DNA of 64,000 nucleotides from positions 20,616,762 to 20,680,761 of the forward strand of contig CM075783.1 in assembly GCA_037974665.1 (NCBI GenBank), written 5' to 3'. Positions within the stretch are counted from its first letter, which is position 1. Every line of letters begins with the position of its first letter. A program made the translations under genes and the position numbers. The notes below the pieces were generated by a model that was given only the letters and a program-made list of their open reading frames with translations, was not told where the DNA came from and made no database searches. Of this stretch, positions 1-64,000 are shown piece by piece. Origin of the DNA: Ehretia macrophylla (taxonomy: Eukaryota > Streptophyta > Magnoliopsida > Boraginales > Ehretiaceae).

Positions 1-117
1 GGGTGGGGTTTTCCTCTTGCATTTAAGTCCCCATGAAGGAAAGGGCAAAAGTGGTTTCGACCATGAGCCAAATTGATGGCCAAGGCCTTAAAATCATAGT
101 GATTTGAAGGTCCTTGT
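1..117. other. Left edge, unassigned sequence
   Basis: No gene or repeat boundary is recognised. The sequence runs up to the putative CACTA-like terminus at 118. The trinucleotide TGT at 115-117 is a candidate target-site duplication of that element. Confidence 0.4.
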
Positions 118-184
118 CACTTCTAGAAAAACAGGGAAGGACGACAGACGTTTTCTGTCGCTATTCCGTTGCTAATTTTAATTA

Positions 185-409
185 GTGACAAAATCCCGTC
201 ACAAAATGACCGTCACAAATTAGGTCATCGCTAAATTGAGTTTCTGTCACTAAATCGGTTGCTATTTCGCGAAGGAAATGGTTCATCGCCCTAGCCGTGA
301 CAAAATCCCGTCACAAAATGACCGTCACAAATTAGGTCATCGCTAAATTGAGTTTCTGTCACTAAATCGGTTGCTATTTCGCGAAGGAAATGGTTCATCG
401 CCCTAGCCG
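185..409. repeat. 112-bp tandem duplication in CACTA-like subterminal region
   Basis: Two nearly identical copies, 185-296 and 297-408, each starting GTGACAAAATCCCGTCAC. The unit is made of the same short motifs (GTCACAAA, ATCGCTAAA, GTCACTAAA) that fill the element's ends. Reading frames across it are by-products of the repeat. Confidence 0.85.
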
Positions 410-779
410 TCACTATTTAGCGACCGCTTGCGACGAAAATAATACGGTTGCTAAATCCGTCACTAAATGATGACGGTAAAGGTTTGTTGCTAAATTTATT
501 GCTAAATAGCGACGGATTGCGACAAACATAATACAATCGCTAAAGCCATCACTAAATATTGACGAACAACGTTTGTCGCAACATCTATCGCTAAATAACG
601 AGTAAACTAATACCGTCACTAAAAAGCAACAACAAAATTTCATCACGAAGTCTGTCACAAAATAGCTACGAACATTGGCAATGGAATCACGTCCATAGCT
701 ATTAGGCGACAAAGCGGGATCCATAGCCGCTTCCGTCACTATTTGTGATGTAAGTAGTTCGTCGCTAAATATTATTTCT

Positions 780-2170
780 ATATACAAATTTAGTAATTTA
801 AATGCAAAATATTATTAAATAGGAATAAAAAGTAGAATTTATTAATCAAAACTCAAATTTCTAAATACAAAAAATTTATATTACAAAAATAAAAAATATT
901 ATTAGTAGCTTTCTCTTCTCGTGTGTGTTTCCATAAATAGAGCAGTCATTCCTAAATAATTCATACTAACACTAATTCTTCCAGCATCATCACTCTTATT
1001 GATTGTAATTCTTCTAAGCATCATCTTCTTGTCCTTGTCTCTTGATATTTCTCCTTGATTCCTGAGTCTCGTTTAGTGGCATTCGAAGATTCTTTTTGGA
1101 ATTTTCATAAAGCAGGAAATGAACTTAGCAATGAATTTAAATATCAGCCTCTCTTCTTCTTCACTCTCCAACCATTTGCTTGCTCTGTCGACCATCTGCT
1201 CAGAAATACGTCCCATTTTCTCACACCATATTGATTTACCAACCTTATCAATTTCATGCATAACGGAAACCACAAAATAGAAGATGAGAAAAGAATTGAC
1301 ACGAAAACTCAAAATAAACATACTTTTCCACAAGTGCCATTAGTTTTCTAAAATAGTTTCATTCAAATCATTATGTAAGATAATTTTTTAAAAAAACTAA
1401 CAGAGAGAGTTCAAAGCATAGATAGTTTAAATTAAGGAGCATAGATAGTTTAAATTAAGGGATTTAAATAAAAGATTTTTTTATTGACATGTAGAATTAG
1501 CAGTGTTTCTAAACTGTAACTAATTTCAAACATGAAATTTTTTTATAAATGGTATCATAATCTCTCATGTTACTAGCGAAACAAAAAACTCTTGAAAAAA
1601 GTAATTGGATGATGTCAGTTTCCAACCTTAAATTAAATTGTCATATTCCATATCGCAATTTTGATATATAGTGCTAGAAGTGGAGACAATGTGGAGAAGA
1701 AATAACTCAACTTCTGAAGGTCAATTTCAGATGCTTGAAGGCAATTAATTAATTAACTCGATTACTCATAAGTGAAAAGATACCTGGCATCATTTACTTG
1801 GTATAAAATCAATGTGAAAATCAAGAACCAAATTAAGAAAGCTAATGGACTAGATAATAAACATACTGGTGTTTTGTAGGCTCTTGTGGTTTATGTCCAA
1901 TAAGTATTGTCCCTGAAGACAACACGAAAGAAAAATTATTAGTTGTGGAAAATCAAGCAATTACATGAATACATTTTAGTGAAAAAATATAAACTAGAAG
2001 CAAGGCTGATCAAATTTACCCTCAAAACCAGAACACTTGGATTGAGCTTCATTAGACATTTTCAACTATTCATCAAGGTTACCATTTTCTCATCTGTTAA
2101 AGAGTTAGGAAACCAATTTGCAAAAAGTCAAGAATTATTAAAGCAAGCTCTTAAATGAACATGTTTTTAC
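780..2170. other. Interior of CACTA-like element, weak exon-like stretches
   Basis: AT-rich sequence. On the minus strand a block at about 1081-1259 reads as a plausible helical peptide (MHEIDKVGKSIWCEKMGRIS and onward), ending at a stop near 1076. Another short block at about 1873-1917 has an AG-type left border (CTTCAG). Neither can be joined convincingly to the better supported exons at 2171-3256, so no gene model is claimed here. Confidence 0.25.
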
Positions 2171-4140
2171 CTTTTTCCTCGATGAGACTGGCTGCTTTGC
2201 TTTATTAATTCCCTGAGAGATTTTTCCATGTCCTCCTTCTCAATTCTAAGTTTCTTTATCTCATTTTCACCTACAATTAAAATCCAGAAACATTTTGCAT
2301 CTTTACATTAGTTAGGCACAAAAATTAAATAGAAAAGACTGGTATATCGAGTATAAAGCCTTAGCTTTTCTGTTGTTGAATCTGCCAGTGACATAATTAC
2401 CCTATTTTAGAAAATGTAAATGCAAAAGCTTTTGTTCACCTTTCCACGGTACTAGACAACCATCTGAAGACAACATTGAGAGTTTGTATTTGATGTGTTT
2501 GAGATTTGGAGTTTAAATGTATTCATTTTAGAGGTGTTCAAGCTTATTTGTGTCATTAGTTAGTCACTTTTAGCATTTCTTGGATAAATGATCTTGACAA
2601 TTTTAATGCTTAAAAGTCACCAATTAATGCTAATTTTACATTGTAGGTGTGTTCGAGATGAAAAATGAACCAAAGTGAATGAAAGAAAAGAAGAAAAGAT
2701 GTTGAAGAAATTTTGATCAAAAAAATATAGTTGAATTTTATTGTCATATTATTACTTTTATAGCACTACTACTTCACAATTGTTTTAGTACATTTTCACA
2801 ATCACTTAGCATCACATGGCATTACCACTTCACAAGCACACATATGGCCACATGAAGTTAACAAAGGAAAATGGCCTTTTTAGTTTTCTACTTCTTTTTT
2901 CTTTTTTTACACTTTGAAGCAGCAAAGTTCTGCTCTTTTCTTTTTATTTCTTTTGCATTTGACACTTAACACTTATTCACATGCATATTTCAACACCATA
3001 AACCATCACCAATCAGCACAATTTATTGACACTTCCACTAACTAACACGACACATACCACAATTTCCCACTTCAACTCTACAAACCAACACCAATTCACG
3101 TCATGCACCTTCCCAATTCAGCACGAGCCGCAAAATTAACCAAGCACCTGGACTATGATTTTTGAAGAGTTGATATTCTCCCTTGATTGCCTCTTGTTGG
3201 AGCTTGAGCTTGTAGATAGAGAGAAAAGCATCCATGATTATACAACTCTTCTTTACCTACGAAAAGAACATCATTCATCATTTGCTTGACATTTTACATA
3301 AACATTTTTTGATCGTCAACTAGAAAGAAAAGTAAAACAAGTGTTATAGCTTTATATTACTGATTTTGATTTGGTAAGAGTTCATAAAATGTGAAGCTTT
3401 CTGCGCAACATCATTCTCCTTTGCAGCTTAGACACCATCTCTTTCTCTCACTCACTATATCTTTCTTATCAAAAATTGAGCTTAAACTAAGTTTGATAAA
3501 ATCCACATATACATTTCTGTTGATATTTTGGCATAAGTAGTTGATTTCTATGTTCCCTGTCGATTGTTAAGTAGAGTTCAAGATTTTGACATCTACAAAT
3601 TATCACACCTATACATTCATAACTCTTAATTATATACAAATTTACTACTCAATTATCCATTAATTATCAGCTAAAACATCTATAAACGGTGAATTATAAT
3701 ATGATATTATATTTGTAAATATTAGTTTGTGTGTGTGTGTATGTGTAGAGAAGCTATCTAAGCACAACGATAGCAATACAATCAGTAAACTCCATTTGCA
3801 TATCCACTTAAACAAATAAAAACTTGAGAAATTAATCAATAAAAAAAAATCTTAATAAGTATGTCATAAATCGCTACACATATTCATAAAAAAATCTATT
3901 AAATAAATTAATAAAACGAAGCCGTGAAAGCCGTGAAGCAAGAGATGAAAACACAAATTCCGATTCGTACCTTCAAGGTGAAAGCTGCGTCGGAGCTTCA
4001 CAGTCATCGGAATTTGAAAGCTGAAGGAGGAGCTTCACCGTCGTCGAAATATGAAAGCTGCGTCGGAGCTTCGACAGAGAGAGTGTGTTGTCGCGCATTA
4101 ATAAGAAGAAACTAAAACCCTAGATCTAAATTTTCACCAA
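2171..4140 (-). pseudogene. Spliced gene remnant inside the CACTA-like element
   Basis: Three minus-strand blocks have matching splice signals. A possible 5' leader exon (about 4140-3971) ends at a GTACGA donor. A second exon (3256-3148) follows a TTTCGTAG acceptor, carries an ATG at 3235 and encodes MDAFLSIYKLKLQQEAIKGE and onward, ending in phase 1 at a GTGCTT donor. A third exon (2270-2171) follows a TTGTAG acceptor, continues in the same phase as a charged coiled-coil-like segment (ENEIKKLRIEKEDMEKSLRE) and ends at a GTAAAA donor. The phases agree across the intron, which is unlikely by chance. Further exons were not resolved. It may be a captured host gene, an accessory gene of the element or a remnant of the locus it entered. 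I do not recognise the protein. Confidence 0.35.
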
Positions 4141-4156
4141 TCAAAGAAAGAACTTC

Positions 4157-4665
4157 TGATGGGGAACATGAATCACATGAGTTCATGAAAAAAAAGAGAA
4201 CATCAAAGCCAAGAAAAAGAACTACTAAACCTTCTCAAGAACCATATTTTGGAGCCTTAAATCTTTGAGTATAGATGCGTTATGGAGGAGTATTATATAT
4301 GGTTGTGAAAATCTCATGGCATTCAACAAGTTCATAACAAGATTTGGCTTCAATCCTCATCTAAGTATAATTTTTTAGCTGCCCAAAGTTTGCTATTTAT
4401 CCTTATGTTGTGAACAGTACTATTCATACCCGAATAATACTTTTTGGTTGTTTTTTCTCCCACATAGGAAATTTAGGAAATCTTTAGGCCTAAGAGCTCC
4501 TATAAATATATAGCTCCCCAAGCTCAATAAACACACTTCAATCAATATAAAGCTAGTATTGTATACTTCATCTCTAACATTCTAGAGTTGTAATATTTAA
4601 AGTTTTCCTTGTATCAATGACATTTTGTTAGAACGAATCTAGTGTTTCACTTATGTCCTACGTTA
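4157..4665 (+). repeat. 5' LTR of the 4157-6861 element
   Basis: It is 509 bp and aligns along its whole length with 6352-6861, with a moderate number of substitutions and small indels, so the insertion is not recent. It contains CTATAAATATATAG near 4500, a likely promoter TATA region, about 160 bp before the LTR end. Confidence 0.88.
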
Positions 4666-4718
4666 GTTGGCACTAGAGCCAAGTTAGCGAGTCCTAGCTT
4701 AGACGGTTGTAGTTGTAA

Positions 4719-4836
4719 TTGAGTCGTATGCTCTGCACTTGCCACGTGTAGTGGACCCTGTGCATTAGAAATCTTGATTGGTCGATTGAGTCGTATGCTC
4801 TGCACTTGCCACGTGTAGTGGATCCTGTGCATCAGA
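4719..4836 (+). repeat. 67-bp-period tandem duplication in element leader
   Basis: TTGAGTCGTATGCTCTGCAC and the following 30 or so bases occur at 4719 and again at 4786, just after the primer site and before the ATG at 4878. Confidence 0.8.
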
Positions 4837-4877
4837 AAACTCAAAATATTAAATTACAAACTTATAAGCCGGAGAAG

Positions 4878-5968
4878 ATGATGTCCGAAAATAATGATAG
4901 CAGCAACAGTGGTAACGGCGGCAATGGCGGCAAAAATGGCGGCTATGTCAACATCAATATTGCTGGTAGCAGTCATAGCAGAGGCGAAGGCGACCATCCT
5001 ATCGACGGTGATCGAAGGGTGAAGGCCTTTTTGGCAGCGTTAGAAGCCCAAGAAGCACGAGTGACTCGTGAACTTTGCGAGATTCGCGACTTCTGTGCTA
5101 ACTTGAACTTAAACGCCAACGAGGTTTGTGTAGATGGTGGAATCAATCGTGCCAAAGAAAATGTATGTGGCCAACCTATCAATCAATGCAACCTTACAGT
5201 TCATCATAAACAACCAGCTTATGAAGATGAATTTAAGGATAAGGCTTTAAATTATCGTAGGTACAATCAAGAGCAAGTGGGATTCAGTAACAGATCTCAA
5301 CATCCTGATAAACATGGTTTTGCTCAACAGCGCATCTTCTATTTGAAATGCAGCATTCAAGGAAGGGTATGCGACATTATTATTGACAATGGAAGCTGGG
5401 AGAATATTGTTTCAAGAGCTTTTGTGAATCACCTAAAGCTACCCACTGAACCTCATCCAACACCATACGAGATTGGGTGGGTCAAGAAAGGACCTTCAAT
5501 CAAGGTCACAGAAGTTTGTAAAGTTTTTATTTCTATCGGAAAATCTTACCATGATGAAATTATTTGTGACGTAATTGACATGGATGCTTGCCATATTCTA
5601 CTTGGGGGCCATGGCAAAATAACGTCAATGGAACTTATCGTGAGAGAATAAATGCCTTTATTTTTTGGTGGAATGGAGAAAAGATTGTTATGCTTTGGAC
5701 TAACAAAGATCAACCTAAAGCATTCAAAGTGAAGGAGAAATCTTTACTCGATGTTATCAATTCAACAAATGATTTTATCCTGAAGTCAAAGGAGGCTAGA
5801 GAAGTTTTGCCTATTATTGCGAAAGGAGAAGAATCTTATATAGGCAAAAATCCAAAAGAGGAGCAACTCATAATGGAAACGTTTAAGGAGATCATTCCTA
5901 TTGTGTCTCTGGAAGGAATCGAGTCCGATGCAAAACTTCCATCATTATTCAAGGAATCTCAATGTTAG
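4878..5968 (+). pseudogene. Retrotransposon gag-side fragment plus retropepsin, frameshifted
   Basis: From the ATG at 4878 an Asn/Gly-rich start (SNSGNGGNGGKNGGY) leads into a short helical region. A Ty3-type aspartic protease follows: FYLKCSIQGRVCDIIIDNGS, later a hydrophobic LPTEPHPTPYEIGW segment, then CDVIDMDACHILLGG. The catalytic triad reads D-N-G instead of the usual D-S-G or D-T-G. Right after the protease core the frame is lost at a run of five G near 5605. The expected continuation (PWQNNVNGTYRERINAFIFW) is in another frame up to the stop at 5968. The first in-frame stop of the starting frame is at 5649-5651. No polymerase follows. It is non-functional on its own. Confidence 0.75.
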
Positions 5969-6351
5969 CAGCTTACAGGGAAACATGTAGAATTTGGAGT
6001 AGGGACTGATGCTTCAAGTTGTTTTGCAATGGGAATACATAATCCATTTGAGTAGAACACATAGAAAAGTAAAAGTAGAACAATAGAAGATATATTGTCT
6101 TATTACTTTGGAAATTTCTATGGGAGTACTGAATATCGAAGATGGTCATATGGCCGAAATTCGAAAGGTAGACGATGCATACATGGATTAAAAAGTTTTA
6201 TAGTTTGGAGGCAATCGGAACTAGTGACATGTAAATCTTGTCATATTTTGTGGACCTTTAATTTCACAGACTTGTATGAATACTTTATGAAAAAGGATCT
6301 GATGTATCCAAGAATTAACTCGATGGCGAGTTTTTCTCAAGTGAGAGGGAA

Positions 6352-6861
6352 TGATGGGGAACATGAATCACATGAGTTCATGAAAAAAAAAGAGAAAATC
6401 AAACCCAAAAAGAAGAACTACTAAACCTTTTTAAGAACCCTATTTTGGAGCTTTAAATCTTTGAGTATGGATGCATTATGGAGGAATATTATATATGGTT
6501 GCGAATATCTCATGGCATTCAACAAGTTCATAACAAGATTCGGTTTCAATCCTCACCTAAGTATAATTTTTTAGCTGCCCAAAGTTTGCTATTTATCCTT
6601 ATGTTGTGAACAGTACTATTCATATATGAATAGTATTATTTGATTGTTTTTTCTCCCATATAGGAAGTTTAGGAAATCTTTGGGCCTAAGAGCTCCTATA
6701 AATAGATAGCTCCCCAAGCTCAATAAACACACTTCAATCAATACAATGCTAGTATTGTACACTTCATCTCTAGTATTCTAGAGTTGTAATATTTAAAGTT
6801 TTCCTTGTATCAATAACGTTTTGCTAGAACGAATCTAGTGTTTCGCTTCCGTCCTGCGTCA
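6352..6861 (+). repeat. 3' LTR of the 4157-6861 element
   Basis: It is 510 bp and homologous to 4157-4665. It ends GTCCTGCGTCA and is followed immediately by the target duplication ACTTC. Confidence 0.88.
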
Positions 6862-6866
6862 ACTTC

Positions 6867-7457
6867 ACAATTTCTAATCAAATAACTATTTTTGTGAATA
6901 TTAATCGCATTAATATCAGCAGATTCAAAATACTTTGAAGCAAAGTTTAAACCTAAAACTCATAAATGTAAAAAACCCCCAATAAAATTGTAAGAAAGTG
7001 ATTGAAAAGAGGGTAGAGAAGTAATACCACAACCCAAAAATAGAAGAAGAAAGAGAGGGGAGAGGAGAGAGGCCGGCAGCGCCGGTAATATTGGTGGGCG
7101 CGCGGTGATGGGGCGTGGTCTTGGGGGGTGAGGGGTGGCGAGGTTTTGTTTTCTTTTTCTTTGATGGTTGTAGTTTGGAACTTTTTATTGAGTAATTTAA
7201 ATTTTTGTCCATTTTAGTGACGGACCAGCAGGAGTCCGCCTCTATTTTAGTGACGGACCAGTTGGTCCGTCTCTATTTTAGAGACACAGTTGGATTTTTT
7301 TAATAAAAAAATATTTTATTTTGTTTTATTTTCATTTTTTTAATTGTGTATCTTTTTTATAAGCTAATTTAATTTTTTTATATAAATATTTTAATTATTT
7401 TTCTCATTTAAAAAAAATATATATTTAAGTTTAGTTGTTAATTAATTTAATCAATAT
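6867..7457. other. CACTA-like interior, AT-rich with GTGACGGACC motifs
   Basis: AT-rich sequence with no supported gene. At 7214-7292 the motif TTTAGTGACGGACCAG is repeated, with complementary GGTCCGTCTCTATTTTAG beside it, another subterminal-style cluster. A proline-rich minus-strand reading frame at 6925-7212 is not supported by anything else. Confidence 0.4.
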
Positions 7458-8450
7458 TGATCAATTAATTTAAGGTCTCATTTTTAATATTTTTACTAAT
7501 GTCCGTCGCTAAAGCTGTCACTAATTAGTGACCGCTTTAGCGAGGGCAACTCGATTTTTAATATTTTTACTAATGTTCGTCGCTAAAGCCGTCACTAATT
7601 AGAATTAGTGACAGATTTAGCGACGGGTATCAGAAACTAATTTAAAAAATAAACATTACAAGTCATGATTTCTTATAAAATGCATCTTATAGTCAATTGA
7701 CAATATGAACATGAATTTTTTAACTTAATTCAATGTCCGAACAACTTTCATATTGAGAATCGCAAAAAATAGATGAAATGAGTTATTATTGTTCATAGTT
7801 TGTATTATAGACAATAACATGTGATTACGTCAAATTATTTAAATTTCATGTTCTGGACCTAGGTTATTATTAATTTAAACTAGTCTATACTTTTACTAGG
7901 CTTACCAATAATGTACAGTACTGATCAATTAATTTAAGGGCTCATTTTTAATATTTTTACTAATGTCCATCGTTAAAGTCATCACTAATTAGTGACCGCT
8001 TTAGCGAGGGCAACTCGATTTTTAATATTTTTACTAATGTCCATCGCTAAAGCCGTCACTAATTAAAATTAGTGACATATTTAACGACGGGTATCAGAAA
8101 CTAATTTAAAAAATAAACGTTACAAGTTATGATTTCTTATCAAATGCATCTTATAGTCCATTGACAATGTTAACATGAATTTTTCAACTTAATTCGATGT
8201 CCGAACAACTTTCAGAGTGAGAATCACAAAAAATGGATGAAATGAGTTATTATTGTCCATAGTTTGTATTATAGACAATAACATGTGATTACGTCAAATT
8301 ATTTATATTTCATGTTCTGGGCCTAGGTTGTTATTAATTTAAACTCGTCTATACTTTTACTAGGCTTACCAATAATGTACAGTACTGATCAATTAATTTA
8401 AGGGCTCATTTCTAATATTTTTACTAATGTCTGTCGCTAATTAGAATTAG
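7458..8450. repeat. 464-bp tandem repeat, two copies and a partial third
   Basis: The unit starting TGATCAATTAATTTAAGG begins at 7458, 7922 and 8386, exactly 464 bp apart each time. Each unit begins with paired GTCGCTAAAG and CCGTCACTAATTAG motifs and ends with an AT-rich spacer (TTTACTAGGCTTACCAATAA). The third copy breaks off near 8450 and runs into further subterminal motifs up to the element's right end. Confidence 0.9.
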
Positions 8451-8707
8451 TGATAAATTTAGCAAGGGAAGCCTGAGAGTCCCTCGCTAAAACCGCCATT
8501 AATCTATCAGCCGTCACTAATCCGTCACAATTTTGCGAGGGATTAGTAATAAAATTTAGTTGTATCGTTTTCCCGTTGCAAAGACGTCATCGCTAATTCG
8601 TCACAAATTAGTGACTAAGTCTTTTGTTGATAAATCCGTCGCTAAGTAGCGACAGACTTTTTGCTGTCGCTAAAATCCGTCGCCCGTTTGTATTTTTTTT
8701 AGTACTG

Positions 8708-9842
8708 TGTAGGTGAAAAGAAATCGAGATAGGAAAATCAAAAGAAAATGAATGTGTTCATGTTTTCTATTTTGAGAAAGAAAAGAAAAGATAAACGTTA
8801 TCTGACGAAACTTATTTTCCTCTTATATTAATATTGACTATGACTAAATGGACTCTAAACTATAGAAAAATGGAAACATACAGTTTAGATGAGTCGTCTT
8901 TCTTTTTTCTTTTTTTTTTCTTCACTGAGACCTCTCGACTTTTGTGTCTGCCATATAGTATTTAGTATTAGTGACAGGAGGAATGTATAGTAAGGGTAGC
9001 GTGCCAAAAACTGACAATAATGGTACTTGTAGACCTCAAATTTATAATTAAGATTTTGGATCCAGAATTCCGAGATTTTTTTTTTTTTTTTTGTTTTTTA
9101 TTGACGGGTCACTAGCAATAAATTTTATTCGAGAGGTATCATCGTAATGGAAAAGGTCTAGAGTTATTTTGATAACGTAATGGAGAAGGTCACCAGCAAC
9201 TAAAGTTTATCCTATATTTGTCTTTTGGTTATTTTTATCTTTGAAGTCAAATATCTATTTATAGACGGTGTGAGTAAAATATTTAGTTAGTATGTAAAAT
9301 TAATTTGTTATTTTAACATGTTAATTAAGTATTTATATAAAAAATAATTAATAAATAATTTTATTATTTTAATATATTAATTAAATACATTAATAAGAAG
9401 TGATAAATAAATAATAAAAATAGAACGATATCTATTCGAGTTGAGTAAGCTTTCTTAGAAAACTAGAAATATTATAATACATGCTGGCCACAAGAATAAT
9501 TACAAAATGAACTTTTTTTTTAAATGAATAATTACAAAATGAACTTGTACCCCGATTAATCCCAAAAGCTGGCCTACCATGTCACCAAAATTTCTGAAAA
9601 CCTAGCCTAACTTTTGTTTTTTGGGTAAAAAAAAAAAAAAAACACTTCATTAAACACAAATGACAATTAACAAAGGGCCCAAAAGTGACCCGGAATTACA
9701 ACAGCACAACTGGATCAAGAAGTGATTCGAACCACAAACAAGCCAAAACCCAAATTAAAATACAAATCTGACCCAAACACAGCAGATGTCATGATAAATT
9801 CGATGGAAATCGGATAATATCACTCGTAAGATTCCTTCAAAC
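8708..9842. other. AT-rich intergenic sequence
   Basis: No gene is supported. There are long A and T runs near 9080 and 9630. The stretch just left of 9843 is the presumed 3' untranslated region of the family gene on the minus strand. Confidence 0.4.
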
Positions 9843-12041
9843 TTAAGAGAGTAAACTTCGATAGAAAACGAGAAACACTATAATACTGCTGACCATAACA
9901 ATATCTACCCAATCGACATGCATGCCAATTAATCCCAAAAGCTGGTGTAACTTATCACGATAAATTTCCCATAGTTGGCATAGCTTGTCACGACAAATCC
10001 CCGAAAGGTGGCGTAACTTGTCACGATAAATTCCCGAAAGTTGAACTAACTTATCAAAACAATTTGCCAAAAGCAGGCCTAACTTGTCACGAGAAACTCC
10101 TAAAAGCTTGCCTAAGTTGTGACGAGCAAATGCAATAAATTGTTCTTGCTTTCCTTTTTCTTTTTCTCCGACGTTTAATGATTTTTCATTATGCAATGTG
10201 TAAAAGTGAACCGCAACGATAAGGAAGGAGACACTCATCACTTTCTTATTTGTCATTTTCTCTTTTCCTTCTCTTCTTGACAAAAGCTGGCCTAACTTGT
10301 CACGACAATTTGCAATAAATCGTGCTAACTTTCCTTTTTCTTTTCCGCTTCTTCTTCTTTTTCTCCTCCCTTGGCAAATACTAGCATCAGATAAGACGAC
10401 AAAGTCTAACAGTCCACCCTCTCTTTCTGTTCTCTCTGCTTTTCTCTGTCTTTTCCTCTGCCCTTTTTCCCTTAAAAACCGGCTTAAGATGAGACGACAG
10501 AGTATGAGAATTTGTGCTTCCTTCGCTCTTTCATTAATTTCCTGTCCGTCTTGTCTTCCTTGTTCATTTCCTTCTCCTGTTTTCTGCAACAGGCAGAAGA
10601 CTAGATACGAACATAAAGCAAATCGGTAATTGTTGATTTGTTGTGCCATTCCTTTCTCTTCTAACATATCACGAAGCCGGAAAAGGAGATGACAAAGCGT
10701 ATGAATTACCTCGTTGTTGCTTAACCTTTTTACGGTTCCTTCCTCATTGTGCTCAGGCAGTTGGAGGGTGAATTGACGTAACTCATGAATTAGTTCGTCT
10801 TTGCTTTCCTCTTCCTTTCCTGCTCTTTTTTCCATTCTCAGCTTGTACCCGCAGAAGAAGAGATGTGAAAATAAAAACTGCGTATCACGGGCTAGTTTTT
10901 TCATTCCTTTCTCTTCTAAATATTTAAGAAATGACGATGATATTTTTATGCGGATTGGGAAACGCTCTTTGGCTATCTTCTTTTCTAGACTTCGCCAATT
11001 GTTCATTACAATTGCTTGTGCCCGAGGAAAACGCAGTGTGACGGAATTCAACTTCCATTTTATGAGCGCGAGGATGGCACAACCAGCCAAAACCATCCAG
11101 GTGTTTTTGTGGAGACCAAAGAGACTAATTGCACAATCTAGGACCGAAAAAAGAATAAAATTGAAAATTCCCAAGTCGGTAGGAGGTTGGACTATGGCGA
11201 GGTTAGCTAGCCAATAAATGGCTAAGAAGGATAGCATCGCCAAAAGATAAACTGACTTTTCTTGGATGGAGAACTGAACTAGAGCATAAGTTACCATTCC
11301 AAGAGGGGTTTCAATCAGTTTTATCTTTCCATTAGGGTTTCCTAATGTATATGACCCAACTTTTGATGAAGCAGAAAAATGCCCTGAGATGTTTTTTTTT
11401 CCTAAGATTAATTTGTTTTTGCTAAGAAAGTGCCCTGAGATGTAGGCTGATGTCAGACAAACGGAAAAAGTAGTACTTTGAGCAGCTTGGATAATTCCCT
11501 CAACTTTAGACCGTCCTTGACAAGAAGTGAAGAATACAACTGAGAAAAGTAAAGCTGTAAACAAAGCACAACGAAGTGCGTGCGAGGGAAATGCGAGAAA
11601 AGGGCCTCCGAATCCTAGCAAGATGTTTCTCCCCAGCCCTTTAGATTTTTTGTAGCGTGGAAGAACGACATTGGAAAGCCAAATGAATTGAGACATAGCC
11701 ATAGATAGAAAGCCTCTCCAGGAAAGATTCAACAGCAGGTCGGGCGAAAAACTTGCACCAAGTAAGATTGACACCAAGGAAAGATCTGCAAGGAAGTTTC
11801 CGAGTTCTTTTGGAAGATATTCGATGCCTAGATCAGGCTCCATAACAGGCCGTACAAAGAAGCCATAAAAACTTGAAAAGCATGCAGGGAGATATATGCC
11901 CACATCACGCATAAACGGAATGGATATGGGATCTGGGACAGAAGGGAATTTAACCTTATCCATAGCGAAAAGTGCAATTAATAAAGAGAGGTGGCTGATG
12001 ATGGACCAAAAGTATAAATACCGAATAGACGAAAATTCCAT
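9843..12041 (-). CDS. Multi-pass membrane protein with charged helical tail, unknown family (copy 1, 732 aa)
   Basis: This is an open single-exon gene. The ATG at 12041 matches the MEFSS start of every paralogue; the TTG three codons upstream is not used elsewhere. Residues 1-330 carry about nine or ten hydrophobic segments (for example 12-27, 48-64, 84-98, 154-173, 243-257, 263-283, 291-309, 313-327). The most conserved block is QPPTDLGIFNF, then LDCAISLFGL, then LNSVTLRFPRAQA with NNWRSLEK. Residues 350-600 are Lys/Glu/Arg-rich helices. Residues 600-616 are hydrophobic. Residues 639-705 are 11-residue repeats of the RDKLxxLxxIY type, and 712-729 look like a C-terminal membrane anchor. Paralogue 39380-41146 lacks this last part. 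No known domain is recognised. Function is unknown; a membrane location is inferred. Confidence 0.75.
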   Translation of the reverse strand: MEFSSIRYLYFWSIISHLSLLIALFAMDKVKFPSVPDPISIPFMRDVGIYLPACFSSFYGFFVRPVMEPDLGIEYLPKELGNFLADLSLVSILLGASFSPDLLLNLSWRGFLSMAMSQFIWLSNVVLPRYKKSKGLGRNILLGFGGPFLAFPSHALRCALFTALLFSVVFFTSCQGRSKVEGIIQAAQSTTFSVCLTSAYISGHFLSKNKLILGKKNISGHFSASSKVGSYTLGNPNGKIKLIETPLGMVTYALVQFSIQEKSVYLLAMLSFLAIYWLANLAIVQPPTDLGIFNFILFSVLDCAISLFGLHKNTWMVLAGCAILALIKWKLNSVTLRFPRAQAIVMNNWRSLEKKIAKERFPIRIKISSSFLKYLEEKGMKKLARDTQFLFSHLFFCGYKLRMEKRAGKEEESKDELIHELRQFTLQLPEHNEEGTVKRLSNNEVIHTLCHLLFRLRDMLEEKGMAQQINNYRFALCSYLVFCLLQKTGEGNEQGRQDGQEINERAKEAQILILCRLILSRFLREKGQRKRQRKAERTEREGGLLDFVVLSDASICQGRRKRRRSGKEKGKLARFIANCRDKLGQLLSRREGKEKMTNKKVMSVSFLIVAVHFYTLHNEKSLNVGEKEKGKQEQFIAFARHNLGKLLGVSRDKLGLLLANCFDKLVQLSGIYRDKLRHLSGICRDKLCQLWEIYRDKLHQLLGLIGMHVDWVDIVMVSSIIVFLVFYRSLLS
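9927..10124 (-). repeat. 33-bp coding repeats (11-residue units) in copy 1
   Basis: About five to six imperfect 33-bp units encode successive 11-residue segments (SRDKLGLLLAN, IYRDKLRHLSG, ICRDKLCQLWE, IYRDKLHQLLG). An 11-residue period fits a long amphipathic or right-handed coiled-coil helix. The units sit directly before the last hydrophobic segment. Confidence 0.8.
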
Positions 12042-12225
12042 TTTTATCAATGTCGCGAAAATGGAAGAGAATATTCAGTGTGATGAAAACTTTAAAAAAC
12101 CTGGAAATTGAAGAGAGATCTAGGGGGTAGTGTGGATTTCAGAAGAAGGGCTTCTTTTTATAGCTCAAATGGCCTTGACATAAAACACGCGTTTTCTTTC
12201 CCACTTTGACTTTGCACTCACCGGG
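12042..12225 (-). promoter_or_regulatory. Promoter and leader of copy 1
   Basis: On the minus strand GAGCTATAAAAAGAAG places a TATA box at about 12157-12164, roughly 120 bp before the ATG. Upstream is ACGCGTGTTTTATG, the diverged counterpart of the AAACCGTGTCTG element in the other copies, then GGCCATTTGAGC. The order and spacing match the promoters at 19150, 27515 and 39264. Confidence 0.7.
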
Positions 12226-13500
12226 CAATTTGTTTTAGTTCGTCCCTTTTTGATTACGCAGGATTAAAAGTTTGTAGTAATTAATTTATTAGAGATTAAC
12301 GTTACCAGAAACACGGTTTATTGACAAGATCCATACGTTTTATTGACGTGATAATCGGTAAATAAAATTAGAGTAATTCTAGATTCCTATATTCATTGGC
12401 AAAACAATCCCAAAAAGCTGATCATATAAATAATAAATGGCAGTACAACACTAAATAAAACTAATGCCTCAAACTTCTTATTAATAGCCACGTCTAAGCA
12501 TTTTACTTGAAGATCTCATGACACTAAATAGTGTCGTTAATTTCTAGCTCACAAATGACCAAAAAACATAATTTTTCTAGCCGAAGATGTTTCGTTGCTT
12601 AAATTTAACTGAATTTTGACGGAAAATATTGCGGAATAACTGTTTTTAAACGTTATCGATCGGGAAATATTATGGAGACTATTTCTATATATCACAAATT
12701 AAATAGCATTGACATAAACTATGCTTCGGGTCAGGGTGACGAAATCAAAGGCACAAATTTCCTATTCTTTGGTTGGTATTACAAATTCATAAAAAAAAAT
12801 AATAGGGAAAACTAGTATTATCCTATTAAATCCACTAGATGAATGATAGAAAAGAAGAAAAATAAGATCATTCTCAATAAAGAATCAATCTCAGAACCAA
12901 GCCTGACATGAGTTAGGGAAGCGTAGGGCGGTAAGAGCCTCTTTCTTTCTAATTGTATGCACAACTTGACCTAATGAAGCTAAAAATGTAACAAAAGTGT
13001 TTATAATTAAAAGAAATTATTTCTATCAGGCAGTGTCAGATGGTGCAGTACACAAGTGCAATGGACCCTTTCCCCACCAAGTGTGACAGTGTGTGGACAT
13101 GGACCCCACTAGGATATGTGAGTCTTTCCCATAGTTAAATTTTTTTGAAGTTTCTTAGAACGCATTTGAAAGTAACATAAAATATTAGAGAACTTCAAGT
13201 TGGTCCTTCGGTGATAGTCATTTGGAAGTTACAATTAGGTGCAGATTTATTGGATATCTGATAACAGCGTGGAAGTCCAATGGTCGTATTGCAGGAAAAA
13301 GTGAGCTAGAAATCACAAGTCTTCAATAACTGCCAAAAAAAAAAATTAGTCTTCACAGTCTTCTTTTTCTTTTCAGACTTCTGTTTCTTCTTCCTTTCCT
13401 TCTTTTGGGAAAAGCTTAACCAAATTAATCAAACAAAGTCCAATAATTAACTTTTGACTAGCAAGCTAAACCATGAATTGGAGAAAGTGAAAGAGACGAC
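12126..13500. repeat. Duplicated upstream module, copy A
   Basis: The region upstream of copy 1 is repeated in the same orientation at about 15945-17560. Shared landmarks include CTTCTTATTAATAGCCACGT, GGTTTATTGACAAGATCCAT, TTCTTCTTCCTTTCCTTCTT and GGGAAAAGCTTAAC. The copies differ by many substitutions and by an extra segment at about 16400-16680 in copy B. Confidence 0.85.
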
Positions 13501-13559
13501 AAAACCAAGGACGAAGTGCTTGTTCGAGAATATAGATAAACGATGAAGGAGGCGAGACC

Positions 13560-14900
13560 ATGTAAACATTTTAAGTGAGAAATCCTTTTAGGAAAGCATT
13601 TTTCATTTCTCGGCTTGTCATTCAAACATCAGCTGAGAAAAGCCCAACTACAAGTTATTGTAAATGTCATCCTGGTTTGTCATTTTCACAAATAAACCTA
13701 GTAATAATTTTGTCTTCTCCATATTACTTATCTCTAGAGTCAATAATTTTATATGAGAAACTACAAAACTCAATCACTTGCTGCCGTTACTCTTCAATTT
13801 TTAGTTAATATCTATCTTGTAGAGGTACTTAAATTAAATTAATAATCAATTTCTAAATTTTATCTTAAAACTAATCGGTTACTTCCAGTTACGTAAATCA
13901 ATAGCTTAAACCTCACTAAAGTGAAGAGCACTTCCCTGTAAAAGTTTTCATTTTCACAAATAAACCTAGGACTTCACAATAATCCTATTATCAACTAAAG
14001 GGCATGTTGAAGTCTCCAAACTAGTAATAATCTTTGTAGATGCCCTTAAAGAACCCTAATAATTAAATAGATGGAAGTCAACTAAACTGTAGGGGAGACA
14101 ATGACTACTTCTATAAGATTGACTAATCATAACTACCCAAAAAAATAGCCGTCGTGTTATTGGGTATAAGTGCAATATATTAAGCACTATTTCTCTTTCC
14201 AAACCCCCCTGTTTCTTGTCTCTTTGGTTGATAGGTAAGTTTCTTTCTTTTCCTTAAGCCGAATGGTTCAATGATATTAGGTGAAATAATCATCTTATAT
14301 CTTCTAGTGTTCTCACGCTATATTCATACTACACATAATATACCGGGTAAAATATTTCAGAGGTCACTAAATTATTCCTCTATTCCTGTTTTGACCATTA
14401 TACGATTTTTTGTTATATTTTGCTTATTAAACTATTAATTAGGTATCATTTTGACTATTTTGTCAATTATTCTGTTGAAATAATTAACTATTAAGGATAA
14501 AATTGTAATATCAATTATACAAATTTAATTTTTTCCCCTCAAATTTAATTTATTTGCAAATTAACACTAATGCGTTAAAATTTCATAAAAATGACTACTT
14601 CTATAAGATTGAATAGATGGAAGTTGACTAAAACTGTAGAGGAGACAATGACTACTTCTATAAGATTGACTAATCTTAATGACCCAAAGAAATAGCCGTT
14701 GTGTTATTGGATAAAAATGCAATATATTAAGCACTACATCTCTTTCTTTCTCTATCCAAACCCCTGTTTCTTGTCTCTTTGTGCATATGCTGGTAGTTGA
14801 TAGGCAATTAACTTTCTTTCTTTTTCTTAAGCCAAGTGGTCTGATGATATTAGGTGAAAATAATCATGTTATATCGTCTCGTGTTCTCACCCTACGTTCA
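13560..14900. repeat. Flanking module with internal duplication
   Basis: The part from about 13928 matches 63256-64000 in the same orientation (shared start CACTTCCCTG, then TTCATTTTCACAAATAAACC). Inside the module a block around GACTACTTCTATAAGATTGA, GCAATATATTAAGCACTA and CCCTGTTTCTTGTCTCTTTG occurs twice, near 14100-14300 and 14640-14880. Inverted relatives lie at about 22900-23480, 38590-38770 and 48490-48670. No gene is supported. Confidence 0.75.
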
Positions 14901-15944
14901 TACCATACAGAATATGACCCTTTTTCCTCTCTTATATATCCTGTGTTGACGAAGTGATTTCAATTTTCAAGTGCGTCAAAGTGTAGATTAATATTTTAAC
15001 GAATTGAAATCTATAGGATAAATTTTGTTTATTGATCTAAAGTATGCAATGATTTGATGATTAGTCTCTAGTTTCTACTACTATTTTTTGTATGTTTTCA
15101 TCCTCAAAGTTTACAAATATTCTATTTATAATCTTTTCTCCTTCAAAAGTTATGGGAAACAGTCATCCAAGGAGTAGTGCGCTTGTGCATTTTATAAGGT
15201 TACTGCAAATTTTTGGATGACTAAAACATTAAAAGGACCAACAATGAAATATATTTAAAATTTGAGGTACTAAATTATGTAAAGAAGAACAAAGCATTTC
15301 ATCTAGATTCAAATATTTAATATATTTTAGAAACTATACTTGTTGTTTGCACTAAACATTGCTGGCTAAACAAGATATATTATTCTTGTATATTACAAAA
15401 GAACACTATAGAATCTTTCATCAACGACTGAATGACACAGCAAATTTTGTTGTGCTTCTACTTATAGAAGATATAACTTAATTATTAAAATCATTAGATA
15501 AATAATTATTTAATTAGATCACAAGCCCTTTTATTTACACGTGGGCCACTTAATTCTAGCATTCTCACATTTGGCCCATGTGACATTTGTTATGGTTTAA
15601 ATACCATAATGAGGACAATTATATTATCTTAAATCTTTCTTGACATTGGTGGAGTTATGGCAGTTGTACGCATTAATTTCGACATATTCCCTTCTATGTA
15701 CTACAACATTAGCTCGTTACTCAATATTATCCATAATAAAAGGTAAATTAATAGTCCAATAATAATGTCTTTATTCGAGACTATATTTGTTATCTTTCAT
15801 CTATATCAATTATGTATACTATATAGAAAACAGATAAATCAGAAACATATAAGCGAGCTCAAGAGTATCAAGTCAATAAACTCTAATAAAGTCATGACAT
15901 CAAATTATGTCCATTCTTTCAACATGCTCATTTAATGTTTGGAT
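14900..15944. other. Intergenic, no supported gene
   Basis: AT-rich sequence without a convincing reading frame or repeat boundary. If the upstream module at 15945-17560 once served a minus-strand gene, its coding body should lie here, but none is detectable. Confidence 0.4.
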
Positions 15945-16010
15945 TTCTGAAGAAGGGCTTCTTTGTATAGGTCAAATGGCCTTCACATAAAACACGGTTT
16001 TTGCAGTTCC
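15945..16010 (-). promoter_or_regulatory. Orphan copy of the family promoter
   Basis: On the minus strand it keeps AAAAACCGTGTTTTATGTG, then GGCCATTTGACCTATACAAA and GAAGCCCTTCTTC. These are the same elements and spacing as the copy 1 promoter. The TATA box is altered to TATACAAA. No MEFSS-type coding sequence follows it. Confidence 0.65.
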
Positions 16011-16399
16011 CTCTCTTTTTTCTTTTTTTTTTCACTTTTTGCTTACGCGGGATTAAAAGTTTGTAGTGATTAATTTATTAGAGATTAAGGTTACCAGAAA
16101 TGCGGTTTGTTGACATGATCCATACGTTTTATTGACGTGATAATAAGTAATTAAAAAAAGAGTAATTCTAGAGTCCTATATTCATAGGCAAAACAATCGC
16201 AAAAAGCTGACCATATAAATGGCAGTACAACACTTAATAAAACTAATGCCTCAAACTTCTTATTAATAGCCACGTCTAAGCATTTTACTTGAAGACCTCA
16301 TGACACTAAATAGTGTCGTTAATTTCTAGCTCACAAATGACCAAAAAACATAATTTTTCTAGGCGAAGATGTTTCGTTGCTTAAATTTACCTGAATTTT

Positions 16400-16680
16400 G
16401 ATAAGAGTAAATCGCGGCGGTATACAATTTCTTTCTTTTTTCTTTTTTTGTGAAGAAATTGTATAACAGAAGGGGGATGAGAAGGTGGGTTGCTAAACGC
16501 CATGAGGTACTGCAAGACCTCCAAATTTTGTACACAACAAAATTTTTCTAAGTTTAGATACCCTTTTCTGGTAAATAAGCGTATAGCAGGTTGAAAAAAT
16601 TGTTCTGAATGGAGTGATAAAACAAATTATGGATTATGTTAATGAATGTACTGTTAAACGATGCTTTATTTAAAGGAAAA
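16400..16680. other. Extra segment in module copy B
   Basis: Present here but absent at the matching point near 12618. It contains a stretch of about 45 bases around CAAATTTTGTACACAACAAA that reappears in inverted orientation at about 44130-44168, directly before the family fragment at 44203. Its origin is unknown; no terminal repeats or target duplication could be fixed. Confidence 0.5.
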
Positions 16681-17560
16681 GAATACGGAATAATTGTTTT
16701 TAAACGTAATCTGGAAATATTATGGAGACCATTTCTATCACAAATTAAATTTGGCCATTTTGTGTTTGAAGTTTCAAGATGAAAATAAAATTGCATTGAT
16801 ATAAACATTTCTCAGGGTCAGGTCAGGTTGATGAAATCAAAGACACGCAAATTTCCTAATATTTGGTTGTTATTACAAATTCATAATAAAATAGGGAAAA
16901 TAGTATTATCCTATTAATCCACCAGATAAATGATAGAAAAGAAGAAAAATAAGATCATTTTCAATAAAGCATCAATCTCGGGATCAAGCCTGACATGGAT
17001 TAGTGAAGGGTAGGGCTGTAAGATATCTTTTTTCTTCCTAATTGTATATGCAACTTGACCTAATGAAGCTAAAAATCTAGCCGAAGTGTTTATAATTAAA
17101 AGATATTGCTCCTATGGGATGGTGCGACACTCAAGTATGGTAGACCCCTTGCCCACCAAATGTGGTAGTGTGTGGAGATGGACTTGACTAGCATATATGA
17201 GTCTATCCCATAATAAATTGTTCAGACGTTTCTCAGAAGACATTTGAAAGTGACATAAAAGATTAGAGAACTTCAAGTTGGTCCGTCGGTAATAGTCCTT
17301 AGGAAGTTTCCATTAGGTGCAGATTTAATGGAGAATTGATAATAGCGTGGAAGTCCAATGGTCGTATTCAAGGAAAAAGTGAACTAGATTTGAGTGGAAG
17401 TTAGTAGGATGAGATGCTTTTTCACTTAATTGTTGAAAATCATAAGTCTTCAACAACTGACCCAAAAACAAAAAAAAAAGTCTTCAACCGTCTTCTTTTT
17501 CTTTTCAGACTTCTGTTTCTTCTTCCTTTCCTTCTTTTGGGAAAAGCTTAACTGAATTAA

Positions 17561-18139
17561 TACAACAAAGTCAATAATTAACTTTTGACTAGCTACCTAA
17601 ATGATGAATTTGAAGTGAAAGAGATGACTAAAGTGTTTGTTTGAGAATATAGAGCTTGACAGAAAAGATCCAAACTCTCTCTCATAGGAGCTCACAGTGT
17701 TTAGGAAAAAAACTATAAAAATCCTCACAGGACTTTATGTATGATAAAGTCTAAATTCTTCCATACTAGTCTTTTTTTATGGTAAAAGAACTAAAAAGTC
17801 TCATCACTTGGCTCACCCTCCCCCATATGACCTGTGGCTCTCGTGGCAAGAAAATACAAGTTAGAAAGTCCTATTTATGGGAGCCAATACCTAACTCCAC
17901 TAGAATTTGAACTCCTATCTCAACCCTCATTAGATTGAACTTCTACTTATTTTCAATTTCGTCTTGGACTTGAACTTGGACATGAGCTAAAAACCCAACA
18001 AAATGAAGATGACAAACAAAATAAAGTGATGACTAAGGTTATGACCTCTGATGTTACTTAACCTTGTTAAAGGAAAATATATTCATGCTCTATAGTCTAT
18101 ACACAAGCATTATTAACACCAGAAAAGCCAAAAAGTTTA
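17561..18139. other. Intergenic, no supported gene
   Basis: Mixed low-complexity sequence. No reading frame, terminal repeat or known element was recognised. Confidence 0.35.
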
Positions 18140-18148
18140 AAAAGAATA

Positions 18149-18566
18149 GGGTAATTTACCGAAATGATCATAAATTTTTATTTTTTTGACATTTAAGCCC
18201 TTTATCTTTTATTTTGGACAAAATGTTCATTTATCTTTCATTTTGGTAACAACCATTAATCCTTAGAGTAAAATATGACAAAAAAATAACGTTAGTGAGC
18301 ACGTGAATTGTATGTGGCCGCAAAATACATAAACTTTAGGATGCTTATTTTTTATCGTGTGACAATTTTACCCTTAAAAATTTGTGAATTTTGCGATCAT
18401 ATGTTATCCACGTGCTCACTAACGATATTTTTTCGATGGATTTTGTTCCAAGGACTAACGATTGTCACCAAAATGAAAGATGAATAACCATTTTGTCCAA
18501 AATAAAATATAAATGACTTAAATGTAAAAAAAGGCAAAGATATAAGACTATTTCGGTAAATTATCT
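18149..18566. mobile_element. MULE-type MITE with long inverted arms
   Basis: The ends are GGGTAATTTACCGAAATG and, on the other strand, AGATAATTTACCGAAATA. The inverted arms run about 165 bp each: CATTTATCTTTCATTTTGGT at about 18227 pairs with ACCAAAATGAAAGATGAATA at about 18467. A perfect 9-bp target duplication, AAAAGAATA, sits at 18140-18148 and 18567-18575. A 9-bp duplication with long inverted ends indicates the Mutator-like group. It is non-coding. Confidence 0.88.
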
Positions 18567-19109
18567 AAAAGAATATGAATAGCGTCTAACTTAAGTATTG
18601 ACTGAAAACGGAAAGATCAGAAGAAATGAAACATTAAAAAAGGAAAAAACTAACCTTATAAATTTCCGATGATATACTTAGGTATTAACTGAAAAAGAAA
18701 AGAGAAGAAATGGAAAAAAAAAAAAAAAGCTTATTAATTTCCGGAGATGTACTTAGGTATCATGATGTCTTTTTGATGGGTAAATAATGCGAGCTTTTCA
18801 ATTCAAATGGTTAAAATTAGGCTTTTGAAATAAGGTTATCAGTCATTAGCTTTGATAAGTTTTGCACTTCTAATATTTGGTGGTCAATTTTTTCCAGTGA
18901 TCATTTCTTTTCAGTATAATGGAGGTCGAAATTATAAATTCAAATTGAGAATTACTCCAAATTACAAAAATTTACTATTGTATCATTTCACCTAACTTTT
19001 GAGTGATGTTTTTGGGATTATTTTACCCAAGAATTAGGACTCTAGAATGACTCAAGTCAAAAATCCGTGTTTCTGATATATTCTTAGTCTCTAATCAACT
19101 ACATTTTAA

Positions 19110-19276
19110 AAAAAAATTACAAACCGTGTCTGGATGTTGACGCCATTTGAGCTATAATAAGAAGCCATTCGCCCTATGTCAACACTAGATAGATCTCTCA
19201 CCTCGATTTCTGGCTTTTATCTATAATATTTTGCCCTGATTCTGATCTTCCATTTTCGCTAACGTACGTTGTCCTC
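19110..19276 (+). promoter_or_regulatory. Promoter and leader of copy 2
   Basis: AAACCGTGTCTGG at about 19121, CGCCATTTGAGC, and a weakened TATA region (CTATAATAAGAAG) at about 19152 precede the ATG at 19277. The leader ends in ACGTTGTCCTC directly before the ATG, as in the copy at 27628. Confidence 0.7.
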
Positions 19277-20886
19277 ATGGAATTTCCGTCGATTTGGTAC
19301 CTCTCCTTTTGGTCCATCATCAGCCAGGTATCTCTATTAATAGCAGTTGTTGCTCCATATGAGGTCCATCTCCCTGTTCTCCAATTCCCTCATATTATAT
19401 ATATCCCTATATTTTTTTCAACTTTTTATGCCTTCCTTGTACGGCCTATGATGGAACCTGATCTAACCACCGGAAGTGTTTCAAATGAACTCTATCAATT
19501 CTTTAAAACGCTCCTAGTTGTGATAACAATACCATTTTATTCTTGGATGCTTCCGTTGTACCAGCAGTTGACTTTTTACTTCAAAGTGTGTGTGCCATTG
19601 TTAATAGTTTTAGGGGTACCCCGGTGCTTTTTCTATCTTTATCCACGCTATGTGATAAGGAAAGATATGGGAAGCTATGTGATTGGATTTGCAGGCCCTT
19701 TGCGAGTGTACCTCTCTCATACTTTTTTGTGTGTTTCATTTATAGCTTTTTTTTCCTTGGTTGCATAGGTGGTAACTTTTCATGGTCCGTTTGAAGATCA
19801 AGAAATTGTTGAATTCTTTCAATCTCTTATTTCTTCGTTGATAGTAGCATTATTCCTAGTTCAGTTGTGCTTACATCCTTTCCTATCAGGAATTTGGGCA
19901 TCTATAGTTGGAAAGGTAAAAATGATTCAGATCCCTCTTGGGTTGTTAATTTATGTTATAGTTCAGTACAACATCCCAGAAAAGTCAGTTCCTCTTTTGG
20001 TGATGCTGTCTTCCTTTGCCATTTCTTGGCTAGCTATCCTCGCCATGATCTGACCTCCTACTGACTTGGGCATTTTCAATTTTTTTATTGGTGCGATCCT
20101 GGATTCGGCTATAAGTCTCTTCGGACTAGGCAAATTCACCTGGATTGTTTTTGCTGGTTGTGTCGTCCTCCTGCTCTTGCGACAGAAGTTGAATTCTGTG
20201 ACATTGCGTTATCCTCGGCCTCGGGCACGAACAACTATTATGAGTAACTGGCGAAGCCTAGAAATCCAGATAGAGGAGATAGCTCTTTCGTTGTATAAAT
20301 GGACGGCAAAAGAAAATGAAGGAAATAGAAGACTAAGTGATGATAAGTTCAGTTTTTTTTCATATTTCTTGTTTTGCGCGGCTAAGTTAATTATGGAAAA
20401 AATGGCAAGAAAGGAAGAAGAAAGCAAAGACAAGCTTATTGATAAGTTACTTCATTTCACTCTCCACCTGCTAATTAAGCAAAAAGAGGAAGGGACGGAA
20501 GATGAAATGAAGATGAAGAAAAGGTAAAAGATGAGCTAATTTATACATTATGCCATCTCTATTTCCGACTGTATATTGTAGAAGAAAAAGGAACGGAAGA
20601 GCAAACTAAAAATTGCAAAATTGCTCTATGTTCGTATCTAGTCTTTTTCTTGTTGCAGAAGAAAGCACATGAACAAGAGAAAGCAAAAGAAGCGCGAATT
20701 ATTAGACTTTGCCTTTGCAACTTAGGCCAGCTTTGCCGAGAGATGGAGGACACTAGAAAGATAAGGGAAAATAAGAAAGTGAAAATAGTTGAAATTGGAC
20801 TCTCTTTACCAGGACTGATTCCAGGTTCAAACTCATTATGCCATCTTCTTTTCGTTATTTTGTTAGTTTCCTCCCATGGCACCTAG
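19277..20886 (+). pseudogene. Family membrane-protein gene, broken (copy 2)
   Basis: It starts MEFPSIWYLSFWSIISQVSL and runs in one frame to 20527, apart from two stops in place: TAG at 19766-19768 after the segment ending FIAFFSLVA, and TGA at 20051-20053 at the position where the relatives have CAA in the QPPTDLGIF motif. A frameshift near 20520 (AAGAAAAGGTAAAAG) then moves the charged tail to another frame, which continues to a stop at 20884-20886. The family hallmarks ISLFGLGKFTW, LNSVTLRYPRPRA and SNWRSLEIQI are present. The tail ends in a short hydrophobic segment (LCHLLFVILLVSS). With only three lesions it is a young pseudogene, or expressed only as fragments. Confidence 0.82.
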
Positions 20887-20924
20887 CTATCCAGTCATTG
20901 TCGTCCGTTGTTGATCAGGAAATG

Positions 20925-21060
20925 TGTTGGTATGTCTTGTTACAGCATGTAATGGTGCCTGCCTATTTTGTAAATACTGTTCTTGTTAGCTTTATTGTAG
21001 TATGGGTTGTTATGTAAGAAAATTTTTACATTATTAGGATTAATCAATCTTTATAGTTCA
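20925..21060 (+). repeat. Family 3'-flank module
   Basis: GGTATGTCTTG, then TTTTGTAAATACTG and TTGTTAGCTTTATTGTA, recur downstream of other copies at about 42570-42680 and 45346-45455. It is probably the ancestral 3' untranslated region or terminator area of the gene family. Confidence 0.65.
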
Positions 21061-21491
21061 ATTCCTTCAGCATCCTTATTTTTTTTTCCTCTTAAATTTT
21101 GGGGATTTAAAGTTATTTCTATGTTTTTAGACATATCTGTCATATTTTAGTTTCACTTCAATAACTTCCATACTTCTAATTTTTAGAGAATCCCTCTTTC
21201 AGAACTTGTTCGGGTGGTTATTGTTTGTAAGACTAGCTCTAGAAAGTTAAAAAAAATACAAATCTTAATAGAGCTATTTATATACTGTTTGGAGCCTTGA
21301 GAAAGCCTTTTTTTTTTTTGTGATCGCTTTGTAATTATGTCTCCGGCCAACTTGTTTTTGCACTTTGGCAATTAATATATATCTGATTACCAGCCTAGCA
21401 AAAAACGATTGATGAATTGATTAAAAGAAACAGAGAAAATAAAAGACTTGGAATTGAAATATCAAAATGACTAGTTCAATGTAAGCATTGA

Positions 21492-21527
<36 letters not shown>

Positions 21528-22860
21528 ACAATGAACATCGAAGCCGTGGGATAAGCATTGATTTCGACAATGAAGCCTCAAAGCGGAAAAAACATTTCAC
21601 TTTCGCAAAAGATTTACCTCGAGTATTTTAGAAACCGTGAACTCTTTCAAGTGCATATGTTGAATGTCAAAGCTACAATAATCATGCTTCGTTCTCCTTT
21701 GGTCTCCGTGATTGCCCATCAAACATGTCTTGTTCCCATTTATCAAGTGCTGATTTTTGTTTTGGAATTCTTCTTGTTTGGAAAATAAAATAAAAGAAGA
21801 AAAATCTGATTTATTTGTGTACGTCATATGACGTTGCTAACTTCTTGAACGCGGTATACATGGTGTTGCTTGGGTCGTCAACGAGAATCAATTAGAGAAT
21901 TCCAGAAATATGTAATTTTCATTTTTTTAAAACTCTCTTGCAAGTTTGGACTACTGAAATTTTTAAACCAAGAATTGTCTATTGATTTGCAGTCATCATC
22001 TGACTATTACTTACTGATTTGATTACTTTTTGGACTTATACCGAGTATCTTTAACATATTTGATATAGCGTTCATTTACTTTTAAAAAGTGTATTTTTAT
22101 AATCGTTAGAATATATATTTATTTCAAATTGAAAAATCATAAATTACTTGACTACCTTATAAGATCTTGAATTACTTCACTTAACACCAATTAGTTTTAA
22201 GATGGAACTTCAATTATCTCTATCTTAACAAAAAGTAGCAGTATTAGAAACTAATTAAATCCTTGTATACTTTTGTACTATTTTTTTTTAAACATTTAGA
22301 ATTTAACTATATTTACAGTTTATTTCATTGTTCAAGTACCACCTCATGTAAAAATATATACTATGAGAGAAGAGTTTTTGTTAGATTATTTTTTGTGTTC
22401 AACATGACTCTCACATGTAGGCTAGATTTGTTTTTTAGCCTTGCATGTCGGAAAGTTTTTAAATAGGTGGCGGAGAGACTTGAACTCAATTTACATGTGT
22501 AAGCGAGATTTGTTTTTGACCTTTACATGAAAAAAGTTTTTAATATTTTTAAATAAGTGACGGAGAGACCATTTAGTAACTTGGGCTCTATACCATGTTA
22601 ACGAAAATGACATTCCATCTTAAAATCAATTGCTATTAGAAACAGTAATCCAAGATTGTATATGATAAATGTAGAGTTTATGACTTTCCTATATAAATGA
22701 GGAGATATTCCAACATCCACCCTCACATGTGACTCGGCAAGAGTCAAGAGCCTACATTTACGGACATACGAACAGCAGTACTATAGACTAATCATCAAAT
22801 CACTGCATAGTTTAAAACAAAATTCGAAACATATCTTATAGATGCAAATTTTATCAAAAT
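21061..22860. other. Intergenic, with an ATT microsatellite
   Basis: No supported gene. A run of ATT repeats lies at 21494-21526. Reading frames on both strands at about 21560-21830 overlap each other and show no family resemblance. A short stretch near 21850-21900 (GGTCGTCAACGA) recurs near 43470 and 48160. Confidence 0.4.
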
Positions 22861-22869
22861 ATCAAGCTA

Positions 22870-23480
22870 TGCTTTGACTTACTGAATTGGTATCACTTCG
22901 TCAACACATGAGAAGGGAGAAAAATGGCTATATTTTGTGTAGTATGAATGCAGCGCGAGATCACTGTGACTGTGTGTGAAACATGATTGTTTCACTTTCA
23001 CCTAATATTCATTCTATTCAGCTTAAGAAAAACAAAGAAACTTACCTATCAACTACCACCATGCAATAAAAGAGATATGAAAGAGAACGTTAGGAAAGAG
23101 AAAGAAAGGGATATGGTACTTATTATATAGCATTTATACCCAATAACACGATGGCTATTTATTTGGGCAATTAACATTAGTCAGTCTTATAGTAGAATTG
23201 TTGTTAACTAGTATGAAGACGACACGAGAAGTCATTATTCCCCCATACAATTTTAGTTGACTTTTATCTATTTTATTTAGGGTTGTTTAAAGCCTTGTAC
23301 ATCGAATACTAGTTTGAAGAGTTCAGTTGATGATAGGATGATAATTATTGTGAATCCTAGGTTTTAGTCCTAGGGTAGTTGTGAAAATGACAAGCCAGGA
23401 TGACATTTGGAATGACAGGTACGCGGTTAGCCATTCTCACTACTTGTTATGACAAGCCAAGATATGAAAATTGTTTTCCT
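22870..23480. repeat. Inverted copy of the 13.6-14.3 kb module
   Basis: Read on the minus strand it follows the order of 13600-14300: GACAAGCCAGGATGACATTT pairs with AAATGTCATCCTGGTTTGTC at 13662, and CCCAATAACACGATGGCTAT pairs with the region at about 14147. It ends near TATCAACTACCACCATGC. Confidence 0.7.
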
Positions 23481-24885
23481 AAAGCCATTAGTTGTTTGGT
23501 TTAACAGTATGATTCTCTAAACAGTGGTGAGAGCTTTCGAAATCAAGTCTCGTATATAACATCTTAAATGATGTAAAATGACTTAAAATTCCCTTAAAAT
23601 ATTTTCATGTTCTACCCTCCTTGATTTGAGGGTACTTCCATACAACACCATGTATGTCCTTTTCGCTGCTGACTCTATGCTCTCAAAAAAGCACTTCTTC
23701 CTTGGTTTTGAGATCTCTTTCGCTTTTTCCGAATTCATGGTTAAACACGCCTAAAGTGTCAATTCTTTGTTTGGTAGGTTTAAAGTGGCCTAAGCGCAGT
23801 GCTTGTTTCCAATTATCAAATGCTTCTGTTTTGGATGCAAATTGATGAGTGTTGTTATGTTTCTTCTTGTCTCAAAGAAAAAAATGGGAAAAATTACAAA
23901 ATTAGTCCTCATTATTTTTCTCAAATTTTAATTTTATCCATATAATCATTTTCAAAATCTTTTCAAACATACTGTCAAATCTCAGTTAATTGTAACGGAA
24001 AACATATAAAATGCATAAATTACCGTTACATAATTAACAAAATTACCAACACATCCTATAAATATATATCATATTCATCCCTATTGTTTCACAAAATATT
24101 AAAATTAGTCCATTCCGTTTTGCAAAATATTCAATTTAGTCCCTTTTATGTTACAAATATTCAACTTAGTTCCTATTACAAAAACACATACACATACACA
24201 TAGCCACACATACGCACAATCACAAAAGTAGATGATTAGTCCAGTTAATAAAATATAAAAAATATAGTGACATATGACAGACTTATGGAAGGTTTCAATC
24301 TCCGCCATGGGATAGTGCACTGACATGCCTTCTTTGTTGTTGTTCTTCAATATATTCTTATGATGATGACTTTTATATTTATATGCATTTTGATGACTTT
24401 GATGACTATGTTTTATATTATTTATTGTGTCCTTTTTTGGATTACTAATTAGAAAAAAATTCTTTGCTTTTGCAGTGCTGACAAATCTTCAGAGGGGTTT
24501 TATTTAACTATTTTGCAAGTAACATGGATTAAATTGAAAATATTGTCAAATAATAGGGGCGAAACTGATATATAAAAAACTTTGGAGACTGTTATGAATC
24601 TTTTGTTAAATATTGAGGATTACTTTGAATTTTACATGAAAATAATAAAAATTAAATTAAAAGATTTAATAATTTTCCAAATATGCCCCATCCCAAACAA
24701 TGGTTACGTTCATAGCACATGACCAATTTTTTGTTTGATTTGACTGAGATTTTGACGATAGGGACTAAAGATAATTTTTTTTGAAAAACAATATGAATGA
24801 ATTTAAAATTTTGAATAACCAATAGGGGCTATTTATGCATTTTTTTCAAAAAATGTAAGGATTATTGCTAATAATATCAAGGAAA
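23481..24885. other. Intergenic, possible inverted-repeat relic
   Basis: No supported gene. AAAATTACAAAATTAGTCCT at about 23890 and, inverted, AAAATTCAAAGTAATCCTCA at about 24614-24635 may be the ends of an old inverted-repeat element. The match is too weak for a firm call, and no target duplication was found. Confidence 0.3.
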
Positions 24886-24889
24886 TATA

Positions 24890-25420
24890 TGCGGCTAGGC
24901 TTGAGCACCACTAGAGATCCCCTACTGGGCAACACAAACAAGCCTTAATGGGATGGAAAAATCCCCTCCATGGCTTCAAACTAAATATGGATGGACATTC
25001 GAAGTCTAATCCTAGTCTTGCTGCAGCTAGTGTCTTGTGAAATGTTCAAGGAAACTTTGTGGAAGGTTTCCTTCTCAATTAGGGGATTGCCATCAACATG
25101 AAAGCTAAGTTGAGCATGTTGTAGGAAGCTCTCAAACTCGCTAAAAAAAATGAATATTGAAGATCTTATAATTGAAATACACTCATTAACGGTAATCAAG
25201 CTTATTACATGCATTAGACATATAGTTCCCTACGCCTTCTTATTGAAAACTACCAATGTATTCTTCTAAGACACTCGAGTTTTCAACTACATCATATTTA
25301 TCAAAAAGCTAATTCTTGTGCTGATTGATTAGCCAATCTTGGAATACCTCTTGGTATCCCAACCCTTGACCATATGCCTGACCAGTTGCAACTTTTCCTG
25401 GATAAAAACTGAAAAGGTGA
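24890..25420 (+). pseudogene. Retroelement RNase H domain remnant
   Basis: Plus-strand translation gives FKLNMDGHSKSNPSLAAA, then NVQGNFVEGF, MKAKLSML with EALKLA, and IEDLIIEIHSLTVIKLI. This is the order of the plant RNase H-like (RVT_3) domain found in LINEs and related proteins: a first Asp in LN-x-DG, Glu in the position of the AEL/EALK helix, and a Asp-to-His change in the E-x-DS motif. A later part reads HIYQKANSCAD and LANLGIPLG. Several stops and frameshifts interrupt it. No reverse transcriptase was seen next to it. Confidence 0.65.
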
Positions 25421-26519
25421 AAGTACTCCTAAGATTTTTTTTTAAAATCCTCATATTAAATCCTCACTAACTATTGCCTTCTCCTGATTTTTTTTAAAGA
25501 AAAAGTTTGCCTGCTACAAAAGGTTGAATTGGACCAATTTAAGTGCCCTATTCATTTCAGTGGTAACCATCCCAATAATTATTGGCTACCTAGCCCACGA
25601 GGTTGACCATATCGAGAATAATGTAAAAGAGATATGGTGATTTCAAGGTCTGAGGTTAGTCTAATATTAAATTGAGGATCTTCATTCCAAAACCTAACCT
25701 AAAAGACTTAATTTTTTTTAAATGAGTTTTACCCACCCATTAACCCAAATTACTAGGCCACATAAGCAAGCAAAAAAAAATAATGGATGGGTAAAACCCA
25801 CCATTATACTAACAAAATACTAATAGAAGTACTATAACAATGATTGATAAAGTAAAAAATTTCGACCTATGCTATCACCTTTCAATAGTATAGACCAAAT
25901 TTGGAAAGGGTGAAGAGTTAGTCTTTAAGGGGTTCAGTGCAGCAGTGGATGACAACTCATTGTGATTAAAACATTTCTGGATTCAAATTTATATTCTCTT
26001 GTCACAAATATTATATGGCATTTGACTGATCTGGTATATGTTGTTATACCAAGAAGTTATAACCCTAGGATAGATCCAAATAATTGTTTAAAATGAGTTC
26101 TTTATTGACATGGCCCCGACCCTAACCTAAGGATTAATCATCCCTGGAGGACATGTTGGGGTAGTTGAGGGATTTTTTGACATGTAGGAGTCAAACTTGA
26201 GGCTAGTAATTAGGTCGAGTATGTGTGCTCGAGCTCGCCTTGCAGGCATAAGGTCGGTTGCTCCAAGTACCTACCATAAGTTAGTAAGATATCCCAAGGT
26301 CCTTTGAGAGAGGACTGCTCGAGAGAGCTCCACAATGAATAAAAGCTCGGCTCAAGAACGTAGTAGTCCTTGGTATACAAGTAACAACATGAATAGTTAT
26401 CCATAAATCTAAACAATAGGAATGTAAGTCCAATATCAATATCCCCTCAAATCAATGGTGAAAGATAACTCATTCTAGCCTGAACTCTCTTTGTTTACAT
26501 ACAAAAACCCTTCAGTCAA
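25421..26519. other. Intergenic, no supported gene
   Basis: AT-rich DNA, with a GC-richer stretch at about 26190-26400 (for example GTGTGCTCGAGCTCGCCTTG) that I could not identify. No reading frame is convincing. Confidence 0.35.
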
Positions 26520-27384
26520 TTATAGATTACTGACTTGAACGTTAGAGGTATCGTTCAAAATTAAGTTACTGACTCCAGTAAAATTAATCTTCATTTACTC
26601 CACTTGAAATGTCAAATTCTTTGAACTTCCTTATTCATTTTCCCAAGAACTAAAAAGTCATCTTGAGTTTTGGTTTGCATTCTCCAACACCCCCTTCAAA
26701 CCAAAACCATCTCCACACCAAGTAGTGCCCTTAATTTCTTGAATGCTTCAACATTTCTTAACGTTTCAACTTCTTCGTCAAAACAACCTACATGCTGATC
26801 CTTTTCTTCTCAGCCTTGTTTAATTGTTCTGGCGCAACAAAATCTGCTCAATGCATCAAAAAAATAATCTTTAATAACGAGCTTAAGCTCTCTCGTCTTT
26901 CTAGAGACTACTGCACCATTTCTCTTGACGCAAGCATCTCTTGCTTCTAGAGTCCTCTTCTTGACAATCTTCTTTTAACATTCTTCATCTGCTGCCAGCA
27001 TACTGGAAGTGAATATGAATTTACTTCAAATGAATTTGGGTTTGTTAGAAATGACTACAACTTCTCACAAAAAGTTAGGTTGCTGCCTTTATAAAGATTT
27101 TTCACTCAGTTTTCTTTCTTTTCACTCTTTTTGCCTTTCTTCAACAACTCAATCCTTTTACATTTGTATGCGACCCTGAGCTCTGATGCCACATGTTGAA
27201 AATTGGATCTAGCACACAAATAAAAAAGAAAACAAAAGTTTTTAACGTGGTACAAACTTAGCCTACATCCACGGGCACCCAACATTTCCCTTATGACTAC
27301 ATAGCTTGAATTGCTTTAAACCTTGTCTCTTCATTTCTCAACATTCCAAGAGTCAACTTGAATTTTGGTTTACATTCTCCAACA
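26520..27384 (-). mobile_element. Small copia-type LTR element relic (TRIM-like)
   Basis: On the minus strand, an LTR at 27384-27194 (about 191 bp) starts TGTTGGAGAATGTAAACC. It is followed by the primer site TGGCATCAGAGC, an initiator-Met type, at 27192-27181. About 500 bp of interior follows, then a polypurine tract (GGTTTGAAGGGGG) directly before a second TGTTGGAGAATGCAAACC at 26689. This is LTR, primer site, short interior, purine tract, LTR, as in TRIM elements. The distal part of the second LTR is diverged or replaced, so the left limit is approximate and no target duplication was found. No coding capacity is visible. Confidence 0.55.
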
Positions 27385-27474
27385 ATAAAAATCCATGTTT
27401 CCAGGAAATCTTAATCTCTAAGAAACAACATTTTCTTATCCTACGTAACTACGGCTGTGTCAAAATTAATAAAA

Positions 27475-27627
27475 AAACCCCGCAAACCGTGTCTGATTTG
27501 AAGGTCATTTGTGCTATAAAAAGAAGCCCTTCTTCATAGTTCAACACTATCCCTCTTACATCGATTTCTAGCTTTTAGTAACAGTTCTCACCCTCAAATT
27601 TCTTCCATCTTGGCCAACGTTGTCCTC
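27475..27627 (+). promoter_or_regulatory. Promoter and leader of copy 3
   Basis: AAACCGTGTCTGATTTG at about 27485, GGTCATTTGTGC, and a good TATA box (TATAAAAAG) at 27515-27523. The ATG follows 113 bp after the start of the TATA box, preceded by ACGTTGTCCTC. Confidence 0.72.
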
Positions 27628-29456
27628 ATGGAGTTTTCTTCGCTTTGGTACCTCTCCATTTGTTCCATCATCAGTCAGGTATCTCTAAAAATTGCCTTTG
27701 TTGCTTCAAATAAGGTGAATCTCCCAGTTCCCAATTTTATTTGGGAAATCTTTTGTTCGAGTCTATTTCTACTTGCATGCTTTTTCATATTTCTATGCCT
27801 TCTTTTCACGACCCATGATGGTGCATGATCTGGATATCGGGGATAGTTCAAAAGAACTCTTCAACTTCTGTAAATTTCTTCTCTTTGTAATTGCTGGTTT
27901 CATAATATTCTCCCTGCGGTTCAGTTTTCCCTTTTCAGAATTTTTAATTCACATTATGGGCACAGTGGTTGTCTCTCAAGTCCTTCCTGGCCGCTTTTTA
28001 AAAATTGCCGAGCTGGGAAGAAACTACTTGATTGGATTTGTAGGCCTTTTTCTAGTGTTCCCCTTTCATACTCTCTGTTGTGCTTTATTTACAGCTTCTT
28101 AGTTTTTAGTTGTATACTCGACTTCTTATCAAGATCGGTATGAAGCTGGGAAGATTCTAGTTGCTGTTAGTTTCTGTTTGAACATTGCAACAGAATTTGT
28201 CCGATGGAATTCGAGTCTTCATCGTAATTTATCACGAATCGGGTCATATATACTTAGGATCCTGAGTGGTTACATAAAATTGATTGAAATATTTATTGGA
28301 TGGTTATTTTACATTCTAGTTCAGTACTTCATCTAGGAAAAGTCGCGTTCTCTTTTGGTGATGCTCTCCTCCTTGGCCGTTTTCTGGCTGGCTAACCTCG
28401 CCATGATCCAACCTCCAACTGACTTGGGAATATTCAGTTTTATTGTTGGTGCTGTCTTGGATTGTGCAACAAGTTTGTTTAGGCTCCACATATTCACCTG
28501 GATTACTTGGGCTGGTTGTGGCTTCCTGGGCTTTCTCTGGTAGAACTTGAATTCAGTGACACCGCGTTATCCTCGAGCACAAGCAGATGTAATACTCAAA
28601 TGGCGACGTCAAGAACAGGAGGTAGCCAGCGAGGGTGGTTTGCTCAGAGTTTTCAGAGCTATGAGGAAGAGAATGCTACTCGGTGGTATTCTGATTTTAT
28701 CATCTGAGCTCTTCTTATTAGCAGAGATGATAAGTAAGCAAAAAAGAGCTAGAAAGGAAAAAGAAATCAAACACATGCTAATTGATAATTTAGAACTCAC
28801 CCTCCAACTGCTTGAGCAGAAGAAGGAAGGAATGGAGAAAAAGAGAATAGCTGAGCTAATTCATACGCTATGTCAACTCCTTTATGGACTGCATAATGTT
28901 GTAGAAGAAAAAGCAATGGCGCCAGAAGAAAAAGAAAAGGAAGAAGAAAAGAATCGGCAAATTGTTCTGTTTTCACGTGTAGTCTTCATCCTGCTGCTGA
29001 ACAGATCAAAAAATACCAGAAGCACTTTTGTAGATTTTTTTTGTGATGTGTTTTTTTTCTGGAAAAGAAATTATTAAAATTATTAAACTTATTATAGAAG
29101 AAGAAAACGTCGCACGAATTATTAAAATTCGCCGTCTCATCTTAGGCCAGCTTTTAATGGAAAAGGAAGAAGCAAAGGAAGATGGACCGAAAAGGACTGG
29201 AGAAGGAAAAAGGAAAGCAAAGAGAAGGCAAATTAGAAAGGGGGGATTATTAGACTTTGTCGTCTCAGATGATGGCGGAAAAATAGAAGAAAATGGAGGA
29301 GAAATAAAGAACATAAAAAATAAGAAACTAAAAGAAGAAGAGGTTGGGCTTTACTTCATGTTGGGTGCTGCCGCCACTTATGAGAGTCAGCGGTTTCGGA
29401 TCGAGAGACGTCGGCCAGAAGCGACGAGCAGTAGTGGTGGAAGCTCTGGAGAATGA
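27628..29456 (+). pseudogene. Family membrane-protein gene, broken (copy 3)
   Basis: It starts MEFSSLWYLSICSIISQVSL. A frameshift near 27775 moves the reading to a second frame, which carries the rest of the membrane half. That frame has stops at 28100 (after CALFTAS), 28334 (before EKSRSLL) and 28541 (just before NLNSVTPRYPRAQ). The charged tail follows to about 29060, where another frameshift leads to the final part ending at 29456. The last part includes KIRRLILGQLL and GGLLDFVVSDD, the latter closely matching GGLLDFVVLSD of copy 1. It then ends in a different sequence (LYFMLGAAATYESQ). It is decayed more than copy 2. Confidence 0.82.
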
Positions 29457-30642
29457 TACTGGGAGAAAGATAAATATGTTTGTTCTTAAACTTATTGAGA
29501 ACATAAGTTCTTAGGTCTAGTATAAGGCATAGGATGGAGCCAGTCATTTTTATTATATTGTTTTTGTCAGCTTGTAATAAGAGGTTATATCAACGAGAAC
29601 TTCTTTCAAGCCATTCTTAATTAGCACAGAGTTACTCAACAATAAAGCCGTTGATTCTTGTTCTTGCGTCGTCCATACTGCAAAACAAATTGAGCTGCTG
29701 GCATCAAGGACCCAAGAATATGCTGCTGCAGCAGAGGTGCATGATTTAACGGATCAACACATATAGAAAGCATGATAAATCTAGTAATGGCTGAGTCCAT
29801 CTCGTATGATTAACAGATCATCAATATCACGCCGTGGCACGGAGAAAGAGTCGAAAAGTTGAAGATTAAGCAAACAACTCATAATACAAAGAAAACCCCT
29901 AAAAAGCCTACTCTTCGTTTCATCCCAAAAAATCAGAAGAAGCATGGTGAGTCAGTTTTTATGCCAATTCAAAAAATCAGAGACTAGCTTCCAACAAATC
30001 TTTTGAATTTTGCCATTTCTTTGCACGCATCCACCTACTTCTATTGACTATTATTACTTTGACCTTTGGACTTGAACGATATGATCATATGTCCAATAAA
30101 ATTATTGCACCCCATGGGAAAATATGAACTGGAATTTCTTCCTATCTTTTACGTCACTTTCAAACGCCTGCCTAGAAAATGCTGAGCAATTTAATTATAT
30201 TATAAAATTTAATGATCTTTTAGGTATGTTGACAAAATCCTAATACATGTTGATCTTTGCTTAATTGGAAGTAAGACTTTCTTCCATGATATAGCATTTA
30301 ATATCTTTGTTCACATTTTTTTTTCCTTCTAATGGAGGCCAAAGGCCGATTAATTACAAAATCCATCGAAGGAATGTTTCATGGTCAAGTCCTTTTGATC
30401 ACTATAAACTAGAGATATTACAAAGCTTGCTAGCCTAAATGTGGAACTACAAAGAGAATAAGTAATCTCCTGAATTAATAATTATTGAGGATTTGAAATC
30501 TCCATCCTTCGCTCCTTGTTGTTTCTTAGATTTTGATTCTTCTTTTGGATTGGCTTAAACTTTATTGATTTTATGATCTCTGCCTTATTTACTATAGAAA
30601 AAAATGCATCTCCTAGAAATATGCTTGTATTATGCCTCATAT
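29457..30642. other. Intergenic left of the copia insertion
   Basis: No supported gene. Near 30330 GGAGGCCAAAGGCCGATTAA resembles the 3' end of a LINE read on the opposite strand, but this is weak. At about 30614-30642 the sequence AAATATGCTTGTATTA belongs to an older copia-type LTR (compare 41218-41250) that was later split by the insertion at 30643. Confidence 0.4.
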
Positions 30643-30858
30643 TATTAGAGATAAAACCGAATGCAACAGTTAATATCATTTAGGATATCTTTTATCTGTT
30701 ATTGGCTTTATCATATTATTTGGTTGTATTGTAATCTGATATGTATATCCAGAGTCCTGGTTAAAATGGTCAGCTCAATTGTTGTATTTAAATACTCTGT
30801 TGAATGAATCGAAGGGAATAATATTCAGCAAAGCAATCTTGCATATTAAGTTTCTATA
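30643..30858 (+). repeat. 5' LTR of copia element
   Basis: 216 bp, matching 35736-35952 base for base apart from one indel (GAAGGGAATAAT against GAAGGTGAATAAT). It is followed by the primer site at 30859. Confidence 0.95.
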
Positions 30859-31448
30859 TGGTATCGAGCCTATCAAAGCTTTAGCAAGCATCGATCCACA
30901 TCATTTTTTTTTCCATGGCTTCTGACTCCGCTAGCACCGCTACTACACCTGCATCCACTCCAGTGCTTCTTGGTGGTGTAGCGTCTCCATCCTCGATCAT
31001 TGCTATTAACGTGATGGCTCAGCTTCCGCTTAAACTCACTGGCAGCAACTTTCCCACTTGGCATACTCAGTTTCTAACACTGCTCTACGGGTACGACCTA
31101 ATGGGTTTCATTGACGGCAGTAACCCTTGTCCAGCCGCTACCGTCACCACTAATGATACCCCCTCTCCCAATCCTGTGAAACCCCAAAATTTTGACCTTA
31201 TCTCGCTTTGCGTGTTTTATTTTCGTTTTGTATGAATTGACCTGTCTATGTGCTACATGACTTAGAATGTGATAATTTTGATATCAATACTCTTAGAACA
31301 TGCTAAATGTGCATTCATGAAATTTTCATCAAAAACAGAATCAGAAATTTTATCGTCAGTTTTGGTGAATAGTACTTTTGAACACCTGTCCGCTAAAATT
31401 TTTACAGGGGTGTTTTAAACGTCTTAAAAACTAGTCCTCTATTATTAA

Positions 31449-31574
31449 TAGACCCATGTTTGATAAAAATTGATTCTGAAATAGAATAGTAATTTAAATA
31501 TATTTTTCGGGTAGACCCATGTTTGATAAAAATTGATTCTGAAATAGAATAGTAATTTAAATATATTTTTCGGG
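31449..31574 (+). repeat. 63-bp tandem duplication in solo LTR
   Basis: Two copies starting TAGACCCATGTTTGATAAAA at 31449 and 31512, essentially identical. Confidence 0.9.
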
Positions 31575-32869
31575 CAAAAATAACGTTTTTGAGCCAAATA
31601 GTGATTTCTACTAAACCCGATTCTTGCATTGACTTTAATTGACCTAGTATATATTAATATAAATGTATTTATATGTGGTATTAAATGATTTTAGATTAAT
31701 TGTGTATTCAAAAGACATTTGAAAATAAATAATATGACTTTTCACCTTCTTTTGCAAAAATCGCATTTTAAGCCGACTCGGGTGAAATTGTTTGATTGTA
31801 AAACTTCTTGTCACCTAAAAATAACCTACTTGAGCTATCTTGGGTGTTGCATAATTGTTTTGAACTTTGGTGATCAAGAAAATGCATTTAAAGTTAAGAA
31901 AACACAAAAATAATACTTAAGTTTCAACTTTGACTTTTTCCATTTTGTTGACTTATGCATATAAATCTCTACACATACTAAAAACAAAGCAAACACCACA
32001 AAAACACATACATTGCAGCCGTGAGTTTCTTTGGCCATTTTGAGAGTTTTTCATTTTATTTTTCAAAGCAATTTTGCCTTAGAAAACTCATTTAAAGTTC
32101 GAATCTTTTCAAACTGAGCTAGATTCCGCTTGTTGGGCACCCATTGCACGCATTCCTAGCTTTACTTCGGATCAAATGTGAGAGAAAAATTCTAGATCTC
32201 AAAATGTTATTTTTATGTTTTTGCGTATAATTAATTATTGAACCGTTAGAATGTTAATCTGATGTTAGATTATTGCTCCATGCATACTAGGGATCATTTA
32301 TATGCACTACTACGAGATTTGAACGGATGTGGCATATTTATTATTTTTCGGGTATTTAAAGTTGATTAATTTGTTAAATGTTGAATATTTTGAGTTGTGG
32401 TGATCGGAATCGATTGCCGTCGATTTCTAAAAGATTGATAATTACGTGGTAGCGTCGTTGTAATGCCGAATTTTCGATTGTGATGTCCGTGCCAAAATCC
32501 GGAAATTTCAGCCATGACACACTAGGGTTTTAGGGTTGTTGAGCATGATTTGGATGTGTTTTGGTTGGTTTCCGAGGGGGCTAATGTAGTTGATTGATTG
32601 GGTGAGAGTTTGAAACTGATTTGGAGTTGTTTGGATTAGTAGAATGTAAGATATGATTATTTGAAGTTTAGGTTGTCTTTCTTTAAATTGTTGAATTGAG
32701 CCTTTAGATGATTGGGTGGTGTTTGAGTGATTGAATTGTGAGTTGTTAATGGTTAGACTAGGGTTACATTACGTGTTTTATGCATGTTAAGTTGGATGGC
32801 CTACTTTGTCATCTAACTTAGTTGTTTGTGGTTTAATTAAATATTGATATTATATTGATGTTATATTGA

Positions 32870-33225
32870 TGTTATATTGATTATTATTGATTACGGGAAT
32901 CGGGCACTTTTGTTGCTGATCTCCCATAATATTGATTGATTATTATTGATTACGGGAATCGGGCACTTTTGTTGCTGATCTCCCAGATTATTGATTGATT
33001 ATTGAATATGGGAATCAGGCACTTTTGTTGCTGATCTCCCAGTTTATTTATTGATTATTGATTATGGGAATCGGGCACTTTTGTTGCTGATCTCCCTGTT
33101 TATTTATTTATTATTGAGTATGGGAATCGGGCACTTTTGTTGCTGATCTCCCAGTTTATTTATTGATTATTGATTACGGGAATCGGGTATTTTTGTTGCT
33201 GATCTCTCGGTTTATTTATGTTGAG
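32870..33225 (+). repeat. 56-bp tandem array in solo LTR
   Basis: Six units share GGGAATCGGGCACTTTTGTT followed by GCTGATCTCCC, beginning near 32895, 32954, 33010, 33066, 33122 and 33178. The period is 56 bp except for the first (59). The linkers are AT-rich and similar to one another. Confidence 0.92.
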
Positions 33226-34352
33226 TCTCATTGTTGTGAGCTTTGATAATGTTGTGTCACCTCGGGAGGCATCCTGGGCTGCAGGCACAGTTATCATGGC
33301 TAATCCTTATCTCGCATGGGCGGAGAGGCCATGGGGTGTGGGTCTAGGTCAAGGTACCTCAGGATTGTGTCATTGAGTTTGGAGGAGTTGTTGAGCATGT
33401 AATTGGTGTATGGGGCTTCATCAGCAAATGTATCGTATCCTTATTGTGTGTTTACAGTTATTACTATTGGTGCATTTATAATGATTATTGATGTTCATTA
33501 TGTGTTTACTGACTCAAAGGATTATTCCAAGGAGTTTAGTAGACCTTGCTCGAGATCTATCGGATCCTCACTGGGCTTATTTTATATAAGCTCACTCTCT
33601 ATTATTGCATGCATACAGGTGTACTATCGCAGGATTACGGGTACGTGCCTCCTGAAGAGGAAAATGTGCCTTACATGGATGAGTCCTATGTTCCAGAGTC
33701 TTATCCGTGATGTTGTATATGTTTTATTATCTTGTAAATTAACTTAGTCGACTTTTTTCTGCTATGAAGTTCATTATGTAAAAGATGTTGAAAAAATAAT
33801 GAATTAGTGATGCTGTCTTAGTAGCCTTCCTTTTGTTTATGATTAGGTTGCTAGATTGGCTAAATATGTTTTTGTAATGTATATTAAGGTTTATGTATTA
33901 TGTTGGAACGGAGGCGTATAACGAAGGATGTTTATTGGATAATATGGTTATGATGTATGTTATTTTATTGAGTTGTTTGTTATATGGTTTATGGAGTTGA
34001 TGTATGATGTTTTGTTGAGGTTGGTTTAGAGCCTCGGAGTCCTATTTACTGTCGTTATACTACCGAAATTCCGTTGCGTCCTGACTGATTGTAGGTGGGG
34101 TCGAGTTGGGGCGTGACAAATCCTGCACACAAGACATGGACCCGGCAAGATAATCTGTTGCGCCATGCTATTCTGGCCTCCGTTGATGCCAGTATTGCAC
34201 CACTAGTCACCTCGGCATCTACAGCAAAGGATGCTTGGGACAAGCTCCAGAGCTCCTATGCCAATGCTTCCAAGTCCAGAATTTATGGTCTGTGCCATAA
34301 GCTACTACACATGACTAAAGGGACACAGTCGGTCACTGACTATCAAACGCAA

Positions 34353-35766
34353 ATCGGATGGTTCAATAGATCGTTTCAAAGCACGGTTGGTGGCGAAAGG
34401 GTTTCATCAGCGCCCGGGGGTTGATTTTGATGCCACATTTAGTCCAGTCGTTCGCGCTACAACTGTCAGATTGGTCTTATCCATTGCAGTTCATTTTGGT
34501 TGGGGAATCAGGCAATTGGACATTAATAATGCGTTTTTACAGGGAACTTTGGAGGAGGAGGTGTATATGCACCAACCTACGGGGTTTGTTGACACTCACT
34601 ACCCAGATCATGTTTGCAAACTCAAGAAGGCGATTTATGGCCTGCGCCAAGCGCCTCGAGCATGGTACACAGAATTGAAAGGCTTTCTTTTAAGCATTGG
34701 CTTCCACAATTCCAGAGGTGATACTTCTTTGTTTTCCTTTCGTGCACAAGGTGTCGTGGTTTTTTTGCTAGTTTACATGGATGATATCATCGTCACTGGA
34801 AGTGATTTGCATACTGTTTCTGCTATTATTCACTCTCTTGCCCGTAAGTTTTCACTCAAAGACTTGGGTCGGTTGGACTATTTCTTGGGTGTTCAAGTTA
34901 GTCATTTGAAAGATGGATTGTTTCTGTCTCAATCTAAGTATATTGCGGATTTATTGGCAAAAGTTAACATGTCTGATGCCAAGGGCGTAAGTACACCTAT
35001 GTCTACTTCATGTGTGTTGAAGCTTAATGATGGGTCGAAACCCACTGATGCTAAGCTATACAGAAGTGTAATTGGTGCTTTGCAGTACATGTCGTTTACT
35101 AGGCCAGATTTAGCATTTGTTGTCAACCGACTATCACAATTCATGCACCAACCCACTGAGACACATTGGATAGCAGTCAAGAGAATATTGTGCTACCTCA
35201 AGGAAACTCTGTCTCATGGCCTCTTCATTCGCAAGTCTGATGCACTAAATTTGCATGCTTTTTCGGATGCTGATTGGGCAGGAAACTTGGATGATAGAAG
35301 CTCAACCTCGGCATATGTGGTGTTTCTTGGCAACAATCCGATCAGTTGGGCTTCTCGCAAGCAGAAATCAATTGCTCGCTCCTCTACCGAGGCGGAGTAT
35401 AGGGCGGTTGCTGCAGCAACGGCTGAAATAAATTGGCTGCAAAATCTCTTGGATGAGCTTCAAGTGTCGTTACCTGCTCCACCAACAATATATTGTGATA
35501 ATGTGGGAGCCACCTACCTATGTGCAAACCCAGTGTTTCACTCGCGCATGAAACACATCGCCATCGACTTTCACTTTGTTCGTGATCAGGTGGCAAACAA
35601 AACGCTTCGGGTCTCTCATGTTCACTCGGCTGATCAAGTAGCTGACTCATTGACCAAACCATTGTCCAGGGTACAGTTCCTCCATCAAAAGGTCAAGCTA
35701 GCTGTCATTCCTCGACCGACCAGCTTGAGGGGGCATATTAGAGATAAAACCGAATGCAACAGTTAA
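34353..35766 (+). pseudogene. Copia reverse transcriptase (partial) and RNase H
   Basis: The reading frame enters RT part way through, with [19 protein letters not shown] and then [35 protein letters not shown], and the catalytic YMDDIIVTG motif. RNase H follows: [17 protein letters not shown], then [20 protein letters not shown] and later [14 protein letters not shown]. The frame stays open to 35766, about 40 codons into the 3' LTR. The upstream third of RT, and everything between gag and RT, is deleted. An ATG at 34435 (minor) or the internal start at 34387 could be used, but a working polymerase is unlikely. Confidence 0.88.
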
Positions 35767-35952
35767 TATCATTTAGGATATCTTTTATCTGTTATTGGCT
35801 TTATCATATTATTTGGTTGTATTGTAATCTGATATGTATATCCAGAGTCCTGGTTAAAATGGTCAGCTCAATTGTTGTATTTAAATACTCTGTTGAATGA
35901 ATCGAAGGTGAATAATATTCAGCAAAGCAATCTTGCATATTAAGTTTCTATA
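35736..35952 (+). repeat. 3' LTR of copia element
   Basis: 217 bp, preceded by the purine tract GAGGGGGCA and followed by the duplication CATAT. It is near identical to the 5' LTR. Confidence 0.95.
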
Positions 35953-36064
35953 CATATAAGGCCACTCGTTGTATCTTCTTCATTATCTTTCTTTCTTTTC
36001 TTAATAATATAATCAACATAAACTCTTTTTCTCTCGTTCATGGCTTCACTCCTTTATTTCAACA
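35953..36064 (+). repeat. Right half of an older copia-type LTR split by the insertion
   Basis: CACTCGTTGTATC, the CTTTCTTTCTTTTCT tract, TAATCAACATAA and the end TTTATTTCAACA match 41256-41356. The left part lies at about 30614-30642. After the end at 36064 the sequence TATGAGAGCTACC recalls a primer site with an insertion. Confidence 0.7.
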
Positions 36065-37464
36065 TGCATGCTATGAGAGCTACCGCTTTGATAGCATGTG
36101 CCATTATATCTCTTCATTTTTACCTCTATGGTTGCCGCTACAAATTGAACATAATCTCAATTTTTTTTATATTAATTTTTTCATTTCTCCGTTAGATATG
36201 GAAGGTCATACACCAACATCACCTCTTTCTGTTTGTGGAGACATTTCAATGCCACCAACTACGTACATCTATTGAGGTAGAAATCTGCACTTCTTGTGAT
36301 TGTAAGCTACTCCCAAACTCCTTGCTAAATTTGCAACCAAGAAGCAATTGTGGGATCTTCCCGCATGAGCACTCGATATTCAAGTTAGTTTCTCTCTCAA
36401 TTTGATGAATAGTCAAGAGAATTAAATGTTTTCAGTGAATATGAGTTACGTTGATACAACTTATTGTATCCTTCAACTTAAAAATATTTTTAGTAAATAT
36501 TTAAGATAAAATAAAAGTAAAATCAAGAATATTAACTTAAGCCCACCATTCACCATATTTTAAAAATTGTATTGTGCTCGGGTTGACTAAATGACTAATT
36601 CGTCTTTTGCTTGTTATTGGATTGGTGGGTCGGGGTTTGGTGAACCAACTGGTCACTCCTCTAGTTGGAAGTATCGGGCTTCTTTTTTGTTTCCTAGGTT
36701 GCACCTTCGGAATACCCCATATGGAAATTTTCTCTACTCCCTTCAATCTTCACTTTACGCCATGCCGACTCCCCTTTCGTCATAAGGCGTGAAATTAGAC
36801 CAAGGGGAATCTCCATAAGACCTAGTCCCTTAGATTTCGCACATAGGGAAAGATGTAGATCGATTGTCCTAGATAAAATTACATAGCTGGGAGACATATA
36901 AAGTTCATCTTGTACATCCTGTAACATTTTCAAGAAGTCAACATTACAATCAATGTTAGTAAAATCTATCCTATAAACCTGTATATGGTAGAAAACTTAT
37001 ATGTTATTTAAAACATTATGTATCCAAATATCATGATGATCATCATAACGAGTGCATCCTCAAAAAAGATATTCCATTAATTGAGAACAGTCAACTTGAA
37101 AAATTTTAGATATATACTTTAATTGGAAAATAACAATAATACTAACAAGCTAAGAAACCTATCCAATAATATAGTCAGCAATCAATTGTATCATCACACT
37201 TATCTTTGGGTAAGTTAGTTATATGCTAGTGATTTCACATTTATTGCTAAGCATGATTTATTACGATCATTGCAATTTATCTTTGAATAAAGTGTTACAT
37301 GCTAGTGATTCACTCTTGATATTCCAAAATATGAACAAACACATTGACAATTATGTTATTCTACTATGAGTAATTGAGTGCATCATCATACTTGATATTC
37401 CAAAAAGGCACCTTAAAAAGGTAAAACTAACTTAGATAGAATCTATTCCAACCCAGCTAAATCA

Positions 37465-37502
<38 letters not shown>

Positions 37503-38589
37503 CACCATCCAAAAGAGCACCTAAATGTATGTATAATCATATCTTATTAACCCAAAAAAATAAAGAAATCATTAAAAAAAAAATGTCTTTGTTACCATTA
37601 AGGTGGTGGTATGTTTTCTTGCTTACCTGTACTCTCTTTAAAATATATACTTTTATGTATGGACATGCATTAGTATTCAATGCATTAACAATTAATTAAG
37701 AAGTTATAATGTTTAGAGTTGAAGTAATGACATGTTTAATGAATGGAGACTTAAAGTTCAGGCCAGGTCATCAATCCGCGTTCTTGTTTCCGTGGTCATC
37801 TTTTTTTCTTTCTTCCTTTTTCTTTGGCCTTTCTTTATAAAACGATTTTCTTACATGCAATTTTTGTTGGATTTGCAGTCAACGAAGCATTCCTTTACGA
37901 GGTAATATTATGTTTCATCTTCCAAATTTTTTTTTATAGGTTTTATGGAATTTTTAATGTATAGCCAATAGAATGATATATAGTTGAAGTCTATGCGATT
38001 ACCATAGGTCAAAGAGACCTCCATGAATTGGAATGTAGATTAATATGAAGTGTGCATAAACCGAACCAAAATATTAGATGATCAATTACTACCTTTAGAA
38101 TGAAACAAATAGCTTCCAGAAATTTATAATATAACCAAATCAGTATTATTGAACCAAATTAGTAGTATTCATTAAAAGAAATCAATACAATGAATAACTT
38201 AATGGATTATTTATTTAAAATATTTCCTTGGTGCAATAGAATAACATGATATCACTTCTTGAAAATGTTTAACCATCCTTCTCAGGATATGAAAAGCATT
38301 TAGGGTTTGGGGTATTTCAACCAAAATACAACACATGAATAATACCAATTACCTTATTGACATTGGTACAACTTATTGTTCTGATTGATGGGATATGACT
38401 TTCAATATATATAAAAAGGTTCATTTTATGTGCTTCAACTTAAAGTATTACTAGCAAATGTTAAAAATATAATGAGAGTAAAATCAAGAATATTAATTTA
38501 ATCACACTATTCTCTAGATTTTTATAAAATTATTCAATTGTTAGACATATTAAGTTCATCTTGTACATAAAGTTCAAATAGTAGTATAA
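36065..38589. other. Intergenic, with an AT microsatellite
   Basis: No supported gene. An (AT)n run lies at 37467-37499. The stretch 36540-36940 is less AT-rich and has overlapping reading frames on both strands. It looks organellar or repeat-derived, but I cannot match it to a known gene. Confidence 0.4.
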
Positions 38590-39050
38590 AATCACACTGC
38601 TAAAGAAAATGAATGATAATTACCTATAAACTACTATCTCACATACAAAGAGGCAAGAAACAGGGCGTTTAGAAGGAGAAAGAAAGAGTTACGGAACTTC
38701 TAATATTGCATTTACACCCAATAACACGATGACTATTTATTTGGGTAATGAACATTAGTCAAATCTTATGTAATGCCAAAATTAATTCTAGTAGATATAC
38801 TCTTTAATGTATTTGGTACCATTTAAGCCTCTTTTCAATAAAAAGAGAAATGCTTGTACAAACAATATTACTATGAATCATAGTGGCCCTTTGTCCTGCA
38901 CGTCATCTTCATCGCTCACTCTATGGTCTCAAACAAGCACTTGTTGTGCTTACTTGTTGCATGGCTCAGTCGTCTCTCACACTTTCTCCAAACTCATCAA
39001 ATGGGTAAAGTCATGTGAAAGCTCTTCAATTTAATGGAAATGAGTAGGAA
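38590..39050. repeat. Flanking module upstream of copy 4
   Basis: 38590-38770 is an inverted relative of the 13.6-14.3 kb module (CCCAATAACACGATGACTAT). 38840-39040, with CATCTTCATCGCTCACTCTA and AAATGGGTAAAGTCATGTGA, is repeated in the same orientation at about 49800-49980. Confidence 0.75.
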
Positions 39051-39224
39051 GGTTATAATTAATTAGTCATTAGCTTGAGTGAGTTTTTTATTGTCATTTT
39101 TTGGTGGTCATTTTCTTGCTGGAAAAAATAATTCTTACCGGCACTACTGCGAAACTTCCTGTAAAACTCTGCGCTTGTTCTTTACCGCGTATATATCTTG
39201 ATTAAAAAATAAAAATAAAAGAAG

Positions 39225-39379
39225 GGTATAAACCGTGTCTACTGTCAATGCCATTTTCTGAGCTATAAAAAAGAGGCCCTTCACCGATCAACAATATCTC
39301 ACTCACCTCGATATCTAGGTTTTAGTTACACTTTTTACCCCCGATTCTCTTCCATATTTTGCTCACGTTGTCCTGATCA
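39225..39379 (+). promoter_or_regulatory. Promoter and leader of copy 4
   Basis: ATAAACCGTGTCTACTG at about 39229, TGCCATTTTCTGAGC, then TATAAAAAAG at 39264-39273. The ATG follows 116 bp after the TATA box. The leader ends ACGTTGTCCTGATCA. Confidence 0.72.
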
Positions 39380-41146
39380 ATGGAATTTTCGTCCCTTTGG
39401 TACTTCTCCTTGTGTTCCATTATCAGTCAGGTATTTTTACTAATTGCACTCCTTGCTTTAACGAGGGTCAAAACCCCAATTCTTGAAGTCATTTGGGATA
39501 ATTTCGTGTGTTATATATGTGCCCAAGCAAGCTTTTCGTATCTTTATGCCTTCTTTGTCCTTCCTATGAAAGAGCCTGATCTAACCACCGGAAATCTTTC
39601 ACATGAACTCCAAAGCTTCTTTATAAGTCTTATCTTTGTGTCAGAAGCAGCTATGTATTTTCTCTTGTTTTTCGGGTACCAGAAGTTCTCTGTTTTTCAA
39701 CTAGTTGTTATATCATTGATTACGCTTCTATTCGTACACTTTTGCTTTCACTTCATTCATCTACGCTATATAGAAGGTAAAGAGATGGGAAACGTCTTGA
39801 TTGGAATTGGAGGCCCTTTATTAGTGTACCCCACTCATACTCTTTGCTATGCTTTATTTACAACTTCGCTTTTCTCAGTTTCTTACTTGGTTTCTTCTCA
39901 AGGTCCGCGTGAAGCTAAGGAATTGGATCGAATTGTTGTATCGTATGTTGCTTCCTTCATTATGCCATTATGTACATTTTATAGTTACGCACATCCAAAT
40001 TCACGACGATTTTTTTCACATTCACATGAAAAAAACAAGGGAAATATAATAAGCATGATTGGAACCCTTGTTGGCCTGTTGGGTTATGTTCTTGGTCAAT
40101 ACTGGCTCCGAGAAAAGTCAATTCCTCTTTTGGTGATGTTCTTCTCATTGGCCATTCATTGGCTAGCTACCCTCGCCTTGACCCAACCTACTAGAGACTT
40201 TGGAATTCCCAACTTTTTAATTGGTGTGATCCTGGATTGTGCAATCAGTCTCTTTGGGCTCCGCATATTCACCTGGATTGTCTTTGCTTCTTGTGTCGTC
40301 CTCGGGCTCTTGCGGAGGAAGGTGGAGTCTGTGGCATTGCGTTATCCTCGGGCGCGAACATGTATTATGAGCAATTGGCTTAGCCTTGAAAAGAAGATAA
40401 TCAAAACACCGCGACCTTTAGAAATACGACTAGTGGGAATCATTTCAGATAGATTTCGTAGATTAATAGAGATGGAAAAGGAAAGGCTGAGGAGGTTGTG
40501 GACGAGTTTATTTTGTGCTGATAATTCAAGTATGGAAGAAAAGGGATCAGAACAAGAAGAAGAAGAAGGCAAAGATGAGCTAATTGGTAAGTTCATTATG
40601 AAAAATAAGGCAGGCAAGGGCAAAGAAAGCAAAGAAGAACTAATTGATAAGATACGCAATTTCACCCTCCAAGAGCTTGGGCAAAACGAGAATAATGGAA
40701 AGGAAGAAGGAAGCAGTGATGTGCTAATTCATACATTATACCATCTCTATTTCCGACTGTGCAAGGAAGAAGAAAAAGGAAAGGGGGAGCAAACGAATAA
40801 GTATCAAATTGCCTTGTGTTTGTATCAACTCTTAAAAGGAAAGGAAAAGGAAAAAGGAAAGGAAAAAGAAAAAGAGAAAGGAAAGGAAGTAGAAGAAAAT
40901 GAAAAAGAGGTAACAGAAGAAGCTCAAATTATTAGATTATATCGTCTAATTTTTGGTATGCTTTCGCTGGAAGACGGAAGGAAGGAAGTGAAAATAGACA
41001 TACAGCAAAATAAAGAAATAAAGGAAGTAGAAGAACTTCATGAGAAAGAGTTGGCAAAGGAAGCTCAAATTGTAAGACTTTGCCGTCTTATCTTAGGCCA
41101 ACTTTTGCTAAAACAAGGAAAGGGAAAAGAAATAAAAGATGAATAG
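39380..41146 (+). CDS. Multi-pass membrane protein with charged helical tail, unknown family (copy 4, 588 aa)
   Basis: Intact single-exon gene with the family start MEFSSLWYFSLCSIISQVFL. Residues 1-330 hold about nine or ten hydrophobic segments (for example 8-28, 82-99, 105-125, 155-172, 225-243, 248-268, 278-294, 297-311). Conserved points are MKEPDLTTGNL (63-73), GGPLLVYPTHTL (144-155), LDCAISLFGL (285-294), ALRYPRAR (319-326) and SNWLSLEKK (331-339). Residues 340-588 are helical and very rich in Lys and Glu. They include repeated DELIGK/EELIDK-type pieces, a nearly pure KEKEKGKE stretch (486-505), and a repeated motif EAQIIRLYRLIFGML at 514-528 and EAQIVRLCRLILGQL at 561-575. Unlike copy 1 there is no C-terminal hydrophobic anchor. 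The stop lies 15 bp before an LTR remnant, so the tail may have been shortened. Function unknown. Confidence 0.78.
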   Translation: MEFSSLWYFSLCSIISQVFLLIALLALTRVKTPILEVIWDNFVCYICAQASFSYLYAFFVLPMKEPDLTTGNLSHELQSFFISLIFVSEAAMYFLLFFGYQKFSVFQLVVISLITLLFVHFCFHFIHLRYIEGKEMGNVLIGIGGPLLVYPTHTLCYALFTTSLFSVSYLVSSQGPREAKELDRIVVSYVASFIMPLCTFYSYAHPNSRRFFSHSHEKNKGNIISMIGTLVGLLGYVLGQYWLREKSIPLLVMFFSLAIHWLATLALTQPTRDFGIPNFLIGVILDCAISLFGLRIFTWIVFASCVVLGLLRRKVESVALRYPRARTCIMSNWLSLEKKIIKTPRPLEIRLVGIISDRFRRLIEMEKERLRRLWTSLFCADNSSMEEKGSEQEEEEGKDELIGKFIMKNKAGKGKESKEELIDKIRNFTLQELGQNENNGKEEGSSDVLIHTLYHLYFRLCKEEEKGKGEQTNKYQIALCLYQLLKGKEKEKGKEKEKEKGKEVEENEKEVTEEAQIIRLYRLIFGMLSLEDGRKEVKIDIQQNKEIKEVEELHEKELAKEAQIVRLCRLILGQLLLKQGKGKEIKDE

Positions 41147-41161
41147 GAAACACAAAGGAGG

Positions 41162-41356
41162 TGTTAGAATGTGTAGATGCATAGTTTATTGTAGTATGAT
41201 TGAGTTAGGGAAATGCTCGAAATATGCTTGTATTAATTAGGCGTTCATATAAAGCACTCGTTGTATCTTTTTCATTCTCTTTCTTTCTTTTCTCAGTAAT
41301 GTAATCAACATAATCTGTTTTTTTCTCATTCATAACTTCAATTGTTTATTTCAACA
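41162..41356 (+). repeat. Copia-type LTR remnant directly downstream of copy 4
   Basis: It starts TGTTAGAATGTG after a purine tract (CACAAAGGAGG) and ends TTTATTTCAACA. It is followed by TGGTATGAAAGG, a slightly altered initiator-Met primer site. The same LTR occurs, split, at 30614-30642 plus 35953-36064. The last 110 bp or so, including the primer site, are repeated once more at about 41380-41490. Confidence 0.65.
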
Positions 41357-41489
41357 TGGTATGAAAGGTATCGTTTTAGTAGTCTGTGTCATTATCATTT
41401 TTTCATTCTTTTTGCAGTATTATAATTAGCATAATCTATTTTTCTTTCATTCAGAGCCTCAATCCTTTGTTTTAACATGGTATGACCGG

Positions 41490-44202
41490 TACTGTTTGCC
41501 ATCTCACTTCCACGTCAGCCAAACTAGTGTCTCTTGGTTTTTGGGCAATTTTCTTCCACATCCAACCTGTTCCTTCTTATTCATTTTGTCGCATTAGTTT
41601 TTCCAAATTCAGCCTTTAAGATAGGAGTTAGGCTTCTATACATATAAGGCTCTCTAATACAAAAAGTGAGCCGTATACACATGAAACCTACTTCCTATTT
41701 CACGTCTATATACGGCATCCGTAAAGAAGCAAAATCTTTAAGATATCCTTTTTACTCACTGTTCATTCATGATGCATATATATATTAAGTTCATTTTTTT
41801 TCTTATGAACATCCTTTTGAGAAGATATATTAATGTAATTAAACAATGTTATACAAGTAATGTACTCGGACACCTAACAACAGTTAGGTGCATAGTCGTG
41901 TAATGATCTGTTGTAGGTTGCGTGTCAATAAATAATTGAATAAATATACTCAAAGGACAACACACCGCTCAATTGCCCCCTCTAATTGTTAATTGAAGAG
42001 TGCAAGAATATTTTATCAAGCCATGATGGCTACAAACTCAACATGTGTAACGGGAAAACAATAAATGTAATGATTTGTTATCTAATTTGACTTAAGCCAA
42101 CAACTCGGAAGTCAGTCTAGAGCATATTCCCGAGTCCTCTACAAGATCTTATAGTACAAGATAAAAGGAGTGTAACATTTTTAAGACTGATTAGTTAGTT
42201 AATCAGCTTCGCGGCCCCCATATACCCACAAATAAAAAAAGAAAGAAAAAGAGCTAAGTTTCTTCGTAGAAATCTTTTTTATATTTCAACTTTCTTAGTT
42301 TTTTATTTTTTATTTTTGGCCTCTTCTACCTAAGCATGTTTCTGATATTGGGAAGTGCGCCATTTCAAGGAAGCTGAAATCGCCAACCAATTTGAATTTG
42401 ATGTCGTCCTGCTTAAGCATAACTAAGAGGAAGTAGAACAAGAAGAAGGGAAAGAAAGATGAAGAAAAGGAAAATTGTTTACGTCAGTGGATAGCGAGGT
42501 TGGTCAAACCCAATCAGTTTCCTATTTAACACATACTCAATTGTCTTTTACACATAGAGGTAAATAGTTGGTATGTCTTGTAAAAGGTACAAGATGGTGC
42601 CAGCGGATTTTGTAATACTGTTATCGTTAGCTTCATTGTAATGAGTATACATTATATGTGATTATACTTAATTAGGATAGTCAAAATATTAACAATAAAC
42701 TGGAACTTAATGATTTTCACTTATTCTGTATAGACTACATCATTGTTATTCCAATTAAAGAATTTGATAGAAAATTGACATTTAACTATATTAGTTATGT
42801 TGTCATTGGCGTGACCGGTATGAATCCGAGCATTATCACAAATTATTTTATCATTCAGCCAAGTGGAAGAACGTTAACTTTTTCATAAAGAGGTATTATG
42901 ACCACACAATGTTACAATTAACAATGGAATTGTTAAATAACAAAATTCATGAACTTATCTCTAACCTCTTAATTATATTATGGTATACTTAGTAAATTCA
43001 TAAACTAAAATAAAAAAATATTGAGTCTGTTGGATCTAATTTGGGCAATAATAAATCCATGAACTTGGAAAGTTCATATAACCACCTACACATACTTTTT
43101 CATTGTGATATACTTAGTGAAATTAGTACGTAGATTTATGAACTTTTCTTGTTAACTTTCACCTCTATGAGATTTGAATCCCGACTCCCAATTACTAGGA
43201 AGAGTAATCTATCATTACATTACCCTCGTTTTCAAAAGAAGTTGGTTCATAAAAAATTCATGTAACATATTATATAATTAAATCCATCATGGGAAAGGAA
43301 GTATAGATTAAAGAGAAAGAAAATTGTAGAACATCATTTTTAAGTGGATCTATATGTAAAAGGCACTTCCGAAATACGTCGTATACTTATACAGTTTCAG
43401 TTTTAGATGGGTAAGAATACCTCATATGAGGCTTCTAACTTCTTTATTGATGTATACACTATGGTAATTTTAGGTCGTCAACGACAATTTGCCAAAAAAA
43501 AAAAAAGTCATCAACTAGAACAATTAAGTCAAGAGAATTCCATAAGAATATAAAGCTTTTTTTAACGTTATTGCAGTGTCTTTGTAGAAATCCAACAACT
43601 TCTATTGATTATTATTACTTTAGGCCAACCTTTTGAAAATTTGTCTACTAACCCCCACTGATATGTGATTTCTAGTTCACTTTTGCTTTGAAAACATGTT
43701 TGACCATTGGGCTTGGACGCAATGATCAAATATCCATTAAAATCTGCAACATGTGGAAACTTTTATAGTTACCAGCGATGACCAACTTGAAGTTTTTTCT
43801 AATGGGAAAATTGCGCAAGTAGCACTCTTATTTTTAAAAAATTTAAATTTATTTTTACTAATTAGAATCAGTCAATTTAATTCATAACATTTAAAAAAAA
43901 AATTGAATTTAATCCCTATCATAAAGAATTTAGTTAAATTAAAACGAAAAATTATTAGTTTCTTGCAACTACTGTTTGGGCGACAAAGTTAGAAACTATT
44001 AAATATTCAATGGGAAACTATTAAATGTTTCTTAACCATTTTTTCAACATGAGATACACTCATTTACCGAAGCAAAAGACGATAATTATCTTATTTTGGT
44101 CAATAAAGAAGACGATAATTAAACTAAGAAAAATTTTGTTGTGTACAAAATTTGGAGGTCTTGCAGAACGCAGTGCGGTTAACAGAGAGCGCTCACTTAA
44201 AA
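41490..44202. repeat. Flanking region, first copy of a duplication
   Basis: Non-coding. Blocks at about 41800-42340, 42530-42690 (with the family 3'-flank module at 42570-42680), 42820-43200 and 43320-43520 recur in the same order at about 44720-48240. No gene is supported; stretches outside these blocks are AT-rich and unassigned. Confidence 0.65.
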
Positions 44203-44505
44203 ATGAACATATTGGCTGGATCCCTAGGCCCTTTACTTGTGCGCCCCTGTCATACTCTTTGTTTTGCTTTATTTATAGCTTCTCATTTCTCACTTAGATA
44301 CTTGCTTTTTGTTCAAGTTCTAGTGGTTGAATCTTATTTAAATGTCCTTTTAAAGGCATTTCTTGTAAGTTCACTGTGCTTCAGAAAATTTATTTCACAA
44401 ATTGGGTCATATATAGGTAGAAACACAAATGGAAAAATAAAAGTAATTGAAATCCCTCTTGGGTTGTTGGGTACTGTTCTAGCTTAATACTACGTACAAG
44501 AAAAG
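44203..44505 (+). pseudogene. Family membrane-protein gene fragment (copy 5)
   Basis: It encodes only the middle of the membrane half: GPLLVRPCHTLCFALFIASH, then RKFISQIGSYIGRNTNGKIK and VIEIPLGLLGTVLA. Then comes a TAA at 44485-44487 where copy 4 has CAA, followed by YYVQEK. Both the start and the rest of the gene are missing. The left edge joins a segment (TTTTGTTGTGTACAAAATTT) that is also found inverted at about 16510-16550. Confidence 0.8.
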
Positions 44506-45919
44506 ATATGATGTGGTAGATCAGTTTTATTATTTGTTCCGAGAGTTTAGGGTTGGATGCAAGCTATGACAAAATATTAACCGTTATAATCGTGTACCAC
44601 AAAGTAATTTAATTTGCATGGACTACTTGTAATTACATGTTTTTATATAGGGTCCCTTTTTATATACATGCAAGATATTAATTCGTTGTTATAAGTTCAT
44701 ATTTTTCAAAGAAACATCCTTCTGAGAATGAATATTAATGGCATTAAACTATGTTATATTACCAGTAATGTACTCAAAGGGACATTCAAGAGTTGGATAC
44801 AATAACCGTATAACGATATATTGTAGGTTTTATCAAATCACAGCTCTCCATTTCATTAAAGAATAAATAAATAAATGTACTCAAAGGACACAATGGCGCC
44901 CCTCTACTCATATATTGAAGGGTGCAAGAATATTTCATCTAGCCTAATCGCTATAAACTCAAGCATGTGGTACCACCAAGTCAACAAATATAATGATTGT
45001 TTAGCTAATTTTGACTTAAGCCAATGACTAAGAAGTCACTCTAAAGCATTCCCGACTCCCCAACAAGACCTTGTACTACAAGATAAAAAAAGGTGTAATC
45101 TTCTAGATGCTAACTATTCAGTAACTCGGTTTTAATTACCTCCATATACCTGCAAATAGAAAGGAAAAAAGAAAAAAAACAAAAAAAAGAAGAAGAAGAA
45201 GAAGAAAAAAGACCTAAGTTTCTTTGCAGGAATCTTTTTTTATTTCAACTTTTCTTAGTTCTTTTTTTTTTTTTTAATTTGCCCCTTCTACTTAAGCATG
45301 TTTCTCATCTTCTTTTATTGTCTTTTACATATTGAGGTAAATAGTTGGTATGTCTTGAAAAAGGTACAAAATTTTGCCAGTGAATTTTGTAAATATTGTT
45401 ATTGTTAGCTTCATTGTATTGTGTGTACATTACATGTAATTATTCCTAATTAGGATATAAGGATAGTCAAATTATGCACGATAAAATGGGACTTAATGAT
45501 TTATACATATTGTGTATGGATTACATCATCGTTATTCCTATTAAAGAAAATTGACATTTAAATATGTTAGTTATGTGCTTAGATAAATATTATGTAATCA
45601 TTGGCGTGACAGGTATAAATCCGACGAGCATTATCACAAATTATTTTATCATCCAGTCAAGTGGAAGAATGTTAATCTTTTCGTAAAGCGGCATTACCCG
45701 ACCGCATAAAGTTGCAATTAGCAATGTAATTGTTAAATGACCAAATTCATGAACACTAGCCTCTTATGTTAAGGTATACATAGTGAATTCATAAAATAAA
45801 TAAATATATAAATAAGTAAATATTGAGTGTCTTGTATCTAAGGCAATAGTAAATCAGCCAACTTGGAAAGTTCATATAAACACCTACGGATATTTCTTCA
45901 TTGTGGTATATTTAGTAGG
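44506..45919. repeat. Flanking region, second copy of a duplication
   Basis: The counterpart of 41800-43120 in the same orientation, including the 3'-flank module at 45346-45455 (GGTATGTCTTGAAAAAGGTA). It is interrupted at about 45920 by a composite insertion. Confidence 0.65.
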
Positions 45920-47547
45920 ATTAGGTTCCGTTTGTTTGCAGCAAAATATTTTTTAAAAAATATTTTTTGAATTTTTTAATATTTGGTAATATGAAATTTT
46001 TGGTCAATTGAAAAATATTTTTTAGTCAAGAAAAAATTTTAGTTCAAAAGAGTGGAAATATTTTCATATCCTCAATTTGGGAGAAAAAAATATTTTCCAA
46101 AATTCACTCACTTCACTCTCACCCTACCCTACCCACACCCTACCCCTACCCCCTACCCATCCCTTACCCTACCCCATACCCCCTACCCCCCACCTTACCA
46201 TCACCCCGTACCCTACCCCCAATCACACCCCCTTCTACCCTCTACCCTTACCCCACTCACCCTCTACCCTCACTGTTAACATATATATTATATGTGTATA
46301 TTTATATATATATATATTTTTTTTTTTGGAGACGGACCAGCTTGGTCCATCTCCATTTCTTTTTGGAGACGGGTCAGTCCATCTTCAATTGGCCCGTCCC
46401 CATTTGGAGACGGGCCAATAGTTCCGTCTCTATTTGGAGATGGACTGCATGTTTATCTCCATTTGGAGACGGACTGCAAGTCCATGTCCGTCTCCAAATA
46501 AGCAATTTTTTTGGTTTTATTTCTTTATTTTATTTGTTTAAGGGATACTAAAAGTACTATAATAAATTTTAAACTAAAAAGAACATATTAAAATAATTTA
46601 AACTAATTTTTTTAAATCAAGATACCTTTAGAATTATATAAGTTGTTTCTTTTTATCAAACTATAAATCTTAACATTACTAATTTAATTAATTAAAGAAA
46701 TCAAAATAAATACAAAAACAAAATTTAAATTTAGTTAATTGACTAATTAATCTTAAGAATTAATTATTAACAAAAAATTTATTACTATGTACTAATAAAT
46801 AAAATAGATAACTAAATAATTAATAGATATTAAATAAATAAAAATATTATTTAATTAAATAATTAACTAATAAGGTATTAAATAAATAATATTAATTATA
46901 TTTTAATTAGTTATTAATTTAGATAATATATTAATCATTAAATTAACATATTAAATTTTTTATTTTTTGAATTTCAAATTTTTTAAATTATCTAAAATTA
47001 TTATTTAATTAATTAGAATTTATATACAGGGTCGTCGACCATAAGTCTACAATGGAGACATTTGGGTGATGGCCCTGTTTCTAAATTCAAATAGTTATTA
47101 AATGAACAAAAGTCTTGAACTAAACAAATAATTAACTAACTTGGTATTCAATAAATAATATTAGTCACAATTATCTATGTAGTCTCCACGATGTCGCCAA
47201 GTGGTGACAATTTGAAGATGACATAGATAGGTCGTCTCTATATCGTTACCAATTGAAGACGGTTTGGAGACGTCATATGTATGTCGTCTCCAAGTAGTTG
47301 TCAATTGGAGACGATTTGAAAATGACATATCTATGTAGTCTCTAAGTAGTCACCAACTGGTGACTTTTAGAGACGAAGTATAATGTCGTCTCCAACTAAT
47401 CGCCATTTGGAGATGGTTTGGAGAAGACTTATCTATGTCGTCTCCATTCTGTTTCCAATTTCAACAAAAATTTTCATCTTATTTCTGTCACCAATTTGAA
47501 GACGAATTGGCGACGGACAGTTGCTAAAAATAATTTTTCCTGTAGTG
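45920..47547. mobile_element. Composite insertion with CACTA-type right end
   Basis: Absent from the matching place near 43120, so it is an insertion. The right end (AATTTTTCCTGTAGTG, ending 47547) is a CACTA-type terminus. GGAGACGG-type motifs crowd 46325-46500, and related GTCGTCTCCAA motifs crowd 47170-47530, as in CACTA subterminal regions. The matching left terminus is not visible. Instead the left side begins GGTTCCGTTTGTTTGCAGCA and passes through a C-rich tract, so two elements may be joined. No coding sequence is supported. Confidence 0.5.
46105..46277 (+). repeat. C-rich low-complexity tract
   Basis: Irregular repeats of CCCTACC, CCCTACCCC and CACCCT. The strand asymmetry is extreme, with almost no G on the plus strand. 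Reading frames across it (Pro/Tyr/Thr-rich) are artefacts of composition. Confidence 0.85.
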
Positions 47548-48669
47548 ATTTTATGACAAACTTAGTATAATTAATAGATTCATAATTTCTTTTTAACCTT
47601 CCATCCCCAATTAAATTTGAACCTTGATCTCCCAATTATCAGTAGGAGTAATCCACCACTAGGCTACTTCTGAATCTTAAAAGATGGTTCATCATGGATT
47701 TTTGTAATTTAAAAAGGTAGGAACCAACTTATTTTGCATTAATGATCTTTGAGTTGATGGACTCTGGAATTGATAAGATGAATAGTAACTAAAAATGTCT
47801 GCCATTAGGGCTTTGGTTTAGTGAAAATATTACTCATTGTATATTCGAGAAGTTGCGAATTTGAATCTTATTGATTACGTTGTATATATAGCCTTAATTA
47901 AGCCTCCCCTAAATAAAAAAAAAAAAAAAAATCTCTTGGTCTCTCTTTCCATTCAACACAAATGTACAAATTTCTTGTTACTATTATTTGACAAACATAA
48001 AGTATAGATTAAAGAGAGAGATGATTGTAGAATATCATTTTCAAGTAGATCCATATGTAAAAGGCACTTCCAAAATACGTCGTATACTAGTACAGTTTTG
48101 GATTGATAAGAATACCTTGTATGAGGCTTCTAACTTCTTTATTGATGTATACATGGTTTTTTTAGGTCATCAACAACAATTTGCCCAAAAAAAGGTAAAA
48201 GAAAGAAAAAAAGTCATCGACGAGAACAATTAAGTAGGATATTTCAACGAAATACAATACATGAATATTAATTATCAATTATGTTATTGACATTGGTTCT
48301 TATTGATGGGATATGACTTTCAATATAAAAGGGTACCATTTTTATCCTTCAACTTAAAAATATTATTAGCAAATATTAAAAATATAATGAGATTAGAATC
48401 AAGAAGAATAACTTAATCTCACTATTCTCCAAATTTTTATAAAATTACTTAATTGTAGACATAAAGTTCAAGTTCATCTAGTATTATAAAATAACACTGC
48501 TAAAGAAAATGAATTACTGATAATTACCGATCAACTACCATCACAGGTACAAAGAAGCAAGAAAGAGCACGTTTGGAAAGAGAAAGAAAGTTTGATAAAA
48601 AAAAAAGAAAAAAAGAAAAAAAGAGTTAGGGAACTACTTATATTGCATTCACACCAATACGATGACTAT
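47548..48669. repeat. Duplicated flanking region continued
   Basis: Right of the insertion the duplicated region resumes. 47990-48230 (CATATGTAAAAGGCACTTCC, GAGGCTTCTAACTTCTTTAT) matches 43320-43520. 48240-48590 matches about 38310-38690, and 48600-48669 carries the module also seen near 38690-38740. No gene. Confidence 0.6.
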
Positions 48670-48678
48670 TTATTTGGG

Positions 48679-49530
48679 AAATAATACTAAACGTCATCCT
48701 TTTTTTATCACCCAATTATCACCTCCTAATTAGCATACTTAGTTGGCATACCAACTTGGTAAATAAATTTTATTTCTATCTCCCTTTATTAATTTTATTT
48801 TATTTCTCTCTCTTCATTTATTATTTTCTCTCTCTTTATTTTTTCCTTTTTCTCTCTTTTAATTAAGATTTCATCTTTCTTTTTCTTTCTTTTTTGTTTA
48901 ATCTTACATGATGTTTACCTTTTACTTAGCAACAGTATATGAACACATAATGAATGGGTCGATTGAATTATTTTATTAATTTGTACAAGATGTTGGTTCT
49001 TATCTTTCTCCATGACTAAGATGAATTCTTGATTTTACTAACAAAAACTACAAAAAAAAAAAAAGATTAGTTCTTGAAACTTGGTTGTGAATTAAGTTTC
49101 TATAAACCCCCGATGGAAAAGCAAGCAAGAATGACTTCAAATGTGACATGTGCATCGCCAATTATTATTATATGCGACAACACTTTGAACAAATCTTTTA
49201 AGCTTGATTTTAATCCAACAAAAGAATTGAAGAGTTAGACTTCAAATGTAATGCTATCAATTTGTCAAGAAGAGAGAAAGATCTAAAAGATATATATAGT
49301 GAATGGTAGAAAGAGAAAAGTGAATGTTTGGTAAGACTAAACAAAAGAGAAAGAAAGATAAAGAGGAAACCTTAATTAAAGGAGAGAAAAAAGGAAACAT
49401 GTAGAGAGAGAAAAATAATAGAAGAGGAGTGAGAAATAAAATTAATTTATCTAGCTGGCAAGGCAACTAAGCATGCTAATTAGAAGGTAATAATTGAATG
49501 ATGAAAAGAATGTGACATTTAACATTACTC
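48679..49530. mobile_element. MULE-type MITE, 852 bp, with empty-site evidence
   Basis: It is flanked by the 9-bp duplication TTATTTGGG (48670-48678 and 49531-49539). The uninterrupted form occurs near 38735 and 23157 in the same module. The ends are AAATAATACTAAACGTCA and, on the other strand, GAGTAATGTTAAATGTCA. The inverted arms extend well inward: CTAATTAGCATACTTAGTTG at about 48728 pairs with CAACTAAGCATGCTAATTAG at about 49463, and a CT-rich left arm pairs with a GA-rich right arm. Non-coding. Confidence 0.88.
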
Positions 49531-49539
49531 TTATTTGGG

Positions 49540-50245
49540 TAATGAACATTAGTCAAATCTTGCATAAGAGTAGTATGAATAGGGTACGAGAAGTCATTGC
49601 CTTCCCTACAATTTTAGCTGACTTTAATCTATTTATTTAGGGTCCTTTAAAGGCTTGTACTATACAAAACCACCAGGCCTTTTTATCTAATCGTGTGATA
49701 ATGTAAGTGTGAAATATTCTGAAATTAATTCTTGTAAATATATTTTTTGATGTATTTTTTACGGGTTATAACTCTTTCGATAAAAAAACAAAATTAAAAG
49801 GCCTGTACAAAGAATATTCCTATGACTCAAAGTTCGGCCCTTTGTCCTGTATGTCATCTTCATCGCTTTCTCTATGGTCTCAAACAAGCACTTGTTGCGT
49901 TTATTTTTTGCATGGCTCAGTCGTCTCTCACACTTTCTCCGCTATTTATCAAATGGGTAAAGTCATGTGAAGCTCTTCAATTAAATGGAAATTAGTAGGA
50001 AAGTTATTAGTCATTAGCTTCAGTGAGTTTTTTACTGCCATTTTTTGGTCTGAAAAAAAATAACTCTTACCGGCACTATAGCGAAACTTCCTGTAACCCT
50101 GCGTCTTCGTGTTTACCACGTATCTTTATTTATTTATTTTTAAAAAAATGGAAAAAGGAGAAACCAAAAAGTGTATAAACCGTGTCTGCTGTCAATGAAG
50201 AATGGGAACTGATCAGCCAAGTACTAGCTAGACTTTTCCTATATT
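49540..50245 (+). promoter_or_regulatory. Truncated family promoter module (copy 7)
   Basis: 49540-50200 follows the upstream region of copy 4 (about 38745-39250), including CATCTTCATCGCTTTCTCTA and ATAAACCGTGTCTGCTGTCA at about 50175. It stops right after CAATG, before the expected TATA box, and continues as unrelated sequence into the CACTA element at 50246. Confidence 0.65.
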
Positions 50246-50604
50246 CACTACAAAAAATCAGGTAAAAGGGGGCACTTTTTTTCAATATAGGTGGCATTTT
50301 AGAAACCGCCGCTTATAAATAGGCAGCATTTTAGTAAGTAACACAACAAACGCCGCGGTAACGAGTATTGCAAAACTTTAGCAGCATTTAGATTAAGCGC
50401 CACCTATTATATAACTTAGGTGGCATTTAAACTAAGCGTCTCATATAATATTTTTTTACATTTTTTCATTTTTTTATAATATTTTTTCTATATAGATGGA
50501 ATTTTAAGAAACGCTGCATATTACAATAATCTAAATTTTATCTATATTTTGTTTTAAATTCGCTGCTGCTATTAGGCAGCATTTTTGGAAACGTTGCCTA
50601 TGAG

Positions 50605-52070
50605 TGACTTTTTTTTTTGGATGGATAAATTTCAAAGCAAATCTTACTTCATGACTCGACTTTAGCCATAAAAACGTAACATCTAGATTAGTTGTATTTC
50701 ATAACCTGGATCAAGTCACTCTTACCTTAATGTAACATTGACATACAAGGTATTAGGGACCCAAATTAAATGTTGAGATAATTCAAATAACAAAACTAAC
50801 AATTCTCAAAATAAATTGATAACACCAAATAAAGTTTATGTAAGTATCCATATAAAGCCAGAAAATCCTTCATAATTTTATAACATCATACAACATAGTA
50901 GTAGCAAAACAAAGTCTCACAACTTTGCAACATAATAAGGGCTAAAAAGAAATACTGTATAATAAGCCCAGAAAGTTGTGAATCAATCCTAATAAGTAGT
51001 TGGTTCAAATATCATACAATGTTAAAAAACTTGGCAAAAAAAGATAAAGGGTAACATGACTAATCAGTCCAAAAACCTGTGCCCAAAATACCAACATATT
51101 ACTCTGAACAAATCCGGTAGGTAGTAGGATCAAGCACGTGGAATGAATCTACAATAAAATAAGAAAAAATCAGTCCAAAAACTTTGCAAGATGCATACAT
51201 CTAAATCAGATAGCTTAGGAACTCTAGCTTCTTATTCGTTTTCAGCTGATTCAAACAATAATTTATATCTGGTAACTAAAGTATCCATATATGTGAAAAC
51301 TTAAAATTAAGGGGCATTAGTATAAAATAAGAGGAAGAGACATAATAGTGGGATAAGAAGTTAAACTTTAACTACACAAGCGAGACTAATGTAATGAGTT
51401 CTAAAACGATCCTTTTTGCTTGTTTCTTGAAGTAAACCAGTAAGAATGAATTCATCCAAAATCAAATAAACCTAAACATGAAAAACTAATAAATGAATAC
51501 TAAATAAAAACATATAGATTAGCAAGAGTCCTGAAATTAATGAGTGAGTATTCATTAGTCCAAGATATTGAAGAAGATGTCATATTCATTAAGTCCAAGA
51601 TATTGAAGAATATGTCATCCATCAAGAATTTGATATAGGTCTTCTTTATACCTGTATGTTATACTAAGGTAATGATAATAAATTTCATTCAATAGCCTTA
51701 TGGGCCTAGTTTCATGTATAAGAACTTATTTCCCAATGATCACAAGGGTACTTTTTTCGAGAAATAGTATTGAGGACTAATGGGGACATTTATTTTAGTT
51801 ATAATTAAGCTATAATCAAATAATAGTTGTGGAAGAAGATACAGTAAATGGAATAGCAACAAAGATACATCTTTATTAAAAAATCATCTCAATCACAAGG
51901 GCACTTTCGCTAACAATTGAATCTATTGAGAACTTCCAAGGTGAAGATCAATTATATAATTATGAAAACAAATATGTTGCATGAACTAATGAAAAATAGT
52001 ACATATAATGAAAAAAAAAATACCTTTCAATGAGTAACTGCAATTTTTCATTTAATTGATTCACATCTAC
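50605..52070. other. CACTA interior without gene
   Basis: AT-rich DNA downstream of the Transposase_24-type gene, with no supported reading frame. Confidence 0.5.
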
Positions 52071-52703
52071 CTACAACTTGGAACGTGAAGATTGCTCAAC
52101 CGCTAGTAGGGCTTCACGTTCAGCCCTCTTGACAGCCAATAGAGCTTCACGTTCAGCCCTCTCGGTAGCCAATAGAGCATCTCTCTCAGCCCGCTCAACA
52201 ACTAATTGATTCTCCAAACGTCGTACTTCTAATGAGGTATGCTTCGAGTCAAAGATTGAAGAAGGGGTTGGTCCCAACCCTTCCCCTCTAACACGACCCG
52301 GACGTTCTGGGCCCCGTATTTCATGGATGGCCTCGTACTCTAAGTCAATCGATTTTGGGTCATTAGCTCCAATACCTAGAGATGCCATCTTTTCATCGAA
52401 AAAGGATTTACTCTTAGCCTACACATAGAAAATGAAAAGAGTTAAAAGGAAGAATTATATTATTTGTGATGCAGATAAAGAATATTTTTAAAGATGCTAT
52501 CATGTTCAATTTTTACTACATATTGATCGTAATTGGCATAATTTCAAACTCAGTTAAGATTGCTAAGCATGGCTTGTACATTGAGTTTCAAATCTTCCTA
52601 CGTCAAGATAATTAGAATTCATATGTTATTTTTCTTTATAAGCAATAGATAATTGATGCTAATGAGGTAAATTTCAGAAATATATATATAAAGTTGTGTT
52701 GTT

Positions 52704-52730
52704 TTGTGTGTGTGTGTATGTGTGTGTGTG
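52704..52730 (+). repeat. TG microsatellite
   Basis: A run of TG repeats with one TATG interruption, inside the CACTA element. Confidence 0.9.
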
Positions 52731-53016
52731 AATGAATGTTTCTTTGCGAAAGGAACGTGAAAATGCAAATATTCTTGATTTTTGCTTCTGACCTACGCTA
52801 CAACAAAGATAATGCAATCGAGAGAGCTAGATGTTTTCATGTACTTGATCAAATCTTTTGCATGTAGAAAATAAACCCACATGACCAAACAAGAAAAGCT
52901 TCAATAGTAGCATATCTTGTAACAATTAGATAAGCAAATGTGGAATGATTTATAATGAGAGACAAATAGTGTGTTTGAATTTTATAGACAAAAATTTAGC
53001 TTTACTCATATTTGAA

Positions 53017-53020
<4 letters not shown>

Positions 53021-53067
<47 letters not shown>
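53021..53067 (+). repeat. CT microsatellite
   Basis: A run of CT repeats with one CTTT interruption. The Ser/Leu repeat reading frames across it are artefacts. Confidence 0.95.
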
Positions 53068-54673
53068 CTATTCACTGTTTTGTGTACTTTCTTGGGAAAT
53101 TTTAGAAGGCAAAGCCACAAGAAGTGGAGGCAATAACTTGAGCTATTTAAGTAAGAAAAAATTGTATGACTATCACCGTTTTCTAAGCCTCCTCTTTATC
53201 AAAAAAAGGAAAGAACATAAGAAAATAGATTAAAGCCAATGTGAGTTAGATGGACAAAGACTGTGGAGCTAGCAAATCTTATTTCTGTAATCAATCAGCA
53301 AACTGATGAGTTTATATTACAAGTGGCATACAAGTACCACATGTCATCTTTTTTTCATTTTAACTCATTAATTACTATGTTGTCAATGTCTAAGCCCCTT
53401 TAATCATGATGTATTACAAGCTCTAGGTAGTTTAGCTACCATCATCTGTGTTTGTAGTTAATTGTCCCAAGAGTTGATATCAAATACAAGCAACAGTATA
53501 CACCTAAAGTCAAGCATCAAAGATTTAATATATTCAAAGTGAGAGAAAAATCTCCTCCAAGGACAAAGACAAATAGAGGGAGAAATTACCCAAATATTGT
53601 GACACTCATGATCCATGTCGCCATTTTTCTTACTGTGCATAATTTTGTAGAATTCAATGGGACCCACGTGATGTTTCTTCTTTTTCTCCTGCAAACGTAT
53701 ATAGGTAAGCTTAATTGTAATGTTTACTCATTTATTGTGTAATTGGGAAAAAATATAAAAGAGATTATTCTGAGTACCAGTGCATGCATTATATCGGCAT
53801 AACTCTTATTGCCACATTTGTGTAACTCTGTTTGCTGACTTCTATAATTTTTCCCATTTATTGATGCTTTCTGTTAATATAATTAACATCAAAGTTATAA
53901 CAATAGCTAAATAAACACAACTATAACTACATAGTGAATAGATATTAAATATGACACATATGGTACTTACTCTACCGCTTTTGGATAAATACACGTTTAC
54001 CAAATGCCTCCATTGACGATCGTTCACCTCCTCTGGAACTGCATCAACAATTTCTTGCAAAGAACTTCCACTGTCTGCTAATTTATAAATATGTTTCCTT
54101 AACTTGGACTTGTAGTTTCTCCATTTGGTTCCGATAGAACGAAGAACAAACTTTTCATACTTTTTGCTGTCATCCGGGTTGTCTTCAGGAAAAATGTAAT
54201 GCTCCTAACACATATAGGATCTATTAGTGTAAAAAGAGTATCAATGAAAGCTAAAACAAGGAAAAGAGTCATTTACAAGGGTATAATTAGATCATTAACC
54301 ATTATATACTTGATAATATCATCTTTCGTTGAACCAGAAAGGCGTCTCCAATCTCTATAAATTAGCAAACAGTAATTGCCCATGCGAGCAACTACTCCGC
54401 AGCTACTTGCCAACTTAGCTCTTCCCAGAACAATAGGTTGGCCCATTAGGTTAAATTCCACTAGGATTCGTTTATCCCTGTCAAGATGCCAACCTTTCCT
54501 ACAATAGGTCTTGCCTATTTTCTTTCTGGGGGTATTAGTTACTGAAGAATTCAACCAATTCCAATCATTTAAATGTAAAAATTCATAGTAAATATCTGTA
54601 TTCTTAAACACATGGTATGTTCGGTACCTGGCCCCTGAGGAGATGATGCGTCTGTCACATTGATTTCTGCCAT

Positions 54674-57559
54674 TTACTGACAATTTTCATCACATACATG
54701 ATTAGTGAAACTTTTATTCTTTTAATAATAACATATAAAAGATAACTCCAAGCACATCTTTAATATCTAATCTAAATTCTAGTTAATCTACATACAATCA
54801 TAGGCATGATAGATATCTAATGAAATCAAGTTCACTCACTGATTGTTGCAGATACATATGCAACAACCTTGACTGCTAACACACTGGTTGTAATAGCTAA
54901 TAATATGCAAACTGAACCAGTAGAAAAGTTGAAAAATGATATAATCAATGTGTTTCAGTCAGCTTCTGTATCAATCAAACCTTGAATGTACTTTTATGAA
55001 TTATGTAAAGATGTGTAACAAATCACACACATGTGCAAGACCACAAGAACGATATTGATGCTGAGCTGGCTCTTGAGGCATAACCACCTCTGACGGATCA
55101 CAAGAAAAAGAATGAACCAGAGTAGTTAAGAAAAGACCTGTGTAACAAATTGATTCCTAGGCATCTAGATGGTTACATAAAAAAATAAGAATAGCATGAA
55201 TGAAGGCCTATATCTACAAAACCAATTATATATGAGTTTTGGGCATCAAGAAAATTGTATTAGCTCTCTAGTTTTTACTTTCATCTCTAAGAGTTTGTCC
55301 AGTTCACTATGAAAAAACTTCTTGTAATTCTCTGTTTACTACAATTCAATAAAAGCTTCTCTTAGTTCTTCCCTAATTCGTCTTTTAAATACTGAACTAC
55401 TACATTACAAGACGGAAATGGTATCACTATGAAGAATTGATGGCTTAATTTACACTCGGGATAAGTATGTACTAACAATGAAAAATTTGCACTACACAAC
55501 TACAAGGAATTCCAAATAGTCTATATTCCTTCAAACAATTAGGAAATTCCTTAACATTTTTGGTTGCTTACAAGGAGCAGGGGAAGACTGAACAAACAAA
55601 CTTAATTATGTCACAAGGAACACAAAAGGCCTTAAACTAGTATATGGGTTATCCATTTCTAACCACTCTGTTTTGTTCATAACTTACACATCTTACAAAA
55701 CAAAAGAAATAGAAGAAGTTTTGACTAGCAGGAAATATAGTTTAGTAGAATTACTACTAATAGTCAGGTAAAAGGATGCAGAAGGGATCAGACACTAAAT
55801 AGTGATCAATATATACAATTATATTGATCACTATAATAATAACACGAGTAATTACTTCTCAAAAAAGAAAAAATAATAACATGAAGTATTGGTCATAATT
55901 CTCCTTCATCATCCAGCTTGAACCAGGCTCTTTTAAATTTTCCAACTCTTTATCCACAGAATTATGGTGCAGTAAAATCTATTAATAGACATACATCAAA
56001 GGGAAGGGAAAAAAAAGGTTGAAAGAAAGCCTTGACCCTCCCCCAGAAAAACATCTATCAATATACATAATAAATATCTCTCTAAGGCCATTTTTCAAAC
56101 ATGTAATGTACATAAATACAATTTACGGTGTATAACAATAAGTTTGGATCTCTTAATAATATAATAACGTGAATAAAAAGATCAATGGTGGTGAATTTTT
56201 GCTACTTTCGGCTATGAAAAATTTGAACTCTATTTTACGGAAAGGACAAATTTCACCATTAGTTTTCGTGTTCAGCTTCTCGTGCATTGTTTCAATTGTG
56301 TGCAATGAATTTAGTATTGGATAGCTCTCAGCCGAAGGCCTTTGGATAAGCATGAACATTGAACACACCATTGATTCCTCTTGACATTCTAGAAGTGAAT
56401 TGTAGGCCGTTGTGCCCACTCATATGCTAACTCTGCGCTTACCAATCTTGATAAACTTTAGGACACAAATTGAATGAGACCATATGGTGAGTGCCAATGT
56501 GCCATGCTGATGCATCTTCTCAAGGCACAACTTCCACCGACCCCATTTACGTGAAGTCCAAGAGCCACCTTTTACCTAATTTTTTGTAGAACACACCATT
56601 GATTCGTCTTGACATTCTAGAAGTGAATTGTAGGCCGTTGTGCCCACTCATATGCTAACTCTGCGCTTACCAATCTTGATAAACTTCAGGACACAAATTG
56701 GATGAGACCATATGGTGAGTGCCAATGTGCCATGTTGATGCATCTTCTCAAGACACAACTTCCACCGACCCCATTTACGGGAAGTCCAAGTGCCACCATT
56801 TACCAAATTTTTTGTAGTGCAAGAATATTTTGAAAAGGTCTAATCATATTTTTGTCACTCTAGAATGAAAAGGTGGTAGATGTATGCTACTAAAACAACA
56901 TTCAATTGTCAAATTGAGAAAGCCATTAACTAGGAGATGACGACTTCAAAGACTACTGTTAGGAAAGTGTGAAAGATAGTATTGCTCAAAAGTATAGACA
57001 TAGAAAAGGATAATCAAGGCTACATTTGAGTAGTATACATACTGGAAGTATAATACACTCAAATAGATTCATTTTCATTTACATCAAAAAGTGAAGGCAT
57101 TGCACCAGCATTCTCGACAAAGATGATGAAACAAAATATAAACTTTCAATCAATGCAATGCACAACATGAGATGCGTGCAATGGACTTTCATTTTATTAG
57201 GTAAAACATCTCTAGTTTTTGTGCCTACAAGTTACAAAACTTCTTTGCTAACAGTTTCCAAAGAATGAATGCATTTCTTTCATATATCAAAGTTAATTTA
57301 TAACTCACTAACTTTGACCAATCAAGTTCAACATTAAAGAAAAAACTTATATTTTATAAACTAAAAAAAGCACTTCATAACACATGAAAAAGACGTGTTT
57401 ACTTACCACTAAAAGGGCATCAAGAATCCAGAAGATATTAAGAACCCTTAAATGGAAAAATATGTCTATCCTATGATTGTAGGACAATATCAAATAGCAA
57501 ATCTTTGTTAACGTCCTCTCGAACCTAGTCACTTTCTTCCAACTCCTGACATTCATAAG
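54674..57559. other. CACTA interior between the two genes
   Basis: Mostly AT-rich without supported coding sequence. It contains the 228-bp tandem duplication at 56361-56817. A minus-strand reading frame at 56153-56419 partly overlaps that repeat and is not recognised. Confidence 0.45.
56361..56819. repeat. 228-bp tandem duplication ending in a CACTA-like terminus
   Basis: Two copies begin GAACACACCATTGATTC at 56361 and 56589, exactly 228 bp apart. Each ends in TTTTTTGTAG. The second ends TTTTTTTGTAGTG at 56819, which on the minus strand reads CACTACAAAAAATTTGGTAA, very close to the outer terminus of the host element. It may be a nested non-autonomous CACTA end or a copied terminus. Confidence 0.75.
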
Positions 57560-60500
57560 GAACACTTCTTGCAAAACTAGTGGCATTATCTTCAATAACA
57601 TTATCCTCAATAGTTGATTCACCTTCCACACCAAGATCAAAAATATCTCTAGGGATTGTTTTTATCACGTCCATGGAGGGCACAATAGATCTTGCACATA
57701 GAAAGCTTGTTGCACTTGAGAAGGTATAACATAGGGCTAATGAGTAATGCGCTCCCTGGTATGTGACAACCGTGTAAAATGAACAAGTGTAAACCCATAT
57801 TCATCTTTCTTCACTCATCTCTCCCGTGTGATATCAGCCCAATCACAACGAAATAGCACCACCTTGAATTTTCCAGAATAGTTTAATTCAATTATGTCAT
57901 TAAGCTCACCAAAGTACTCAACATCTCCATCTACAAGATTTGGATCTCGACGAGAAGCAATGCTTGGCGTTGCCAATGTTACAACCACATCATAATTTTG
58001 CGTTCTTTTTTCCCTATTTCCTTCCTTAGTGCGAAACTTAATACCACTGAAATCAAAGCCTTTGAAACTTCTTACAATTGTTGAAGGACCCAAAGAAAGC
58101 AATCTTATTATCTCTAGCACATTCTCATCACATATATTTGATACCTATATAATGAAGGATAAACAATTTTAGCCAAGAAGATTTCTCTCGTAGTACATAA
58201 GTTTTGTGATTGAATAATTTAGTTAAAGAAAAAAAATATTACTTACATGGGTTTTGAACCATGTATGAAATTCGTCTGACACTAGCTGTTGCAATGTGCT
58301 TGGATTATTGCCATATCTTCTATGGGGAAAATTTTAAATCTTGTACCTCTTAAATTCTCTGTAAGTTCAAAAGAAATAGTCTTATTAAAAATATCACATA
58401 AGAACGGTAATTATTAAGTAGTAACTCACGCAACATATGACTCTACTTCATCAAGATGTAACAAGACATATATGTGTACTTGTATCAATGATAAATTATC
58501 CAACACTTTAATCTCAGCTGTTCCCTTGAATATACTACCACTGGAAAGCAAATATTTATCTCTTTCTATGGGATCAATGTCTTTACTCCTACGTGGTCGA
58601 TTGAAAACTGTCTCAATCCCATCAAAGTATCTAGAGCAAAAAGTATGACACTCTTCTACAACGTAACCCTCAGCAATTGAACCTTCTGGATGAGCTTTAT
58701 TGCCAACATACTTTTTGAATACTTTGAAGCACCTTCAGAAAGTTTAAACTGATTATATGATATTAAGAAACATAATTGACAATACATAAATCTAATTAAA
58801 ATAATAATATCTTTCAATAGGATACATCCATCTAAATTGAATAGGACCTGCAACTTTTGCCTCGTCTGCAAGGTGAATGACCAAATGTACTATTATAGTA
58901 AAAAACGATGGAGGAAAACATCTCTCCATGTGACATAATAGTAATGCTGAACGAGATTTCAATATATCCAACTTGTCAACATTGAGTGTCTTACAACATA
59001 TGGCCTTGAAAATACTACTCAATTCAATTATGAGTTTCATAACTTGTTTGTTCATAGACGAGCGTAATGCAACAGGAAGTAGATCTTGCATCAATATGTG
59101 ATAATCATGGGTCTTAAGGGATTGTAATTTTCTTTCCTTAACATTAATAGCCCTTGATATTTGTGATGGATAACCATCAGGTACTTTATATTCTTTAACA
59201 AATTGAGAAATACTTCTTTCTCTTTTCTAGTCATTGAGTAAGAAGCAGGAGGCTAAAACACTTTTTCGTTGGATAGTTCCACAAGATGAAGTTTATTTCG
59301 TATTTCCATGCATTTCAAATCATAGCGAGCCTTTGGGCCATCTTTGCTCTTTCCTTTAATGTTCAACAACATTCCAAGCACATTTTTGCATACATTCTTC
59401 TCGATGTGCATAACATCAAGATTATGACGCAATATATTGAACTCCCAATAAGGCAATTTAAAGAAGATGCTTTTTTTCCCATGACACTGATTCACCAATA
59501 ATCTCATCACCCATCTCAATTTTTGTCTCGTCAAACGTGTCATCTAGGGCACTAGTAACTCTTTTTCTCTTCCTTTTAGAAGTACTTGCTTCATTTCTTA
59601 TATTCACAATGGGTTCATCAATGAAATTAACCCCACGCAACTGTCTTAATGCATCTGACCCCGACAATGTCTTCGGTGCTATCCTCTGTTCCTCAGTCCC
59701 ATCAAAGTCGCACTTTTGTGCTCGAAACTTGTGTGATTGACTCAACCATCGACGATGCCCTAAATAACAATATTTGTGCCCATGATATAGCCACCTTGAT
59801 TCTGTCATATATGCACAACATGGACATGCCTTCTTTCCTTTGGTGCTCCAACCTAATAAATTAGCATAGGCAGGAAAATCATTGATAGTCCATATTAATA
59901 CAGCCCGCATTGTGAAATTTTGTTTACTCGTTGCATCATATGTTTGGACACCTTCCCACAATTGTAACAACTCATCAATAAGTGGCTGAACAAAATTCTC
60001 TATTTTGCCTCCTGGGGCATCTTTTCCTGGGATGATTGTCAACAAGATTAGTGAAGATTGTTCCACGCACATCCACAAAGTTAAATTATACGGCATTAGA
60101 ATGACATGCCATATGCTGTATGCATTGCTCATAGATCCAAATGGATTGAAACTATCACTGGCTAATGCAAGTCTAACATTACATGGATCATTAGCAAAAA
60201 AAGAATACCTTTAATCAAATGCCTTCCACGCAAGTGAATCGGCAGGATGTCTTAAAAGTCCATCTTTTATGCGGCCTTGGTCATGCCATATCATTGAGGA
60301 TGATATTTTTGATGACATATACAATCTTTGTAACCTGGGGATTAATGGAAAATATCTCATAACTTTACAAGCAATTTGTTTCTTTTTGTATCTTCTACCA
60401 TTAACTCCATTCTCCTGTTGCCAACGAGAAGAATTACAAACATGACAGGATTGTTGCTCTGCTCTAACACCCCTATACAACATACAGTTATTTGGACATA

Positions 60501-61262
60501 CATCAATATTTTCATACCCCAAACCTAAAGAATTTGTTATCTTCTTTGCTTCGTATAAAGTTTTAGGAATATTTGATTCTGGAAATTGTTGTTTCAAAAA
60601 TTTAAGAAGCATGTCAACTGATTTTCCACTCCATTTGTAGTAGGATTTTATGTGCATGAGTTGGATGGTAAATGATAATATGGTAGATTTGGATCTAGGA
60701 TAAATTTCTTTGTTACCTTCTTAAAAGAATTAAAAAAACCCGGCAGCTTCTTCATTAGGACCATTTTCACTTTGAATGTGAGGCTCAACATTAGGATCGC
60801 CGTCATTTTCGTTATCTCTTTCTACATCTTCTCTCATTGCATTTGATATATCATGAATTCCAAATGCATCCCTCATTAACTCATCTTCATTTATTGCATT
60901 TAATGTATCATGAATTCCAAAAGTATCTCTCACTAACTCGTGCATATTGTAATTTTCTTCAAGTGGACTATCGTGTGATGAATTTGAAGCAATTGGAGAT
61001 GGAAAATCTGTAGTTACAAAATCATCTCCACGGCAAACCCAAACAGTATATCCCTTGGTCATTTGCAAACTACATGATTTTTCACATCATCGCGCTTTTG
61101 ATATAGACGATTGACACACATAACACAAGGGCATAATATTTTTTGAGGTGTACTAGCATCGTAAGGTGGAGTACATTGACTAAACGCAAAATCAAGAAAC
61201 ATCTCTAAGCCATTTTCATATTCGTCGCTATATCGTGGCTTCGTCATCCAACTTTTATCCAT
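57560..61262 (-). pseudogene. CACTA transposase (tnp2 / Transposase_21 type), decayed
   Basis: It starts MDKSWMTKPRYSDEYENG at 61262 and holds the Transpos_assoc domain (CPCVMCVNRL). A frameshift near 61060 follows. An acidic linker precedes KWSGKSVDMLLKFLKQQFPE, LGLGYENIDVCPNNC, CHVCNSSRWQ and PRLQRLYM (Transposase_21), with an in-frame TAA at 60211-60213 inside the expected AFD-RY junction. The catalytic region continues with DEPIVN and ENF-type segments to a frameshift at a run of seven A near 59474, then FKLPYWEFN and RHNLDVMHIEKNVC. DUF4218 (PPSFFTIIVHLVIHLADEAK, IQFRWMYPIER) lies at 59094-58792 and continues at 58735-58640. DUF4216-like sequence (VVLFRCDWAD) lies at 58120-57815, and decayed sequence to about 57560. 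At least three lesions make it non-functional. Confidence 0.88.
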
Positions 61263-62267
61263 TGCTATATCTATAACAATAAAATTAAGATATAGTGTTA
61301 TAACTAATATAAAAAGAAAATATCATATGCACCCTACACATTGTTATTTTTTAGCAAAGAAATATTAGAGACAACTATTAAAAATAAAAATCATGCCTGT
61401 ACTATTTCTATAGCTCAGTAGAAAAAGAGTCAATTCCAATTTATGTTAGGCTTTATTTTGATTTAAATCTTTCTCATTTTTTCAAAAAATAAAAAATTAA
61501 TCAAAAAAAAAGTCATTATTTCTTCAAATTTACATTTATGTAGACCCAATACCAATTTAAACACTTTTAAAGAAAAGGGTTCCGATATACATGATGAGGA
61601 AAAACATAGGAGCATATTATGAAGGATCAAGAAAAATCTTGAAGAAACACAGTTGCCAAATTGAACTTACTAGTTAGTTTATAGCTCGAACTTGATATTG
61701 AAACTCCTGATGAAAAGGTAGAAATTGAAATACTATCAATTATAATTAAGGAAATCAATGAAGTACAACAACAAACTGAGAAAAAAAGGCAAACTTCAAA
61801 TTGTTTAACTAACCTGGATATTTTATGCTTGAAGAAAAGTTATGCAAATTTTGAGGAAGTAAAGTTGGAAATTTACGGATATTTTTATATTGCCATTTTA
61901 CAAATAGGCGGCGCTTCCTAAAATGCCGCTTATGTACCATATGACTTATTATCAAATAGGTGGCGTTAGTAAACTCAGCTTATGTTAACTTAGAATAAGC
62001 GGCGCTTGTGTAAATGCCGCGTATAGCGAAATGACTATAATAGTATTTGTTATTCGCGACATTTAATATAAACGCCACCAATTCTCAACTATTTTGGCGC
62101 AAATTTTTCAAGCTAAATTCTCATTGCAGGTTAGTGGCGTTCTTTTCATATCATAAGTGGCAATTTTACAAAACGTCGCCTAAGGTGTGGCCCATCCTCT
62201 AATAGGTGGCGCTCTATTAAAATGCTGCTAAGTAAGTGCCACTTATCTCCATCTTTTTTTTGTAGTG

Positions 62268-63121
62268 ATCGACTGGTTACGAGCTTGGGCTATTGAATAT
62301 ATAGTGGAGGGTTCTCCCTTGTGTTTGAGATGACGCGTTTTCCAGTTGGGGTCCACTATGGGCTTGGCTGGGGGAACAAAGTCGTGAGGAGCACGCACGG
62401 GTTAATCCGTGGTGAAGCCAAAATGGACAATATCATCTTAGTAGTGCGCTTGGGGTTAATCCCACGGCATCATGTCATCATCAACATAAACTACACATAT
62501 ATTCAATGAAGAAAACAGAAAGAATTAATGAAGAATGGCGATGTGTACAATGCATTTGGAAAAAAAAAAATCATTTCACTGCCAAACTCGCAAGAAACTA
62601 AACTCCATGAACATGAACATTTTCCACAATGAGTACTCATTCACTAGCCAAATTAACACCTGCATCAATATTGATCAGATAGACAAATTCTTCAACTTGG
62701 AAACAGTGCATGAAATCATGTCATACGACATTGATGACCATATTAGGCACATATGAAGGTGATAATGCTAACATTACTAACAAAGACGGGCCGGGTGGTG
62801 GGTGACGGGGTGGGGTGGGGTGGGGACGTTTGGGGGGTTGGGAAAGATGACTATTTTTTTGTTTTTGTTTTTTTTTTTTTGTTTTTCTTTAAAAAGGGTA
62901 ATTTGATCAATTCTTATAATTATTTAATAAATAAATTCGTTAAAAATTAATAAAAATTTCACTTAACGCATGTGAAGTACACTATCCGTTAAATTTAACG
63001 GATTTTTTAACGGTAAGGGATGTTGTGCACTTTTAAAAAACCACAAGGACTAGTTCAGGGGGTTTTTAAAGTATAGGAGATGTTGTACACTTTCGCTAAA
63101 ATATAGGAGGGTCTAATGCAT
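62268..63121. other. Insertion debris between promoter copy 7 and fragment copy 6
   Basis: 62268-62480 (GGGTTCTCCCTTGTGTTTGA, GCCAAAATGGACAATATCAT) looks like a degraded plant LTR-retrotransposon end. 62530-62760 has a short open frame I cannot identify. 62780-62850 is very G-rich. 62980-63120 carries TTAACGGATTTTTTAACGG and repeated AGGAGATGTTGT-type phrases of unknown origin. Confidence 0.35.
62807..62825 (+). other. G-quadruplex-forming motif
   Basis: Four runs of GGGG separated by single T, an ideal G-quadruplex pattern, within a longer G-rich stretch (62785-62843). Confidence 0.75.
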
Positions 63122-63255
63122 TTCACCCACTAAGTTTTAATTACACTTTTTACCGCGATTCTCTTCCATATTTTGCTCACATTGTTCTGATCATGGAATT
63201 TTCGTACCTTCGGTACTGCTCCTTATGTGCCATTATCAGTCAGGTATTTTTATAA
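63122..63255 (+). pseudogene. Family gene start fragment (copy 6)
   Basis: The leader TTTTAATTACACTTTTTACC to TTGTTCTGATC matches copy 4. The ATG at 63193 opens MEFSYLRYCSLCAIISQVFL, then TAA at 63253-63255. At that point (ATTGCACTTCCCTG) the family sequence stops and the 13.9-kb module begins, so the rest of the gene is gone. The TATA region is also missing; the matching upstream half may be the promoter at 49540-50198. Confidence 0.8.
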
Positions 63256-64000
63256 TTGCACTTCCCTGCAAAAGTTTTCATTTTCACAAATAAACCTAGG
63301 ACTTCACAATAATCCTATTATCAACTAAAGGGCATGTTGAAGTCTCCAAACTAGTAATACTCTATGTACAAGCCCTTAAAGGACCCTAATAATTAAATAG
63401 ATAGAAGTCAACTAAACTGCAGGGGAGACAATGACTACTTCTATAAGATTGACTAATCTTAACTACCCAAACAAATAGCCGTCATGTTATTGGGTATAAG
63501 TGCAATATATTAAGCACTATTTCTGTTTCCAAACCCCCTTGTTTCTTGTCTCTTTGGTTGATAGGTAACTTTCTTTTCTTTAAGCCGAGTGGTCCGATGA
63601 TATTCGGTGAAATAATCATGTTATATAAAGTATTTGAGAGATCATTAAACTATCTCTTTAGTCTTGTTTTGATCATTGAACTATTTTTGGTTCTATTTTA
63701 CTTATTAAACTATTAATTAGGTATCATTTTGACCATTTTGTCAATTATTCCGTTGAAATAACTAACTATAAAGGATAAAATTGTAATATCAATTATACAA
63801 AATTAATTTTTTTTCCCTCAAATTTAATTTATTTACAAATTAACACTAATGAGTTAAAATTTCATAAAAATGACTACTTCTATAAGATTGAATATATAGA
63901 TGGAAGTCGACTAAAACTGTAGGGGAGACAATGACTACTTCTATAAGATTGACTAATCTTAATGACCCAAATAAATAGCCGTTGTGTTATTGGATAAAAT
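63256..64000. repeat. Second copy of the 13.9-kb flanking module
   Basis: It matches about 13928-14710 in the same orientation and order, including GGGCATGTTGAAGTCTCCAA, GACTACTTCTATAAGATTGA (twice) and TTAGGTATCATTTTGACCAT. It runs off the window. Confidence 0.88.

Follow-up and report, generated by a model that had tools for sequence, protein, structure and literature searches.

In plants, large gene clusters that evolve under diversifying selection consist mostly of immune receptors or self-incompatibility genes, and several described systems resemble in part the locus reported here, a cluster of genes for multi-pass membrane proteins. Plant NLR resistance clusters share with it birth and death, diversifying selection, and segmental duplication; NLRs, however, are soluble multi-domain receptors, and our family has no Pfam domain in common with them. 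The S-locus F-box (SLF) clusters of S-RNase self-incompatibility likewise hold many diverged paralogues at one locus under diversifying selection, whereas our family consists of membrane proteins, with no F-box domain in the 22 members scanned and no RNase T2 match in the cluster. The Papaver PrpS/PrsS system includes a multi-pass membrane recognition protein, but no Self-incomp_S1 match lies in our family's cluster, and PrpS is far smaller than the proteins described here. In the same genome, DUF4220 (PF13968) proteins are also plant multi-pass proteins encoded by long single open frames and clustered (C13:78.9-79.9 Mb); unlike our family they are under purifying selection (omega 0.24), and there is no profile match between the two. 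The part of the literature on Schizosaccharomyces wtf drivers drawn on here describes multi-pass, multi-copy, fast-evolving genes with long and short forms, wtf4 having a long antidote, a short poison, and six predicted membrane helices; in contrast to our family, the wtf genes are there described as fungal and intron-bearing, with both forms made from one gene (PMC5478261).

Family copies in the window

The window, the whole 64-kb stretch of DNA analyzed, corresponds to C20:20616762-20680761 in a genome of 1.58 Gb and 20 contigs, whose DUF4220 and S1-type genes suggest a flowering plant. Re-reading its sequence confirmed the six coding copies or fragments and the two upstream-like blocks of the original prediction. 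Two of the six coding places are open, and the other four are broken copies or fragments (positions are those of the window). On the minus strand, an open copy at 9843-12041 (732 codons and a stop; family match from 9846) encodes a membrane core and, after it, a long charged tail that includes 11-residue repeats, with a hydrophobic segment coming last; the protein is 732 aa long when read from the ATG at 12041 and 735 aa when read from a TTG at 12050. Its repeats are six 33-bp tandem units at 9933-10131 on the same strand (TRF, CDS nucleotides 1911-2109, period 33, 6.0 copies), and a promoter-like block at approximately 12150-12200 (minus) has a TATA-like sequence about 122 bp before the ATG. 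The second open copy, at 39380-41146 on the plus strand (family match to 41161), encodes 588 aa, with the core at residues 1 to about 345 followed by a Lys/Glu-rich tail. Its promoter-like block at 39230-39280 (plus) has CCGTGT about 147 bp and a TATA-like sequence about 117 bp before the ATG. Elsewhere on C20, the 732-aa protein has two near-copies (99% and 95-98%) and the 588-aa protein has four copies at 92-93%; because the two proteins are matched this closely (up to 99% and 93%, respectively), a chance origin of the window copies is excluded.

The remaining places all lie on the plus strand. Two copies are broken by internal stops: that at 19277-20883 is 97% identical in protein to an open copy at C20:20749240 (over 19277-20506), and that at 27628-29344 is 91% identical to an open copy at C20:19262325 (over 27731-29065). 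A fragment at 44167-44532 is nearest to a copy of the tail-less type (L065, 75%), and at 63130-63252 an upstream block (63130-63193) is followed by the first 20 codons only (63193-63252). At 49722-50197 there is upstream-like DNA with no gene, which matches the DNA preceding the 588-aa copy at 78%. Among the eight window ORFs of at least 150 aa, the confident domain matches were transposon ones, and transposon remains are present as a reverse transcriptase (RVT_2) at 34387-35766 and a transposase (tnp2) at 59458-60132. No Rfam families or tRNA genes were found within the window.

A 3.2-Mb cluster on C20

With four protein queries pooled, at least 145 separate family places were found at C20:18694054-21901559, about 3.2 Mb (144 with a wider merging gap), 122 of them plus-strand and 23 minus-strand. 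A further three, all containing stops, occur at C20:26.1-26.9 Mb, and among the places scored one open copy is off C20, at C4:21064690. These counts, also elsewhere in the genome, are lower bounds, since only the best candidates were scored. As 148 of the 149 pooled places are on one chromosome and 145 within 3.2 Mb, the spread of the family looks like duplication rather than transposition. Recurrent offsets between copies (about 96 kb, 60.5 kb, and 1.245 Mb) point to layered segmental duplication or, for a part of them, to uncollapsed haplotypes, and some of the near-identical copies may be such haplotypes.

An open core was defined as a match from residue 1 to at least residue 333 without a stop. 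One protein search gave 55 open cores in 116 matches (one of them on C4), and a further query added one, so that at least 55 of the 148 C20 places are open; many of the others are fragments. The original prediction had described a rapidly decaying family, local to 53 kb, with only two open copies. The count of two is correct for the window but not for the family, the window is a 64-kb sample of the 3.2-Mb cluster, and the apparent decay is an effect of the window. The frames of the open cores look kept: if 4.2% of the roughly 3,028 substitutions on the core tree create a stop, evolution without selection predicts about 129 stops, and none occurs in the copies used. This expectation is conditional on the tree copies having been picked for being open. 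Three terminal branches carry 289-299 substitutions each without a stop (probabilities 2e-6 to 4e-6 each).

Search for known relatives

The family was scanned as an alignment (A2) of 22 copies. No Pfam family matched consistently in the 22 members (the lowest E was 0.03, and each family that matched did so in at most three of them), and no transposon domain, the kind of match that the original prediction had named as speaking against it, was found in them. The broken fragment at 19277-19768 gave a Pfam PTR2 match with E 0.0037, whose 16.7 bits fall short of the cut-off of 27. NCBIfam yielded no match above the curated cut-off in the 22 members, 20 of which were rescanned one by one, and again each family that matched did so in at most three members; the strongest match was AuxB (E 5.5e-5; 22.3 bits in L018 and 15.6 bits in L012, against a cut-off of 300). 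A search of the PDB with the family profile retrieved nothing at E up to 1, and no relatives were found in viral and prokaryotic collections. The original prediction recognized no named family, in agreement with the lack of a Pfam, NCBIfam, or PDB match. No paper on such a family was found in the literature, to which we give little weight, and the family may well be sitting unnamed in plant databases, the collections searched being Pfam, NCBIfam, PDB, and the viral and prokaryotic ones.

Kinship with DUF4220 had been suggested by a similar look near residues 270-300. None of the 22 members matches PF13968 at E up to 1, and the hhalign probability of 0.3% is no better than that of reversed or block-shuffled controls; this candidate was rejected. 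The DUF4220 profile has 54 matches in the genome, none of them on C20.

Protein architecture and upstream regions

For the anatomy of the family we used 42 ORFs with an open core beginning at the family start, leaving out partial and frame-broken copies. All 42 have in common the start M-E-[FV]-[SP]-S and a core of about 345 residues; five (L007, L025, L026, L028, and L050) end prematurely, either within the tail or ahead of it. The motifs which the original prediction had taken as fixed are conserved but variable, QPPTDLGIFNF for example reading QPTRDFGIPNF in the 588-aa copy. The averaged hydropathy profile shows about ten membrane segments, so a ten-helix core is probable. The charge pattern broadly fits a placement of both protein ends in the cytosol, although this orientation is predicted rather than observed, and the loop at residues 59-77, which the topology model places inside, is acidic. 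Tails are Lys/Glu-rich in most of the branches seen, and the charged tail is probably cytosolic. The multi-pass membrane proteins with charged tails of the original prediction are in these respects borne out as a real family. The genes are apparently single-exon, and we infer that they are expressed.

One branch (L057, L059, L060, L063, L064, and L065) lacks the tail, its stop lying just after the core. In all six copies tail-like sequence was found 3' of this stop; the matches are weak, with E values of 1.9e-5 to 0.008 for the best one in each copy, and in the frames shown five of the six have further stops. Because such remnants follow the stop in all six copies, the tail was probably ancestral in this branch and then lost. 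The branch has since diverged to a fourfold distance of 0.35, and in the group closest to L059 (94-100% identity) eight of 11 copies are without a stop. The C4 copy is also tail-less, with no convincing tail remnant found beside it.

Most of 16 aligned representatives share a CCGTGT block upstream of the start with a TATA-like box about 30 bp further on, and a loose search pattern picks up CCGTGT or CCGCGT no more than 250 bp from the start codon of 38 of the 42 ORFs. Constraint on this block was considered and is not supported: on this comparison it shows common descent, not constraint, because mean between-clade identity is lower for the block (0.64) than for fourfold sites (0.70), the block exceeding them in 25 of 103 pairs.

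Diversifying selection in the core

The main tests used 26 of the 42 copies, after redundancy filtering at 98.5%, and 338 codons. Whole-core omega (dN/dS) was 1.044 under the IQ-TREE codon model M0, the likelihood of which (-12154.09) is reproduced by our site-model script. In the same copies M2a (-11886.04) fits far better than M1a (-11993.69; 2dlnL 215), and M8 better than M8a (2dlnL 210), whereas six data sets simulated under the M1a null gave 2dlnL of about 0 to 5.17. Under M2a, omega is 0.32 for 31% of sites and 2.97 for 24%. The original prediction had proposed that a lack of transcripts together with neutral dN/dS across all copies would speak against a real family; the average of 1.04 does look neutral, but the dN/dS part of this rule would mislead here, since purifying and diversifying sites cancel.

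Of the 42 sites with posterior above 0.95, 39 fall inside residues 41-48, 78-128, and 184-212, which in the 588-aa copy are encoded on the plus strand at 39500-39523, 39611-39763 (putative helices 3-4), and 39929-40015 (putative helix 6 and the next loop). The limits of these three hot stretches were set once the selected sites were known, and a test with sites taken from 18 copies is free of that choice: sites chosen in the 18 copies gave omega 5.17 in the eight A-group copies (95 sites, 2dlnL 31 against 1), and the remaining 243 sites gave 0.88. Per-site estimates from the two sets are correlated (Spearman 0.48), and the other set's 60 sites include 11 of the 17 from the A group.

Six sets (A, A with L009/L010, B, C, D, and E) were also tested separately on gap-free columns only. 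The M2a gain was significant in A (2dlnL 30.5), A with L009/L010 (50.0), B (14.2), and E (18.4), and not in C (0.12) or D (2.3), each tested alone. Whole-core omega was significantly above 1 in A (1.62, p 0.027) and in A with L009/L010 (1.58, p 0.003) and not different from 1 in B, C, D, and E. Diversifying selection that recurs at the same sites in independent clades, as in a diversifying recognition cluster, is present in this family, though not in C or D taken alone.

Pairwise comparisons vary more. Between the 588-aa copy and L009, 35% of core residues are different at a fourfold distance of 0.13, with similar dS inside and outside the hot stretches (0.168 and 0.147); against L013 the two values are less even (0.322 and 0.154). 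Between clades A and B, synonymous divergence varies along the gene from 0.05 to 0.31 per 30 codons, and because of this unevenness some gene conversion is likely; conversion would not yield the cross-validated omega excess. Among the 14 pairs tested, whole-core omega in the older pairs was 0.55-1.02, in two recent clade-B pairs hot-stretch omega was below 1 (0.63 and 0.82), and between the 588-aa copy and L007 the hot stretches (1.33) were not above the rest (1.55). Tail omega was 0.71-0.99, one of four tail tests being not significant. Helical periodicity of the selected sites was clear at residues 105-122, marginal at 76-96 and in the cold segment 226-242, and absent in helix 6, on 12 overlapping segments without correction. 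DUF4220 copies from the same genome served as an imperfect control (six of the 54 matches, namely the dispersed copies that scored best and not a young tandem cluster) and gave omega 0.238 with no M2a gain. Together, the site-model tests, simulated nulls, cross-check, and this control back the guess of the original prediction that the genes are under conflict; both the family and the selection on it are well supported, and that interpretation was right in part.

Discussion

Diversifying selection at the same sites across clades in a many-copy cluster is the pattern of recognition genes in an arms race. Because that selection recurs in separate clades here, we read the locus as a large birth-and-death cluster of plant membrane recognition proteins in such a race, which is the best reading and probably the right one, with a good deal of room for doubt. 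New gene copies would arise via segmental duplication and many would die, while the survivors would be driven to differ at one surface, made up of the beginning of helix 2, the hairpin of helices 3 and 4, and helix 6 together with the next loop. Recognition would be the most likely mechanism: the hot surface would bind a fast-changing partner, and a cluster of differing versions would therefore be favored.

The arena of such recognition could be defence, reproduction, or conflict among the copies themselves. Under defence, molecules from pathogens or pests would meet these proteins at a membrane as their targets, decoys, or sensors, with copies diversifying to escape or to catch those molecules. 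The size of the cluster, its segmental duplications, pseudogenes, and diversifying selection resemble those of plant immune clusters, but none of the 22 members has a Pfam defence domain (NLR, kinase, or LRR) and nothing in this analysis ties the cluster to infection; we regard this arena as a serious though tentative possibility, short of an even chance. That a self-incompatibility or pollen-competition locus should be built from multi-pass membrane proteins is rather unlikely: one dominating locus with many diverged paralogues under diversifying selection is what such a system would look like, but none of the genome's 108 RNase T2 matches and none of its 50 Self-incomp_S1 matches lies in C20:18.69-21.90 Mb, the nearest RNase T2 match on C20 being at 36.29 Mb. 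Since long and short forms share a core, a selfish poison/antidote or drive family working like yeast wtf, with copies racing each other, may also be entertained; multi-pass proteins in a large, fast-evolving family agree with it, as does a short form that is open in most copies of its closest group. The long and short forms of this family, however, are distinguished by their C end and encoded by separate genes, and we judge such an origin improbable. It is unlikely, if slightly less so, that the roughly 50 open ten-helix copies constitute a candidate single-locus recognition or killer/antidote system, in which long-tailed and anciently tail-less classes have the fast-changing surface in common and, in gametes, support or oppose one another.

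Two further explanations would do without recognition. The copies could be drifting as dead passengers of segmental duplications, as the average omega near 1, the four of six sets with omega not different from 1, and the more than half of the C20 places not counted as open cores might suggest. Such relaxed amplification is very improbable against the stops expected and absent (in copies picked as open), the third of sites (31%) under constraint, and the significant amino-acid excess at sites fixed in advance (cross-validated omega 5.2). That a transposon-encoded protein spread the copies has hardly any probability left: although the window contains transposon remains, the members carry no transposon domain, and the copies are concentrated on one chromosome.

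On our preferred reading of an arms race among membrane recognition proteins, the cluster is comparable in size to the large plant clusters, and its product is a multi-pass membrane protein outside the curated families searched. A plant system of the single-locus recognition or killer/antidote kind would, if true, be previously undescribed. With its hot stretches, numerous intact copies, and tail-less class, the cluster allows direct tests of what its products would recognize.

Arrangement of family copies on contig C20

Within C20:18.69-19.09 Mb, family copies recur in steps of approximately 96 kb, and five copies of one type found there each carry a single TAG in the core, which may be a shared stop. 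A second regularity links C20:19.8-20.0 Mb with C20:21.05-21.2 Mb, between which 16 pairs of family copies lie at a near-constant offset of 1.245 Mb; this offset points to either a large duplication or a haplotype duplication in the assembly. Three decayed family copies were also found at C20:26.1-26.9 Mb, 4-5 Mb beyond the cluster.

Tail repeats and other ORFs in the window

The tail of the 732-aa open copy contains 33-bp repeats (9933-10131) encoding 11-residue repeats, and 11-residue units seem to have been gained and lost between this copy and its sister copy, L055. Domain searches of the window also retrieved a Copia-type reverse transcriptase ORF (34387-35766), a piece of a tnp2 transposase (59458-60132), and an ORF at 4806-5651 whose sole match is protease-like and weak (E 0.026).

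Other clustered genes in the genome

Dozens of RNase T2 exon matches are densely packed at C2:13.76-14.31 Mb of the same genome and could be a tandem RNase array. DUF4220 genes and fragments, some with stops, form a separate cluster at C13:78.9-79.9 Mb, which would be a better young-tandem control.
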